Shown one piece after another: positions 1-64,000 of a DNA stretch of 64,000 bases; position 1 is the first letter of the stretch, and each line of letters begins with the position of its first letter. Made by a program: the position numbers and the translations under genes. The stretch covers positions 14,324,155 to 14,388,154 of the forward strand of contig NC_134033.1 in NCBI RefSeq assembly GCF_964204645.1. The letters are read 5' to 3'. The notes beneath the pieces are model-generated. The model was given only the letters and a program-made list of their open reading frames with translations, did not search any database and was not told the origin of the DNA. The DNA is from Tubulanus polymorphus. Lineage: Eukaryota; Nemertea; Palaeonemertea; Tubulaniformes; Tubulanidae.

Positions 1-1
1 G

Positions 2-141
2 GGGGCCAGTTGCACAGTCGTGACTTAAGTCCAAAAAGGGTCTTAAATCTTAAGACTGGTCTTAAGTTGTTAGATTGGCTATAGAACTAAGTTGGTCTTA
101 GACTGGTCTTAAGTCTAAGCCATGACTATGCAACCTGCCCC
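2..141. mobile_element. MITE-like TIR element, copy A
   Basis: The left end reads ggggccagttgcacagtc and the right end is its near-perfect inverted copy (gactatgcaacctgcccc). Between them lie short repeats of 'ggtcttaagt' type. Related copies are at 26997-27140 and, truncated, at 15195-15312. No coding capacity is seen, so this is a non-autonomous element. The superfamily is not identified. Confidence 0.7.
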
Positions 142-680
142 AGATGTATAAGCATGTTAAAATCATGTATAGCATGTTAAAATCATGTTTGTCGAAAGAC
201 GAATGCCGCAAAACATGGAACATGGAGATTATCAAATCCTGTTAAGGATCGGGTGGCTGCATGTAAACCGGAAATGAACGTCGCGGTATTTTGGGATGGG
301 GTTCGAACCCGCCTTAATTTGTGACGCGTGACGTCATTTCTTCGGGAATCGAACCGACCATCAAAACCGTCCCGTAAACTCTTCTCGTCGGGCCTAGAAA
401 TTTACTGAATTACCGATTAAAATTTTAGAAGTATTTCACACATTTCGATATGAAATTGAGGAACCACGTTGCAGATTCTTTTTGCTTTTATTGTAGTTAA
501 AGAATTTCGTTGTTCATCCCGCAGAAACACAGACCACGTTTAAAGTGTATCTTTATAGCATAGTTTTTATTGCGAAATAATGATTTTATCGCTGCGTAGA
601 ATTCTCTGTTCTCAACACTAGAGGTGTACACCAGTATATATCTTTGATAAATATAGTATATAGGTATACATTATAATATT
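142..680. other. Non-genic stretch upstream of light chain gene 1
   Basis: AT-rich DNA without a recognisable exon or repeat. It separates the TIR element from the GC-richer promoter-proximal region of the first light chain gene. Confidence 0.4.
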
Positions 681-1141
681 AGCTACAGCACGCGCGCCGT
701 ATAGGAGTCAGATCGCGAGCGGTGAATCCAGGATCAAATTTCAGAGACGGAGTTTCCTTTGTAAACAGCACCCGATCGTTTCATCCGCGAACGGTAGGGA
801 TCGCAGCATCCCACGCCCCCGACAGACGACACCGCGTTCGTCGACGCGCCGGTAAATCCGCCCGCCGGCGATTCGCAAAAAACGTCTGCCCTCGAATTTC
901 GTACTCGGGCGGTCCGGTCCCTGACGCAGACGCGTAGCCTTGAATATCGACGCATTATCAACCGCGCAATCTACAACCCCTTTTCGATATCGTGGACGAG
1001 TCCGAGGAGGTCCGAACGACGCCCTCTGGTGTCGCAAGGTGGAGCATAAAATTCTTATCATTCCGGTAAGACGAAGAGATATCACAGTACGGCATAGACA
1101 TCAGTACTTCTCTGTTGAAGGAACTCGGATAGATACATAAA
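681..1141 (+). promoter_or_regulatory. Probable promoter and 5' UTR of myosin ELC gene 1
   Basis: This block is clearly richer in GC and CpG than its AT-rich surroundings and runs directly into the ATG at 1142-1144, which is immediately followed by a splice donor (gtaagc). The transcription start cannot be placed from sequence alone. The small open frames in this stretch on both strands overlap one another and look like by-products of the GC content. Confidence 0.45.
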
Positions 1142-4100
1142 ATGGTAAGCACGTTTTCATCTGTACTGAAATTTATTTCGTTATCATTTTCATTCGCGAT
1201 GAATTCAATTAATGTTTTTAAGAATAGAAGAAACTTTTAAAGGTTTCTTTCTGTCTATTCGAAATGAATTTCTTCAAGAATAAGTACTTTCTTTATGCAA
1301 TAATCTATCAAATCGTTTGAGAAGATTTTCTTTTCTATTTACCAAGTCATTTATTTGAAAGTCTTAAGAACATTTTTGTTTGTAAAATTATTGTCTTCTT
1401 TCTTGCATTTCCCTTGGGATTTCATTTTAAGGTAATTAGATTGCAGATCATGGGTTTTTATCTTACATTTTCCATCCATCGAAATAACAATGGGTCCATT
1501 ATTTCTTGTATAGTCTAAAAGAATTATCAGTTTCATTTTTCCTGCGTTTTCAAAATATGCGAAATAAAATGTCGGAACTTCGGAAAGCTATCTCGAAGCA
1601 GCCAGCTAATCCGCATGGCAACCGAATCCGGATAATCTGAATCCTTTAATCCGCCTAATCTCGCAAACATATCCCTGTTAAGTAGCTGTTACAGGATACG
1701 CGAATGTAGCGGGAGACAAATTCTTTTTCAACAAATTATATGCGTTTTGAGCTGAATTTGATGTTCTGAGAAAGCCATACTTAGATCATATCTAACCATT
1801 CTATACGTGTAAGAGAACCACAACAGAGCGTGGTTGATTTGAATAAATTCCTCACAATCTCTGATTCCGAAAAGCGATAAGTTCGTATTTCAACTCACTT
1901 TCTTTCAATTTGTATAATATGTACTCATAGGTAGAGTTTTTCAAATATTCAGTCATGTACACGCAGCCAAACATTTCCTGAGGTGTTTGTTCAGTAAAAT
2001 TGAATTGCTATTCACAATTCTTTTGCAAAAAGTCGATACATTCGGGTTATCTTATCTCTTTACAGGCAGACTTATCAGCTGACGAAATTGATGGTAAGTA
2101 CATGAAAAGGAAACATTCTGGAAACATATTGAAATAAGGGTCTTAACTACGTATAACATCAAACACATAGAAATGAGTTAAGAAATGAAAAATAAAACCG
2201 AAGAAAATTTGAGAAAAAACTGAGGAAAACTCCATAACTGAAAGTGGAAAATGTAACTGTTGATGGTGAGGGTGAAAAGTCAATTTTGTATAAAAGGGGG
2301 AAATTCTTTGAGACTTTAAAAGTTGGATAATGATACGCTACGTCGATTAACACTAACGGTTCTCAGGTTCGCGGTAACTAAAAGCGAATGAACCGGTCAG
2401 TGAGTGCATCGTGTAGCCAAACATAGTTCTACATCTTACTATTACCTTACAACCGAACCGAAATAGTTTTAATAAATCTACGCAAGCCAGTGTAGGAAAA
2501 TCGTTCTAAAACTAGCCCCCCTCATATCGAATATCGAGAAATATAAAATCAGCATATCGCAGAAGGGTAGGTCTGTATGTTATGTTACGGAGATGAAAAG
2601 TAACCGTTTATCTTCACTTCAGAAGCCGTGACGGCTTGTCTAACAACAAACTTCTCTTAGTTTTAAGAAATACAATACGACCGCACACCTAGACGCTTTC
2701 ATCTCTCCGCGAATAAATACAACTTATTTCGGGGCCTTTTTACGGGCTTCATGATACACTGAAACTCTGTTATATGTATCTATATATAAAAAACGGCGTC
2801 AAATCTCGAATCGAAATCGAGTGTTACATAAGCAAAACTTCAACGACGTATTTTATCTTCTTCAAAGCGGTTTTTCGTTGCGGAAAGATCTATAAACTTA
2901 TCAATATACTCGCGCCGCGGGCTTTGATAGCGAACAGTTTTCACTCCTTTGAATAAACTATACGCGCATTTTTTCTCAAAGATTCCTTTCGATGCCAAAT
3001 TATTTCTGTTCTGCATTCAGCATTATTCTGATTGACATACACCGATTATTACGAAACGAAACATATATAGGCATTGTATTTTTTCCTGGCGATGATTTAG
3101 CGAAGGCCTTGCTTTGCACATACGTTTAATTGACGCTCATTCGTTAGTTCGAATTTGAAACTAACGACTTTAGAACCGCGTTAACCTTTACAAATCTAGT
3201 TTTCAAATAGTCTTTCTTTTGATTGGTTTGTAGAACATTTTTTCCTTTAAAACATGCGTCATAATTAATGGCGGATCCCCCAGAAAGAAGCTAAATTTCT
3301 CGATTTCCGTTGGTTTGAGACGCAGTAGGTCGCGTATCGATACGTAGATAGCGGTATGATATCGAAGCGCGTCTGCTAGACTTGATCAAAAAACAAATCC
3401 AGGTACGGTTTAGCGTAACGTAAAACCGATAGTTACCGGCGATGGCGCGTACGTGCGTAATACATGTGTTCAATTTAACGTTAAAACAACTTCATTCATA
3501 TCGATGATGATTGACTTTCATTCGTTCCGCAGAGAGAGAGAGAGAGAGTAAAGTGCCGAGCATTCTTCGTATAGGTTATAGTAATGTGTATAGCGGGAAT
3601 GACGAATGAGCCCTCGTAACCTTAAACCGGTGTATTTGCACCTGATAGCGACGCGAGCATGATGCATCAAACCCGATGTCAATCAGCCCTTCAAAGTCTG
3701 CCCCTCTCACTCACTCTCTCTCCTCTCTCTCTCTCTCATTCACCGATTTGATAATGTTACAATGAAATTTATTTTCTTTCCGCGTCTGAAAGCGTTTTCG
3801 TAAGTTTAAGAGTTTAAGAAATATCTTATCGATAATTTGCCAAGCGCTGAAAGACTTTTTTTACATCTTCAATTTTCGAATTCAGTTGGCAACAATTTCC
3901 AACGCGGCCGTAAAATAAAAGTGTAATTTGTAGATGCATCATTCTTCGAGTTTCGAGATAATCGAAATTGTATCAGTTAGAAAATATAAGCTACATCGTT
4001 CATTGAACTGTTTCAAGGAAGATGTTTTGGTCAGCTTCGGAAAGTTTCCAAGCTCAGATACATATTCGATTGGAATGTAGATAATATACAACCTTGTGAT

Positions 4101-7100
4101 TCCCCCAAAATTCTGATTATTATACACTGTTCGTAAAGACTGTTCGTATTGATTTCTTTTCTTTTAATTTGAATGTTGAATCGGGGAGAAATTGATATCA
4201 GCATATAATAGAATGGAATGGAAATTTATTTCATTAAGATGTTAAATTGTAGGACATTATTATAAAAATATGGGATAAGGATAAAAAAGTAACTCGATAC
4301 TAAAAAGAAATTCTAACATCCGTGTTGTGATGTACATGGTTATATGTATTTCTGACTGCAGAAGGGCAGGGGGCAGCTGGGGCCTTGAATCGAGCATACA
4401 AATGTTTGATAAACATGTTGCATAAACATATACCGCGCATAAATAAGTCGATGGATAGGTGATATATATTCTTCAAACCTTGGCGCGGCGATATCGGTAC
4501 CAGCGAGCACACTGCACCACCTTCTCGTTGTATTATTGTTACAGGTCTGTGGTATAGGGTTACTGCGCGCCAGAGCTATGCTTAGTAAACGTATAAACTC
4601 TAAACATATCCATAATTGGTACATTATAATGCTCCCCCTACACCACACCGCGCGCTCGCAGCCACGAGTACGTCGATTCGTTGGCGCTAAACACTTTTAT
4701 CTCTCGGGATGCTCTGGCATGTTTCGCTGTTGCTTTTTTTCGTCTAAACGTCTGTCATAATATAATTGTATATAAAAGAAGAATACGTATATAAACCGCC
4801 AGCAGATGGCGCTCATTTAACACCGAACATATTTCAATATCAATTCCGTCAAATTGTAGTCAGTACATTTCCATTCATTGAATGCCGTAAATTCTAGTAT
4901 CAATTTTTATTTCACTGAATTATTTTACAGATGTTAAGAATTGAGCTTTAGGCTTCGGTCTTTTAATGAGATCCTCTCTTTGAACTTTTCCCGTACATTT
5001 AAACCCACGAGTTCATATCCTCTGGTGAGAAAGTGCTCGTAGAGCAACCATCGTTGAATAATTTATTTCAACGACCAGACAACTTTTTTTTCGTTTTACA
5101 TCATTAAGTTACGATCGTATTGCTGGATAGATTTTGGCAGAATTTTGTAGAACCTTCAAATTTTCTGGTCGATACGAAATATGTACGGCAGGGATCTAAC
5201 ACGAGCCGTAGTAATATATACCCGCTATCGGGTCCACGTCGTTTCGTGTTAACCGTACAAACATACCGGTGTTGTGAATCACTGTTTTAGAGCGCGCCGA
5301 CAGCTGTAACCAATCGACGAGCTCGTCTGACGGTCAGTTATAAGTTGGTAATTAACAGCACGGACCGACGATCGATTTAACGAACGGTAACCACGTGTAT
5401 GTGTATATTGCAGCAAAACGTGATAACTCGCACTGTTAGTCAAGTAATAAACGTAGAGCAGTTATTTATAATATATCTAACCTACTACAGGCTCACTACG
5501 TAACTCATTATCCAAATTGTATAATGTATTCGGCCTGTGGCTCAGTGGCGATAAAAAAGAATAATAATCATCCATTTCGGGTATAGTTTTAATTGTTTCA
5601 GAATTTTGAGTATGCCTTTAAAAATCGCATTGAAATGTTGCTCAATGGCGATACCTACCGTACTCGATTAACAAAAAAACACACATATCGCGTATAGTTT
5701 CAATTGTTTTCAAAATTTTCGTTGTACATAATTAGTTAAGGGGCCTGAAAACTAGAAAATAATGTATTTTCGCCTATAATGGAGGCCGACGTACATTCAC
5801 TTTTTGAAGCGAATACTACGGTGCCATCTTGCGAATCGTTTACACATCATCCCTATAACTAATAAGCAAGCTATCGCGTCGGTAGTACACTAGGTGGCGT
5901 ATGAGTACATTTCCGCGGCTACTTTTAGTTCATCGAATTTCATTTTAGTTCATCGAATTCCCACAAGATGTCCGTAGGGTCGGTAAGTCGGTGAACTTTT
6001 AGTTTAGCCGATCACCGATAAGTGGCGCCAGGGTCAGTTTCCGGTGCGCTTGAATGCTGGAAACTTAGATCGCGATGAGGCATACAGCCGTATTTTTAAA
6101 AATTCTTTGCTAAAAATAAAGCGCAGCATCTTCACTCTGAAATACCTCATAAGCGAATGTATATGACTTCAACGCACGCGGTTCTACTTCCAATTGAAAT
6201 GAGAAAAGATTTTTAAAAACTCCTCTTTCTCGATAGTATAAATATGTCTCAATATGTCTGTGGCTATTGTGTAGGGTTAGTAGTGAAAAGAATGTTACAT
6301 ATGATAGGTGCAGCTGAATACCATAGATAAACTTGATAAACATATAGACATAATGGAATGGAGGACTAATAGGTGGCCAGCAGTGAGTTGTCGGGCTACG
6401 AAAAATCATTAAGTAGCCACTAAAAGCATTTCCAAAACCGAAAATATCTTAACAATTTCTCCCAATTTTTCCGATGCTGAATAAGTATTTAGATATATGC
6501 GAGATTATTTTCTCAATCCCGACAGTGGTTTGTGAAAAGCATATTCGTATCCCTACGGCGGCGGTATGATATGCGGGTAAACACGATGTACGGAACATTC
6601 TGTTTGCCTGCAACATTGCCAACGTTGAATCATCAACATTTATTTATATCTTACACCACAGTATAAGACAGCGGTAACCGAAGTTCGGAGGAATTTATTC
6701 TTCATACGATAAAATATAGCATCCCTTCTCCCAGCGGTGATATGTAAACAACCCTAGATGATCGCTCGCACATATAGGCCTACACTCACATACACCATCA
6801 TTCCCAGCCAAATCCCGTTATTAGGATATCAAGAGTCATGGTCAATAATTTTCATTATCATTATTGCTAAAATCCAACTTCAACTAGTTTGCGGATATAA
6901 TGACATTCGATAGAATAATGAAGCTTTCTTTGGATAATTAACGAACCGGTCCCAACCGCCCTCATACCTCTCAAGAAGATGAGAAATAGCAAATCTGTAA
7001 ACGAACAAGTCTAAGAAATCAGCGAAACTATGAATAAGTCGCAGAAGTTGGGTCCATTAAAAAATTAGATATTTTTCCTAAACTTTAGAGGCATGCATTG

Positions 7101-8611
7101 GAGGCAGTCCGACGTGCTCAATTCGTTTGTGAGATTTTGGGCATTGCTTATGTACGAGAAGGACCCTCCAGGAAGAACTGATGAGCTGATAGGGCGGAGG
7201 GAGTTACAGTATGGCCACATTGTAATCATTTGTATTAAGATGTGTGATATTCGTTGTATATTTCTAGACGTTCGTGACGTATTCGACTTATTCGATTTCT
7301 GGGATGGTCGCGATGGAATGATCGACGCTTTCAAGGTCGGCGACCTTCTCCGATGTATCGGCCTGAACCCGACGAACGAGGAAGCCTTGAAACATGGTGG
7401 AACGAAAAAGATGGGTACGCCTTGTCCTATGCAGCCCTCATCCTCAATGACCTCATTAACTACATAACTATCAAAGTTATGCAAGATATTATCTCCATTT
7501 TGTGATTTACTCGAGACGGTTTTAAACCTGTTCTGTATATTAATTATGCAAACTTCGTCATTTCAGGAGAAAAACAATACAAATTTGAAGAGTTCCTTCC
7601 AATATACAAAGAGCTCGGTGGTGCAACCGATACCGGAACTTTCGCAGACTTCAACGAAGCTTTCAAAACCTTTGACAGAGAAGGCCTTGGTTTGATATCC
7701 TCCGCAGAATTGCGACACGTGTTAACATCTCTCGGTAAGTATTTCGAGTCTCCACTTCGCAAAATGTGAATCACATAAGTCGTTTCCGGACGTTCCAAAT
7801 CGCTGACACTATAAGTAGTAGAATAGCCACACCCAGACGTGGAAAAATGTCGAAAAAGATTAAAAACGAAATATTTATCAAGATTAAAAGACACCTTTGA
7901 GGGAAATTACACTAGATTGCATCCTGTCGAAGGAAAACTTGTTTATTCAGGTCTTACGAATCTTGTTTACTCTAAAGGTCTAGTTTGCCAATTTTTGCTT
8001 ACTATATCGCATTACCGGCAAATCAAGTAATATACCTGTCTTTTAATACGATTTACCTTCCTTATAATTGTCATATATCTAAAAGATATGTTCTTTTTCC
8101 CCACATCTCGGAACTCCGGTGCCACTATCTTTTCATTTTACCTGGATGTGTATTCCATTCATTTTTTGTCTACAGGCGAACGATTAACGGATAAAGATAT
8201 AGACAATGTGATCACATGGACGGAAACTCATGAAGATATTGATGGAAATGTTAAATATGCCGGTCAGTATCGAGAACATGATAATCGCTCAATGAAACGC
8301 CCACTGTTCGTGTTGTGACGATAGTATTAAATCCCACACAAAGTATTCCTAAGTATAATTGGAGATGACTCTCCAGATATACTGTAGTTAGCCGAACAGT
8401 GGAATGAACTATAACTCATAGGATAATTTTCGGATTACATTGTTATCAATCTTAGACGGGATTTTATTACCATTGAAAACTGCAATATATGATCCTATTA
8501 CGTATGTCTGGTTTGCGGAGCCATATGCTGAATAACGAGACATTACTATGTTTCTCTTTTTCAGACTTCATCAAGAAAATCATGGCCGGTCCTTTCCCAG
8601 ACAAGAAATAG
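1142..8611 (+). CDS. Myosin essential (alkali) light chain, gene 1
   Basis: Coding exons join as 1142-1144, 2066-2093, 7268-7414, 7567-7734, 8176-8262 and 8565-8611, giving 159 aa. Every junction is GT/AG and keeps frame. The first coding exon is only the ATG. The protein starts MADLSADEIDDVRDVFDLFD and ends MAGPFPDKK. It contains four EF-hand units. The first loop DFWDGRDG matches the unusual Ca2+ site known from scallop essential light chain. The motifs EAFKTFDREG, LRHVLTSLGERL and DGNVKYADFIKK are typical of the family, and the length is normal. Essential light chains wrap the myosin lever arm. In molluscs they help switch myosin directly with Ca2+. Start choice: the ATG-gtaagc exon restores the expected MADLS-type N-terminus. 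Intron 2 is 5.2 kb. Confidence 0.92.
3531..3549. repeat. (GA)n microsatellite
   Basis: Uninterrupted AG dinucleotide run inside intron 2 of ELC gene 1. Confidence 0.9.
3704..3738. repeat. (CT)n-rich tract
   Basis: CT dinucleotide tract with a few interruptions. It lies 160 bp downstream of the (GA)n tract and could pair with it. Confidence 0.85.
5530..5720. repeat. Diverged tandem direct repeat, two units
   Basis: Two units of roughly 110 bp share 'ctcaRtggcgata', an A-rich middle, then 'gtatagttt(t/c)aattgtttYa' and 'aaaattttg'. Both are in direct orientation and non-coding. Confidence 0.55.
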
Positions 8612-9425
8612 GCAACTCGATCTTCAAGAAGAACAAAAACTGATATTGGATAAACCTCAAATTATGTACTCATCTCATTTCGCGGTGGAACGAATCGCTC
8701 TCATCGAATTTTGGAATATCGCTGGATCATCTACAATCTTATTGTTCGGGACTGGGACAAAATGGCCGCTTCATGGAGTTGGAATTTCGAGGAAGAAGAA
8801 GGACGTTAACATCGCGTTCGCTATGTATAGTTGCTGAACGGATTTCAAACCACTAGAGTGCGTTAAGTTTTTGCTTTTTGGATTTACGAATACCGCCTTC
8901 AAATGTTTTAAAAATCATGAAATTCAATCGGAATGAACGTTTTGAACGATGCAGCCTATAAATACAGCAGGCCTTATAGTGACAACACCTCGCAACATCA
9001 TCGACGACGAAGGCTTTTTCCAACTGTGTGAACAGGGTGTTGGCATTTTGATCTTTATGTTTGGATTATGGCAATCTCAGTATTATTAGTAACATCTTTA
9101 TTACTCTTGTTAATACTCGTGACAGAGCGGCAACAACAACTTTCAAATCAAATCGACAGCAAAATTTTACACCGGGATTCTACATGTTTTGTGTGGCGTG
9201 GTTAATATATATATTTATTGTTATATTTCTAAGCGATGAAAGTATTAATAATTTGAGTTTTACGTTAATATCAAATCTCTTTTTACGACGTATTGTTTCC
9301 GTACGTATAATGCGAGCGCGTGCTCGCGTCAACGATACTTAAATATCTGAGGAACTATTTTTACACACCAGCGCCCTCTGTGCACAGGCGGCGTATATAT
9401 ACACATATATTTCATTGGAAATAAA
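8612..9425 (+). other. 3' UTR and poly(A) signal of ELC gene 1
   Basis: The sequence after the TAG stop runs to an AATAAA at 9420-9425. A stem-loop with the loop core GTGCACAG at 9371-9394 lies about 25 bp before the signal. It is shared with the 3' UTR of ELC gene 2, which supports this as the true 3' end. Confidence 0.7.
9371..9394 (+). promoter_or_regulatory. Conserved 3' UTR stem-loop, ELC gene 1
   Basis: CGCC...GGCG arms enclose a GTGCACAG core just upstream of AATAAA. The equivalent element in ELC gene 2 (17423-17446) has a perfect 6-bp stem. Conservation between two otherwise diverged UTRs suggests an RNA-level function in stability, translation or 3' processing. That is inference. 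Confidence 0.45.
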
Positions 9426-10850
9426 ACCTGCGGATGTCCCAAAAATCATCTTGATAACTTTCTATTTCACATTTTCTATGAATCGTTCTATTTTCTGTTG
9501 TACCAGTCAAGATGGTTAATTCGCGTACAAAATGGCGACGTCTGCAAATTTTGACTGCCTTCTATGACAAATCAAAGGCTGTCAGTTTTAGGCTATAGAA
9601 AATGATACCTTGTTTCTTCGAATCGGCCGGGTAATTTTGTAAACTGCAATGAAATTTTGTAATCAGTTCATTTCTACAACACCGGTAGCTGTTATGGTCA
9701 ACCTGATCTTGATATTAAACAGTAATGCACAGAGTAGATAGGCCAACTTTAAAGCTCTGCAGTAAGGAGAAACAAGGTATCAATTTTTAAGCTTTATGAT
9801 CAAGAGTAAAGATTAAGAAGTATGCATAGCGAAGCAAAGTTAGGTTCTCATTGGTATATGACCTGAAGCAGTCCTTTCATAAGCTTTGAAGCAGTGCTGC
9901 TATATATCGTATCACACTCGGGATGCGCTGAATAATAGTTAAAAAATAAAAAGTTAAAGACAACTTTTATCTATGATCTAAAAATTATCGGACTATAATT
10001 GTTATCATTAGATTACTCGAAAAGGGCACTATTATCCCCTTGGGGGATGCCCGTGAGGTTTAGAGTAATGCTAGGGGTTCTTTTTCCACCGCCATATTCT
10101 TTTCCTCGTGAGCTCGTGTGTTTTTTTTCAACAACAGCAACAACAGGCGAAATTCATTCTGCATCATCAATCTTTCTTTCTCGCCGCGATCAACATCGAT
10201 TTGGCTCCGGCTGCGTTCGTAAGCTTCACCCCGGCCGAGTAGAGAATACAGTCTTATACCTGTTCTTATCCAGCGCACGGTTTGCTTACCTAAATACGCA
10301 TTTCGTATAGCGCATACCGACACTGTTAGCTCGCTTACAATACGTGATATATTGCGGCTATCTTCTAAGTATAGATTTGAACTTCGAACGCCGTTAAGTT
10401 ATGATATTCTTCAGAAAATTCTGGCTTTGCAGATGATCACTTTTGGAAACTGCTTCACCATATCGCGGGCTGGTTTTTGCAGACGAGTCACTGTCTAATT
10501 TAACGAATTACAAGACGAGGTCTCGATTTCGAATAATTGAAATTTTTGAAATTGCCTCTCAGCATATGAGTTGAAACGTCAAATTCCTATTGCTGTTTTT
10601 CTTTGATTGTGGCTTTTATTCTTCAATTTTTCAGTGTATCGGTAAATTTCAACCCAAATTTGCTTAAATATTTCAATTAATTTTTAAATTTACGTATCGA
10701 GTCTGCTCTTTATTTATCTGATCAGTGGTTTACAGAAGGCTTACTTCGATTTAGACATAACAAACTAAATGTTCTTTTTTAAATTTTGTACTTTAGTAAT
10801 TTTCTTAAACAACAACCCTTTCCCCCGGGTCGGTAATTTATCTAGTTTCC
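9426..10850. other. Intergenic region between the two ELC genes
   Basis: It holds the diverged interspersed repeat at 9590-9752 and otherwise no recognisable exon. Short open frames around 10000-10320 on both strands are unsupported by motifs or splice context. Confidence 0.5.
9590..9752. repeat. Interspersed repeat, pair member 1
   Basis: It is similar over about 160 bp to 27725-27900: 'cttgtttct', 'ttttgtaaact', 'tgtaatca(g/t)ttcatttct', 'cctgatc(t/g)tgat'. It has a snippet-by-snippet match with indels, in the same orientation. The type of element is unknown. Confidence 0.5.
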
Positions 10851-10859
10851 TGGTTGCGA

Positions 10860-11307
10860 AAAAATCTTCCTTCAAAGCCTTGCTTTATTTTTCACGTCAG
10901 TTCAGCGGTGCGGCTGCTGTTGCTGCTGGGAACGGGGTGCAATGACGTCATCCGTTCCTCTTTTCGAACGACCTTGAAAACTACGAAGAGACGAGATCGG
11001 TTTAAGCGCGCATGCGCAGTAGAGTTGATTTTAATTAAAGGAAAACTTTCTCGCCGATTTTTCCGAGGCGAGCTTTTCACAGTATGCGAAAGCGCAGTCT
11101 ACCACCCCCGATATCGGGATTTGAATAGACTCACCAGAGCTGTCCGCTGTAAGGGGTTTATCCTGTACGTCGGTTTGTGATTGCCACCGCCGTCAGGAGT
11201 GAAGTACCACTCTCTAGTCGAAGAGATCAGTGTCGTCACGGTCCGGAAGCTGCATAGCAGACGACAGTAGTTACCCTCGGAATCTCCACGCAGCAAGCAC
11301 AACAAAA
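10860..11307 (+). promoter_or_regulatory. Probable promoter and 5' UTR of ELC gene 2
   Basis: A stretch richer in GC and CpG than the surroundings leads directly to the ATG of ELC gene 2 at 11308. The context before the ATG is cacaacaaaa, an A-rich leader. No clear TATA box was identified and the start site is not placed. Confidence 0.45.
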
Positions 11308-14300
11308 ATGGACGCAGATGAACTAGAAGGTACGTTTATTAATCAAACAACGGGCAGTTTTTTTCTAAAAAGACACCGCAGTTAAAATTTGACTTTGAAA
11401 TAATCAAATGAACTAAACTGAGCTAAATTTGAATCCAAGATTAGATATAATGCGAATCCTGTGAAACAGATTCTAGAAGATTGCAGTAACTGTGATATTG
11501 GGTCAAGATTTTTATAATGATTTTTTATGACTTCAATAACATCAGAAAACTAAAAACCAACTAAAAGCTTCAGATATTGTCGCGATGAACTGGAAAATGA
11601 TAATTCAAATCAACATAATCAAATTGAAAACATTCTATTAAGAAAACAGATGAAATGCACAAATATTCAATTAATAATCGAACACGTAAAATACAGAAAA
11701 GGACTTCTCGTTTTTTATCACGATAAAACATGAATTCAAACGAGCACACGAACCTTGTCAAATATCAAAAACAAACTTTTTTAGCTCTAAAACGTTCTTC
11801 ATTTTTCGAGATGTTCATGCTATTGCAAAAATTATAAGTTTAAACGATAGATAGTCGAAAAAATCATTTAAGGCTGGAAAAAGCTTTTACAAAAACAGAT
11901 TCATTCCTAAGACGATTCGTTTAAGAATTTCGATCATAGAATACGAGGTAAGGTAGCCCACTGATCGTCGATTATTAGATGGCTTCAAACCGGGAGAGCC
12001 TTGAGTTGAAAAGATAAGACCTGATAATCCGTACCATCTGTGATGTTAATCTCAACGAGGATTATCTTTGCCCGCTGTTTGCGCTAATGTTACAACACGA
12101 GTATAGAATGCTAACGGCGGCATTTGAACTTCGATTACCTCATTACACGAAACAACATAGAATGGAATAGTTTCGAGAAGAAGGGTCAAGGGTGATGATC
12201 GGAAAGATTGTCAGTCGGAACCTGATTTCATGGGAAATTAGCCGCCTTTTCTTGATGTGCTTCAGAGAAAAATGATACATTTCATACAAACAAAGTGTAT
12301 TGATTCGAGTTTGCGAGTATTAGTCGTGTAAAGTTTCCGAGTTTTGCGAGAGTTTTGGTACTCATTTCATTATTTCAGTATCATAGCAGTATCCCTTTGG
12401 AACACTTAAAATGATGACCTCGGAAACCCTTCCAATTTCGATGATTTCAAACGACTTTCCTGTTCAAATCATCTTACGACCTGTAACAACTCACCCCAAT
12501 CACCGGTGAATATTGGTCATTTTTACAAATGACGCAATTTATTTTTTTTTGCCTATCAATTAGAAAGTGATAGATTTCATTTTGGGATTTCGATTGAAAA
12601 AATACATTTGAGACTAGGAGTAAATTAAAATGATTTTGAAATGGAAATGGAAAAAAATCGAATCATAGTCAAAGTCCGTTATAAATATCACTGTTGCGAC
12701 CAATGGAAAACATGAGAATTGAAATTAAGATCGTAATCGATTATCATCGATAACACTGGATCCGGCTTCAGGATCCAGTTCCACGGCGTCGGCTAAGATT
12801 TTCCGAAATTAAAACATTGGGAATGAACTAATTTCAACTAGAATTTATAAAATAGCCGACAACTTTTGAACCGGGGCCGGGTCTGTAACAGCAACTCAGA
12901 CAATGGCGCAGCGTCTGCAGATCGTACGTAACAATAGTGGAAACATCAGTGTCTATGATCTGACAAACACATGAATAAACACAGTTCGTAGTAAACATTT
13001 TAGAAAACGATTTTAATTCCTGAATTCTATAATCATCTACGCAATTGTTTATCGATGCAGTAGTTGAATTTTCTGACATCGGCAACGTGAGAGATGGGCG
13101 GAGACAATTCCAACAACGAAAATGATAATCAAGGATGATAATTAGGAAGAAAATCCCACAATAAATGAAAGAAATATGAAAGAAGAAAAGTTATTTTAGA
13201 TGTAGATGTATTTTTATGCAACGTCTCGGCTATGATCTGATAGCCATCATCAGGCGTACAGCTATAGGATACGTTACAGCCGAAACACTGCGTAGAATTC
13301 ATTCACATCTAACTGAACATTTCATCTTTATTTCTTGGATTTATTACGCCATTTTTTACTCATTCATCTTACACGGAAATTGTGTTTTATCTCGACCTAT
13401 AGATGATAACATGCTCTAAATCAAATCTGTTACATGTATTTCTATAAATCCTATTTGTCCAATTAAACACAAAACACACATTTCCAACACGTTTATTATA
13501 TAGACACAAAATGCTTGTCAATATAATCTATTATGGTTATGCAAATACGCTTTTCGTTATTTGATATATGTACAACGATATTTACAATAACTAGTACAAT
13601 ATCAACCTATCAATATACATTACTTTATATATCAATTATACAATTATATATATAAGTAAATCCTAAGTAAATACTAATCCAACTAATGTCACCATCTTTC
13701 TGAATCCTGTAAGATTGCGTAGCACGTCTCAGCTAGAAATGTTGGCCGTTCAAAGAAAACATAATTCGCCAAATGAAACGATTTTCTGTGTGCATGCTTT
13801 CCTTATTTTCTGAATGTTGGTCGAAACCTTGTTAAATACCTATCCTCGGTAGTATAGTGGTGAGTATCCACGCCTGTCACGTGTGAGACCCGGGTTCGAT
13901 TCCCGGCCAGGGAGAGTTTTGCACATTTTGCATACGTTAGATTTTATTCTTACACCTCAGGATCCAGCTGTTCTACAATGCTGAGTTACATTTGACTCGG
14001 CTAAAATCAACTTTAATTCATAACTTTTAAACTGGATCCAGCAGGTCCAAGAAATAGAGGAACTCTTAATAAATAACAGAAAATGGAACGATAACCACAC
14101 TCAAACGTGGTGAACGGATAATAAGATAAAATCCCACTATTTACAGATTAAAAGAATTTAAAAACAAGAATTTATTTATTAAATCTAAAATATTTAAAAG
14201 ACACGACGTTTCGATCTCACCCTAGAGATCATCACACCTGACGATGATCTCTAGGGTGAGATCGAAACGTCGTGTCTTTTAAATATTTTAGATTTAATAA

Positions 14301-16703
14301 ATAAATTCTTGTTTTTAAATTCTTTTAATCTGTAAATAGTGGGATTTTATCTTATTAACATAAAATGGTTTTATGTTGATGGGGCATAGAAATTAAGAAT
14401 CTGATCATGAAACTTAACGACCTGAGATTAGTAATAGGTGTCTGGTGTATATAGTTCGGTTAATGGGTCTATTGCGGAAAGGAATATTACAAACGTATTC
14501 CTAAACGTTTCTGGGGCATCTGTTATTTCCTCGTATTAGCAAATATCGCTAATAAGTGGCCCTATACACTCCATACCGGTAAAGATAAAATAAGTCTTCT
14601 ATAAATCATAAGGTTACACGCAACTAGCATCGGTGTTACCCGACACGTCTACTCCGCTATACCAACGCGTATAACGCATACAACGTCAAAAATAACGCTT
14701 CCTCACCCCCGGCGTATACTGCAGCGTTACTCGGCCTTTTATGGTGCGTTCGTGGTGAACCGACGTTTACCCGGTGGTATCCGGGTATACTGGCGTTATA
14801 CGTACGATTGTGCTCGTACGGCGGTGTGTTGGTGGTGCTACGAATTGCGTACCAAATAAACAGCTTAGAATATACGATACCGCGGCGGTATGAGTAGACT
14901 ACTGATACACTTATTAGAACAAACACGCCTCAAACCCGAACCTGGATCAATAATGACCCAGTTCTTGGTTTATATTTGCTTCTACTGTATCTGAAAATGA
15001 ATTCATTCTAACTCACGAGGTCGCTACACAACCGTGGACTCTCAATAATTATGAGTCCATCCTACAACTCACAAATGAGATCGAAACGTCGTGTCTTATT
15101 TATATTTCAGATTGAATAGATAAATTCTTGCTTTTAATTCTTTTAATCTGTAGATAGTGGGTTTTTATCTTATTAAACTCACAACTGTAGAGCTGGGGCC
15201 AGTTGCACAATCGCGACTTGCACAAGACGGGTCGGAGAGACAATCTTTTTTCTAAAGCCAATCTAACACTTTTGGACTTGAGTCAAACCGACCGGTCTAA
15301 ACCTAAGTCAAATTATTCAGATTAATTCATATCACAATTCACAAAAAAAGGACAAAATAGACATTTTTCTAATTTCGAAAACTATTAGAAATTTCCGATA
15401 AGATATTTCATTCTAGGATTTTACCCTTTTTGCTGACTGTTTTCAGAGGTACGCGATGTATTCGACTTGTTCGATTTCTGGGATGGTCGCGATGGAATGA
15501 TCGACGCGGTCAAGGTCGGTGATCTTCTGCGATGTATCGGTCTGAACCCGACGATAGCCCAGTCGATAAAAGTTGGAGCCACGAAAAAAATGGGTCAGTT
15601 CAAATTGCCAAACAATTATACGCAAATTAACTATTGATATCTTAGATTCGAGCTTCGGCCAATAATCATCTTCATCGATTGCGTATTGTCGTTTTTTTAA
15701 ATTTTCGGTTGTTATCGATGTTTGTTGCAGGCGAAAAACAATATAAATTCGAAGAATTCCTTGCCATCTATAAAGAAATCAGCGAAACTTTGGAACAAGG
15801 CACATTCGCCGACTACAACGAAGCGTTCAAAACGTTCGATCGAGAGGGTCAAGGATTAATTCCATCCGCCGAAATGCGACACGTGCTTACGTCATTAGGT
15901 AACTGTAATTGTAGCGCCCCTGGTGGTTCCTCGCTTGCCACAAGTCGCCTTAACATGATATTGGCATCACACATTCTTTTTCATAAATCTATTCACTGTT
16001 TGTGTTTAGGAGAACGTCTTACCGACAATGAAGTAGACTCAATTATTCAATGGACAGAAACCCATGAAGATATAGACGGTAACGTAAAATTTGCAGGTAG
16101 GCGACATAAAGACTGACAATTTGCGCACAGTTGATAGCACTAGGTTTCCTTAGAATAAAATGTATTGTCATCGTATCAATGCAGAGCAACATTATGCGAA
16201 TATATGATATTTGAAATACATAAAATTAGGAATATGAATATTAGTTACGATGCACTCAATATGATAATCACTTTCATAATGAAGAGCTCCCGGCGATCCA
16301 ATGACCATGCACTCCAAAGTCTAAGACAAATTGCACAATGTTCATAGAACTAGGCTTGAACTTTAATTTTTCGTTGTTATATAAAGCAACACTATGCAAA
16401 ATACATATATATGCATCATATCACACATAAGATTTGGAATTATGGAATTTATAACGTATTATAGTAATCATTGTCACAGTGTAGATCCTATAGAGCCAAT
16501 GACTACTCTAAATTGAACACAATTGGAATTGCTCATTTGGAATATCTTATTGGACTCTAGATGCATTTCATTGATGATCGACTGTATCTATCTTCGTGAA
16601 CGAACAAGTCGTAGCGGCTCGCCTATTTTTCTGTACGTATTTTCATGCATTTTCAGATTTCATCAAAAAGGTTATGGCTGGACCGTTCCCTGACAAGAAA
16701 TAA
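11308..16703 (+). CDS. Myosin essential (alkali) light chain, gene 2
   Basis: Coding exons join as 11308-11329, 15447-15593, 15731-15898, 16010-16096 and 16657-16703, giving 156 aa. The last four exons have exactly the lengths of those in gene 1 (147, 168, 87 and 47 nt), with the same phase-1 introns, so the two are tandem paralogs. The N-terminus is MDADELEEVRDVFDLFD. Here the start codon and the short N-terminal segment share one exon, whereas gene 1 splits them. The DFWDGRDG loop, EAFKTFDREGQGLI, MRHVLTSLGERL and DGNVKFADFIKKVMAGPFPDKK-type end are all present. The segment after the first EF-hand (NPTIAQSIKVGATKKMG) differs most from gene 1, so isoform specialisation is likely. A 4.1 kb first intron carries a tRNA-Asp and several repeats. 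Confidence 0.92.
13843..13914 (+). tRNA. tRNA-Asp (GTC)
   Basis: A 72-nt cloverleaf fits. The A box TAGTATAGTGGTGAGTAT, the anticodon loop CTGTCAC with anticodon GTC, and the B box GGTTCGATTCC are all present, with the discriminator G at 13914. The T stem pairs CCGGG with CCCGG. One acceptor mismatch (C5-A68) is seen, and the rest of the acceptor pairs, allowing one T-G wobble. It lies inside intron 1 of ELC gene 2 on the same strand. It could be a functional gene or a recently derived copy. No 3' poly-A or target site duplication is obvious. Confidence 0.8.
14088..14357. mobile_element. Foldback (palindromic) element with 115-bp arms
   Basis: Positions 14119-14233 and 14243-14357 are essentially perfect reverse complements around a 9-nt loop. 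The left side also keeps an outer end (14088-14118) with the small inverted repeat ccacactcaaacgtgg. The centre contains ctagagatcatc/gatgatctctag. Relatives occur at 15077-15175, 25406-25580 and 52905-53081, so this is an interspersed MITE or foldback family. Near-identity of the arms implies recent insertion or arm homogenisation. No coding sequence. Confidence 0.85.
15077..15175. mobile_element. Foldback element, half copy
   Basis: It matches the right arm of the 14088-14357 element from 'tgagatcgaaacgtcgtgtct' to 'tttttatcttatta', with several substitutions. Only one arm is present, so this is a truncated or unfolded relative. Confidence 0.75.
15195..15312. mobile_element. MITE-like TIR element, copy C (truncated)
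   Basis: It begins with ggggccagttgcaca like copies A and B. Its interior has the 'ggtctaa', 'acttaagtc'-like motifs in diverged form. A clear right TIR is missing. Confidence 0.5.
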
Positions 16704-17472
16704 AACAACAATTGAAACAACCAAGTCAACGAAACAAAGGAGAAGAGAAAAAAACAACACAAACCTCCCTCCATGTACATAGTGAACTAATTTCTGTTTT
16801 ATAAGTTATTTCTTCCGTTTAAATTCAAATTTCCAATGTTTAAATATTTCAAGTTGACCAGTCTCGATCGGTCCACGGAATTTCGATGTTTCTAACGCAA
16901 TCTTGAGTGATTTGTTTCCTATTTTTTCTTGTTACGAAGGAAAGAACGTTTGAAAAGGCAATCGTGTGAGAGAACAAACAAACAAGCAAAATCTAACAAA
17001 TAATTGTACGTGTTTTCGTCTTAATTCTGGATTTTTATTTTCAACTAGTAGTCAGGCTGTTCATTTGCTATAATTATTATGTAGTATTTCATCATATGTA
17101 GTATTTCTAAAGCGATATTTTGTTATATGAAATACGGATTTCGGAACATTCTGTTTCTTACAAGAATTGTGAATCGGGTCAGCCAATTCATAAACGCTGA
17201 TCGGCTAGTTTGCGCCGACATCGTCCTATATAGGCCAATCAGAATATACTCCTCATAACTTCCTGTCCGAAACAGATATTTCGATTTCCTGTATTGATTT
17301 CGTTTATATAATATACGTATGTTGTAGTTTTCTTTCTAATTACGTCAATGCCAGCACGTGCTTGCATATCGAATTTTATGTGATCAACGATCAATGATGA
17401 ATTGCAACTATTTTCGTGAAAAACGCCCTCCGTGCACAGTGGGCGTATTGTATACAAACTAAGCTGAATAAA
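16704..17472 (+). other. 3' UTR and poly(A) signal of ELC gene 2
   Basis: It runs from the TAA stop to AATAAA at 17467-17472, preceded by the conserved stem-loop at 17423-17446. The segment gaataaaacctgc around the signal is also conserved with gene 1. Confidence 0.7.
17423..17446 (+). promoter_or_regulatory. Conserved 3' UTR stem-loop, ELC gene 2
   Basis: ACGCCC and GGGCGT form a perfect 6-bp stem around a 12-nt loop containing GTGCACAG. It is 20 bp before AATAAA. A counterpart exists in ELC gene 1 (9371-9394) and an intact copy lies in the duplicated block (20104-20127). Confidence 0.5.
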
Positions 17473-17780
17473 ACCTGCAGCGAATGCCCCACGATAAATA
17501 CATGATTACTTATGTTAGTTCATTTGATTAATCCTGAAATTTGGAACGTTGTTTGACTTTATTTCTTTATGGTCAATGGATATTTTTCCTGAAATCATAA
17601 AGGTTTGGAAATCCCTTCGAATTGGTTACATATAGCGCTACGGTTTGAATTATAGGTTCATCTAGATAGATGGTTATTCCAATCAAATGCCCAATAGTCC
17701 AAGTAATTGATGTCCGATTTACGTTTTGTGTTATTATGCACAGTCTTATTTTGGCTTGTTTAATAGAACTGCAGCAACCC

Positions 17781-18749
17781 TCATTTTAAAGATGGCCCCG
17801 CGTTGCAAATTTTAACGAACATCGTCTTAATCGTATTTCTGATTTGGGAACTAGACACCAAATATATATAGAAATTCGCCGAAAAGTTTAACACTACGAT
17901 TTTATGCGTGACTTCGTAGGGAACGACGAGCGACGCTGCCCATTCCGGATTCGACATCAGATTCAGAACGACCAAATGCGGCAACATGGACGCGACGAAA
18001 AACGCGCACACAGTTATCGACATGATGGTGACCTGTCTGGTACCGGAAGTCGACTTGGTGGAGCTTACTTCCGTCGACGACGACCGTAACGACGCCACGA
18101 TGATCACGTTTGAAATGACTAGGAACGTGATAGGAATGTAGCTCATGCAAATCGGAGCCGCGACCTCGAACGCCGTTTTTCCAGACGGGGTTATGACGCA
18201 GAGGTTTTCATCGGGTAAATATGATATGGTCGTAAACAAAAAGCTATAGACCAAAACTAAAGTTACCAGTAGCAAGAATACGGATATCGACACTACTCGC
18301 GTAGTCCAGAATCTAGGTCCGCGGAACGGGAACCGGACAACCGACAGACGTTCGGCAGAAATCAATACCAGAACACCGGGGCTGTAACAACTAGCGATTA
18401 TGACTAAGTATTCTTTCAGCACGCACGCTATCCACGACGTCGATTCGACCGTACGTACCGAGGTTAACGTATTGATGACGATACAGCTTATGAAGCCGAG
18501 CGCGGCCGCGTCGGACAAGGCGAGCGCTATGAAGAAACGACTGAAAGACATCTTCCACAGCTTGGGCGTCGACATCGTGACGACGATCATCAAATTCCCG
18601 ATCACTCCTAGCACGATAATGCTACCGGTAAATGTCATGTCAATCACGCGGTAAACATGCGGTACATCTTTATCGGGAAGAATCCTCGTCAGAATTTCGT
18701 TATAGGGTAGAACGAAGTCGGCGTGTGTCGTAGTGTTCGGGTCTTTCAT
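17781..18749 (-). CDS. Class A (rhodopsin-like) GPCR, copy A, intronless
   Basis: One uninterrupted 322-aa frame with seven hydrophobic segments. TM1 has GNLMIVV (N1.50), TM2 has ALSDAA (D2.50), and TM3 begins after a Cys (WIAC) that can pair with a Cys in the second extracellular loop (NLCVITP). The DRY position reads ERL, TM6 ends in FVASMLP rather than CWxP, and TM7 reads NFSANFYIYL in place of NPxxY. An N-glycosylation site (NTT) lies in the short N-terminus. The general pattern resembles invertebrate peptide receptors, but the ligand cannot be inferred. The gene points toward ELC gene 2 and ends about 310 bp from its poly(A) signal. Confidence 0.88.
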   Translation of the reverse strand: MKDPNTTTHADFVLPYNEILTRILPDKDVPHVYRVIDMTFTGSIIVLGVIGNLMIVVTMSTPKLWKMSFSRFFIALALSDAAALGFISCIVINTLTSVRTVESTSWIACVLKEYLVIIASCYSPGVLVLISAERLSVVRFPFRGPRFWTTRVVSISVFLLLVTLVLVYSFLFTTISYLPDENLCVITPSGKTAFEVAAPICMSYIPITFLVISNVIIVASLRSSSTEVSSTKSTSGTRQVTIMSITVCAFFVASMLPHLVVLNLMSNPEWAASLVVPYEVTHKIVVLNFSANFYIYLVSSSQIRNTIKTMFVKICNAGPSLK

Positions 18750-19336
18750 CGTATGAACCAGAAATATCAGACGGAATCCACACCAACTACTGAGATCATG
18801 CCACCTCGTAATCGTGCTTTAGAAAAAAGTTTATTTTAATGATGTACCGAGGCGATTTAATGAGTGGAATATGATATGGATACGTAACCAATTTGTTCAG
18901 AAAAAAAAGTTCGAAGGTTCAAAAATGATTATTTCTCGCTTATAAGATTATAGTGAATGTTAACACCTCGTGTCTTATGGAAGACTGTGGACAAGTGGAA
19001 GCAGCTCCATAAATCCCGGGCATCCATATTACGTTTGAATGTAGATCGCGTTGAAGTTAAGTCCGGTTTAATTCCTTCATGTACTAAAATAGAGGTACGG
19101 TTAGCCTGGTTTTTAAGACGACCTACCATTCATAACGGTCTATTCGTTAAGCTTGTATCGCGTTCATGTAGAGATTCACAGTAATACAACAAACCCAAAG
19201 TAAAACATTCCAATCTGAAACAGCTAAGTAAACCAACTGAACATAATGAGCTACTGAAACATACTAATCCGTACAAAATATGAATAAGATAATTCCCACA
19301 GTGAAGACTAAAAGTTTAAGAAAATTGAAGGGTTTG

Positions 19337-19383
19337 ATTTCATCAAAAAGGTTATGGCTGGACCGTCTCCTGACAAGAAGTAA
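19337..19383 (+). pseudogene. Orphan duplicate of the last ELC gene 2 exon
   Basis: It repeats the 47-nt terminal exon (DFIKKVMAGP...DKK, stop) of ELC gene 2. The acceptor AG is gone: the preceding bases are 'gggtttg' instead of 'ttttcag'. TTC has become TCT, so Phe becomes Ser in the GPFPDKK motif. Homology starts exactly at the exon border. With no upstream exons of its own and no acceptor, it should not be spliced into a light chain. Confidence 0.8.
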
Positions 19384-20461
19384 GACAACAATCGAAACAA
19401 CCAAGTCAACGAAACAAATGAGAAGAGAAAAAACAACACAAACCTCCCTCCAAGTACATAGTGAACTAATTTCTGTTTTATAAGTTATTTCTTCCGTTTA
19501 AATTCAAATTTCCAATGTTTAAATATTTCAAGTTGACCAGTCTCGATCGGTCCACGGAATTTCGATGTTTCTAACGCAATCTTGAGTGATTTGTTTCCTA
19601 TTTTTTCTTGTTACGAAGGAAAGAACGTTTGAAAAGGCAATCGTGTAAGAGAACAAACAAACAAGCAAAATCTAACAAATAATTGTACGTGTTTTCGTCT
19701 TAATTCTGGATTTTTATTTTCAACTAGTAGTCAGGCTGTTCATTTGCTATAACTATTATGTAGTATTTCATCATATGTAGTATTTCTAAAGCGATATTTT
19801 GTTATATGAAATACGAATTTCGGAACATTCTGTTTCTTACAAGAATTGTGAATCGGGTCAGCCAATTCATAAATGCTGATCGGCCAGTTTGCGCCGACAT
19901 CGTTCGTATATAGGCCAATCAGAATAGACTCCTCATAACTTCCTGTCCGAAGCAGACGTTTCGATTTCCTGTATTGATTTCGTTTATATAATATACGTAT
20001 GTTGTAGTTTTCTTTTCTAATTATGTCAATGCCAGCACGTGCTTGCATATCGAATTTTATGTGATCAACGATCAATGATGAATTGCAACTATTTTCGTGA
20101 AAAACGCCCTCCGTGCACAGTGGGCGTATTGTATACAAACTAAGCTGAATAAAACCTGCAGCGAATGCCCCACGATAAATACATGATTACTTATGTTAGT
20201 TCATTTGATTAATCCAGATATTTGGAACGTTGTTTGACTTTATTTCATTATGGTCAATGGATATTTTTCCTGAAATCATAAAGGTTTGGAAATCCCTTCG
20301 AATTGGTAGAATATAGCGCTACAGTTTGAATTACAGGTCCATCTAGATAGATGATTATTTCAATCAAATGCCCAATAATCCAAGAAATTGATGTCCGATT
20401 TACGTTTTGTGTTATTATGCACAGTCTTATTTTGGCTTGTTTAATAGGACTGCAGCAACCC

Positions 20462-21430
20462 TCATTTTAAAGATGGCCCCGCGTTGCAAATTTTAACGAA
20501 CATCGTCTTAATCGTATTTCTGATTTGAGAACTAGACACCAAATATATATAGAAATTCGCCGAAAAGTTTAACACTACGATTTTATGCGTGACTTCGTAG
20601 GGAACGACGAGCGACGCTGCCCATTCCGGATTCGACATCAGATTCAGAACGACCAAATGCGGCAACATGGACGCGACGAAAAACGCGCACACAGTTATCG
20701 ACATGATGGTGACCTGTCTGGTACCGGAAGTCGACTTGGTGGAGCTTACTTCCGTCGACGACGACCGTAACGACGCCACGATGATCACGTTTGAAATGAC
20801 TAGGAACGTGATAGGAATGTAGCTCATGCAAATCGGAGCCGCGACCTCGAACGCCGTTTTTCCAGACGGGGTTATGACGCAGAGGTTTTCATCGGGTAAA
20901 TATGATATGGTCGTAAACAAAAAGCTATAGACCAAAACTAAAGTTACCAGTAGCAAGAATACGGATATCGACACTACTCGCGTAGTCCAGAATCTAGGTC
21001 CGCGGAACGGGAACCGGACAACCGACAGACGTTCGGCAGAAATCAATACCAGAACACCGGGGCTGTAACAACTAGCGATTATGACTAAGTATTCTTTCAG
21101 CACGCATGCTATCCACAACGTCGATTCGACCGTACGTACCGAGGTTAACGTATTGATGACGATACAGCTTATGAAGCCGAGCGCGGCCGCGTCGGACAAG
21201 GCGAGCGCTATGAAGAAACGACTGAAAGACATCTTCCACAGCTTGGGCGTCGACATCGTGACGACGATCATCAAATTCCCGATCACTCCTAGCACGATAA
21301 TGCTACCGGTAAATGTCATGTCAATCACGCGGTAAACATGCGGTACATCTTTATCGGGAAGAATCCTCGTCAGAATTTCGTTATAGGGTAGAACGAAGTC
21401 GGTGTGTGTCGTAGTGTTCGGGTCTTTCAT
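20462..21430 (-). CDS. Class A (rhodopsin-like) GPCR, copy B, intronless
   Basis: Tandem duplicate of the 17781-18749 receptor, 322 aa from the shared Met (MKDPNTTT). An upstream in-frame ATG at 21478 would add 16 residues. Copy A has no such extension, so the inner start is preferred. Only two residue differences were found against copy A: Ala to Thr near residue 10 and Ser to Leu next to the TM3 Trp-Ile-Ala-Cys. ERL, FVASMLP and NFYIYL motifs are identical. The flanks have diverged more than the coding part, which suggests that both copies remain under constraint or are exchanging sequence. Confidence 0.87.
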   Translation of the reverse strand: MKDPNTTTHTDFVLPYNEILTRILPDKDVPHVYRVIDMTFTGSIIVLGVIGNLMIVVTMSTPKLWKMSFSRFFIALALSDAAALGFISCIVINTLTSVRTVESTLWIACVLKEYLVIIASCYSPGVLVLISAERLSVVRFPFRGPRFWTTRVVSISVFLLLVTLVLVYSFLFTTISYLPDENLCVITPSGKTAFEVAAPICMSYIPITFLVISNVIIVASLRSSSTEVSSTKSTSGTRQVTIMSITVCAFFVASMLPHLVVLNLMSNPEWAASLVVPYEVTHKIVVLNFSANFYIYLVSSSQIRNTIKTMFVKICNAGPSLK

Positions 21431-21437
21431 CGTATGA

Positions 21438-21850
21438 ACCAGAAATATCCGACGGAATCCACACCGACTTCTGATCATGCCACGCGTGCTTTAAAAAAAA
21501 AAAAATATTTTAATGATGTACCGAGGCGATTTAATGAGTGGAATATGATACGGATATGTAACCAATTCGTTGAGAAAAAAAAGTTCGAAGGTTCAAAAAT
21601 GATTATTTGTCGCTTATAAGATTATAGTGAATGTTAACACCAGAAATTTAGGACGGAATCCACACCGAATACTGAGATCATGCCACCTCGTAATGGTGCT
21701 TTTAATAAAAAAAATCAATTTTAATGATGTACCCAGGCGATTTAATGAGTGGAATATGATACGGATATGCAACCGATTTGTTCAGAAAAAAAGTTCGAAG
21801 TTTCAAAAATTATTGATTATTTCTCGCTTATGAGATTACATTGAATGTTA
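21438..21850. repeat. Internal tandem repeat upstream of GPCR copy B
   Basis: Two units of about 203 bp begin near 21438 and 21641 with 'ccagaaat' and 'gacggaatccacacc'. Both contain 'caggcgatttaatgagtgg' type sequence. Copy A has one unit only. The repeat covers the 5' flank of the receptor gene. Confidence 0.8.
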
Positions 21851-22225
21851 ACACCTCGTGTCTTATGGAAGACTGTGGACAAGTGAAAACAGCTCCATAA
21901 ATCCCGGGTATCCATATTACGTTAGAATCTAGATCGCGTTGAAGTTAAGTCCGGTTTAATTCCTTCATGTACTAAAATAGAGGTATGGTTAGCCTGGTTT
22001 TTAAGAAGTCCTACCATTCATCACGGTCTATATTCGTTTAGCTTGTATCGCGTCCATGTAGAGATTCACAGTAATACAACAAACCCAAAGTAAAAAATTC
22101 CAATCTGAAACAGCAAAATAAACCAACAAAACATAATGAGCTACTGAAACGTACTAATCCGTACAAAATATGAATAAGATAATTCCCACACTTGAGGACT
22201 AAAAGTTTAAGAAAATTGAAGGGTT

Positions 22226-24329
22226 ATCGCGACATTTAGTTGTTTTTTTATATTTCTGAAAGGTTACGTAGCTTGACGAGCTGCATCGCCACGGATACCA
22301 CGATTCAGCTTAGATGAAATGTGATCGCAGCGGTCATTGTCCTAAGCGTATCTGATTCGTGCTATAGGATGATGGCATTACCGCGTGTACCGGAGTAGAA
22401 CGTCGACACACTTCCCGGTTACGACGTAAGGCCACTTAGGTCGAGTGGATATGACGGAAACGGCTGCGGAATACCGGCAGGGCCGTCTAACTCGGATAAC
22501 CGAAGTTCGCCCAGGTCGTCGAGATCCCAGTTGCTTCGCTATCGATCGTGTCGCAGCCCGACGTAAGCTTTAATCATAACTGCCAGTCACAATCAGTCAC
22601 AATCATCAACCTTCAAATACGGGATTAACCTCGGGTTCTGTTCCCTCATTCATGAACCCTTTCACAATCGCGGTGATGTAGTGACCACCGAGTTCTAGCT
22701 GTCAGCTACTACTGCTGCTGCTGCAAAAAAAAATCAGTTTCAAACATTTGCGGTTGTTAAAAATAACGCAATCAGAACAACTTATAAACTACATATAGGC
22801 TTGTCTCTGCTGTCTGAATATATCATTCATATTATACACAACTCCCGACAGCGTGACATCAAAACAAGTGCCAATAAATACAGATAATTACACGTTATTA
22901 CACTTTATGTAACGGTACCTCGAGATAACGAGGTACTGGGCTAAACGTAGTTTTTGTTAACCGTTAGATTTTTAAGCAATAATTTCAAATTATATATACA
23001 CAGCAACACATTGAGATACGCTACATTTCTGAGGATGGGTCTTAGAGGTGCTGTAGCAGAAATAATTTGTTGATGAAAAAAGAAACGGACGGACGCTTAT
23101 CATACCAATCTACCTGTTCCTAGGGGCGGATCCAGAGGGATTTGTGAGGCTTGTACGAGTTGATCAAATCTTTTTCGAGCGCCCTTTTCTATTTTGGAAA
23201 TTAAGATAACTGGTGCATTTCAGTGCAGGTGTTACACATGATATTGCCATTTTGGACATCAAAATGCCCTTTTGGGACGCGATAATTCCTTAGAAATTGG
23301 CCTCTGAATCAGAAATGCATAGACGATTTTGAAAACTAATGCCTGACTAAAAATAAAATGACTTCTAAAATTATACTGAAATCAAGCTTTTGTTCAGATA
23401 AAAACAAGAATATTGAAAAACAACAACAAAACAATCAGTTTTTCACTGACGTTTCGACTCAATATTACGTTTATCCTTTTCCAGAGATTCGCCGAAAAAG
23501 ATATCGATTTCGATTTCGTCACAAATTAGTTTTATATGAGATAATTTGTTAATCATAAGATTAGTTGTTTCTTACTAATCTGAAGGTCAGGTAAGGTTTC
23601 GTTATTCATAGCAACAAACAATTTCTTTTTCGTTCTTGTGACAAAATACTGTTATTATATACGAATATATATATATACTGGTTCGGATCCTTTAATAGTG
23701 CCACTTATATTTCCTTGATTGTTTCGAAATCTTTCACCAGCGTTTTTGGCCTATATTCCTTTCATCGGATCGTGTATAATTGCAAAAACACTACCAGAGA
23801 AAAGAGCCTTTTAATTTTTCGAACGAATAGTTCATATTATCTCCTATAATCCCGGCGGTAACAGAACACATTGAATCGAGTGACAGTAGTTGTATTACAG
23901 TGGATGTATTATTAGCGCTTGCATTTCTCCATAACCGAAATTTAGCCTTAATTTTGTATTTTTGCATTAATGCTTTTCCGTTGAAGACTGTTTGCTTTCG
24001 TATACAGTACCGGCTCGGAATTGGTCCCCAGACGCTCAACGAGGCTCCACCGTTTTCTCAACAGTACTCTCGTCTCGACATTTATTTCCACGTCTTATTT
24101 TACGAATTTTTTTGTTGTTGTTGAAAGTGTTTTTTCAGATCGAGAGGCCCGGTGGCGCACAGGTAGATTGGGCCCTACGCGTAGGTAATTTACAAACAAC
24201 GCCAGCGCGCAGCTGCAATTGACACATAAAATATGCAAAAACGCGTCACGCCGGTGTACTGGAAACTAGGTTAACTTATCATTATTATACGTTATTATTA
24301 TTATTAAGCTTTAGCGTGTCTTTATGGCA
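22226..24329. other. Intergenic region between the GPCR block and the Ig/FnIII gene
   Basis: The part from 22250 to 22740 is GC-richer and holds a possible minus-strand terminal exon (22606-22698). The rest is AT-rich with no recognisable gene or repeat. Confidence 0.45.
22606..22698 (-). CDS. Possible terminal exon of an unknown minus-strand gene
   Basis: After an acceptor-like 'gctgacag' the minus strand reads LELGGHYITAIVKGFMNEG followed by TEPEVNPVFEG and a stop, 30 residues in all. The composition looks protein-like, but no family was recognised. No matching upstream exon was found before the Ig/FnIII gene. It may be an exon relic or chance. Confidence 0.2.
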   Translation of the reverse strand, partial: LELGGHYITAIVKGFMNEGTEPEVNPVFEG

Positions 24330-24620
24330 CTCGTTTTTCGGCGTTGAATAGCGAGAGAGGGACAGCGAATTACTGTCGCGACGTCACTAGCTGTACTCGA
24401 CGCGGTAGACGCCTCGCTGCGTGAAATCTGACCTCTCATCTGCTGTGTGTCAGTCGGACTGTATTCGGCTCGCACCTGAGCGTCACCGTGAAACTCTTCG
24501 GCGCGGTTACCGATTCCGAGGGCGTGTTCGTTCGAATTGCGGTGGTTTTTGGCAGTGATTTTTGCGACGACGGCAGCTAGCGAACATGACGCCGAAATAA
24601 TAAGCGCCGGCTTGGTTTAT
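24330..24620 (+). promoter_or_regulatory. CpG-rich probable promoter and 5' leader of the Ig/FnIII gene
   Basis: A block with many CpG dinucleotides stands out from AT-rich flanks. It includes a CRE-like core (GACGTCA near 24380). A noncoding first exon probably lies here, because the signal-peptide exon begins behind its own splice acceptor (tttttttccag, exon from 24814). Confidence 0.4.
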
Positions 24621-24813
24621 ATTCAACCGCGTTACCTAACAGATTGGTTGTTTTACGCAGAGGCTTTTTGGTATCATCTGTGAATTAAAAAAAAACAAAC
24701 AAACAAAAACAAACGAGTTCACTTCAAGATTGACGGGATTTATATCTTCAAATATATCTAGCAGGATATGCGCAAATCCGAGCTGGTCTGAAAGGAGCAA
24801 CGTTTTTTTCCAG

Positions 24814-24908
24814 ATCTGCAAAAGACAATATGAAGCCTATCATATCGGGCGGTGCTAGTGTCTCCCCCTGGCTTCTACTGGTCGTATTAATTTGTATCGC
24901 GCAATATG
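24814..24908 (+). other. Signal-peptide exon of the Ig/FnIII gene
   Basis: A short leader, then MKPIISGGASVSPWLLLVV and LICIAQY with a strong hydrophobic core, then a gtaagt donor in phase 1. It joins in frame to 31863 as ...QYAASKNGED, a plausible cleavage region. The intron between them is 6.95 kb. Confidence 0.82.
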
Positions 24909-27246
24909 GTAAGTTGGGGTGAATCTCAATGAAGATAACAAAAACGCAGGTGTCTCCCTGAGGTCGAGTGTACCGTTGAATGTGCTTTGAATACGTTGAC
25001 ATCATTGGGAAGCCAATGAAAAACGAGATTTGAAGTAAATTGCCCGATTGATTTTAGAAATATACATGACCGGTTGTTTATAGAAAATTAGCGAGCCCTC
25101 CACATGGGACGGGTCGCCAGATTTCGGTGTATTGTTTTTCATTATGTTCTAAGCACCTGCCTGCCGGTGTTTATGAATATGCAAAAAATAACCGTTAGTC
25201 CAAAGTTCAAAAACGGGACAGTGACTTTTCATTCAGCTAGCCCATTCAAGGCTAGGCATTTTAACGGCTGAAATAGAATGAAAAAACGATTTATTTGAGT
25301 AACTCCGAAAGAGATCAAACACCGTCAGTGGCGATCTTTAGAAATATACACAAATCGTCTTAATTTGTTGAGTCCAGACTTATATACAAATACAATATCA
25401 AGGATCACCCTAGAGATCATCGTCACCTGACGATGATCTCTAGGGTGAGATCGAAACGTCGTATATTCTATATATTTTAGATTGAATAAATAAGTTCTTG
25501 TTTTTAAATTCTTTTAATCTGTAGATTGTGGGTTTTTATCTTATTATCCGTTCACCACGTTTGAGTGTGGTTATCGTTCTATTAAGGAAACGGCGAAATC
25601 TCTTGACCAATTTGCTTCGTTCGAATACTTTTCTTTTAATTTTCGTTGACACCTTTAAATCATATTTCTATAATTTGATTTAGGATCCACTGGGAAGTAT
25701 ATCATTTATAACGACGCTTGCTTTTGAATGGTATCATTTCGACGTGATTTGTGCAGTTATTGTCCCGCGCGCCTATTCACTCGGCGCTGCCAGTTTATAA
25801 ATAAATTTAAAAAAAAGATCTCGCGATTGTCACTTTTTTCAATTCATATCATATATACAAAATATGTGCCTGTACAAAATAACTACGGGGGGCTACGCAT
25901 GAATATTTCGGTGTCAAGTTTTCAACTATTGCACAGCGCCACACAACACTGAAGTGTCCTTCGTGAACGCCTAAAATAACCGCCCGATGTCAACTCGATA
26001 ATTAGCGTTTGTTTATTTGCTGCAATATCTGTTTAAATTCGGTTGAAGCGAATATTTCGCTAATTAATGCTTTAATAATCGACGTGACTTGAATATATAT
26101 ACCTATAGAACCTATACGAACTGAGGACCCAGTTTCATAGCAATAGCGGTGGTGGAAAACTATGAAACGGGTTTTCAATTGTTCGCCATTGACTTTTTAA
26201 CTCGAGGAATTGAATTGTTGCTTCCAGTTGCACCGAATCTCCAAAAGTGAAACGTAGTAATTGAGAGTTCGAGTCCCGAATTTCAAGCTCCCTGTTCTTG
26301 CACACCTGCCATTCACAATACGGTGCAAAATATATCTTGAGAAAGAGTGCTCGTTCATGAAACCCAACTTGTAATACGAAGCGGGAAATAGAACAATGAA
26401 TGAGGAGAATAATAAGCAATAGATTTATATGTTTAAACTCGTACGCATTATGTATCACTGACATACTAGTTGACTATTACTAAAAACAATTAGTCTAGTT
26501 CTTACCAATCTGTTGCGTTTATATAGTCAATTATTTAGCTCGGTGTTAAACTTGAAACTGCTGATACAGGTTCGGAATTATTCACATCTTGAAGTTACGT
26601 AGTTGTCTTCAGTCTGGATTTTGGATATACACAATCCTTAACCCACGTCAGCACCGGCATTAGGTTTGATGTGGATTCTGCCCCACTCATCGGGCGCCAC
26701 TTAGGACGTTCGAGGTTCCCCAAAACAACTGAATACCACTCAGGCAGTATCGGCAGGTCCTTGGTTTTTTCTCCAAGCGCCATGCAGGGTATAATATGTT
26801 CAACACGCTCAGGGTTCCATAACTATATGATTACAACTTAGGGCAGTATGATTAAGCAGACACAATAATGTTTCTTTTCCCACTTCCACTCGGATTCAAA
26901 TCCAAGACTTTCTGGTTTGACGGGGGACCTGTGACCGATTTGTTAAAACCACTCCATCCTCTTTGTTTCAAATGGTATTAATCTTATAAATACGGCGGCT
27001 GGTTGCACAGTCGTGTCTGCACAGGTCCAAAAGTGGTCTTAAATCTTAAGACTGGTCTTAAGTTGTTAGAACCAAAATGAGCTTACATTGGTCTTAAGTT
27101 GCTAGATTAGCTATTGGTCATGGACTACGTAACTGGCCCCTGGTTTGTAATGCTAGTGGCATCAAATTTTGATCATTTAAAAATCATGTAAAACGACGTA
27201 ACACCTGAGAACGTTTCTCAGTAATTATTTCTCCAACCTCCCTGTT

Positions 27247-27282
<36 letters not shown>

Positions 27283-30200
27283 GCACAATATAAAAAAAAA
27301 TATAAAATAAATATTCGTCACTCAATACGTTATAAAATATCAGACGTCGCGGACGCTGATCCTGAAATGTTGCTAAATTCCGATTACATGTTTAATAATA
27401 TACGAATGAAATTTAGCGCTTTAACTGTCGAATTCCAACGCGTGTATAGTAAGTATATCAGTGATTACTAGATAGAAACAGATGGTTTCATTTTGAAACA
27501 AAATCTCTCTATAAATTCATATACGTATGAGGCCTATCTATATACGCGCATATTGGGTGTATTTAAAACGATTATTTGAAATGTAAGATGACCCTTGCGG
27601 TGAACCTGGATAAACCGTGAGGTTCTATAATGCGCCCGATGCCACGGCGCGTCGTATTGGACGTCAAACACAAGCTCGGCGATGATGACCATTTTGTAGT
27701 CGAGCGTTAGGTCTGAAATAAACCTAAGGCTAATATGAAATGATTCCTTGTTTCTCTGGTGGGTCTTTTGTAAACTAACAGTGAAATGATATTGTAATCA
27801 TTTCATTTCTTTAGCTGCCGGGTCTGTTATTGTTAGCCTGATCGTGATTCTAAGAAAATGAATAATTATACAGGGACGGTATAATAGTTGGCCGGGTCAA
27901 CTTTTAAGCTGATCAGAAATGAGAAAAAAAGTATACGTAGTCTTGATATCTTAGGTGAAGTAAAACAGAGTTGTTGAATCTTTATATAGCATGATACTGT
28001 TTTTTTTTTAGATATAAAAACGACCATTACTTTAAAAAGGCCACAATTACAACTGATTTAACTAGATTTTTGTTTTGTTTTACTCGTTCGAGCCTACACG
28101 CGTTCGGTGCTCACTGGCATCATCGATCAACATGCCAGAAAACGTTGGATACTTGATTGGACAGCCAGACAGGTGCATACATTAGGAGTGAGGATTCTGT
28201 ATAGATGGAAAAAAATGCACAATTGCGCGTCGCATTTAGTTTGAATCTGGTCCATTTTACGCCAGTGAAATTGAACAATTTCGCTGTAATTACGAGCGTA
28301 ATTATAATGAAAGACAATCGTAGAATAGATTTCCGCACAATGCGATCACCTAAATATCAACGGTCGCGCTTTACAGCGAATCGACCTGTCACATAAAAAC
28401 TCAAGCGCTATAAACACAGCGTGCGTTTATCAATAAAACTTAAACAACCCGCCCCCAAAAATACGAGACAGAAAGCCACTAACACCGCGCGTAATGGGCA
28501 TAAATCAAAGGGTAATTTATGTTCCGAATCGTTTTCGAGTTAAACGTATCAAATGCCTTTTCAGCATCGCGAAAATGCCGACCCGAAAACCGAGCGTGAT
28601 TGCTACGTAATTGACACGAAAAAAACCTCAAGTCCAATTTTATCGTTTTTAACGTCGTATTGTACACGGTGAACTGACCTACAGAAAGTATTATACCATT
28701 GTATATTATGTAATTGATGCCTATATGCGTTTTGTCTATGTAATTATCGTCGATTTTCAACACTTTTTCGTGGCGCAGTATTATACATATATATATATAT
28801 ATATATTTCATTTTTTTTCTTTCTTAGACCCAATCATGAAGTCGATCCGTCTTGATGTTGAATTGAATTTTTCACGACGTAGATAATACGTTGTTGTTCA
28901 TTCGTATTCATTGTTCGGTCGTAATGAATATCAATTGACGTATTTCATCTGTATTAGGGGCTCCTAAAGAGAACATCGGCAGCTGTTGGCTTCGTATACG
29001 ATCGGAATAGTTTTATTTATACTGAATATAAGCATCTGAACGCGAGCCCTGGTATGACTAGTCATAACGAGCATATCAAAATCTGAAGTGCAGTATCGAA
29101 GCGCTATAAACTTGTCCCTATTGTCCTAATACGACACCTTTTTCTCAGGCGCCACTTCAAATATCTGCGCCTTGATTTTGAAGAGTTTTTCAGTAGGCCG
29201 ATTGTTTTTGGCCGCATTTTGTCGGTTTCGTAACGCAGATCCTGGCTACGTTCTGGCACCAAACACCCACGGAATAGTCGATCGAATATTCAAGTCATAC
29301 CATTTTCGTCGGGAATGTGTTATTAGTAATATGCCTATCTCTAACCCTATCGAGCTGAGGATTGCGTGAGTGGGAGGGGCTAATTATATCTATCGGTAAT
29401 TTGAGTTGCGATGTTTATTTTCAACCTTTGAGCGCCCCTTGATATTTTTGAGCCCACCTCAATGTTTGCAAATATACGAAGAGAGAGGCCCCAAATTGAA
29501 GATAAGTGACAACGCCGTCCCTGGAATGTATGCACGTGGAGTCTCGCAGTTCTCAACTACGTGCGCGCACACTAGGCTAAGCTAGGTAATTAGCAAATAT
29601 ATATCAGCAATTGAAAAAACGAAAACCAATAAATCCTCTGTTTCATTGACGATTGAGTGGCCTCTTCAAGATGAAAAAATCCGAGCCTCGGTCGAAACTT
29701 GACCCGGAATAACTTCTCTTAAATCGATCTGAAATCTAGAAATTCATCGATGATTTTTATTTTCTGATTCATTCAATTGTTATTTCGACGGAATTCAAGC
29801 CTTCGTTAGGTATGAATGCGAAGCCCACACACGCGTAATGTGTACCTACGCATTTTAGAACGAAACAGAACAAGAAAATCAATTTTAATAAATTATTTGA
29901 CACCTGCGAAAAAATGCGAGATTTGGCGTTTGGGTCGTCAAAAAATCGTTAACCCGTGTACTGAAAGTCGACAAAGAATAAAGGATTAGCGTACGAATTT
30001 TGTATACATTTTTCGGTGAGTCGAACGTAGTTTTGCAAGGTTTTAAATGCCCTCCAGACGCCCTCCAGAATTTAAACCTTTTGTTGGACAAGCTGTCTAC
30101 GACCAAATTCAGTAATTAGTAATTCTTATGGCACTACAAGTAACAATGGTGTCTTTACGCGTGTGACTGCTGGCAGGCCACAGAATGATACCTTCAACCG

Positions 30201-33200
30201 TGACAAAAATAAGAAGTCTATGAAAATATCATCAAAAGATGATAATCATGAAAATCCATATGGAAAAAATGTCACATCAGAATTTGTATTTAGTTCTAGT
30301 TAAGATAAGTGAAGAAATATGTTCGCACCAGAATCCGCAGTTTCACTAAGTGAACAGTAGATATTGGCCGAGATCTAGTCTAAATGAGATATCACACTGA
30401 AAAGGTTTGATCCTTTATTTCAGAACACTTCTTTTGTTTTGTAAATCCCACCTCTGAAATTTTAGACGATGTTATTCAAAACACCCGGTAATCTATCTCC
30501 CAACTGAAGTCATCCGGGGACAAAATAGTACATTTCAGTATATTTGTGAGTTGAAAAAGATCATTTGGTTTTTTTTATTCTTATTTAAGTCGTTCCCCTC
30601 AGTCTCGTAGAAAAGCCCTACATAGGCGTCCTAATGTAAACGTAACATATAGTATATGTTGTATGCCTGGTGTGTACGCTTCAAACCTGCAGAATATAAA
30701 CTCGAATGATATATAAATTTTTAACGCAACGAATTCTTTTCAGTATTTTTTTTTTCTTCTTCAAATCGCAATCGCTGGAATGCGCGTTCGTACGGCAGTT
30801 ATTAAATTCGCGATTATGCACAGCGCCCCACGGTATTATTATTTCAATCAATCGGCGGAACTTGAATTCGCGTTTTTTTTTTCTGGTAAAAATAGTAGTA
30901 TAAACGATTGTTCAATAGAAACCGGATTCGCGTTGTTTGCCACGACGAATACAAAGTTGTCGGATATAATGTGTTAAATATGCAAATAACGAGTCGGCGT
31001 TCAATTCATTAACCACGTATTCGTCGTGAACGACAGACAGACATTATTAAGCCCTATTGATAGACATATAAACTTCAATTGCTTACGTCTGGTCATTTTA
31101 AGTAAACAATCTACGTCGACGACACACGACGCGTGGCTAGTGGGCATGGTCGGGAAGCCACGATGACCTCATGAGGCAATTTGCATACGTCGTATTAATG
31201 TGCACAGCCTAGATATATTGGCATAGCGTATGCAAATTACCTGGATGAGGAAAACTTGTGTAGGACCAGGCACTGGCCATTTTTTTACCAGCAAAATAAC
31301 TTAATGTATCAATCAGCATCTCACGACATATGTTTGTAGATAACTTCGTAGATGCTCGAACTTTCATATGCCCGACTTCCGGTTTCACGAACAATTAATG
31401 ATATCCCTAAATCATTTAAGATTCAGCGAATTATGAAGAAATCAAAATCGATTACGGAGCCAATTTATTTTGTGAAGCTAATTCCTGATGAACCGTCGGC
31501 GTCCCTATCATTATCGTTCATTCTAATACCCGCCCAAAGCCAGCCGACCTCCAGACAATTTTGTTTTATATTCCCCAATATCTTATATTAGGATAATGGT
31601 AAACATTGTTTACTTAATAAAAGTCACAAAATTTTCGTAACCTCAATAAACATTTCTGCCGTTATATACGTTAAAGTCAATTGTTTTCAAAAGCACCGTC
31701 AGTGTAATTCAGACTGACACTGAAAATCCCGAAATATGTTCGACAAACATTTTTCAAGTGACAATGGCATTTAGTGATCTCCGATTGTCACTGTCACACG
31801 GGAACGAACCTACAGTACGTAGTAACAATGTGTTTATATATTTCAAGGCTATTCTCAGGCAGCTGCATCGAAGAACGGCGAAGACGCATCGACTGGGCCG
31901 AATGGTATCCATATTGAACTCAAACCAGGAAACCATGACACCGGTGCTGTCGATTATCGAAAGATTACGCCGAAAGAGGGCGCCGTACAAAATGCCAATA
32001 ATCTACAGTACGTGACCGTGAAGGTGACAGAATTAGTGACTCATCATTTCCACAATAAAACCCCGGATATCTTTTACACGGATGCGGCATCTTTGGAGGA
32101 TTTCCTGAGACGGACCGGGTTAAATCGGACAACGATGGCGCAACGTTTCCCATCGCAGAGCAACCGACAAAAACGACAAAATGTGCAGACCGGAGTGATA
32201 TGTAAGTGGATGATTTCATGCATGTTACTTAAGTAATCGGTTGGGATAAAAGATGCGACCGCAGTAGGTCTTTCTAACTGAGTTGGATAAGGGGTGATGC
32301 GATGATGTTGCATTCACTATAAGTGGTGAATGACAAGCAGCGGGTTCGAGTCCAGCTGGCTACTAACAGAAAATTCTTCAAAGTTTACGTCGTGAGGTTA
32401 AATGAACAATACTGTATAGGGACGGACTCGGGAAACCCAGATCCGAACGATGTACAGTAAGCAAACAAGAAAGCGATATCCATACGATAAGCTTAGTACG
32501 ACATAAGGGTAGCAAGGACGTAGATGTAAAGCAAAGGAATTCATTAGGGCATAGTGAAATAAACGATTTCAACCTTTCATCGGTAAATGCAATGATGATA
32601 TACGCGTGATACAACCACTACAGTACATACACTACCTCGAGTAAAGACTGATGCAAAAACTACAGTGTCTGCTCCTAATCTATGAGCATAAGTTAATTGC
32701 TACCGATTCCTATTTCAGCGAGTCCAAGGCTTCGTGTTTTGGCTGATCGTATTGAACGTATCGGCGACGATGTGGCATTATTCTGTAAAGCGGAAGGTAA
32801 CCCACCACCAACGCTGTCCTGGTTCCGTGAGGGAGATACAACGCCTTACGTCGCTGGTCTACAACCGGTAGGTTTTGTGCATCAGCAACATCAACAACCA
32901 GTTTACAGTTCTAGCATTATCTATGTTGCCCACTGTTCTGGCTTTTTTACGACTAGGTATATACCACCATATGGTTGGATAACCGAGGGAACCTATGGCA
33001 GACCCTCACTTGCCTCATGTAGAACCCTCAACCACCGGAGTAGCGTTGTTACAATACCCGCACTCTACCTACTTCAACTATCATCAAACTCGTCATTCGA
33101 CCGGATTTGACCCATCAGCATCATATATACGTATACTACTTTCCTGTTGAGAATAATGTTTCTATTTCACAGACGAATGACCGTATTGAAGTAAGACAAC

Positions 33201-36200
33201 CGACTACAGACGTTCTAACGCTGCACATCACTAACCTTATAGCTACCGATAGTGGTAACTACACGTGCGTCGGTACGAATATCGCTGGCCAAATGAAAAT
33301 GACCAGAGCTCTGCATATTTCATGTAAGTTGACAATAGCTCGACGATTACTGTCTATTCGAAATACCTTTCACAAGCTAAAATTTATTTTATAGATAGAC
33401 CCAAATTCACGTACATGGCCCAGCAAACGTTCTACATCAAAATGGCGGCCGGAGCCATAGGAATGATAAACTGTACGGCTACCGGGTTTCCAACACCCAC
33501 GTATAAATTCTACCGAGCTGGCGAGGCTCTCAACTACAACTCGACTTACAGCTTCAGAGCAGTCGACCAATCGGCTGTTCTTACGGTATGTTGCAACCCA
33601 TCGCGTCGTCATTCCATTATTTGATTCAGGGGCGGCGCAGGAAAACCCTTTTAGCCTAACCGTGGTTAATGGCTTATCCGTTGTTTGGCTGACCAGCTTA
33701 AAATAAGAAGCCACATACGAAGACAATGGTTAGATACCGGTATTTTCCTGCGCCCATTTATGCCTTACCACAGTTTACTAACAACGGTTAGTACTAACAC
33801 AGTTTACAAAATGTCACTACCGCGTATAGGTTCATCTTCGCTCCGCTGAGGATAAATGGATTCTTGGTGCGTACAGATGCCAGGCCGCCAACGCGCACGG
33901 GAGCGATTACATCGATTTACGACTCATCGTCGGAAGTAAGTCACACAACCCCCTAAACTACTCTTCTACCATCTCGAAATCCAAATATTCAAGCCGGAAA
34001 TAAATGTTATTTTGTGATTTTGATGATGACTCGTTCTCGTGAAGGTATTCCATCCGCCGCTGGTTCTGCGATGATAACAGCTGCCTCGGCTAGATGGGTG
34101 AAGATCGCAGTCGTTGGACCCACCACACAAAAACAAGGAGAAGTGGCCGGTTATACCGTGTTTTGGATGAAGAAAATCAAAGCGATCAAAGCTGGAATCG
34201 GTAGGTGACTTGTACATCATTCGACAAATTCTAACTTTAAATCAAGGGTTGATCATTGTCATTCGATCTCAGACGAATCAATGTCTTAAAAATGACGTAT
34301 TTAAGAGCACATGCCAGACTTACCTTCTCACTGACCTCGACATAAGTACGATCGACATTCGCATTACAAGCATCTTCTTATAAGAGATAATGAAATCTTA
34401 GAAATTAGAATTAAATCCTTTCTAATTTAGATATGAACATGGTCGCGCAAAACTCTAAATTGATAGCTAATCTACCAATAGACGGCAGCAAGACTTTCCC
34501 TGTCATAGGTAAGGGACGCAATTCAATTTCAAGAAAGGCTCTTTAACTGATTGAACGTTATCGTAAAACTTTTACTTTTTTCAGGCGTGAGAAAGGAAAA
34601 ACAAGACTCCCCGAGCGATGTGCCTGTCCCATATTGGGAATACGGTAAAGTCCGAAACATTAAAAAGCCTCTTGACATTTTTTTATTTGCTTCATTAGCA
34701 TTTTCTCTGTCATTTGTAGGCGGAACTTTCAAGGTCGACGATCTTGAACCGGAAACCGACTACTATATTCTAGTGAGCGCTACGAATCCTGTCGGCATAA
34801 GCAATCCCGTCTTCACGACGACTAAAACGGCAGCACGTACGTATCAAAATGCATCATGGTTCGGATTAATCTGAAAAACTTAACAACTGATCACGCACGT
34901 AAATCTAATCTTTTGTACCCCTCCCTAAAGACTTAATTCTGCATATCACATATCGGGTTGATCCAGGCAATCAAAATCATTATATCCTAGCCAACCCCAG
35001 ACATGTTTTTAATGTCAAACATATTTCAAAATGATATTCAGATCAGATATGCATTTAAGAAAGGGTACGGATATGCAAAAGCTCCCACTCAACTACAATT
35101 AGTGATCACGATCACAAAAACGGTGATAATCTTCGAAAAATAAGCTTTCGATCTCACGAACAACATTTTCGTGGAGCGTACGTATGAAACTATCACAATG
35201 CTGTTCGGAAGTTGTTCGTCAGAATGAACTGGAAGCTCTTCTTGTTGGACGCTTTCAATATTAAGATGTATTAATTATCATTTTAATTGATTTCTCATGC
35301 TACAGATGGAGCTGGTGTAATAGTCACTGGAGCTGGAGGTACACGATAATTTATAGTGTGCTTTTAACATACATATCATTAACTGCTTTAGCATTATTAT
35401 CTATATCATTTAGAATATTCAGTTTATTAGTTGCGGACAATATTAATCAATTTCATCGCGACTTCATATGCATTATCATTCTATATAGCCGCAGCGATAG
35501 CTTCTTTGACAAAGCAAAATGAACTAAGCGAAACATGCATTCCCTTTCAAATTTACGAATCAGTGTCAGCGTTACTGCAGCAAAACGCAGCACTTCGTTT
35601 CTCTAAAAATGTCTGATGTTACCGCAGTGTCTAGTGTGCCGGATGGCTGGGTACACTGGATTCGACGAGAGTTGTAGAGGACTGTAGATACAGCCACTTC
35701 CAGAGACGGATGAACACTTCGTGTGTTTAGATCACCATTGCTTTTCGTGTTTGTACGTTCGCTTGCATACATCTTTTTGCGATTGCATCTTAACAGCGCA
35801 TCTTATGCGGCCCGCTTTAAAAGTGCTAAATATATGCGACTTGCGATTTACCATATGCGATATTATTTAACACATCATGATGTATGCTATACGAATCAGG
35901 AAGAATTAATTTGCTATCATAACCGCTATATTTTTTATTTTCGTTTACGGTCTTTTAACAGTGAAGTTCTCATTTTCGGTATTTGAAGGAATGAAGAAAA
36001 CCCTGCTGAGAAATTTTAGTTGCTTATTTTTGTAGATGACGGGGATGTTCTAGTAGGCGGTGCTACTAGTAACGTGGGTGGTCATGGCTCTGTTAGTGGC
36101 GGTGCCGCAGTGTACTCAGGCTCTGGGGGAAACTGGGCCCCAGGTTCAGGAGCAGCAGGTTTTTCGTTTATCTTGCCACAATCACATTACTATTGTTTGT

Positions 36201-39200
36201 CTTGGTTGCGTAATGCTAGAAGTAGATTACAGTCGTCCCAGCTTTCCAGGGTTTGATTGAGTTTTACCGGAGCTTACACCAACACATTCCGTTATCGTTT
36301 TGGTGTGAACTTTGTGGCGGAGGCAATCAAACCTGGCGTAGTTGGTTAACCAAGACCTCTTACTGAACTAACTCATGTTTGGATTTCTAGCTCATATAAT
36401 TTCCAACGTTAGGTATGAAGTTCCTGACTTCAGGTTTCGGTGATTGGTGGTGTCTTATTTTCAATTTCCTTTTTTTAAATCCCAAATAACAAAATGTAAC
36501 GGCTGCAATTAGTGCCTGGGTGCTGTTTTTTTGCTGTTTGGTTTTGCGCTATGCTACAGCTGAGCTGCGATTTGATCGCTTTTTCAAACGTCAAAAAAGA
36601 GCTGGCGATTCACATATAAAGAAATCAGTACATGTAGTTATCATTCTGCCGCCAACTGGTTCCTCGTTCGTTGATACATTCTCATCGATCTTGCGATCGT
36701 CCGGTCTCCGCGTGTGTCTAGACCTATACACCGATTGTTTGAAGGGGTACCCGTTCCATGTGGCAGACTCGTATCTGCATTCGTACGGGCGTGGTGATGA
36801 TAAGCGAACATATTCCCGTAACTACTGAAACTGTTTATTTACTATTTCTTGTATTACAGTTGGAGGTGGTGTTGGAGCTGGTGGAGACGGGGCTGGTGCT
36901 GGAGGAGCCGGGGCCGGTGGAGTTGGACTGGTAACCGCCGGATCTGGAGGAGTAGGCGCGTGGTTCTGGTTTTGGGTTTTCTTCATTATTCTGCTGATAT
37001 TCCTCATTTTTGTCGGTATTATCTTGTGTTTGTGGTGTTGCGGTTTCCTAGGAGCTGCCCCGTTGATTTGCAGTCCATGCTGTCTAGCTATGTGTCCTTG
37101 TTGCGTCGATTTATGCGATGCCATGTGCCCTTGTTGCCCGTTGTCAGCTTGTTGTGTATGCTGCGGACGAACGGCGAGTGGAGCCCAGTATTCTGAGGTA
37201 GCTGGGAAGTAAGTATCTCGCTATGAATCAATGAACAAGCAAGACCGAATTTCTCATAATATCTATCTCTCTTTCTAAATCAGGAAACGTGGCGTGTGCA
37301 TCTGCTGTCCGACGGCGGATATGGTGGCGGCCTCGTCCGAAAAAGAAAAGGCCAAACTACTTAACTTACAATCTAATGTATCGAAATCCAAAAAGAACAA
37401 ATCAGGTGAGTAACGACTAGTTGCTATAACGAGCATTTTGGTTGAAATACACGAGTAAGGTTGGTGAGAGTAAATGGTGGACAATAGATATGCTAGTAAT
37501 GTAATTTCAATATTTTAACACACCAAAAAACTTAAAACCAACCGACTACATGGATTTGGGCCTGTAGACACATACACGACGGTGTCCGTCAAAACCACGA
37601 CCCAGTTCCACAGTTGGGGGTTAACGGCAGTTAGCTGTCAAAGTTAACTGCAAAATATTTTGCTCCAGAGTCAAAATCTTTCTAAAAAACTGCAGAACTG
37701 GCTTCGTAGTCTCCATTTTTACAAATCAAACCTAATGATACTGAGTACCATTCGTAGGTTTGACGCGACGACGTTCGAATGCCTTGCTAGCCGCACGTAA
37801 GTGCAGATATTCTATCAAGACTATCTAGACGTTTCCGCCTAGATCTATCGCTCCTTATGTCCTCAGTGGTGCCCTGGCTATCCTTTCAAATTGCCTTCCA
37901 GTACTATGTTTGTGTTTGTTCTTCTATCGTAAGGTTTCATCCTAAAAGACCACAGACAGTTAGAACAAAACAACAGCGGGATACGCGAACACTACGGCTA
38001 CGCTCAGGAAGACGGTATCGCTAGAGCCGAGAGCGTGGCCGTACAAGGTACCACTAACGCCCGCTACTCGCACAAACCAGCGCGCGGAGAATTCATATCC
38101 GACGACGAGGTGGCGCTGTTGAACACCCGAATGGACAACGCCACCTACAGGAAGACGGTAGACAGACAACACAGCGGGGAACGGCGTCATAAGAACATCA
38201 TCGAGAACCACACGACCAGAACGGACGTCCATCACCAGGACACGGTGCTTAGAGATGTCGTACATAAAGACGTCGTACACCACCATCACCACGGGCCTCA
38301 GGTTATCGATCGTCATAGGTATATATCTATTCAGTAAAGTTTGAATGCACTCCTTTGTTTTACCTCAACCCTACACATCTCGCTAAATGAACCAGTCATT
38401 TCTACCTGGGGAGATGTGATACTAGAGCTGCTGCTAAGCACTTGGCAGTCATCTATCATGGAGAGAGCTAGTATCTTGGCTGAAGACGCCACGGTTATGT
38501 AAGGGATTTGAACCCACGACTTTACATCCCAGAGTCGAACGTCCTAACCATTCGCCCACGCCACTCTTCGCCTTCCTATCATTATACTCTAGACATAATG
38601 CATCTAAGTTACATCCACGCGAAAATTAAGCCGCGTTCCTATATTTCACAGGTCACAACGTGAAGAAATCTTCATCGAACACGACGATGCCCCGGTAAAA
38701 CAGGAACACGATTACCGAACCGTCGAGAAACACTACTACGTCGACCACGGCGCTCCGGCTGAAACGGCCAGTGAGGATGTGATCGGTATCGTTCGCAAAG
38801 GACGTTCAATGGACCTTCTAGATGCTGGGGTACGTTACTTTTTACGATTATAGATTACCTTCGAAACGGAACCTAGTTCCGCAAAAAGGAATTAACTCTT
38901 CAACTGTTCATGGCTTCTGTTCATGGAGTTAATTCTTTTCGTGAAACAAATCCTGACAATCAAACATTATATCTAAACAATTAACATCAGGCGTCGGCTT
39001 TGAAATTAGTTTGAATACGGTGAATATTTCGAGATATTCTTCAACCTAAAAGATGCGATCACTGCGATCCATTCAGTTCCATATCGCGCTCGTACGGACG
39101 GTTAAGATTTGCATCTAGAGCTCTGAATCGTTTATGATATTTGATGGAACTGGCCGGATAGCGACCATCTTTATCGCGGCTATCTTAACGAACATTATAA

Positions 39201-42200
39201 ACGCTTAGGACGTTTTGATAACGTTTTCGATTTTTCCGGGGTTGTGATTTGTTGCAGGAAGGTCAGGTTCACCGTGGAACAATGGTGTTCACTGATTCCC
39301 CGATTGTGGACAGAAAGCGTCGATCTAGCGTTGAGATCATAACAGAATACAAAGCCGGGGAATCTCACGTAAGACATTATCGAAAAATTAAAAAAAAAGT
39401 TAGAAAGGGTCGATATTCCAAGCTGCAGTCTCTGTCTTACGAACTCAAATGCTATGGAATTCACGTATTTATATTATTTTACGTCCAGCCTCATTCTATA
39501 TCTTAAGATAAACATTCTACGCTCAGTTGCACGATCGTGTGCTGGAACGAATTTGATTTACCGTACCTAACGTAGTTAAACATATACAAACCAAAAATGG
39601 AATCGGTCTTGAACAACGTTATGAACCTTTTAGCTACATAAACTTTTCATGAATAGATCTTGGATAAATAGGACATAAATAGAAAATAGAAAATTAATAG
39701 AAAATTAAGTTCCTGTTATACAAAAACATATTTTTGGGCCAGCTTGGATAATAGACCCCGCATGTTCGCTTCATCACAACGTATATAATACGCTGCTTTA
39801 TTCACACTAATTACGTCATCAACGCTACCGCGCACACACAGACGCATTCACATTTCCAAAGCTTCATTTGACAGGTTTTTTCTTTATAGATTAAAATGCT
39901 CTACCTGTCCGTGGCCCGCCATATGTTTTTCTAGTTAACCTGTCGTCAATGAGAAGTAGTGTAATAAAAATCATCGTCACGTTCATCACCACTTCATCGC
40001 TTCGTCCAAACGAGCATGCTTCATCACATTTTGTGTCGGCGCATTTTGTTTACAACGTTCGAACCCTTTTCTGATTGTTTAGGCTGACAAACGCGATGCT
40101 AAAATACAGATTTACGCCCTGGACACGGATACCTCTGATTCGGGAGAATTCGGAACCCCGACAGTCGTTCGCGAGGTTCGTACGGTTCGCCGCCATCGAG
40201 GACATCGACGCAGGTAAAGACGCTTCACATGTCGTGTTGAATGTATACATGTATTGCGTATTACTATGATATGATATTCTATTATAGTGAAGTAGATTTT
40301 TACATGTACTTTAATCTGACACGTTTATCTTTAAAAAAAAAGTTCCCTCAATATAACTCTTAATGTTACATGTACTTGATGATTGTACCGGGGGAATATG
40401 CAAATGATGCAGTAAAACAAGCCGCGGCCAGAAAACCACCCCTTTCAGACATGCATAGTTTAGAGGATCCTTTCTGGAATTCAGGCATTTATTGTAAATT
40501 CATTAGTTCACATTCAATCGAAAATGCACGCCAATCAGAAATTTGAAGGAGTGTCCGAGGGGATGGTGCATGCTGCAGATTGATACCTGCATTGAATTCA
40601 CCATAGTGGTGGGATTAAATCTGGAACCTTTAGTGTCTAATAGTTTCATGACTATCCGTTTATTTAGTTTTATTTAAACCTAGTGATATATATCCTTTCT
40701 TTCCTGTTACAGCGCCTCTGCTGAGGACCTACTGTAAATATTTACGACAGTTTAACATTTATATCATTTTTATCTATAACCTGCACTTATTTAATAAGCT
40801 ATTGTACTCCTCTTTCGTTAATGAACTCTCAACTGAATACACTGATTTGATGTTATTCATATGCAAGCACATATTGACCTGATTGGCTGATAGATATCAC
40901 TGACGCCATCACTCTTGCGCGCTCCTAAAAGTGGCAAATCTGGTTGTATTCGGTACACGTTCTGCGAAAGGAGGGTAAACCAAGTTGACACAATACGCTT
41001 TAGACCCGTCATCGGCTTGGCATACTCAAAGTTTAGAGAAAGTTTCAACGCTGAATTCGTCTTTTTTCTGACAACCAGAAAATTCGTCGTATTTATTTTC
41101 CAGCTTAAGCGTCTAAAATGTATAAGACAACATATAAAATGCTTCGATCATCACAGTTTAGCCTTTCACAGTAATCATTGTCACATCAATAAACATATTC
41201 TCTTGTAGCACTGACTCTACTACTTCCTCCAATACATTATCATATATTCTGTATATACCTCTGCTTTTTCAATAATGAAAAACATCTAAGATAGGTAAAC
41301 TCGTCCACTATTTTAGAGATCAAGGCTTATAATATTAAGGGGTTTAAACAAAGTGGTAATGCTATATTCAGACTATATAAATGCAGAATTTGCTAATATA
41401 TATACATAGGGGTAAAATCATGTCGTTGTAATATTTTTCGTACACGTCTTGAATTTGATTCAATTCCAACCTTTCTTTTCATTTAGAAGCGCGTCAATCC
41501 CGAGAAACGCTAAACTACGCGCTGTCTACGATATGGGAGATCCTACCGCTACTGACGGTATAATAGAATACGCTACCGTTCACAAGAAACACGTCAGAAG
41601 AAGCCCATCTCCGGATATACTGTTTGTTGTAAGTAATACCGACTTCATTCAATCATCACTGCAGAAGAAGTATAGATTACCATGCGGACTCATTCACCCA
41701 AGGAGCTTAAGCTCATCATCACCAATAAGATCAGTTAACCCATAATCACTCTTCTGTTTTCACAAGAAGATCTTACTCTTCTTAAACCAATTCAATTTCT
41801 CAAATCGATTTATGATGTTATCCCTTCTGTGAAACACGAGCCGTGAACACGACTCCTCTTCAAACCCTTTCATCATCAATAGATAATTGATCTGATCGAT
41901 CGTATTTTTAGGAGGAAGGTGAACCGGCAGTGAGGACCAGCCGTCAGCGATCAGCCTCGCCCAGTGAAGGACAGAAAGTCGAAACTGTAGTGGTAAAACG
42001 ATCGGGAAAACGTTCGAAGAGTCGCGAGATTCTGGATGATTCGGTGTTCGCCCCGGTTCATCAGATCGACGCGAACGCTACGGCAACTCGAGTCGTACAT
42101 CGTTCCTCGTCGCGACCTCGTACACCGACCACCAGCTACCCCTCCTCGCATTATAAAGCCTACGAAATCGACATCGACCAGGAGCCTGCGAGATACGTCA

Positions 42201-45200
42201 TCGACGATCGTAAAGCGAGGACACTTAGTTTGGGTACGTGATGTAATCCATCATTTCTTACCAGGGCAAATTTTGTTATCGTAGTTAATCAACTATCTGT
42301 GAACTAAGTGAAACCGAATGTCAGCTAGTCAGAACAATAATCTGGAAAATAGCGTACTTTACGGTTGAGCACAGTCGCTAGTTCCAAAATACCTGATCTG
42401 AAATGCGTTAGATCAATTATAAGCTCTGAGCACTAAGCCGTGGACTAACTACGAAAACAGAAGTTCGCCATTCTCCCATACCCTAGCCTTAGTATGCCAG
42501 ATACACCGTTCTGTAGACACAGGCTAAGTACATAATGGTCAACCATGGAAAGGTTTCGTACCATGACCGATGTTAACGATGCCACCACGTTTGAATCTAT
42601 GACGAGGGAGGATAATCCTTGTATCCAGCACAAAACTTGGTCTGCATGGAAAGGTCTTGTATTTGTTTCGATTGCTTAAGTTAATTAAGTTACATGGAGC
42701 TATATATTTTGTATCGTCGGCCAATCCTTTCATTTCAATTGCCAAATCAGGTTGTCACGTTGCTCGTTCCTTTTTCGTAGGACGTGGTTTGGACCCGCCA
42801 GCGGCCGAGAAAACCTACCGCACGACATTAAGAACACAACTGAGCAATGCGGACAAGTCGCCGACTCGTAAATACGTGTCGTCCGAACAGCTTCACATCA
42901 GCCGAAATCTGGAACCGATCGAGATCACCGACGATCCGAATACAGATCGCGTTGTACACGAGATCTGGCATGACAAAAAACCGCGTCACCATCGCAGCCA
43001 AACGAGACTGATCGAGACAACGACGACCGAAAGAGGGCGCAGCAGAACCCCGAGTAGCCAGCGAGAGGAAATAACCTACGTCACTAGTCCACGTGTCAAG
43101 GTAACTAAAAGGCTTTCCAAATAAATGAAAGATAAGATCCCCAAAACCAAAGAAAAATGAGTCCGAAAAGTTTCTTAACCAGCAGTTCAATTGATGGTTC
43201 AGCGATTGATATCGCAATATTCTTCAGTATTACTTAAGATGGCTAATAGGATATAGTCGACATGTCGAATAGAATTTTAGATGACACATGTTTTGAAACC
43301 TGGAACTATTTATTGTGGAATATGTTCTTATGTAATACTTACAACACGGGCACAGTGTTTATGATCGAGGTTATTTTCCAAAAAATTCCAAAACTACTTT
43401 TAAAACCATTCTAATGGAATAGAAGAGGGTATTCATGAGTGTTTTTACTAAATTCTAGGAAATTCGCCGAGAAGAGAAGCCAGTATATCTGGTGGCCGAT
43501 TCGAGACAAAGCGAGGTTGTGGTCGATGCACCGATGTACGTTGTGTCCGATACGTCAACCAGACAGGAGATCGCACGACCATCGACTCCAACCACAACCA
43601 ATCGACCGCTTTATGTCGTAGAATCTAGACAGGTACGTTCCGAAGAAACGTGATATCATGCTGTCCGTCAGAACCTTTTAGTCTATGCTTCATGAAAACT
43701 TACCGAGCCACATAAGAACTAGAATTAGTTATTTCTCAGTCGCTCAAAATAGGATTACCCAACCATTTTAGCCTTCTGGACAATTAGCGGTAAAAAGTTG
43801 GGTGTTAAGAAGCTAAAGCAACGTAAACTAACTTTCTTACCTGCCAGCTTACTGTAAAGGACGATGCAAAAAAATCTTGTAACGAATATGTAAGTAGCCT
43901 CAGCGAGGATCGAACTCGGATCTCTTACGCCGAATGCAAGCGAGCTAACCATTAGACCAATAGTATTAGTATACATGTGCAGTGTGGTTGTACTGCTTAG
44001 GTCATAGTAATTCATGGAATCATGCCTAGCTACCTTTTCTAACCGCATGATGTTATTATCAACGTCATCGCTTTGAAATCTCTATGGCTATGTTTATCGC
44101 TCGTAACAGGACGAACGATCAAGAACAGCGACACCGACAGTCGTACGAGAGAGGGAGGTTCGAAGCCATACGATCGAACCGGCTCCGAAGATGGTAGAAC
44201 GACGTACGACGACTACGAGCACGTCGACAGATCGTCGTTCAGTTGAGGTGGACCATCGAGATCAACAGATGAGGGTACATCGACGTTTTCACTTAAGATA
44301 AATTGACGAGTTGTTCAACTTTAGTCACGCTTTTTTTCTGCGTCGACGTCGAAGAAGAAATGCGTGGCGTAATGTCTCTAGTTACTTACTAAAAACTGAT
44401 GGATAGACCAGAGAGGTGCACGCCTCTTTGGCACCTCCCTGTAGAGACACAGATTATTTTCTTCGTTTGGTTACCTCAATTAAATTTTCAAGGAATTGCG
44501 TATGATTTATATCTTAATTCGTTCAAAGCTTTCAAATTGTTTCTCCTTTCTATTCAAGCTTACTATCAGTATACCGGCAATTCGTGTAAAAAGTCTTTTA
44601 TCTCTTGTCGGGTCATTTTTCCACGATCGACTATCGGTTAAGGTTGGCCTTTTATTGCGCATCATACGCTTCCTCGGGATAAGTTTAAATACCTGCAGCA
44701 CGTTGTTGTTTTAGTCGCATGCCAGGGACCACCGCTATCGGTCTAATCAGTCTGGAAGCGTTCCAATTTTGTACGTGTCGTCTGTTGATGGTGACGACGT
44801 CAGAGATTATGACGACGACGATGACGATATACCGTCTAGCAGCGCCGCCGATGTACGTACAACACAAAATACGTAGATTAGTGATATGCTTAGTGCCGAT
44901 GATTACCCGCGGACCAGCGATATATGAAAGGCTGGTTTCCAACACGTTTTCCAACTGATGCCCGCTACTACTGCATCGCGTATCACAGTTATTTACGCCA
45001 TCAGCTTCAAGCGCCAAACGTATCTTCCAAAGCTACCTTATGCTATCCCAGCATTAGACCCGATATGCTTTTCGGTGTAGGCCTTTGCGGGTGAATATAC
45101 TATACTGTTAATGGGTTTACCACATCAAAACCACGAGCTCGAGTTTACAGGATGCTGACAAATTATGTATCAGGATTAGAATGATGTTGCTTCTATGCCT

Positions 45201-48200
45201 ATTATAGTTGTGGGATGCTTGCTGCTCTTTTTCTCAGCTTCAGCATAAGCTAAAATCTTGAATTAAACTGTACAAAAGCCGTAAATGCCATGGAAAACGA
45301 ATGCCGCATTCAGGGAAGTCGTTAAGGAAGCATAAGTTGCCTATAATGTGTTTGTTAAAATGGCACTTCTTAGTTGTTTTGTTGTAATTTGTCACGCAGT
45401 TGTGAATGATTGTCGCTATGCTTATTTGCTTTATTTTTCATAGTGGCCTTCTGAGAAGCAATTAGTGAAGCCCGTCCCAGTGTACCCCGGGGTAGGTTTA
45501 GCAGGCTCCTTCATAAAACGTCTCTATAACTTTCTAAAATCAAAATATAACATTATCACACCATTTCAATCCCTCGTGATTAGGTCAACGTATATTTTGA
45601 TAAAGCGAACGCAAGATGACAAAATACGTTACGTATATCGAGCTTTTAAGGCTCCACACATTTACAGGCCTTCACATACACATGTCATTCCACGATACCC
45701 CGAAATTCCCCAGGTCAGTGACCCGACGCACCACCATTACTGCTTAGCTGCTCACAAGCTTGTCGTAGCTACCTTTAAACTACTATCTCTAACAAATAGA
45801 AAAATAACTCAGAAATCGGTTTCCAAGTTATAAAACACGGTATAACTGTGAAACCGGTTACTGAATCTTAGTTAACACAAACAAACGTAACGTAATGTAG
45901 TAATGATTTTCCAATCGACCATCCTGAAACTATCAAAAAATACTTCAATTAATTTCTCATACATGTTTGGATTGAGATGTAATTTTACCATTTGTGCTCT
46001 CCTCAAATCGAACTCAACTATCGGTGAAATAACAAATGAAGTGATTTTCCTAATTGATTCAATTAACATCGCGTGTGATTGTTATTTTCTATTGTGTAGT
46101 CTACTTCTCGACATGTACAAGATAACCAACTGAAACTGCCCAAAGATAACCGCACGTCGTTGTACGTCTCAAGTGAGAGTCTGGATAAACTAACCCGTCA
46201 ATCGCCCATACCAAAAATTATAGTGCGTACCACATTCTCATACTTATTAGGGGCCATATTTCAAGTTATTTGGTAACGTTGGTTTGGACGCTTACTGTCA
46301 AAGAGAACTGTTAATATGATTCCATTCCATAATATTTTCTCTGATCACTAATACCAATAACTTTTGATGTGGCCTCAAAGACTACTTGATAGTTTCTAAT
46401 TTCTAATTGCGTAATTGATAACTTAGTTTAACGGTAATACCATCATCAAACTTATCTAGTTTTCTACTTCGCATGTCTATATACATGTATGTGTACAATG
46501 TTCAGAATATTTGATGTCATATTCTTAACCAAATTATTTAGACTCCACAAGACAACAGAACGCAGCGCTATTATTCAGAAGATTCACAACATAGCTCTAT
46601 GCCCGACCAACGTCAATCGACGGCTTACGTCGAGTCTCGCGAAGAGCGTCGATACGTTCAGGCGCCACCGTCGGGAGCTGCTACCGAGCAAAGGGTTGGG
46701 GAAATGTTCAACAGAGCTAGACAAGAGGAGCAACGACGTAAACCTGAAGATTATCAAACTGACGCAACGCAGACCTACGTAAGTAGCCTATAGTGATATC
46801 AGAAAGCATGTATTGAATGTAGCATGGTATCTAGATTTTCCAAACTAACAAGTAAATGAACGTGTAGATGCTTGCATGCAGCAATACCAAAAATTGGAGC
46901 TAATAAAAGCGACAGAGATGACGTTTTTTAAATTTAACATGGTAGCATTGCATCGAAAGCACTCCATTTATGATCAGACGCGTGTACCATCTCGGTAGTC
47001 ACCCTATCGACGTGCACCAACTCCATTCACAATGCTGCTTCAAATTAACTATCCATAGCATGTGTTTATAGTATCTGTCTCTCTACGTATTTAGCGGAAT
47101 ACTAAACGTGCTCCTATAGCCGACATTGAGGACGAATACGCCGATGAAGATTTCTTAGGTTATAATGAAAAGGTAAGATTATCATCGGCGGCGAGAAGAA
47201 ATCCCTTCTAACCTGATATCTTACACGATACTATTGCCAGAAATGTAGGATAGATCTATGAGTACATTGTCTCTGAAAATCTTTTTAATCTGAAATGAAC
47301 ATTCATAAAACTTCTCCTAAACTAGGTAAACAGCTAAAAAATAATGACGACAATTATTTACCACGCGTTTGCCTCATTAGTAAGATAACACGGTTTTTCT
47401 CACTACTAATAGTGCTTACGTTCTGTTAATTTGTTTTCTTCCTATTCTTTCTAACACGATTAACAATAATTTACTTTTTCTATTCTATCGTATATAGCCA
47501 CCTGCCACATACTTACGAAAACGTAAAAAAACTGTTAAGGTATACATGCATGCAAATAAATGTGGCCACATTAATGATAATGCAACAGAATAAATGTGGA
47601 TTTACTATTAAAAACTAATTTGTAGAACGCGTTATATGTAGGTGTAATCTTTTCGTTCTCAGATGTACGAACCACTTACTAACGGAAATTCTCCCCATTC
47701 CCAAGGACGAGTAAATGATCCGCCATCTTCTAAGCAAAAATCCCAGTATAATTCCGAATACCAAAGGGTAGGTTATTGTAACGATTGGATTATCAATTAA
47801 CGATTAGGTTAGATGTCAAACACTATAAAGGTTATCCACAAGAATATCAGGTACAATCGATAGTCCGGAGATCTAGTTTCCATCATCAATCATCATCCTG
47901 TTTTGGCCGTCCTACAAACAATATTTCATTCTCAGGTCTTCAAATATTGATTCGAAGATTATCAAACTTATGTTAAATGTTTGCTTAGTTGAAATGCCCT
48001 ACAGAAGTGCATCTATTCCTAGAATCCCCAGGAACATACTTATTGCTAAAATCAATTCATGAAATTCAATTGGCGTCTTGGCTATTCTAATCTTAGAGGC
48101 CTGTTGTATCGATAAAATAGACCTGCCAAAATTAAATACTTCCTTGTGCAGTCGACCCTAAAATAGGAATTGATACCTAACTCAATGCTGGGCTAGCAAT

Positions 48201-49431
48201 TGCAATAACCATATACTATTTGTGCATGCACTCTTGCCTGCTTAGTCAATCATTGTCTTGCACTTTCTTGTCTTGTTCTCGTATAGCATGACTGTTTTCT
48301 CGAATATTTTCTACAGCTACCATCGCCTATCAGTACAACTACAGTACAATCTACCACCGCCTCGGCATCCACCGCGAATGTCACTAAAACAGCAAGTAAA
48401 CAATCATTAAAGGTGTCTCGTGACAATAGACGATCTTTGCACATATCATCTGATTCACTAGACAAAGAACAGGAGGAGATGACTAAAAAAGTATGTAGCG
48501 GGCAAACCTTTCTGCCTAAGAAAGACGGTGTCGTCTCAAATTACGTATACGCTAAAAGAAATATAGAAATGAAATAGACTCCATTTTTTTTTTTTTTGTG
48601 TTGTTGTAAGTTGAATTGCTTTCTGCAGGTTGAACAAAGATTAGTTGCAACTGATCCGGAAACCTTCGACATGTATGAAGAGGAGCAGCATGAGGAATGG
48701 CAGGTATGCTATCGCAAAGCTCCTTTACCTTATACGTGACTATTTCGATCTGGTGAAAAACTATTCAAGTTTTAGACTGAATCCCGTTACACTGCGCTAT
48801 TCTCAATCCTGAATCTATTTCATAGGTTTAGTTTTCATCAGTTATGCACACAGCAGCTCTGCATGGGTTTGCTTTATTTCAGATACAAAACACTGAAATT
48901 CAGCCGGTAACTTACACGAAGACATATAGTTACGAAACGACAGAAGGGAATGCCCAGTCTAATCAGATGATGTCAGGTGGTACGAACCAAATGATAACTG
49001 GTGGTCAGATGCAGGGTGGTGGTGGCCAGATGATGTCAGGCGGTGGAGGGACCGTCCAAATGATACCAGGCGGCGGAGGTGGCGGCCAGATGATGTCAGA
49101 CGGTGGAGGCTCGACGTCATATAGCTATGAATCTTCCAACCAGCAGTATGGTGATGCGAATATGAAAGGTGTCGTTGGAGGACAGGCGCTGATGCAAGGT
49201 GGTGGAGGCTCTGGTGGAATGGAGATGCAGAGCGGTGGCACGATGATGCAAAGCGGTGGAGGAGGAGGCAGTATGCAAGGAGGAGGTATGGCCATGCAGC
49301 AAGGAGGTGGTCGAATGCAGAGTGGTAGTTCAAGGCAATATTCTAGTAGTTCACAGTATTCATCTGGAGGAGGTGGAGGCCAAGGACAATCTTCTGTCGC
49401 TTCCGGCGGAGCATGGTCCCGGCGATATTAA
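24830..49431 (+). CDS. Large Ig/FnIII transmembrane protein with long repetitive cytoplasmic tail
   Basis: 33 coding exons all keep frame, 1824 aa. Exons: 24830-24908, 31863-32201, 32719-32867, 33173-33323, 33395-33585, 33830-33935, 34045-34200, 34431-34508, 34585-34644, 34720-34836, 35306-35338, 36036-36158, 36860-37208, 37284-37405, 37934-38318, 38652-38829, 39258-39368, 40083-40213, 41487-41628, 41912-42233, 42781-43100, 43459-43632, 44110-44274, 45444-45491, 45651-45713, 46100-46222, 46542-46778, 47095-47172, 47498-47539, 47663-47767, 48317-48490, 48629-48703, 48883-49431. Order: signal peptide (1-26), region ending RQKR (128-131), Ig1 (140-239), Ig2 (240-338), FnIII-like (339-475), Gly-rich stalk (476-561), TM (562-588), 20-Cys juxtamembrane block, then a tail of about 1200 residues. 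Its architecture suggests an adhesion or signalling receptor. I recognise the domains but no named family for the whole. The weakest splice sites are the acceptor of exon 15, the donor of exon 12 and the acceptor of exon 25. Confidence 0.82.
25406..25580. mobile_element. Foldback element with perfect 20-bp central hairpin
   Basis: CACCCTAGAGATCATCGTCA and its exact reverse complement flank a 2-nt loop at 25406-25447, followed by the right arm of the 14088-14357 family. The right terminus is complete, ending with 'ccgttcaccacgtttgagtgtgg'. This copy defines the outer end missing from the 14357 side. Confidence 0.8.
26997..27140. mobile_element. MITE-like TIR element, copy B
   Basis: Starts ggctggttgcacagtcgtg and ends gactacgtaactggcccc, inverted to each other. 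Internal 'ggtcttaaatcttaagactg' is shared with copy A at 2-141. Confidence 0.75.
27249..27279. repeat. (AT)n microsatellite
   Basis: About 15 AT units, directly downstream of TIR element copy B, within the first intron of the Ig/FnIII gene. Confidence 0.9.
27725..27900. repeat. Interspersed repeat, pair member 2
   Basis: Diverged relative of 9590-9752, in the same orientation. See that entry for shared blocks. Confidence 0.5.
32252..32367 (+). repeat. tRNA-like sequence (possible SINE head)
   Basis: A B-box match (gggttcgagtcc) follows an A-box-like 'taactgagttggataagggg'. A clean cloverleaf is not formed. It lies in intron 2 of the Ig/FnIII gene. Confidence 0.35.
32719..33323 (+). other. 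First Ig domain (two exons)
   Basis: 32719-32867 and 33173-33323 encode residues 140-239. FCKAEGNPPPTLSWF gives the B-strand Cys and core Trp. DSGNYTCVG gives the F-strand Cys with the usual D-x-G-x-Y-x-C pattern. The intron inside the domain is phase 0, and both borders are phase 1. Confidence 0.88.
33395..33935 (+). other. Second Ig domain (two exons)
   Basis: 33395-33585 and 33830-33935. INCTATGFPTPTYKFYRAG supplies the first Cys, with Phe/Tyr in place of the core Trp. LGAYRCQAANAHGSD supplies the second. N-glycosylation sites are visible (NCT, NST). It has the same exon architecture as Ig1, pointing to duplication of one Ig unit. Confidence 0.85.
33629..33755. mobile_element. Small TIR element in intron 5 of the Ig/FnIII gene
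   Basis: The left end (ggcgcaggaaaa) and the right end (ttttcctgcgcc) are inverted copies about 100 bp apart. Non-coding, MITE-like. Confidence 0.55.
36860..37405 (+). other. Gly-rich stalk, TM helix and Cys-rich juxtamembrane block
   Basis: Exon 13 encodes a Gly/Ala-rich run, then AWFWFWVFFIILLIFLIFV as the start of a 27-residue TM segment. After it come 17 Cys in about 50 residues, including two MCPCC repeats. Exon 14 adds KRGVCICCPT and a basic, Lys/Ser-rich stretch. The Cys cluster directly inside the membrane could be multiply palmitoylated or bind metal. That is inference. Confidence 0.85.
38488..38572 (-). repeat. tRNA-like sequence (SINE-like)
   Basis: The minus strand reads gtggcgtgggcgaatggttag (A box) and gggttcaaatccc (B box), with a long spacer like tRNA-Ser/Leu types. 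The T stem is imperfect, so a tRNA-derived repeat is likelier than a working tRNA. It lies in intron 15 of the Ig/FnIII gene. Confidence 0.5.
40713..40737 (+). other. Alternative last coding exon of the Ig/FnIII gene
   Basis: A good acceptor (tttcctgttacag) is followed in the correct phase by SASAEDLL and a TAA. Joined to exon 18 (ends 40213) it closes a 960-aa protein. The exon used by the long form at 41487 begins with the same codons in sense (SAS...). AATAAA stands downstream at 41188-41193, before the next exon. Confidence 0.65.
41188..41193 (+). terminator. Candidate poly(A) signal of the short isoform
   Basis: AATAAA lies about 450 bp after the early stop and about 290 bp before the next constitutive exon, in a stretch with no competing splice evidence. 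Confidence 0.5.
43893..43965 (-). repeat. tRNA-like sequence (SINE-like)
   Basis: The minus strand carries tggtctaatggttagctcg (A-box like) and gagttcgatcct (B box) about 40 nt apart. A full cloverleaf with paired acceptor was not found. It lies in intron 22 of the Ig/FnIII gene. Confidence 0.45.
48883..49431 (+). other. Gly/Met/Gln-rich C-terminal exon
   Basis: 182 residues plus stop. After TYTKTYSYETTEG come repeated QMMSGG, QMITGG and QMIPGG units in a Gly background, then a Ser/Tyr/Gln/Gly segment ending GGAWSRRY. The composition resembles intermediate filament tail or prion-like low-complexity domains. The repeat is imperfect at DNA level and therefore not a simple microsatellite. Confidence 0.85.
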
Positions 49432-49495
49432 CGATAAGCTTAACTTCCTTCCATATTATGGTGCTTCAATATTGATAATAATCGAATGAAAAATG

Positions 49496-49514
49496 AATAA
49501 ATAGATGTAATAAA
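49496..49514 (+). terminator. Poly(A) signals of the Ig/FnIII gene
   Basis: Two AATAAA hexamers (49496-49501 and 49509-49514) lie 65-83 bp after the stop codon. More AATAAA hexamers occur near 50090 and 50190. Confidence 0.6.
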
Positions 49515-52237
49515 AATAACTTAATATATATAGTACGTAGGTAAAAGACACAGAGGAATCGTGTGTCGACAATTCGAAATCTGGCGTGCTTTTTTTGTAA
49601 AGAGCATTCATTATACAACGCTTCAATGCAACGTGGGAATTTACCCGGCTACTTGTCTTCTTACTCTTGAAGCTGCTAATTCAGTTACCTGCACAAAAAT
49701 GGCAGAAATTAATTTGGTCAGAATTCTTGATTTCGTCCGGAATATCAGACCGCGTAACATAATCGGCGCAAATAGAGCGGTCTCTAAAAATGCATCTGCT
49801 AGACCATTCGTTGAATCATATTTATTTTTAAGTCGATACTATGCGCTTTACTAGATATTCATGACACTAGCGACGTACCATAAGCTTAAATATATGGGTA
49901 GAGCGTCATCGACCTTATCAAAATACCATATACTATACATAAACATACTATTTCATGTACTTTGATACTGATTGCTATTTAGAGATACGTAATATGTAAG
50001 GATAATACTAGCCTTTCTTAGTGATACGCCTTGTAAAATTTGTACATTAATTTGTTCATCATCAAGCTAGCATCAACATCTAATATAAGCAATAAACAAA
50101 GGTAGATAGATTTACCTGTATTTTCTATTATGAATCATGTATTAACCGAAGCAGCCACGTTTTGTAAAAAAAAACGCATATAGTGCACATGAATAAAAGT
50201 TGTATTAGTGTGTCATCCGATGTAGGAACTCATTGGGAATGTGCGTGAGCCACGACCTGGGGATACAAATAACGAAATCCTTACGATAAATAAACGAAAA
50301 GTCTACGATTAGTTGGTATGGTCCTACTGTGGTAATCGAAGATCTGCTAGGAGCGCTAGTATGCTTGATACTGTTAAAAACTAACTGGTTGTGTGGTTAC
50401 CTCCGATGCCACAGCATTTCGGCTGATCCATATGAACATTCAGGAAAAGGAAGCAACCGAAGTTCTGTGCCATATTTCGTTATTTCGATTTTCGTAAAAT
50501 CAAGTATTTCGCAGGATTTCGTTATTTGCTCATAGTATAACTCTTTACAAGGACTACTGTTATTAGGTGATAAAATTGATGTTTTATACAGTTGTGATAA
50601 GCAAGCAGATTGTTCAAAGTATAAGAACTGAATGTGCTGACGGTTTACTACTTTTAGTATGAAATGTGTCTCAATATTCTTTATAACTCTTGTAAAAAAT
50701 AAATGCCATGCTTATCAAAAATACTCGCCGTTTGTAGCTTTTTATCTCTTTTTTGCCAAGAACTCGAGTGATCAACTGGGACGGTGAACGAACTTGAATG
50801 CGGTGACGGTCTCGGTTGAGAAGGATCAACACAGTGCTTACGACTCAAATGGAGGGCCAATAACCACCAGAGGACAACATCATGATATGTAGTTTTCCGA
50901 CAACAATAATTCGTCATTGACGAATACAAACAACAATACGATGTTACCAACTCATTTATTTGACCCACTCATTCATTAAGGAAAACAATGAACACATTGC
51001 AGAGTTGAATAAGGCCTCCAACTGGTCTCGCCAATATTCGGTTTTCAGGGTTGGAGCTGTCTTAACAGAGTTTCTTCTTAATAGCCTTATCTGGCTTATC
51101 CCTGCCTTGACAAATGACACGTTCACGAACACTAGTAAAAGAGGTGTGGCTGGTATTCAATCAATGAAAAAAAGTCAACACGAAATGATGTAATGAACAA
51201 CCTGTGACGTATTTTAATGTGTGAAACACGTGCGGACATTTTTACACACTACTCAAAAAGTTCAGTCTGACCAGCTTCACGCAGCCAATGTTTACATTGC
51301 ATGCCACTTGTTTGTTTTGCCTCGTCGGGCAATAACAATGGAAACTCATAATCATCTGCAGAACAACTGAAGCTAAATGAAATTCATTGAATTCATTGAA
51401 TAATTCCCTTTTTGTCCAGTTTATGTTACAAAACAACGCGAATTCATATTCAAATCGAGAAAACGAATGCATTGTGGAAGTAAAGTAAACAAGTTGTTTA
51501 GCCAAAATCGAATGTTTAACTTGTTTAACTTGAAACGTTGGTAGTTAGTTATGTGCGTGGAAAGGCATAGCAACTAGAAATATTCACAGCACTACGGGTA
51601 AGCTTTATTTATCATTACTAATGTTCATGATTATTTTAATGATTGAAACTCACGAAGGTATCGATCTACAGTCTGGATCCACTCCACTTTTTGAAAGTGT
51701 ATGAAGTCTGGTGTGGAAAGTTATTTTTCCACTTGAAATATCTCATGTGACGTTCTGATCACGTGTAAAATGTGGATTATCAGTTTTCGTATTGAAAGTG
51801 CACTCATTGATGAAATATCTAATGTCTGGTAATTTTTTGTAGTTCATTTTTCGATTTGAAATATCTCGGTGAAGTTCTAAACACGTCACGTGAAGCGTGG
51901 ATTATCAGTTTTGACAGAGTGATAAAATGTCTAATGTCAATATATATCTTTGTGGGTTCATATTCTATTATCTCGAATGTCTCATAAATGAACGTGAACT
52001 GTTGAGTTGATCGTACACTTTGTAAGAAAGTCTGAGGACTGTGGGTCCAGGCAGAGATTGAAACACCTAAATAAAGAGAGCATAAACTTGCTGGAAAATC
52101 GTCCGAAATCGTAGATTTGAAGCGGCTTTGAATTTTAGGATTTATTCTTCACTTCCTATCAAAACAAACGATGCGAACGTCTTAAAAGATTTTTCTTTTC
52201 ATTCCGTTAAATAAGAGAAAATAAACCAACGAAAAAG
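49515..52237. other. Intergenic region before the kringle gene
   Basis: No supported exon. It holds a diverged tandem repeat (51690-51950). A possible noncoding 5' exon of the kringle gene may end at 51598 (cactacgg before gtaagc). The short open frames are unsupported. Confidence 0.5.
51690..51950. repeat. Diverged tandem repeat, two units of about 130 bp
   Basis: Both units share 'ttgaaatatctc', 'gttctRa', 'cacgt', 'gtggattatcagtttt', then 'tgaaatatctaatgtc' or 'taaaatgtctaatgtc'. Non-coding, upstream of the kringle gene. Confidence 0.6.
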
Positions 52238-55200
52238 ATGGCAAAACCTTTTTATCTAACGATGTTTGCATTGGTGACAGCGTACGGTATGTATACGATG
52301 CTCCCTTTACCAGGTCAACTCCTAAACATTAAGCCATTAAAGGCTGATTGGTTCAGCTTTATACAAAGGGCTGACCATATACAACCATAACTCGTATGCA
52401 TATATTGATAATCAAAATATTGATTGAAAATTCTGAAGATTTGATTTTCTTATTCTTTTCTTTATCCTTAACTTTGTGAAATGGATATAATTTTATGCGG
52501 ATAACATTGTTATTTCAAACAATACATCGACAACACTGACAACCTGGTATGTAGCGAAATAATTCGGCCCGTTCTAATCTTTCTCTCTAGTAGTATCAGC
52601 TGCGGGGCAGCCAGCAAATGAACCAGTTCGTGAACCAACAGTCAATCCGGTCAGGGAACCAGCGGTCGATTTAGTCGGCGAACCAGGACCGGTTTCGACA
52701 TCACCGCCGCAATCCGGTATCTTATCATCTTAATCATCCTCGATACGAAGTATATGACTTTGAAACCCGAGGCCAATAATCAATAGCTCGCAAACAAGAA
52801 ATCTTAGATTTAAGATCTTGTAGCCAATCTAATCGTTCATATGATTAAACTACTTTTTACTAGACCGTGATTTTAATGGTGAAAAGTTGGCATAATTAGC
52901 AGAATAACAACACTTAAACGTGGTGAAAGAACAATAAGATAACATAAGACATATAACATATATACCATAAGATAAAAACCCACTATATACAAATTCAAAT
53001 TAGGAGTGTTTTAAAATCGAGAAATAATCATAAAAGACTTTTAATTTAATTGTACATAGTTGGTTTTTATCTTATGTAGGCCTAATTGTTGTTCATCGTT
53101 TAGAATATGATATATTTTTCTTCATCACCGACAGTTCCAGCATTGGCTCCTTCGGTATGGAGCGAAACGACGAAAGCGCCACAGCGACCGAACGAGAACC
53201 AAGGAACGACTAGTCCTAAATTTCAAACAGACTTTCGATGTAAATCTATTATCATATTATCCACATTCTTCATATCCGTAATATCCACAATGATCTAGCG
53301 ATAAGTTCAAACATAATCGAGATGAAAATTTAAGCAGAGTGCGAAATGAATGACTAAGATGCTTTTTGATATGCGCTATTTGAATATTTCAAACAAGAAA
53401 AATGATATTCGCAGGTTTAATCTCTCATCGCAGACATATCTTCGAGATCTTCGCCAGTTGATAGTACGTTAACATGTACTTAATGTTTTTTTTCTCTACC
53501 GAACGATTCAAGCTTTGAAAATGATCGAAGCCGACAAGACAGAGAAAGGTAAGATAAATGAATAATCCATCGTTATACATTAATTTCATGCAACCTAAAA
53601 GATTATATCAGATTTGAAAACTGTAGCTCAACGACGCAGGTTAGGGGTTCTTTATTTCACTTGGGTACCGGTTACACTGCTGTGGCAAGCGGAATTTCAC
53701 CATGATCCTCCAGGTGTCGCTAGTGTACAATACGACGTCGACGATTAAAATCTAACAATAATTTCTCAAATTATATGCATTATATATGAAAATCGTGGCA
53801 CATACGAACTCTGAAGAATAATCAGAGTTTATTTTCGATGTGTGATTTGACCAATTTTTTGATTGGAAGTCTGAAAATTCAGATCAAAAACTAATTTTGA
53901 TCGAGTGCGTCTCATATATCAGTGGCGCCATCTAACGGAAAACTGGTAGAACTGACCTGGAACCAGCTACTGTCCACACCCATACAGAATTAGTACTTTC
54001 CAAAATTAAGAACATTTAGGGAATTAAAGAAAATTATTTGAACGGCCTTTTAGGTCAATTTAAATTTGCCTAAACGGTCTAAATGGGACGGGCGAATTTT
54101 GAATGAAGTGTCACTAGTTGGTCTGTTCTAAATTGATTGGTTGGACCAAATGTAGACCGTTCTAAATAAAATGGTGTAAATGCGGTTGTGATAAAGAATC
54201 AGATATTCGGAAAAATCACGCGGGATATTGCGCTAATCAATCAACCAATCGCATTTGACCGCTTATTTGTGGCACATGCCTGCGCGGTATCAACACAGAT
54301 TTCTCATTTCATCTTTGCATTCGTCAAATAATTACCCGACGCTGTTTACAGACTGTGACTGCGCCGACGAGCTGGTTAAACAACCCGACGACTGTATCGA
54401 TATGGTCAACGATCCAAAGGGAAAGAAATACAAGGGTGGAGCGACGACTTCGGAGAATGGTCATACTTGTCAGCGCTGGGACTCGCAGGAACCTAATCAA
54501 CACAATACTCCCGAAGACAGATTCCCGGATGGTGAGAACTTCACTTTTATCTCAACAAAACTTTAACTTAACTTTCCTTTGGCGCGATCTTGATGTTGGT
54601 TTCTTTCAATGAGGAATTGGTAAGTAGATATTTCAGAAATACTAGAAATATACTTTTTGAATGATTCAGATATTTCGTTTCAGAAAATAAAACGGCCGCG
54701 GAAAACTTTTGTCGCAATCCAAATGGTGATGAATTCCCCTGGTGCTTCGTTACGGACGCCGACGTTGGAAAAGATTACTGCGATATTCCAGAATGCCGTA
54801 AGCCTGAACCTATCGACAGATTTCGTTCGGTGGCTCGGGTGAATATTCGGCGTATATTTTTGTCTTTCAGCCGATGAGTGTCTTAGCGATCCGACGGGTA
54901 AATACTACGCCGGGCGAACGTCCGAGACAGAATCGGGAAGGAAGTGTCAACCGTGGGCGTTGTTGAGACCACATTCGCATATACTCGGCCAGTATTATTC
55001 TTACTTCCCCGAGAAAGACATAATAAAAGCCAAAGATTTTTGTCGCAACCCCGACCGATCGCCGAAACCGTGGTGTTTTACAATGGATCCGGATAAGAGG
55101 TGGGAATACTGCAATATCAAGCAGTGTCCAACTGGTAAGTATAATCGTGTCAAAATTGTATATGCCTAAGTCAGATCGCTGTTAGTCGGAAAATTAGAAT

Positions 55201-58200
55201 AGTCGGGTCTTGTAGTTGCCTGGTTAGTTAGTTTCCTCCACAGGTCAGGTTATCCTTATACGTACATAGAGTGATGATGACGTCCTTTATGCATGGTATA
55301 TTCAATTTGGTGTATTTGTTTTGTCAGTCAGAATTTTTCAGTAAATATCCCTAAATCCGGCTTCATACGACATACTTGTATAGTCGCCTTAAACTTAGCG
55401 GGGCATACTTTTCCCAACCGTTTCGATCCACGCAGGCAGTGTTCGTTTATCTTCGAATCAGCGTGACTAAGATATCACAAATGGCAATGTCGTTTATAAA
55501 CATCGCATTTCATATATTAGTTCAGTAAAAAACCGAATGTTGTTATATATAGCAGGAACAACTAGAATAATAGGTGCCGCCACTACAGTGCTACGTGAGC
55601 CAACGGACGCACCGATGGAGACAACCGTTACATCGAAACGTGAGTATACGGCTCCAAAAATCGATAAATCTCCGACAGGTGAGTGAAGCTGGTGATTGAC
55701 CGTTGAAAGGCTGTATAGCAAAAAGCCAAAGCCAAATTCAGACCGCGAGGCACCCGAACGAGTTAACTCCGGCGCTTTGGTAGGCGGAAAGTAACGATTG
55801 ACGCTACGTTTTGTTCAACATTAGGCAGTTATTCATAATCGACGTCAAGGTCGGCTGTCAGCTGACGTCGTGTGACGACAGCTTTTGTTGTTTACATCAT
55901 CGAGCACGACATGCCCTCATTGCCACTAGATGGCGAACTGGTCAGTACTAGCTGCTGTGACTTTATTCAAGACACTCTAATGCTGTCATACAGTCGTTTA
56001 AATGCACAGCGAACTTTTCAGGGAACACTAGCAATGGGCGATTTTAAAGAAAGTGAACAAATGGGAAAACATCAATACCATTGTAGAGTTTTAAACGACA
56101 GATGAAAAGTTCTTTAGAAATGTAGACAATCGCTATGTCAATCGAACCAAACCTGATATATAATTCCTCAACGAATCAGGCGTTTCTAATACTGCGTTCA
56201 AATACCAGGACCAGCATCGATGTATAAAATGTTTCTAATGCTGCTTCTATTTTTGTTTTTTCACCCTCAAGCTCCCGGATGTATAACCCCAGAGGGTGCA
56301 TACGACGGCTCTGTCTCGACCACTGTATCGGGATTCACGTGCCAGAGATGGGATTCCCAGCAGCCGCATAAACATATCTATGCAAACCACCCGAACTTTT
56401 TTCCTGGTAAAACAATTTCTGAAAATGAGAACTATTGCCGCAATCCTTTTCCAAAGTATTCGGAAACTGCTTGGTGTCATACGACTGATAGATGGTTGCT
56501 ATGGGAGTTTTGCAATGTCACCGAATGCGAGCCACCGAAGAAACCAAAGCCAGGTATAGACACGGTTTGCAACCTAAGAATAGCTGATTGTGCTGTTCTT
56601 GGCTAGCATCGATAGTTACACTTAAAAACAAGAAAACAAAATGGAAAGTTTATTATAGACACCTTGAAAAAGAACACACGCAGTGCTTCGGCGAAAATAT
56701 ATACATAGTATAAATCATATGATATAGATAATGACCAACTAAGTAATTTGGATTTGAATTTATCGATGATTGATCGCCAAACAGTCTAACCCCGATATTG
56801 ATAACGTATACTACAAGTCTTAAACATTCAGATTCATAATTGTGAATTTTGGCGTCTATTTTGTAATTGAATAAATATGTCATCAATTTCACAACTCCTA
56901 TTTCCAACGGCTTTTGATAACTTGTTATTTTGAAACGCCGATATTGATGACGTAAAGCACATCGACTCACACAGAACCCCTTGAATAACGTATATTACTA
57001 GATGTATGTATATATTGTGTAACGGTTTTTACGGCGTCAAAAATGTTTTGGCACTATTCAAAACCTGCTGCCAGATAGATAGATGATGGTAATAACGTGA
57101 GAGTTCATAATCTTTTATTTGCTATTTCTGTCAGGTCCCGAGTGCAAGAAAACCGCCGACGGATTAGATTACAAAGGAGTCCAGTCGAAAACGAAGAGCG
57201 GTAAATCGTGCCAGCTTTGGCTAGCCAATTACCCGCACGCAAAGAATTTGCATAAAATGTATAATAATTTTCCCGAAAAATCATTGAAACTGGCGGAAAA
57301 TTACTGCAGGAATCCGGACAAAAGTTCGACCGGACCTTGGTGCTACACTATGGATTCGACGACCGAAAAGGAAACATGTGGCATACCGGACTGTCCAGGT
57401 AATATTGACATTGTTTAAACTTTCTTCCCTGTAAGATTATTATCGATAAGTCATGTTTTTCGTAATGGTTTCGTCAAGCTGTGGGCAGCTCCTTTTCGAG
57501 TCCCTATAGCTTTCCAAAAGATTCTTTGCAAGAATCCTTAAGAATGCTGGAGGTACTAAATACAGCAACAACCCGCGATAAGTTGGTTAGATTTAACCAG
57601 GAGATACATAGTTGACGTAGTGACAATCAAAGTATATTTTTAGTATGTACCCTGGTAATGTATTGGATGGTTATCGTAAACAATCGTTTGGCCAACACTG
57701 TCCCGTGGTATCGATTGGGTTAACCTGGATAAATACAGGATACATACCTTGATGACAATGCAGTCTTGAGTGTCAGTGTTCCACATGTGAATTGAAATGA
57801 ACGATTTGGACAACTGGGATTGATAATATTAAAACGTGGTGACCTCGGGAGAAGACGAATGCGAAACGATGTCATTTTTTTCTATCATTCGATTTCTGAA
57901 TGATATTTCAGAATGCAAGGAGACGAAGAAGGGTTTGAAATACATGGGTGAAACAGAGTACTCATTTTCCGGAATGCGATGCAAGAAATGGTCGACACGG
58001 AATTTCGATGGTGACAATTTTCCAGAAGGGGATGTGGCAGATGCAAAGAACTATTGCCGAAATCCTGATGGGAAGGACGAAGGTCCGTGGTGCTTCATCG
58101 GTCAAACTGACGACGATTGGGAATACTGTTTTGTTCCATATTGCAATCCACCAATGCCACCAGTGCCCGGTAAGCACGTGGTCCATACATTTCATAATCT

Positions 58201-61200
58201 GATGAAAGTGACTAAAACTGAATAATTCATCCGATCAATTCAGATTGATAACTTGCAATATTCATTCCATTTATTAGGATTGAAAGTGAAGTATTGCTTC
58301 TAACGAAATGGTTTATTTTCATATAGATATTTACACAATTAATGAATGTAAAGTAAAATAGAAACAAAACTCCGGTTAGAAATTAGAGATGTAATAGTAT
58401 CAGATGAAGGAATACTTTCTAGAGACAGCTTATACAAATGAAAATATTTTTACGTTTTTGTCATGATGTCATTTTTTCTATAAGTTCACTTTGTTTTTGT
58501 TCTTTTTCATTATCTTGTTCTCTTCGTTTTTTTTTTCTCATGAGGGTGATACATAACACAAGCACCAAGCTTTCTTTGTACCGTTCTCGCTTGCTTTTTC
58601 CTACATTCTATATTTACAGTTTGATAATAATAATAATAATAATTATTATTATAATAGTAATAATATAATAACCATCAGATGAAACAAAAAGAAAATAAGA
58701 TAAAGAGAAAAACTAAAAAGGGAAGTAAGGAAAACCATCCAATACGGAACGATTACTATGATCTTGTATTCTGAATTCACACTTGAATTACACGAAGCTA
58801 GAACAGGGAGTTTGGCTAAACGGTTCTTATAAAGTAAGACTGCATTTTTTTCTTTGCAGGTAGGGAATGCTACGAAGATAACGGCAAGTCATATACGGGC
58901 AGTTCTATGGAAACCCGTACCGGCAAATGGTGCCAGTCGTGGATGGAACAAGTACCACATCGACACGGATATTCAAATGCGAATGATTTTCCAGATGAAT
59001 CGCTGTATGACGCCTCTAATTACTGCAGGAATCCCGACAACAGTGAAGATGGTCCGTGGTGTTTCACAACGGAATCCGATGTCAGGAAAGAGTTTTGTGA
59101 CGTTCCAGAATGCAAAGGTAAGTAGACCATCGTCGAACGATAAATAATATCATTAGCTGTGATCGCAAGAGGTTTTTTTACCCTGCAAAACCGTTCACAA
59201 CCGCCAAACGCATCGTTTCTGTATGACACGATTTAAAAAGTTGGGCAAGTTCCGTGCAAAATCTCAGTTAGGATAGATAATCCGCGTGAAGGCTAACTTG
59301 CTCCGCAAATGACGCATTCGCCGCTTGACGGAACATGTTTCAATGCTGAGTCAGCGGTTTACGTGTGATAGTACTCTCTTATTAGGAATACCTGCCAGAT
59401 TTGACCCCAGGCCACTTTCACCTCCTCCCCCGGTAGGGATTCATTTGAACCTGATGGCGCGCTACGGTACGAAACCATGCAACACTAGCCTGAGCAGCTT
59501 TGATGATGTCATTTTTTGCCTTGCGTTTTCCATTTATAGTTATATGTATAGTTATAGTGTAAAATTAGCCTCAGCGATCATACAGCAGGCGATTTGATTG
59601 GCGCCGCGAGTTTTCGTGCGGCAAACCTGCGCATGTACCTGCGCACGCGGTCTAGTGTGACAGGTTTTCGAGTGTAGCGATGCCATTGGGTTCGAATCCC
59701 TGCCGAGGGAGGATGTTTTGACCCAGTTTTGACCCATCGTCTGCATGTGATTGCAGAAAATGGAAGTTAAGTAAAACTATCAAAAACTAAATTGAATGCG
59801 CATTAATATTGCGATTTTTCCGTGTACCTCGTAGTATGATATATAACCAAACTCACGCGGCTATCTTTGGTTGAATTCGGATACGGGATACGGATTTATT
59901 GATCAATTCTAGATTGCAAGGACAACTTAAAAGGCCACGATTACATCGGCAACAAGACGGAAACTGTGTCCGGCTTCACTTGTGATTTTTGGATCAACCA
60001 CGCCATCACGGTAGATTCGTCGAAGTTTCCGTATGAGGATCTCGATGCTGCTAAGAACTACTGTCGTAACCCAACCGATCAACCCGAGGGTCCGTGGTGT
60101 TACGTCAACCACCAGACTTTAGTATGGGAATATTGTTTAGTGAAACTTTGCAAGAAGCCTGACGAGCCGAGTAAGTAAGAAGCATATATCCTTGTTGGTA
60201 GAAGCAGGGCAACTACTGTTGACACCACGTTTCGGCTCTTGTAGTTCGAAGTTTTGTATATTTATTTCAGTTCGATGTTTATAATTTCTTATAGCTTTTC
60301 AACTCTGTATTGTGCTGCCACCTATCGTTCTTCTTATTTTCCGGTTTTATCACGTCATTTTGGGGTAGCCACATTTGAACGCAGCTGGTTTTGGTTGTAG
60401 CGATATCTTGTCAAAAAAAGCTTTGTTGTCCCAAACGTCTTTGCGTCTTGGTTGAAATTAATGGTCGAATAGACAGTTTGGACGTTGAGAAAAATTCAGT
60501 TTTGGTTGTCAGTAGCAACAACAACTTTTGAGGCATATTCCACAGAAAGCTTCCACCCTCTATGGCCCTATGAGATCACTATATTGCCTTTGTAATGACT
60601 TGCTTTCGTGCTAATTTTGCTTTTAGCTGATGAATGTAAAACGGACGAGCAAGGCTCCGATTACGAAGGGCCCGTTAACGAGGGCAAGATCGGGGGTAAA
60701 AAGGTCGAATGTCAAATGTGGATTGCGCAACATCCGAACAGACATTCGCGACGTGGCGATAGGTTCCCCGAGGGCAGCCTGTTCCTCGCCAAAGACTACT
60801 GCCGCAATCCGGACAACGACCCTAAAGGACCGTGGTGTTACAGTCTTGATGCGCCTTACGGTAAGGCTCATTGCGATATCGAAACATGCCCGACAACACC
60901 TGTGACAACAGAGAAAACGGTGACTGAAGTGACGACTCCGCCGCCTGTCGACTGTAAGTAGCTAAACTGACAGAAAAGATCAGTCATGAATAAGTATGTT
61001 AATATGTAAGTGGATATGCAAAGTGGAAATCACACGACTTGCTTGCCAATGGGGTTCTAGGTTGGAAGTGCATGGCTCTTCAAGCTCGACCGATCCACTA
61101 AAAGCTTTAGGTTTACTAGGTTTAAGAAGCTTCTTCACACATTCCAGTAGAACATCGTCTTGTTAATAATCTAACGATCAAATCTTTTATTTCTTATGAC

Positions 61201-62577
61201 TCAGGTGCCGCTTATATGGAGGCAGACTACGGTACGTTTCTTTTGCAATTAGAAAATAACTGTTTCAACATTTCAAAAATGAATACCTCGTTACACTTGA
61301 GATCGAATTTCATCATCAAAAGATGTCGTGTTGAAGACGATCATCTAAATCATAAATTCATGATGAGGATTTTTTAAGAATTACGTTACAATAAAGTGTA
61401 ATCAGCCGAAGTTTAGACGCTGAATATCTTGTCGAATCGTTTAAACAATTTTTCAGCATTGGTTAGGCAACGTTCGAATCGCGGAAAGAAGAAAAATCTT
61501 CAGTGCGTTTTTCCGTTTACCTATCGAGGTAAACAATACCACAGTTGTATCCTGCACTTTTCCAAAAAACCATGGTGCGCCGTGACTGCCGATTACGACA
61601 TGGACAGGTTGTGGAAATATTGCTCGGGTAAAATTAAACTTATACGTATTACGTCGTACCAAACCCGAGCCAAATTTTATCACGGGACAAAGCGATTGCG
61701 ATTACAAAGCGTTTGAACTTGCTCCAGACTTACTTCGCTTTATTTGAACATTGTTGAGTATCGAGTGAGTGGTTTAAGTGTGAACGCGCTCTCTAATTCG
61801 GCACGGGCCAAATTTGACTCGGGCCTATGATCTGTGCCAATTTGGCCCGGGCCAAATCGGCGTCTCCGTGTGATCACGGCTTAAGATAACCATGTCTGTA
61901 TTATGATCGTTCCATCCCTGAACCGTCTATCTGGCTGAATTATACACGATCCGAAGAAATGCATTAATTTTTTATCTTGTTTTCTACTTTTTCCTTCAAG
62001 CCACCTCTATCATATTAGATGCTCAAAATCATCCTTTTAAGGCTTTGGTCTACACAGAAGCCTTCATTTTTCTCTTTATATGATTTTTTTCCGTTGAAAC
62101 ATTTTTCAAGTGGGACGACGTTATATACGCATCGTCCGAACTATCAATTGTGTGATGGCGCTGATCACACACGCGATTAACTTCTAATATGACGTGTCTG
62201 TCGAAATAATCATGAAATAATCATGAAATTATGGTTAATACGAAATTCGGTTAGTTTTATTTTCCCACGGACATCGAACTAACGGGGTTTGACTGTATAT
62301 CCTAATATTCACGTCGCGAAATAGCAACTGATTATGAATTTATTCAGATCGTATGCCTCGTTATTGTAGATTACACATTAACCATTCACGGAGGATCAGA
62401 TCCTACAGCGTCTAAATGCAGACTGCCTTTCATGTACCTAAATACCGAATATAAGGTTTGTCTCTCCTACCACGGCGAGGAGCCTTGGTGCGGGACAACT
62501 TACAACTTTGACGTCGACAAAAAATGGGCGTACTGTAAAGGTAAGCCGGTTATTATGCCATTTTGATTAATTGGAGT

Positions 62578-62622
<45 letters not shown>

Positions 62623-63161
62623 AATAATAATAATAATAATAATGATTTGATAATAATGTATTTTCCGCGTTAACTCTCGGAAGGACTGCAGCACAAATAA
62701 GTAATGAAAGTAATTGAAATTAAAAATAATGAAAATCGTGATGAATTTGATTCAGATGATTAGCGAAATGAAGAAAACTTTTTTGGGGAAATCACGAGAT
62801 TGAAAATTAAGCTGAACATAACTTTTTGCCAATTTGAAGATTCGAATTGAATTGAGCGTCAACCAGTCTATTCCAAATATTGTCAACTCAATTATTGTCT
62901 CATTGCCATACAACCGGTATTGAAAGTCATCAAATGAAAAAGAAGAGTCATAAAATGTTATCGATTAAAAAATAGATGTTTTAAATGTTATTTTGAAACG
63001 CAGATATATCAATCGTAGTACACATCGTCTCTACGACCTTGATTATAAGGCATAGTAGTTTTGTAACGGTTTTAACGGCGCCAAAATACCAATTCTGTGC
63101 ATCGTACTAATCGAGAGTGTTTATTTGTATTACAGCAACACGTTCCGACACCGTCAGATAA
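52238..63161 (+). CDS. Secreted protein with eight kringle and two fibronectin type II domains
   Basis: 18 coding exons, all frame-keeping, phase 1 throughout, 1012 aa. Exons: 52238-52286, 52591-52716, 53135-53239, 53513-53548, 54352-54531, 54684-54797, 54871-55134, 55556-55678, 56272-56553, 57135-57398, 57912-58169, 58860-59117, 59913-60170, 60627-60953, 61205-61231, 61457-61627, 62370-62540, 63136-63161. Signal peptide MAKPFYLTMFALVTAYVVSA, then a Pro/Glu/Val-rich linker (NEPVREP repeats). Kringle 1 is residues 120-203, split by an intron. Kringles 2 to 8 are single exons with the NYCRNPD...PWC pattern and six Cys each. A Thr/Pro linker precedes kringle 8's end and the FN2 pair (about 905-947 and 965-1004). 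No trypsin-like domain or TM was found, so it is a secreted binding or matrix protein. The last exon (KATRSDTVR, stop) is short and is the least certain part. Confidence 0.85.
52905..53081. mobile_element. Degenerate foldback element
   Basis: Left part 'cttaaacgtggtgaaagaacaataagat' and 'gataaaaacccactat', right part 'gttggtttttatcttatgt', in inverted arrangement. An eroded relative of the 14088-14357 family inside intron 2 of the kringle gene. Confidence 0.6.
54352..54797 (+). other. Kringle 1 (two exons)
   Basis: 54352-54531 and 54684-54797 together encode CIDMVNDPKGKKYKGG...TCQRW...FCRNPNGDEFPWCFV...YCDIPEC with six Cys. It is the only kringle here with an internal intron. An extra CDC motif precedes it. 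Confidence 0.88.
54871..55134 (+). other. Kringle 2
   Basis: DECLSDPTGKYYAGRTS, KCQPW, FCRNPDRSPKPWCFT and YCNIKQC on one phase 1-1 exon. Confidence 0.9.
56272..56553 (+). other. Kringle 3
   Basis: GCITPEGAYDGSVSTT, TCQRWDSQQPHKH, NYCRNPFPKYSETAWCHTT and FCNVTEC. It has 'TAWC' in place of the usual 'GPWC'. The acceptor is ccctcaag. Confidence 0.88.
56880..57065. repeat. Interspersed repeat, second family, member 1
   Basis: It shares 'ttattttgaaacgc(c/a)gata', 'gtgtaacggtttttacggcg(t/c)caaaa' and adjacent blocks with 62930-63100, in the same orientation. It lies in intron 9 of the kringle gene. Confidence 0.55.
57135..57398 (+). other. Kringle 4
   Basis: ECKKTADGLDYKGVQSKT, SCQLW, NYCRNPDKSSTGPWCYT, TCGIPDC. 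Canonical. Confidence 0.92.
57912..58169 (+). other. Kringle 5
   Basis: ECKETKKGLKYMGETEYS, RCKKWSTRNFDGDNFPEG, NYCRNPDGKDEGPWCFI, YCFVPYC. It has a shorter middle loop than kringles 2-4. Confidence 0.9.
58626..58672. repeat. AT-rich (TAA/ATT)n microsatellite
   Basis: Trinucleotide-like run of taa and att in intron 11 of the kringle gene, partly palindromic. Confidence 0.8.
58860..59117 (+). other. Kringle 6
   Basis: ECYEDNGKSYTGSSMETR, WCQSWMEQVPHRHG, NYCRNPDNSEDGPWCFTT, FCDVPEC. Confidence 0.9.
59664..59712 (+). repeat. tRNA-like B-box fragment
   Basis: gggttcgaatccctgccgagggagg resembles the 3' half of a tRNA. No matching 5' half pairs with it, so it is probably a SINE fragment in intron 12 of the kringle gene. 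Confidence 0.3.
59913..60170 (+). other. Kringle 7
   Basis: DCKDNLKGHDYIGNKTET, FTCDFWINH, NYCRNPTDQPEGPWCYV, YCLVKLC. It has a predicted N-glycosylation site NKT and a short middle loop like kringle 5. Confidence 0.9.
60627..60953 (+). other. Kringle 8 and Thr/Pro linker
   Basis: ECKTDEQGSDYEGPVNEG, ECQMWIAQHPNRHSRRG, DYCRNPDNDPKGPWCYS, HCDIETC, then TTPVTTEKTVTEVTTPPPVD as a flexible, probably O-glycosylated linker. Confidence 0.9.
61457..61627 (+). other. Fibronectin type II domain 1
   Basis: LQCVFPFTYRGKQYHSC, KKPWCAVTADYDMDRLWKYC: the four Cys and aromatic residues of FN2. A basic stretch NRGKKKN precedes it. FN2 modules typically bind collagen or gelatin. Confidence 0.9.
62370..62540 (+). 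other. Fibronectin type II domain 2
   Basis: CRLPFMYLNTEYKVC, EEPWCGTTYNFDVDKKWAYC. It uses the acceptor gttattgtag; the nearer acceptor at 62348 would hit a stop. The first aromatic position is Leu-Pro-Phe rather than Phe-Pro-Phe. Confidence 0.88.
62580..62643. repeat. (TAA)n microsatellite
   Basis: About 20 taa/ata units with one interruption, in the last intron of the kringle gene. Confidence 0.9.
62930..63100. repeat. Interspersed repeat, second family, member 2
   Basis: Diverged relative of 56880-57065. Both are in introns of the same gene, so it may have been copied locally. Confidence 0.55.
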
Positions 63162-64000
63162 ACCTCCTGACGATATACATGTATATTCAAGCAAGGAACG
63201 CTAAACGAATTCATTATCTTCTATATCCATCTTATATGTATCGGTAATCCAGTCAAAGTCCGTTTTAATGCCATCCTCCTTTTGATTAACCCATTGTTCA
63301 CTTAACGCCAACATTTTTCAGAGAGAAACATTTTCTCAAATTCCGATGAGATACTATTCGTTATACGTAGCGCCACTTCCGTTATTTCGCAATGTTTTCC
63401 ATTGGTCCTATCGGTACATTGGACAGTAGTATTTTGACGGATTTATACTGCATATTCAAATATTCCGTGGAAAAATAAAATTTATCTTTTTCGCATTGAA
63501 TGAGATTTCTTGTTTTTTTTTCTGGGAACTTATATCGCGACCTAAACGATGTAAATTTTGAGTTGCGTAACGCAGATATCGTAGCTTTAAATAGTGCGAG
63601 CATTGAATGGATTTCCAAATTTGAGTCTTGCCTGATAGTTATTTCAGTACCTGGAATGACACTAACGATTATGGGCGGACACAACGTCGCCTCAATCGCC
63701 GAAAATGAATCCTTTTTAACAACATTTGTTTACGTAATATCCACGGTGTACCGGTATCCCATTGGGTTCGCTCGGTGTAAAGATATGCGGCCAGAAATAA
63801 CGAACTTTGGCGCCATTGGACATAGAATGCGCTTGCATATTTAACTATAGGGATGACAATGCTTCGATCGATCGTCGAAAGCATTCAGCTGCAGCCGGCC
63901 TTTTGGTATAGGCCGAAACATTGTATTCGTGGAAATAGACATGTAACGTAACTCTGTGGATATATACACGTATACTACGACGTGACGAGGAGAGACTAGA
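63162..64000 (+). other. Probable 3' UTR of the kringle gene and beyond
   Basis: An AATAAA lies near 63473. A region open on both strands (63382-63844) shows no family motif or codon pattern I could support. Confidence 0.35.

Follow-up and report, generated by a model that had tools for sequence, protein, structure and literature searches.

The 64,000-nucleotide stretch of Tubulanus polymorphus DNA analysed here (the window) carries what appears to be a single genuine gene, encoding a single-pass receptor of the cell surface, and we consider it probable that this receptor is of the invertebrate IGDB (Ig/FnIII) kind, a type I single-pass protein with a docking tail. In our splice model, 34 exons at 24830-49431 (+) are read in one frame of 5607 nt encoding 1868 amino acids, from the ATG at 24830 to a stop codon that ends at 49431, is terminal and is the only one in the frame. 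The frame is closed 5' of the start by a stop at 24731, no further ATG standing in between, and polyadenylation-type AATAAA/ATTAAA signals occur 3' of the stop at 49496 and 49509. An initial sequence-only reading of the locus had described 33 in-frame exons and 1824 residues; the single frame stood and the counts did not, and its overall observation was confirmed, the single-gene receptor layout being borne out by the model, the domains and the codon statistics.

The gene was rebuilt with a dynamic programme scoring splice sites and codons, after which the final model was chosen by hand; because the programme permitted GT and AG sites only, all introns are GT-AG by construction. At a low exon penalty the programme produced 69-72 exons, among them many tiny ones judged spurious, and higher penalties gave 39, 33 and 28 exons, from which the final model was picked, the end of the transmembrane exon (37208) being set by hand. 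The features of this model are:

24830..24908, + strand: exon 1, start codon and signal peptide, aa 1-26 (model; hydrophobic windows)
31848..32201, + strand: exon 2, N-terminal module without a known domain, aa 27-144
32165..32176, + strand: furin-like site RQKR, aa 133-136, between the N-terminal module and Ig domain 1 (motif scan)
32719..33323, + strand: exons 3-4, Ig domain 1, aa 145-244, Cys167/Cys226 (Pfam I-set, best stretch 158-242)
33395..33935, + strand: exons 5-6, Ig domain 2, aa 245-343, Cys271/Cys325 (second I-set stretch)
34045..34836, + strand: exons 7-10, divergent FnIII domain, aa 344-480 (own-genome FnIII profile)
35306..36957, + strand: exons 11, 12 and start of 13, Gly-rich stalk, aa 481-565
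36958..37026, + strand: transmembrane segment, aa 566-588 (hydropathy peak 3.56)
37027..37308, + strand: juxtamembrane cysteine string across exons 13-14, aa 589-657
37309..48703, + strand: exons 14-33, remaining cytoplasmic tail, aa 658-1686 (coding evidence)
48883..49431, + strand: exon 34, Gly/Ser/Gln/Met-rich C-terminus, aa 1687-1868, and stop

Codon scores were trained on the other genes of the window, and the version relied on excluded stop codons. Tail exons of at least 35 codons (16 of 21) averaged 0.067 per codon, versus -0.103 +/- 0.086 for 98 stop-free runs taken from introns (p = 1e-8, Mann-Whitney), with only 7 of these 16 exceeding the top intronic run. Under the same exclusion the claimed frame outranked the other two in only 9 of the 21 tail exons and in 9 of the 13 remaining exons; when stop codons were counted the result looked stronger, at 17 of 21 and 11 of 13, respectively. 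Among exons called individually, 15 of 17 adjacent pairs were phase-compatible, where approximately 6 would be expected. A single gene is thus supported both by independent codon statistics and by the agreement in phase of individually called exons. It is quite unlikely that two genes have been joined, or exons skipped or added, such that an Ig/FnIII receptor ends soon past the membrane and a separate gene for a disordered protein lies downstream. That possibility draws on several weak splice sites (the donors of exons 12 and 19, at 1.4 and 1.7, and the acceptors of exons 6 and 25, at 1.8 and 1.7), on a model derived from genomic sequence alone, on the weak frame ranking without stops and on the 10 of 39 individual exon calls that fall outside the model, but it has to contend with the compatibility of the individually called neighbours, a strong exon 14 donor (8.8) and a phase that is kept by the exons on either side of the transmembrane segment.

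The proposed signal peptide, two Ig domains, FnIII-like domain, Gly-rich stalk and single transmembrane segment were all recovered. Hydrophobic 19-residue windows begin at residues 3-11 and 15, within the signal peptide, and beyond it are found only around 566-588, continuing into the cysteine string. For the N-terminal module, a genome search at E <= 0.1 returned the module itself alone, and an AlphaFold prediction of exon 2 without an alignment was uninformative (mean pLDDT 36) and was not used. The furin-like pattern between this module and Ig domain 1 occurs once more in the protein, as RKRR at residue 896 within the cytoplasmic tail. The three forward frames of the long first intron contained no Pfam match at E <= 0.1. 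Pfam I-set matched in two stretches (E = 8e-23), and 35 of the 85 stalk residues are glycine. The FnIII domain lies under Pfam cut-offs: fn3 was not listed for this protein, and the DSCAM C-terminal Fn3 entry gave E = 0.065, far under its cut-off. Against a profile of 20 FnIII domains selected from the 150 listed in this genome, residues 344-480 nevertheless scored 24.0 bits, versus a maximum of 5.9 in shuffles (1000 made, 847 reported), most of the score coming from the second of two pieces (20.1 vs 2.0 bits). Approximately 38 additional residues lie between strands C and E, and the region gave weak matches to the FnIII domains of Contactin and Tie2.

When the two Ig domains were searched against PDB with phmmer, the top matches were Robo2, Dscam, Robo1 and titin, with I-set similarity reaching E = 3e-36 for Robo2, 3e-30 for Dscam and 3e-16 for Contactin-2, as might befit a neuronal IgCAM that comes from one of the well-studied families (Robo, Dscam, Contactin, NCAM) and has lost domains. 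We nonetheless regard such an origin as very improbable; the Ig part matched 165 distinct PDB sequences at E <= 0.001, and the 60 listed span many families, a breadth expected of generic I-set domains. Roundabout, Dscam, Contactin and NCAM have more Ig and FnIII domains and different cytoplasmic parts, and the multi-Ig plus multi-FnIII ectodomain of the neuronal families was not seen here, where two Ig domains and one FnIII domain were found in a mature outside part of 539 residues.

An intronic open frame at 36490-36828 first resembled a transmembrane segment followed by a SEFIR (IL-17 receptor-like) domain, and SEFIR domains are present elsewhere in the same genome. As an alternative SEFIR exon the frame was rejected: it had no Pfam match and scored 0.7 bits when compared with a profile built from three SEFIR domains of this genome, a score that 44 of the 773 shuffles reported (out of 1000) also reached.

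The cytoplasmic part is 1,280 residues long and begins with a cysteine string that had gone unmentioned in the initial reading. This string holds 20 cysteines in 69 residues, and thereby 20 of the 25 in the protein, whereas the maximum in 1000 shuffles was 7. Cysteine-string protein (CSP/DNAJC5), a J-domain vesicle protein, has a similarly dense hydrophobic cysteine cluster, which is palmitoylated; the comparison is one of how the two may work, with no homology claimed, and Pfam lists no J domain in the receptor described here.

Beyond the string, residues 658-1686 have low hydropathy, contain zero cysteines and show no domain above cut-off; residues 649-1686 gave no PDB match at E <= 1. As initially claimed, no enzyme domain in the tail reached the Pfam cut-off. 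The further claim that the tail is repetitive held only for the last 182 residues, which are Gly-rich, whose low complexity had been noted and in which exon 34 carries a tandem 30-nt repeat at 49024-49109. Repeats in residues 649-1686 were rejected, all three measures lying within shuffle range: comparison of 12-residue window pairs gave 11 diagonals, versus 6.6 +/- 2.4 in 40 local shuffles (maximum 12); the top score was 43 against a shuffle maximum of 44, for the pair DNRTSLYVSSES (1438) and DNRRSLHISSDS (1639); and a one-motif-per-exon Gibbs search at widths of 8, 10 and 12 stayed within the range of 12 shuffles each. Fourteen short-motif patterns were counted in the tail, several of them composed after the tail had been viewed, such that all p values are nominal only. 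Enrichment on this nominal footing was seen for [RK]x0-3Sx1-3L (18 vs 6.9, overlapping matches), Y[VI] (10 vs 4.9), S.[DES][LI] (7 vs 2.3) and, marginally, R..[ST] (27 vs 20.0, p = 0.044); the ten remaining patterns, including RxxS, SP/TP, PxxP, PPxY, NPxY, Yxx(hydrophobic), ITIM and acidic dileucine, were not enriched at 0.05. A C-terminal [ST]x[VIL] pattern is absent.

IGDB, a receptor known mainly from nematode glia, has a layout of two Ig domains followed by one FnIII domain and a single membrane pass. We take the database name 'Ig-like and fibronectin type-III domain-containing protein 1' and the accession O18016 to denote IGDB-1, C25G4.10 and Q18245 to be IGDB-2, and FBgn0036454 to be CG17839, presumably the fly counterpart of IGDB. 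C. elegans IGDB-2 has been described as an Ig/FNIII protein that functions in sensory compartment morphogenesis and binds the ion channel LGC-34. The 1477-aa Brugia protein Bm2376a is described as orthologous to both igdb-1 and igdb-2, and its annotation combines Ig-like and FnIII domains with a membrane term; igdb-1 (T04A11.3) is paired in one paper with FNDC5, not with an Ig receptor family; and scallop and locust transcripts are annotated with the database name given above. The Drosophila IgSF protein CG17839 binds Side-VII, according to an excerpt of PMC5578738, and the excerpted passages naming CG17839 give no IGDB orthology. Further excerpts on IGDB-2 had no bearing on orthology, and literature on the accessions Q18245 and FBgn0036454 yielded nothing usable.

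Like IGDB-1 and IGDB-2, the receptor described here is an Ig-like plus FnIII surface protein, in that order outside, with a signal peptide and a single transmembrane segment; because this likeness is one of description and not of sequence, the layout could be convergent or just broadly IgSF, and the orthology that it suggests is put forward on layout. The IGDB-like reading also has against it the FNDC5 pairing, an FnIII domain scoring below the Pfam cut-offs, weak or null outcomes of the tail motif tests, and searches of the worm's own genome, PDB and prokaryote genomes that turned up no relative of the cysteine string or of the tail as far as residue 1686. CG17839, likewise, is an IgSF surface protein of a protostome. 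Membership most likely lies in a named, little-studied invertebrate receptor family, and therefore this is probably not a new protein kind. The sequence-only reading had called the receptor undescribed-looking, which the IGDB layout and the name carried by the scallop and locust transcripts render doubtful; its picture of an adhesion-type Ig/FnIII receptor that crosses the membrane once and has a large tail free of domains was supported, and a scaffold role is a reasonable inference.

Closer to that initial view would be a lineage-specific IgSF receptor outside IGDB, in which generic Ig and FnIII domains were assembled in lophotrochozoans with a newly evolved scaffold tail. This we consider unlikely on balance, if still credible. 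No paralogues of the N-terminal module, the transmembrane region or residues 649-1686 were found in the worm's own genome; the Ig-FnIII part had, at E <= 1e-8, a single match beyond its own gene, to a generic stretch of Ig sequence with 29% identity; and the tail has no Pfam or PDB relative. Missing tail relatives, however, carry little weight, because long disordered tails evolve fast, and the layout is like that of a family named on mollusc and insect transcripts. In scans farther afield, the Ig part matched no pattern in viral contigs, and residues 533-877 gave 15 pattern matches in prokaryote genomes, 0 of which were confirmed. Separately, among the genome's Hox homeodomain exons, KLNGP stands behind the homeodomain in one of the four read, close to the Lox5 peptide KLTGP, which is consistent with a lophotrochozoan origin of the DNA. 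Mitochondrial COX1 had no match in the assembly.

For the IGDB-like receptor that we favour, a flexible stalk rich in glycine would present the two Ig domains and the FnIII domain for binding to a partner, either on the same membrane or on an adjacent one, and the N-terminal module might be cut off by a proprotein convertase. The 20-cysteine string at the inner face is probably S-acylated, which would tether the membrane-proximal end of the tail within a specialised membrane domain. The other approximately 1,200 tail residues are predicted to be disordered and phosphorylatable, and may serve as a platform on which partners from trafficking, the cytoskeleton and kinase signalling dock, while the end rich in Gly, Gln and Met might associate with itself. 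If the analogy with IGDB-2 holds, the receptor could shape apical or sensory-ensheathing (glial or epithelial) membranes. A bolder and rather improbable proposal is that an acyl-anchored cysteine-string base fused to a disordered, possibly condensate-forming tail of more than 1,200 residues makes this a surface-nucleated lophotrochozoan scaffold, an architecture without counterpart in other phyla.

Should the receptor fall outside IGDB, it would represent a receptor scaffold specific to its lineage. If it is the IGDB of lophotrochozoans, the receptor would be traced in a further animal branch, a single copy having been found in this genome, and its long tail and cysteine string would then provide concrete handles on how the family shapes membranes.

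The receptor gene at 24830-49431 (+), a candidate Ig/FnIII single-pass receptor with a long cytoplasmic tail, is very likely a real protein-coding gene, and one gene. Exons were assembled with our own splice-site and codon dynamic programme, and the final model was chosen by hand; it predicts 34 exons and 5607 nt encoding 1868 residues, with no internal stop. The sequence-only reading had arrived at the same layout and ends, but with 33 exons and 1824 residues. An in-frame stop lies upstream of the start codon at 24731, with no intervening ATG, and polyadenylation-like signals follow the stop codon at 49496 and 49509; exons 12 and 19 have weak donors, and exons 6 and 25 weak acceptors. The three forward frames of the 6.9-kb first intron gave no Pfam match at E <= 0.1, so that a further known domain was apparently not missed there. 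A 112-residue open frame with a hydrophobic stretch (36490-36828, +) lies in the intron that separates exons 12 and 13 and may represent an alternative exon or have arisen by chance; it had no Pfam or PDB match and found only itself in its own genome. Its identity as a SEFIR domain was rejected by Pfam and by comparison with the SEFIR domains (IL-17 receptor type) of the same genome, three of which were seen, at G000 C3:8936900, C3:24486711 and C3:24503420, two of them alike and about 17 kb apart.

The codon scores come exclusively from other genes in the window (GPCR, kringle and EF-hand exons picked by eye; 1021 codons), and stop codons were left out of the scoring of the receptor gene. In the claimed frame the 21 tail exons scored 0.080 per codon, compared with 0.047 and 0.017 in the alternative frames. 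Those of at least 35 codons (16 of 21) averaged 0.067, whereas 98 stop-free runs of the same minimum length from introns gave -0.103 +/- 0.086 (Mann-Whitney p = 1e-8, with runs that overlap between frames and are not fully independent); 7 of the 16 exceeded the highest intronic run. The claimed frame ranked first of three in 9/21 tail exons and 9/13 other exons; codon use alone therefore chooses the frame weakly. Exons were also called singly, ignoring their neighbours: 10 of the 39 calls fell outside the model and 29 overlapped it, with the frame agreeing in 26. Phases were compatible in 15 of 17 adjacent pairs of exactly called exons, where a third would be expected; the two misfits arose because exons 6 and 18 were called in another frame.

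Elsewhere in the window, two tandem rhodopsin-type GPCR genes on the reverse strand (17781-18818 and 20462-21490; 7tm_1 E = 2.5e-13 and 9.5e-13) are nearly identical by eye and probably a recent duplication. Two alike sets of EF-hand-like exons (7069-8318 and 15646-16116, +) look like tandem myosin light chain genes; the one frame scanned, 15649-16113, gave EF-hand_6 at E = 2e-5, just below its cut-off. Downstream of the receptor gene, a multi-kringle gene (54237-60961, +) gave Pfam matches in all three open frames scanned, with more kringles by eye:

54846-55166, + strand, kringle
56193-56603, + strand, kringle
60602-60958, + strand, kringle

The same genome carries a Hox-like cluster spanning about 286 kb (G000 C6:5348978-5634756), in which nine homeodomain matches share one orientation. 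Among four Hox exons read, one (L003) has ..AKLNGP.. behind the homeodomain, close to KLTGP, the Lox5 peptide known from lophotrochozoans, which agrees with a lophotrochozoan source.

A domain search of the outside part, as the sequence-only reading had proposed, identified two I-set stretches (Pfam, E = 8e-23), with Ig cysteines at 167/226 and 271/325. The FnIII (344-480) is divergent, reaching E = 0.065 with DSCAM-type Fn3 in Pfam and 0.006-0.02 with Contactin-1 and Tie2 chains. Against a profile of 20 domains picked from 150 FnIII listed in its own genome it scored 24.0 bits, in two parts (2.0 and 20.1 bits) that are collinear and separated by an insert; the best shuffle reached 5.9 bits (1000 made, 847 reported), and Ig, N-terminal and tail pieces at most 4.0. 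Roughly 110 of those 150 listed matches lie, by eye, within about 70 kb at G000 C1:8389034-8459879, in all likelihood a giant muscle gene of the titin or twitchin type. The N-terminal module (27-144) had no relative in Pfam, nor elsewhere in its own genome at E <= 0.1; it carries RQKR, a furin-like site, at 133-136, which could be chance, since the pattern recurs once in the cytoplasmic tail. The stalk, with Gly at 35/85 residues, leads into a very hydrophobic segment (566-588).

Adjoining the membrane is a cysteine string, missed by the sequence-only reading: 20 of the protein's 25 Cys fall within 69 residues (589-657) and none beyond 657, whereas the maximum per 69-residue window in 1000 shuffles was 7. 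Disorder was judged solely from the charge-hydropathy line: residues 649-1686 lie on its disordered side (-0.097), and the Gly-rich C-terminus (1687-1868) just across it (0.011). The tail had no Pfam domain above cut-off, and residues 649-1686 no PDB match at E <= 1; the protein as a whole had no enzyme or signalling domain above the Pfam cut-off, in keeping with the earlier view that the tail shows no enzyme domain. Prim-Pol (0.025) and ArsA (0.16) matches in the tail, both below their own Pfam cut-offs, were taken as chance. The description of the tail as repetitive did not hold overall in repeat and motif searches against shuffles, the exception being the last 182 residues, which are rich in Gly, Ser, Gln and Met and include a short tandem repeat. 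Four of 14 short motif patterns were nominally above shuffles; several had been chosen after looking, and they are given no weight.

Own-genome searches covered the N-terminal module, the Ig-FnIII part, the TM region and residues 649-1686, and an absent match in them is not proof of absence. The Ig-FnIII part matched, at E <= 1e-8, itself and a single generic Ig stretch (29% identical); at the thresholds used, the other three matched only themselves. With the Ig part as query, a scan of viral contigs produced no pattern match, and a scan of prokaryote genomes with residues 533-877 produced 15, none of them confirmed as a relative.

The gene had been called undescribed-looking; its outline was correct, but its newness is doubtful, as layout and literature point to probable membership of a known family. 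The IGDB name likewise comes from layout and literature rather than a sequence test. We take the IGDB layout to be Ig-Ig-FnIII with a single membrane pass, O18016 to be IGDB-1, C25G4.10 to be igdb-2 and CG17839 to be the fly counterpart. In the nematode literature, a passage describes C. elegans IGDB-2 as an Ig/FNIII protein and an antagonist of DAF-6 in the formation of glial compartments (PMC8221789), a table lists Brugia Bm2376a (1477 aa, Ig-like plus FnIII, N-glycosylated) as ortholog of igdb-1 and igdb-2 (PMC10187950), and igdb-1 appears as T04A11.3, paired there with FNDC5 (PMC10751425). Further tables list a scallop transcript annotated O18016 (PMC5333834), a locust entry of the same protein name (PMC8285658) and a Trichinella '...protein C25G4.10' (PMC9612144); CG17839 is described as an IgSF protein that binds Side-VII (PMC5578738).

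Our best reading, held with moderate confidence, is an IGDB-like single-pass receptor; its anatomy is read from the sequence, and every functional step is what we infer. The Ig-Ig-FnIII part would bind a partner outside the cell, with the stalk providing reach, and the N-terminal module may be cut off. The cysteine string is probably acylated and would anchor the tail's base within a membrane domain; docking of partners would fall to the disordered tail.
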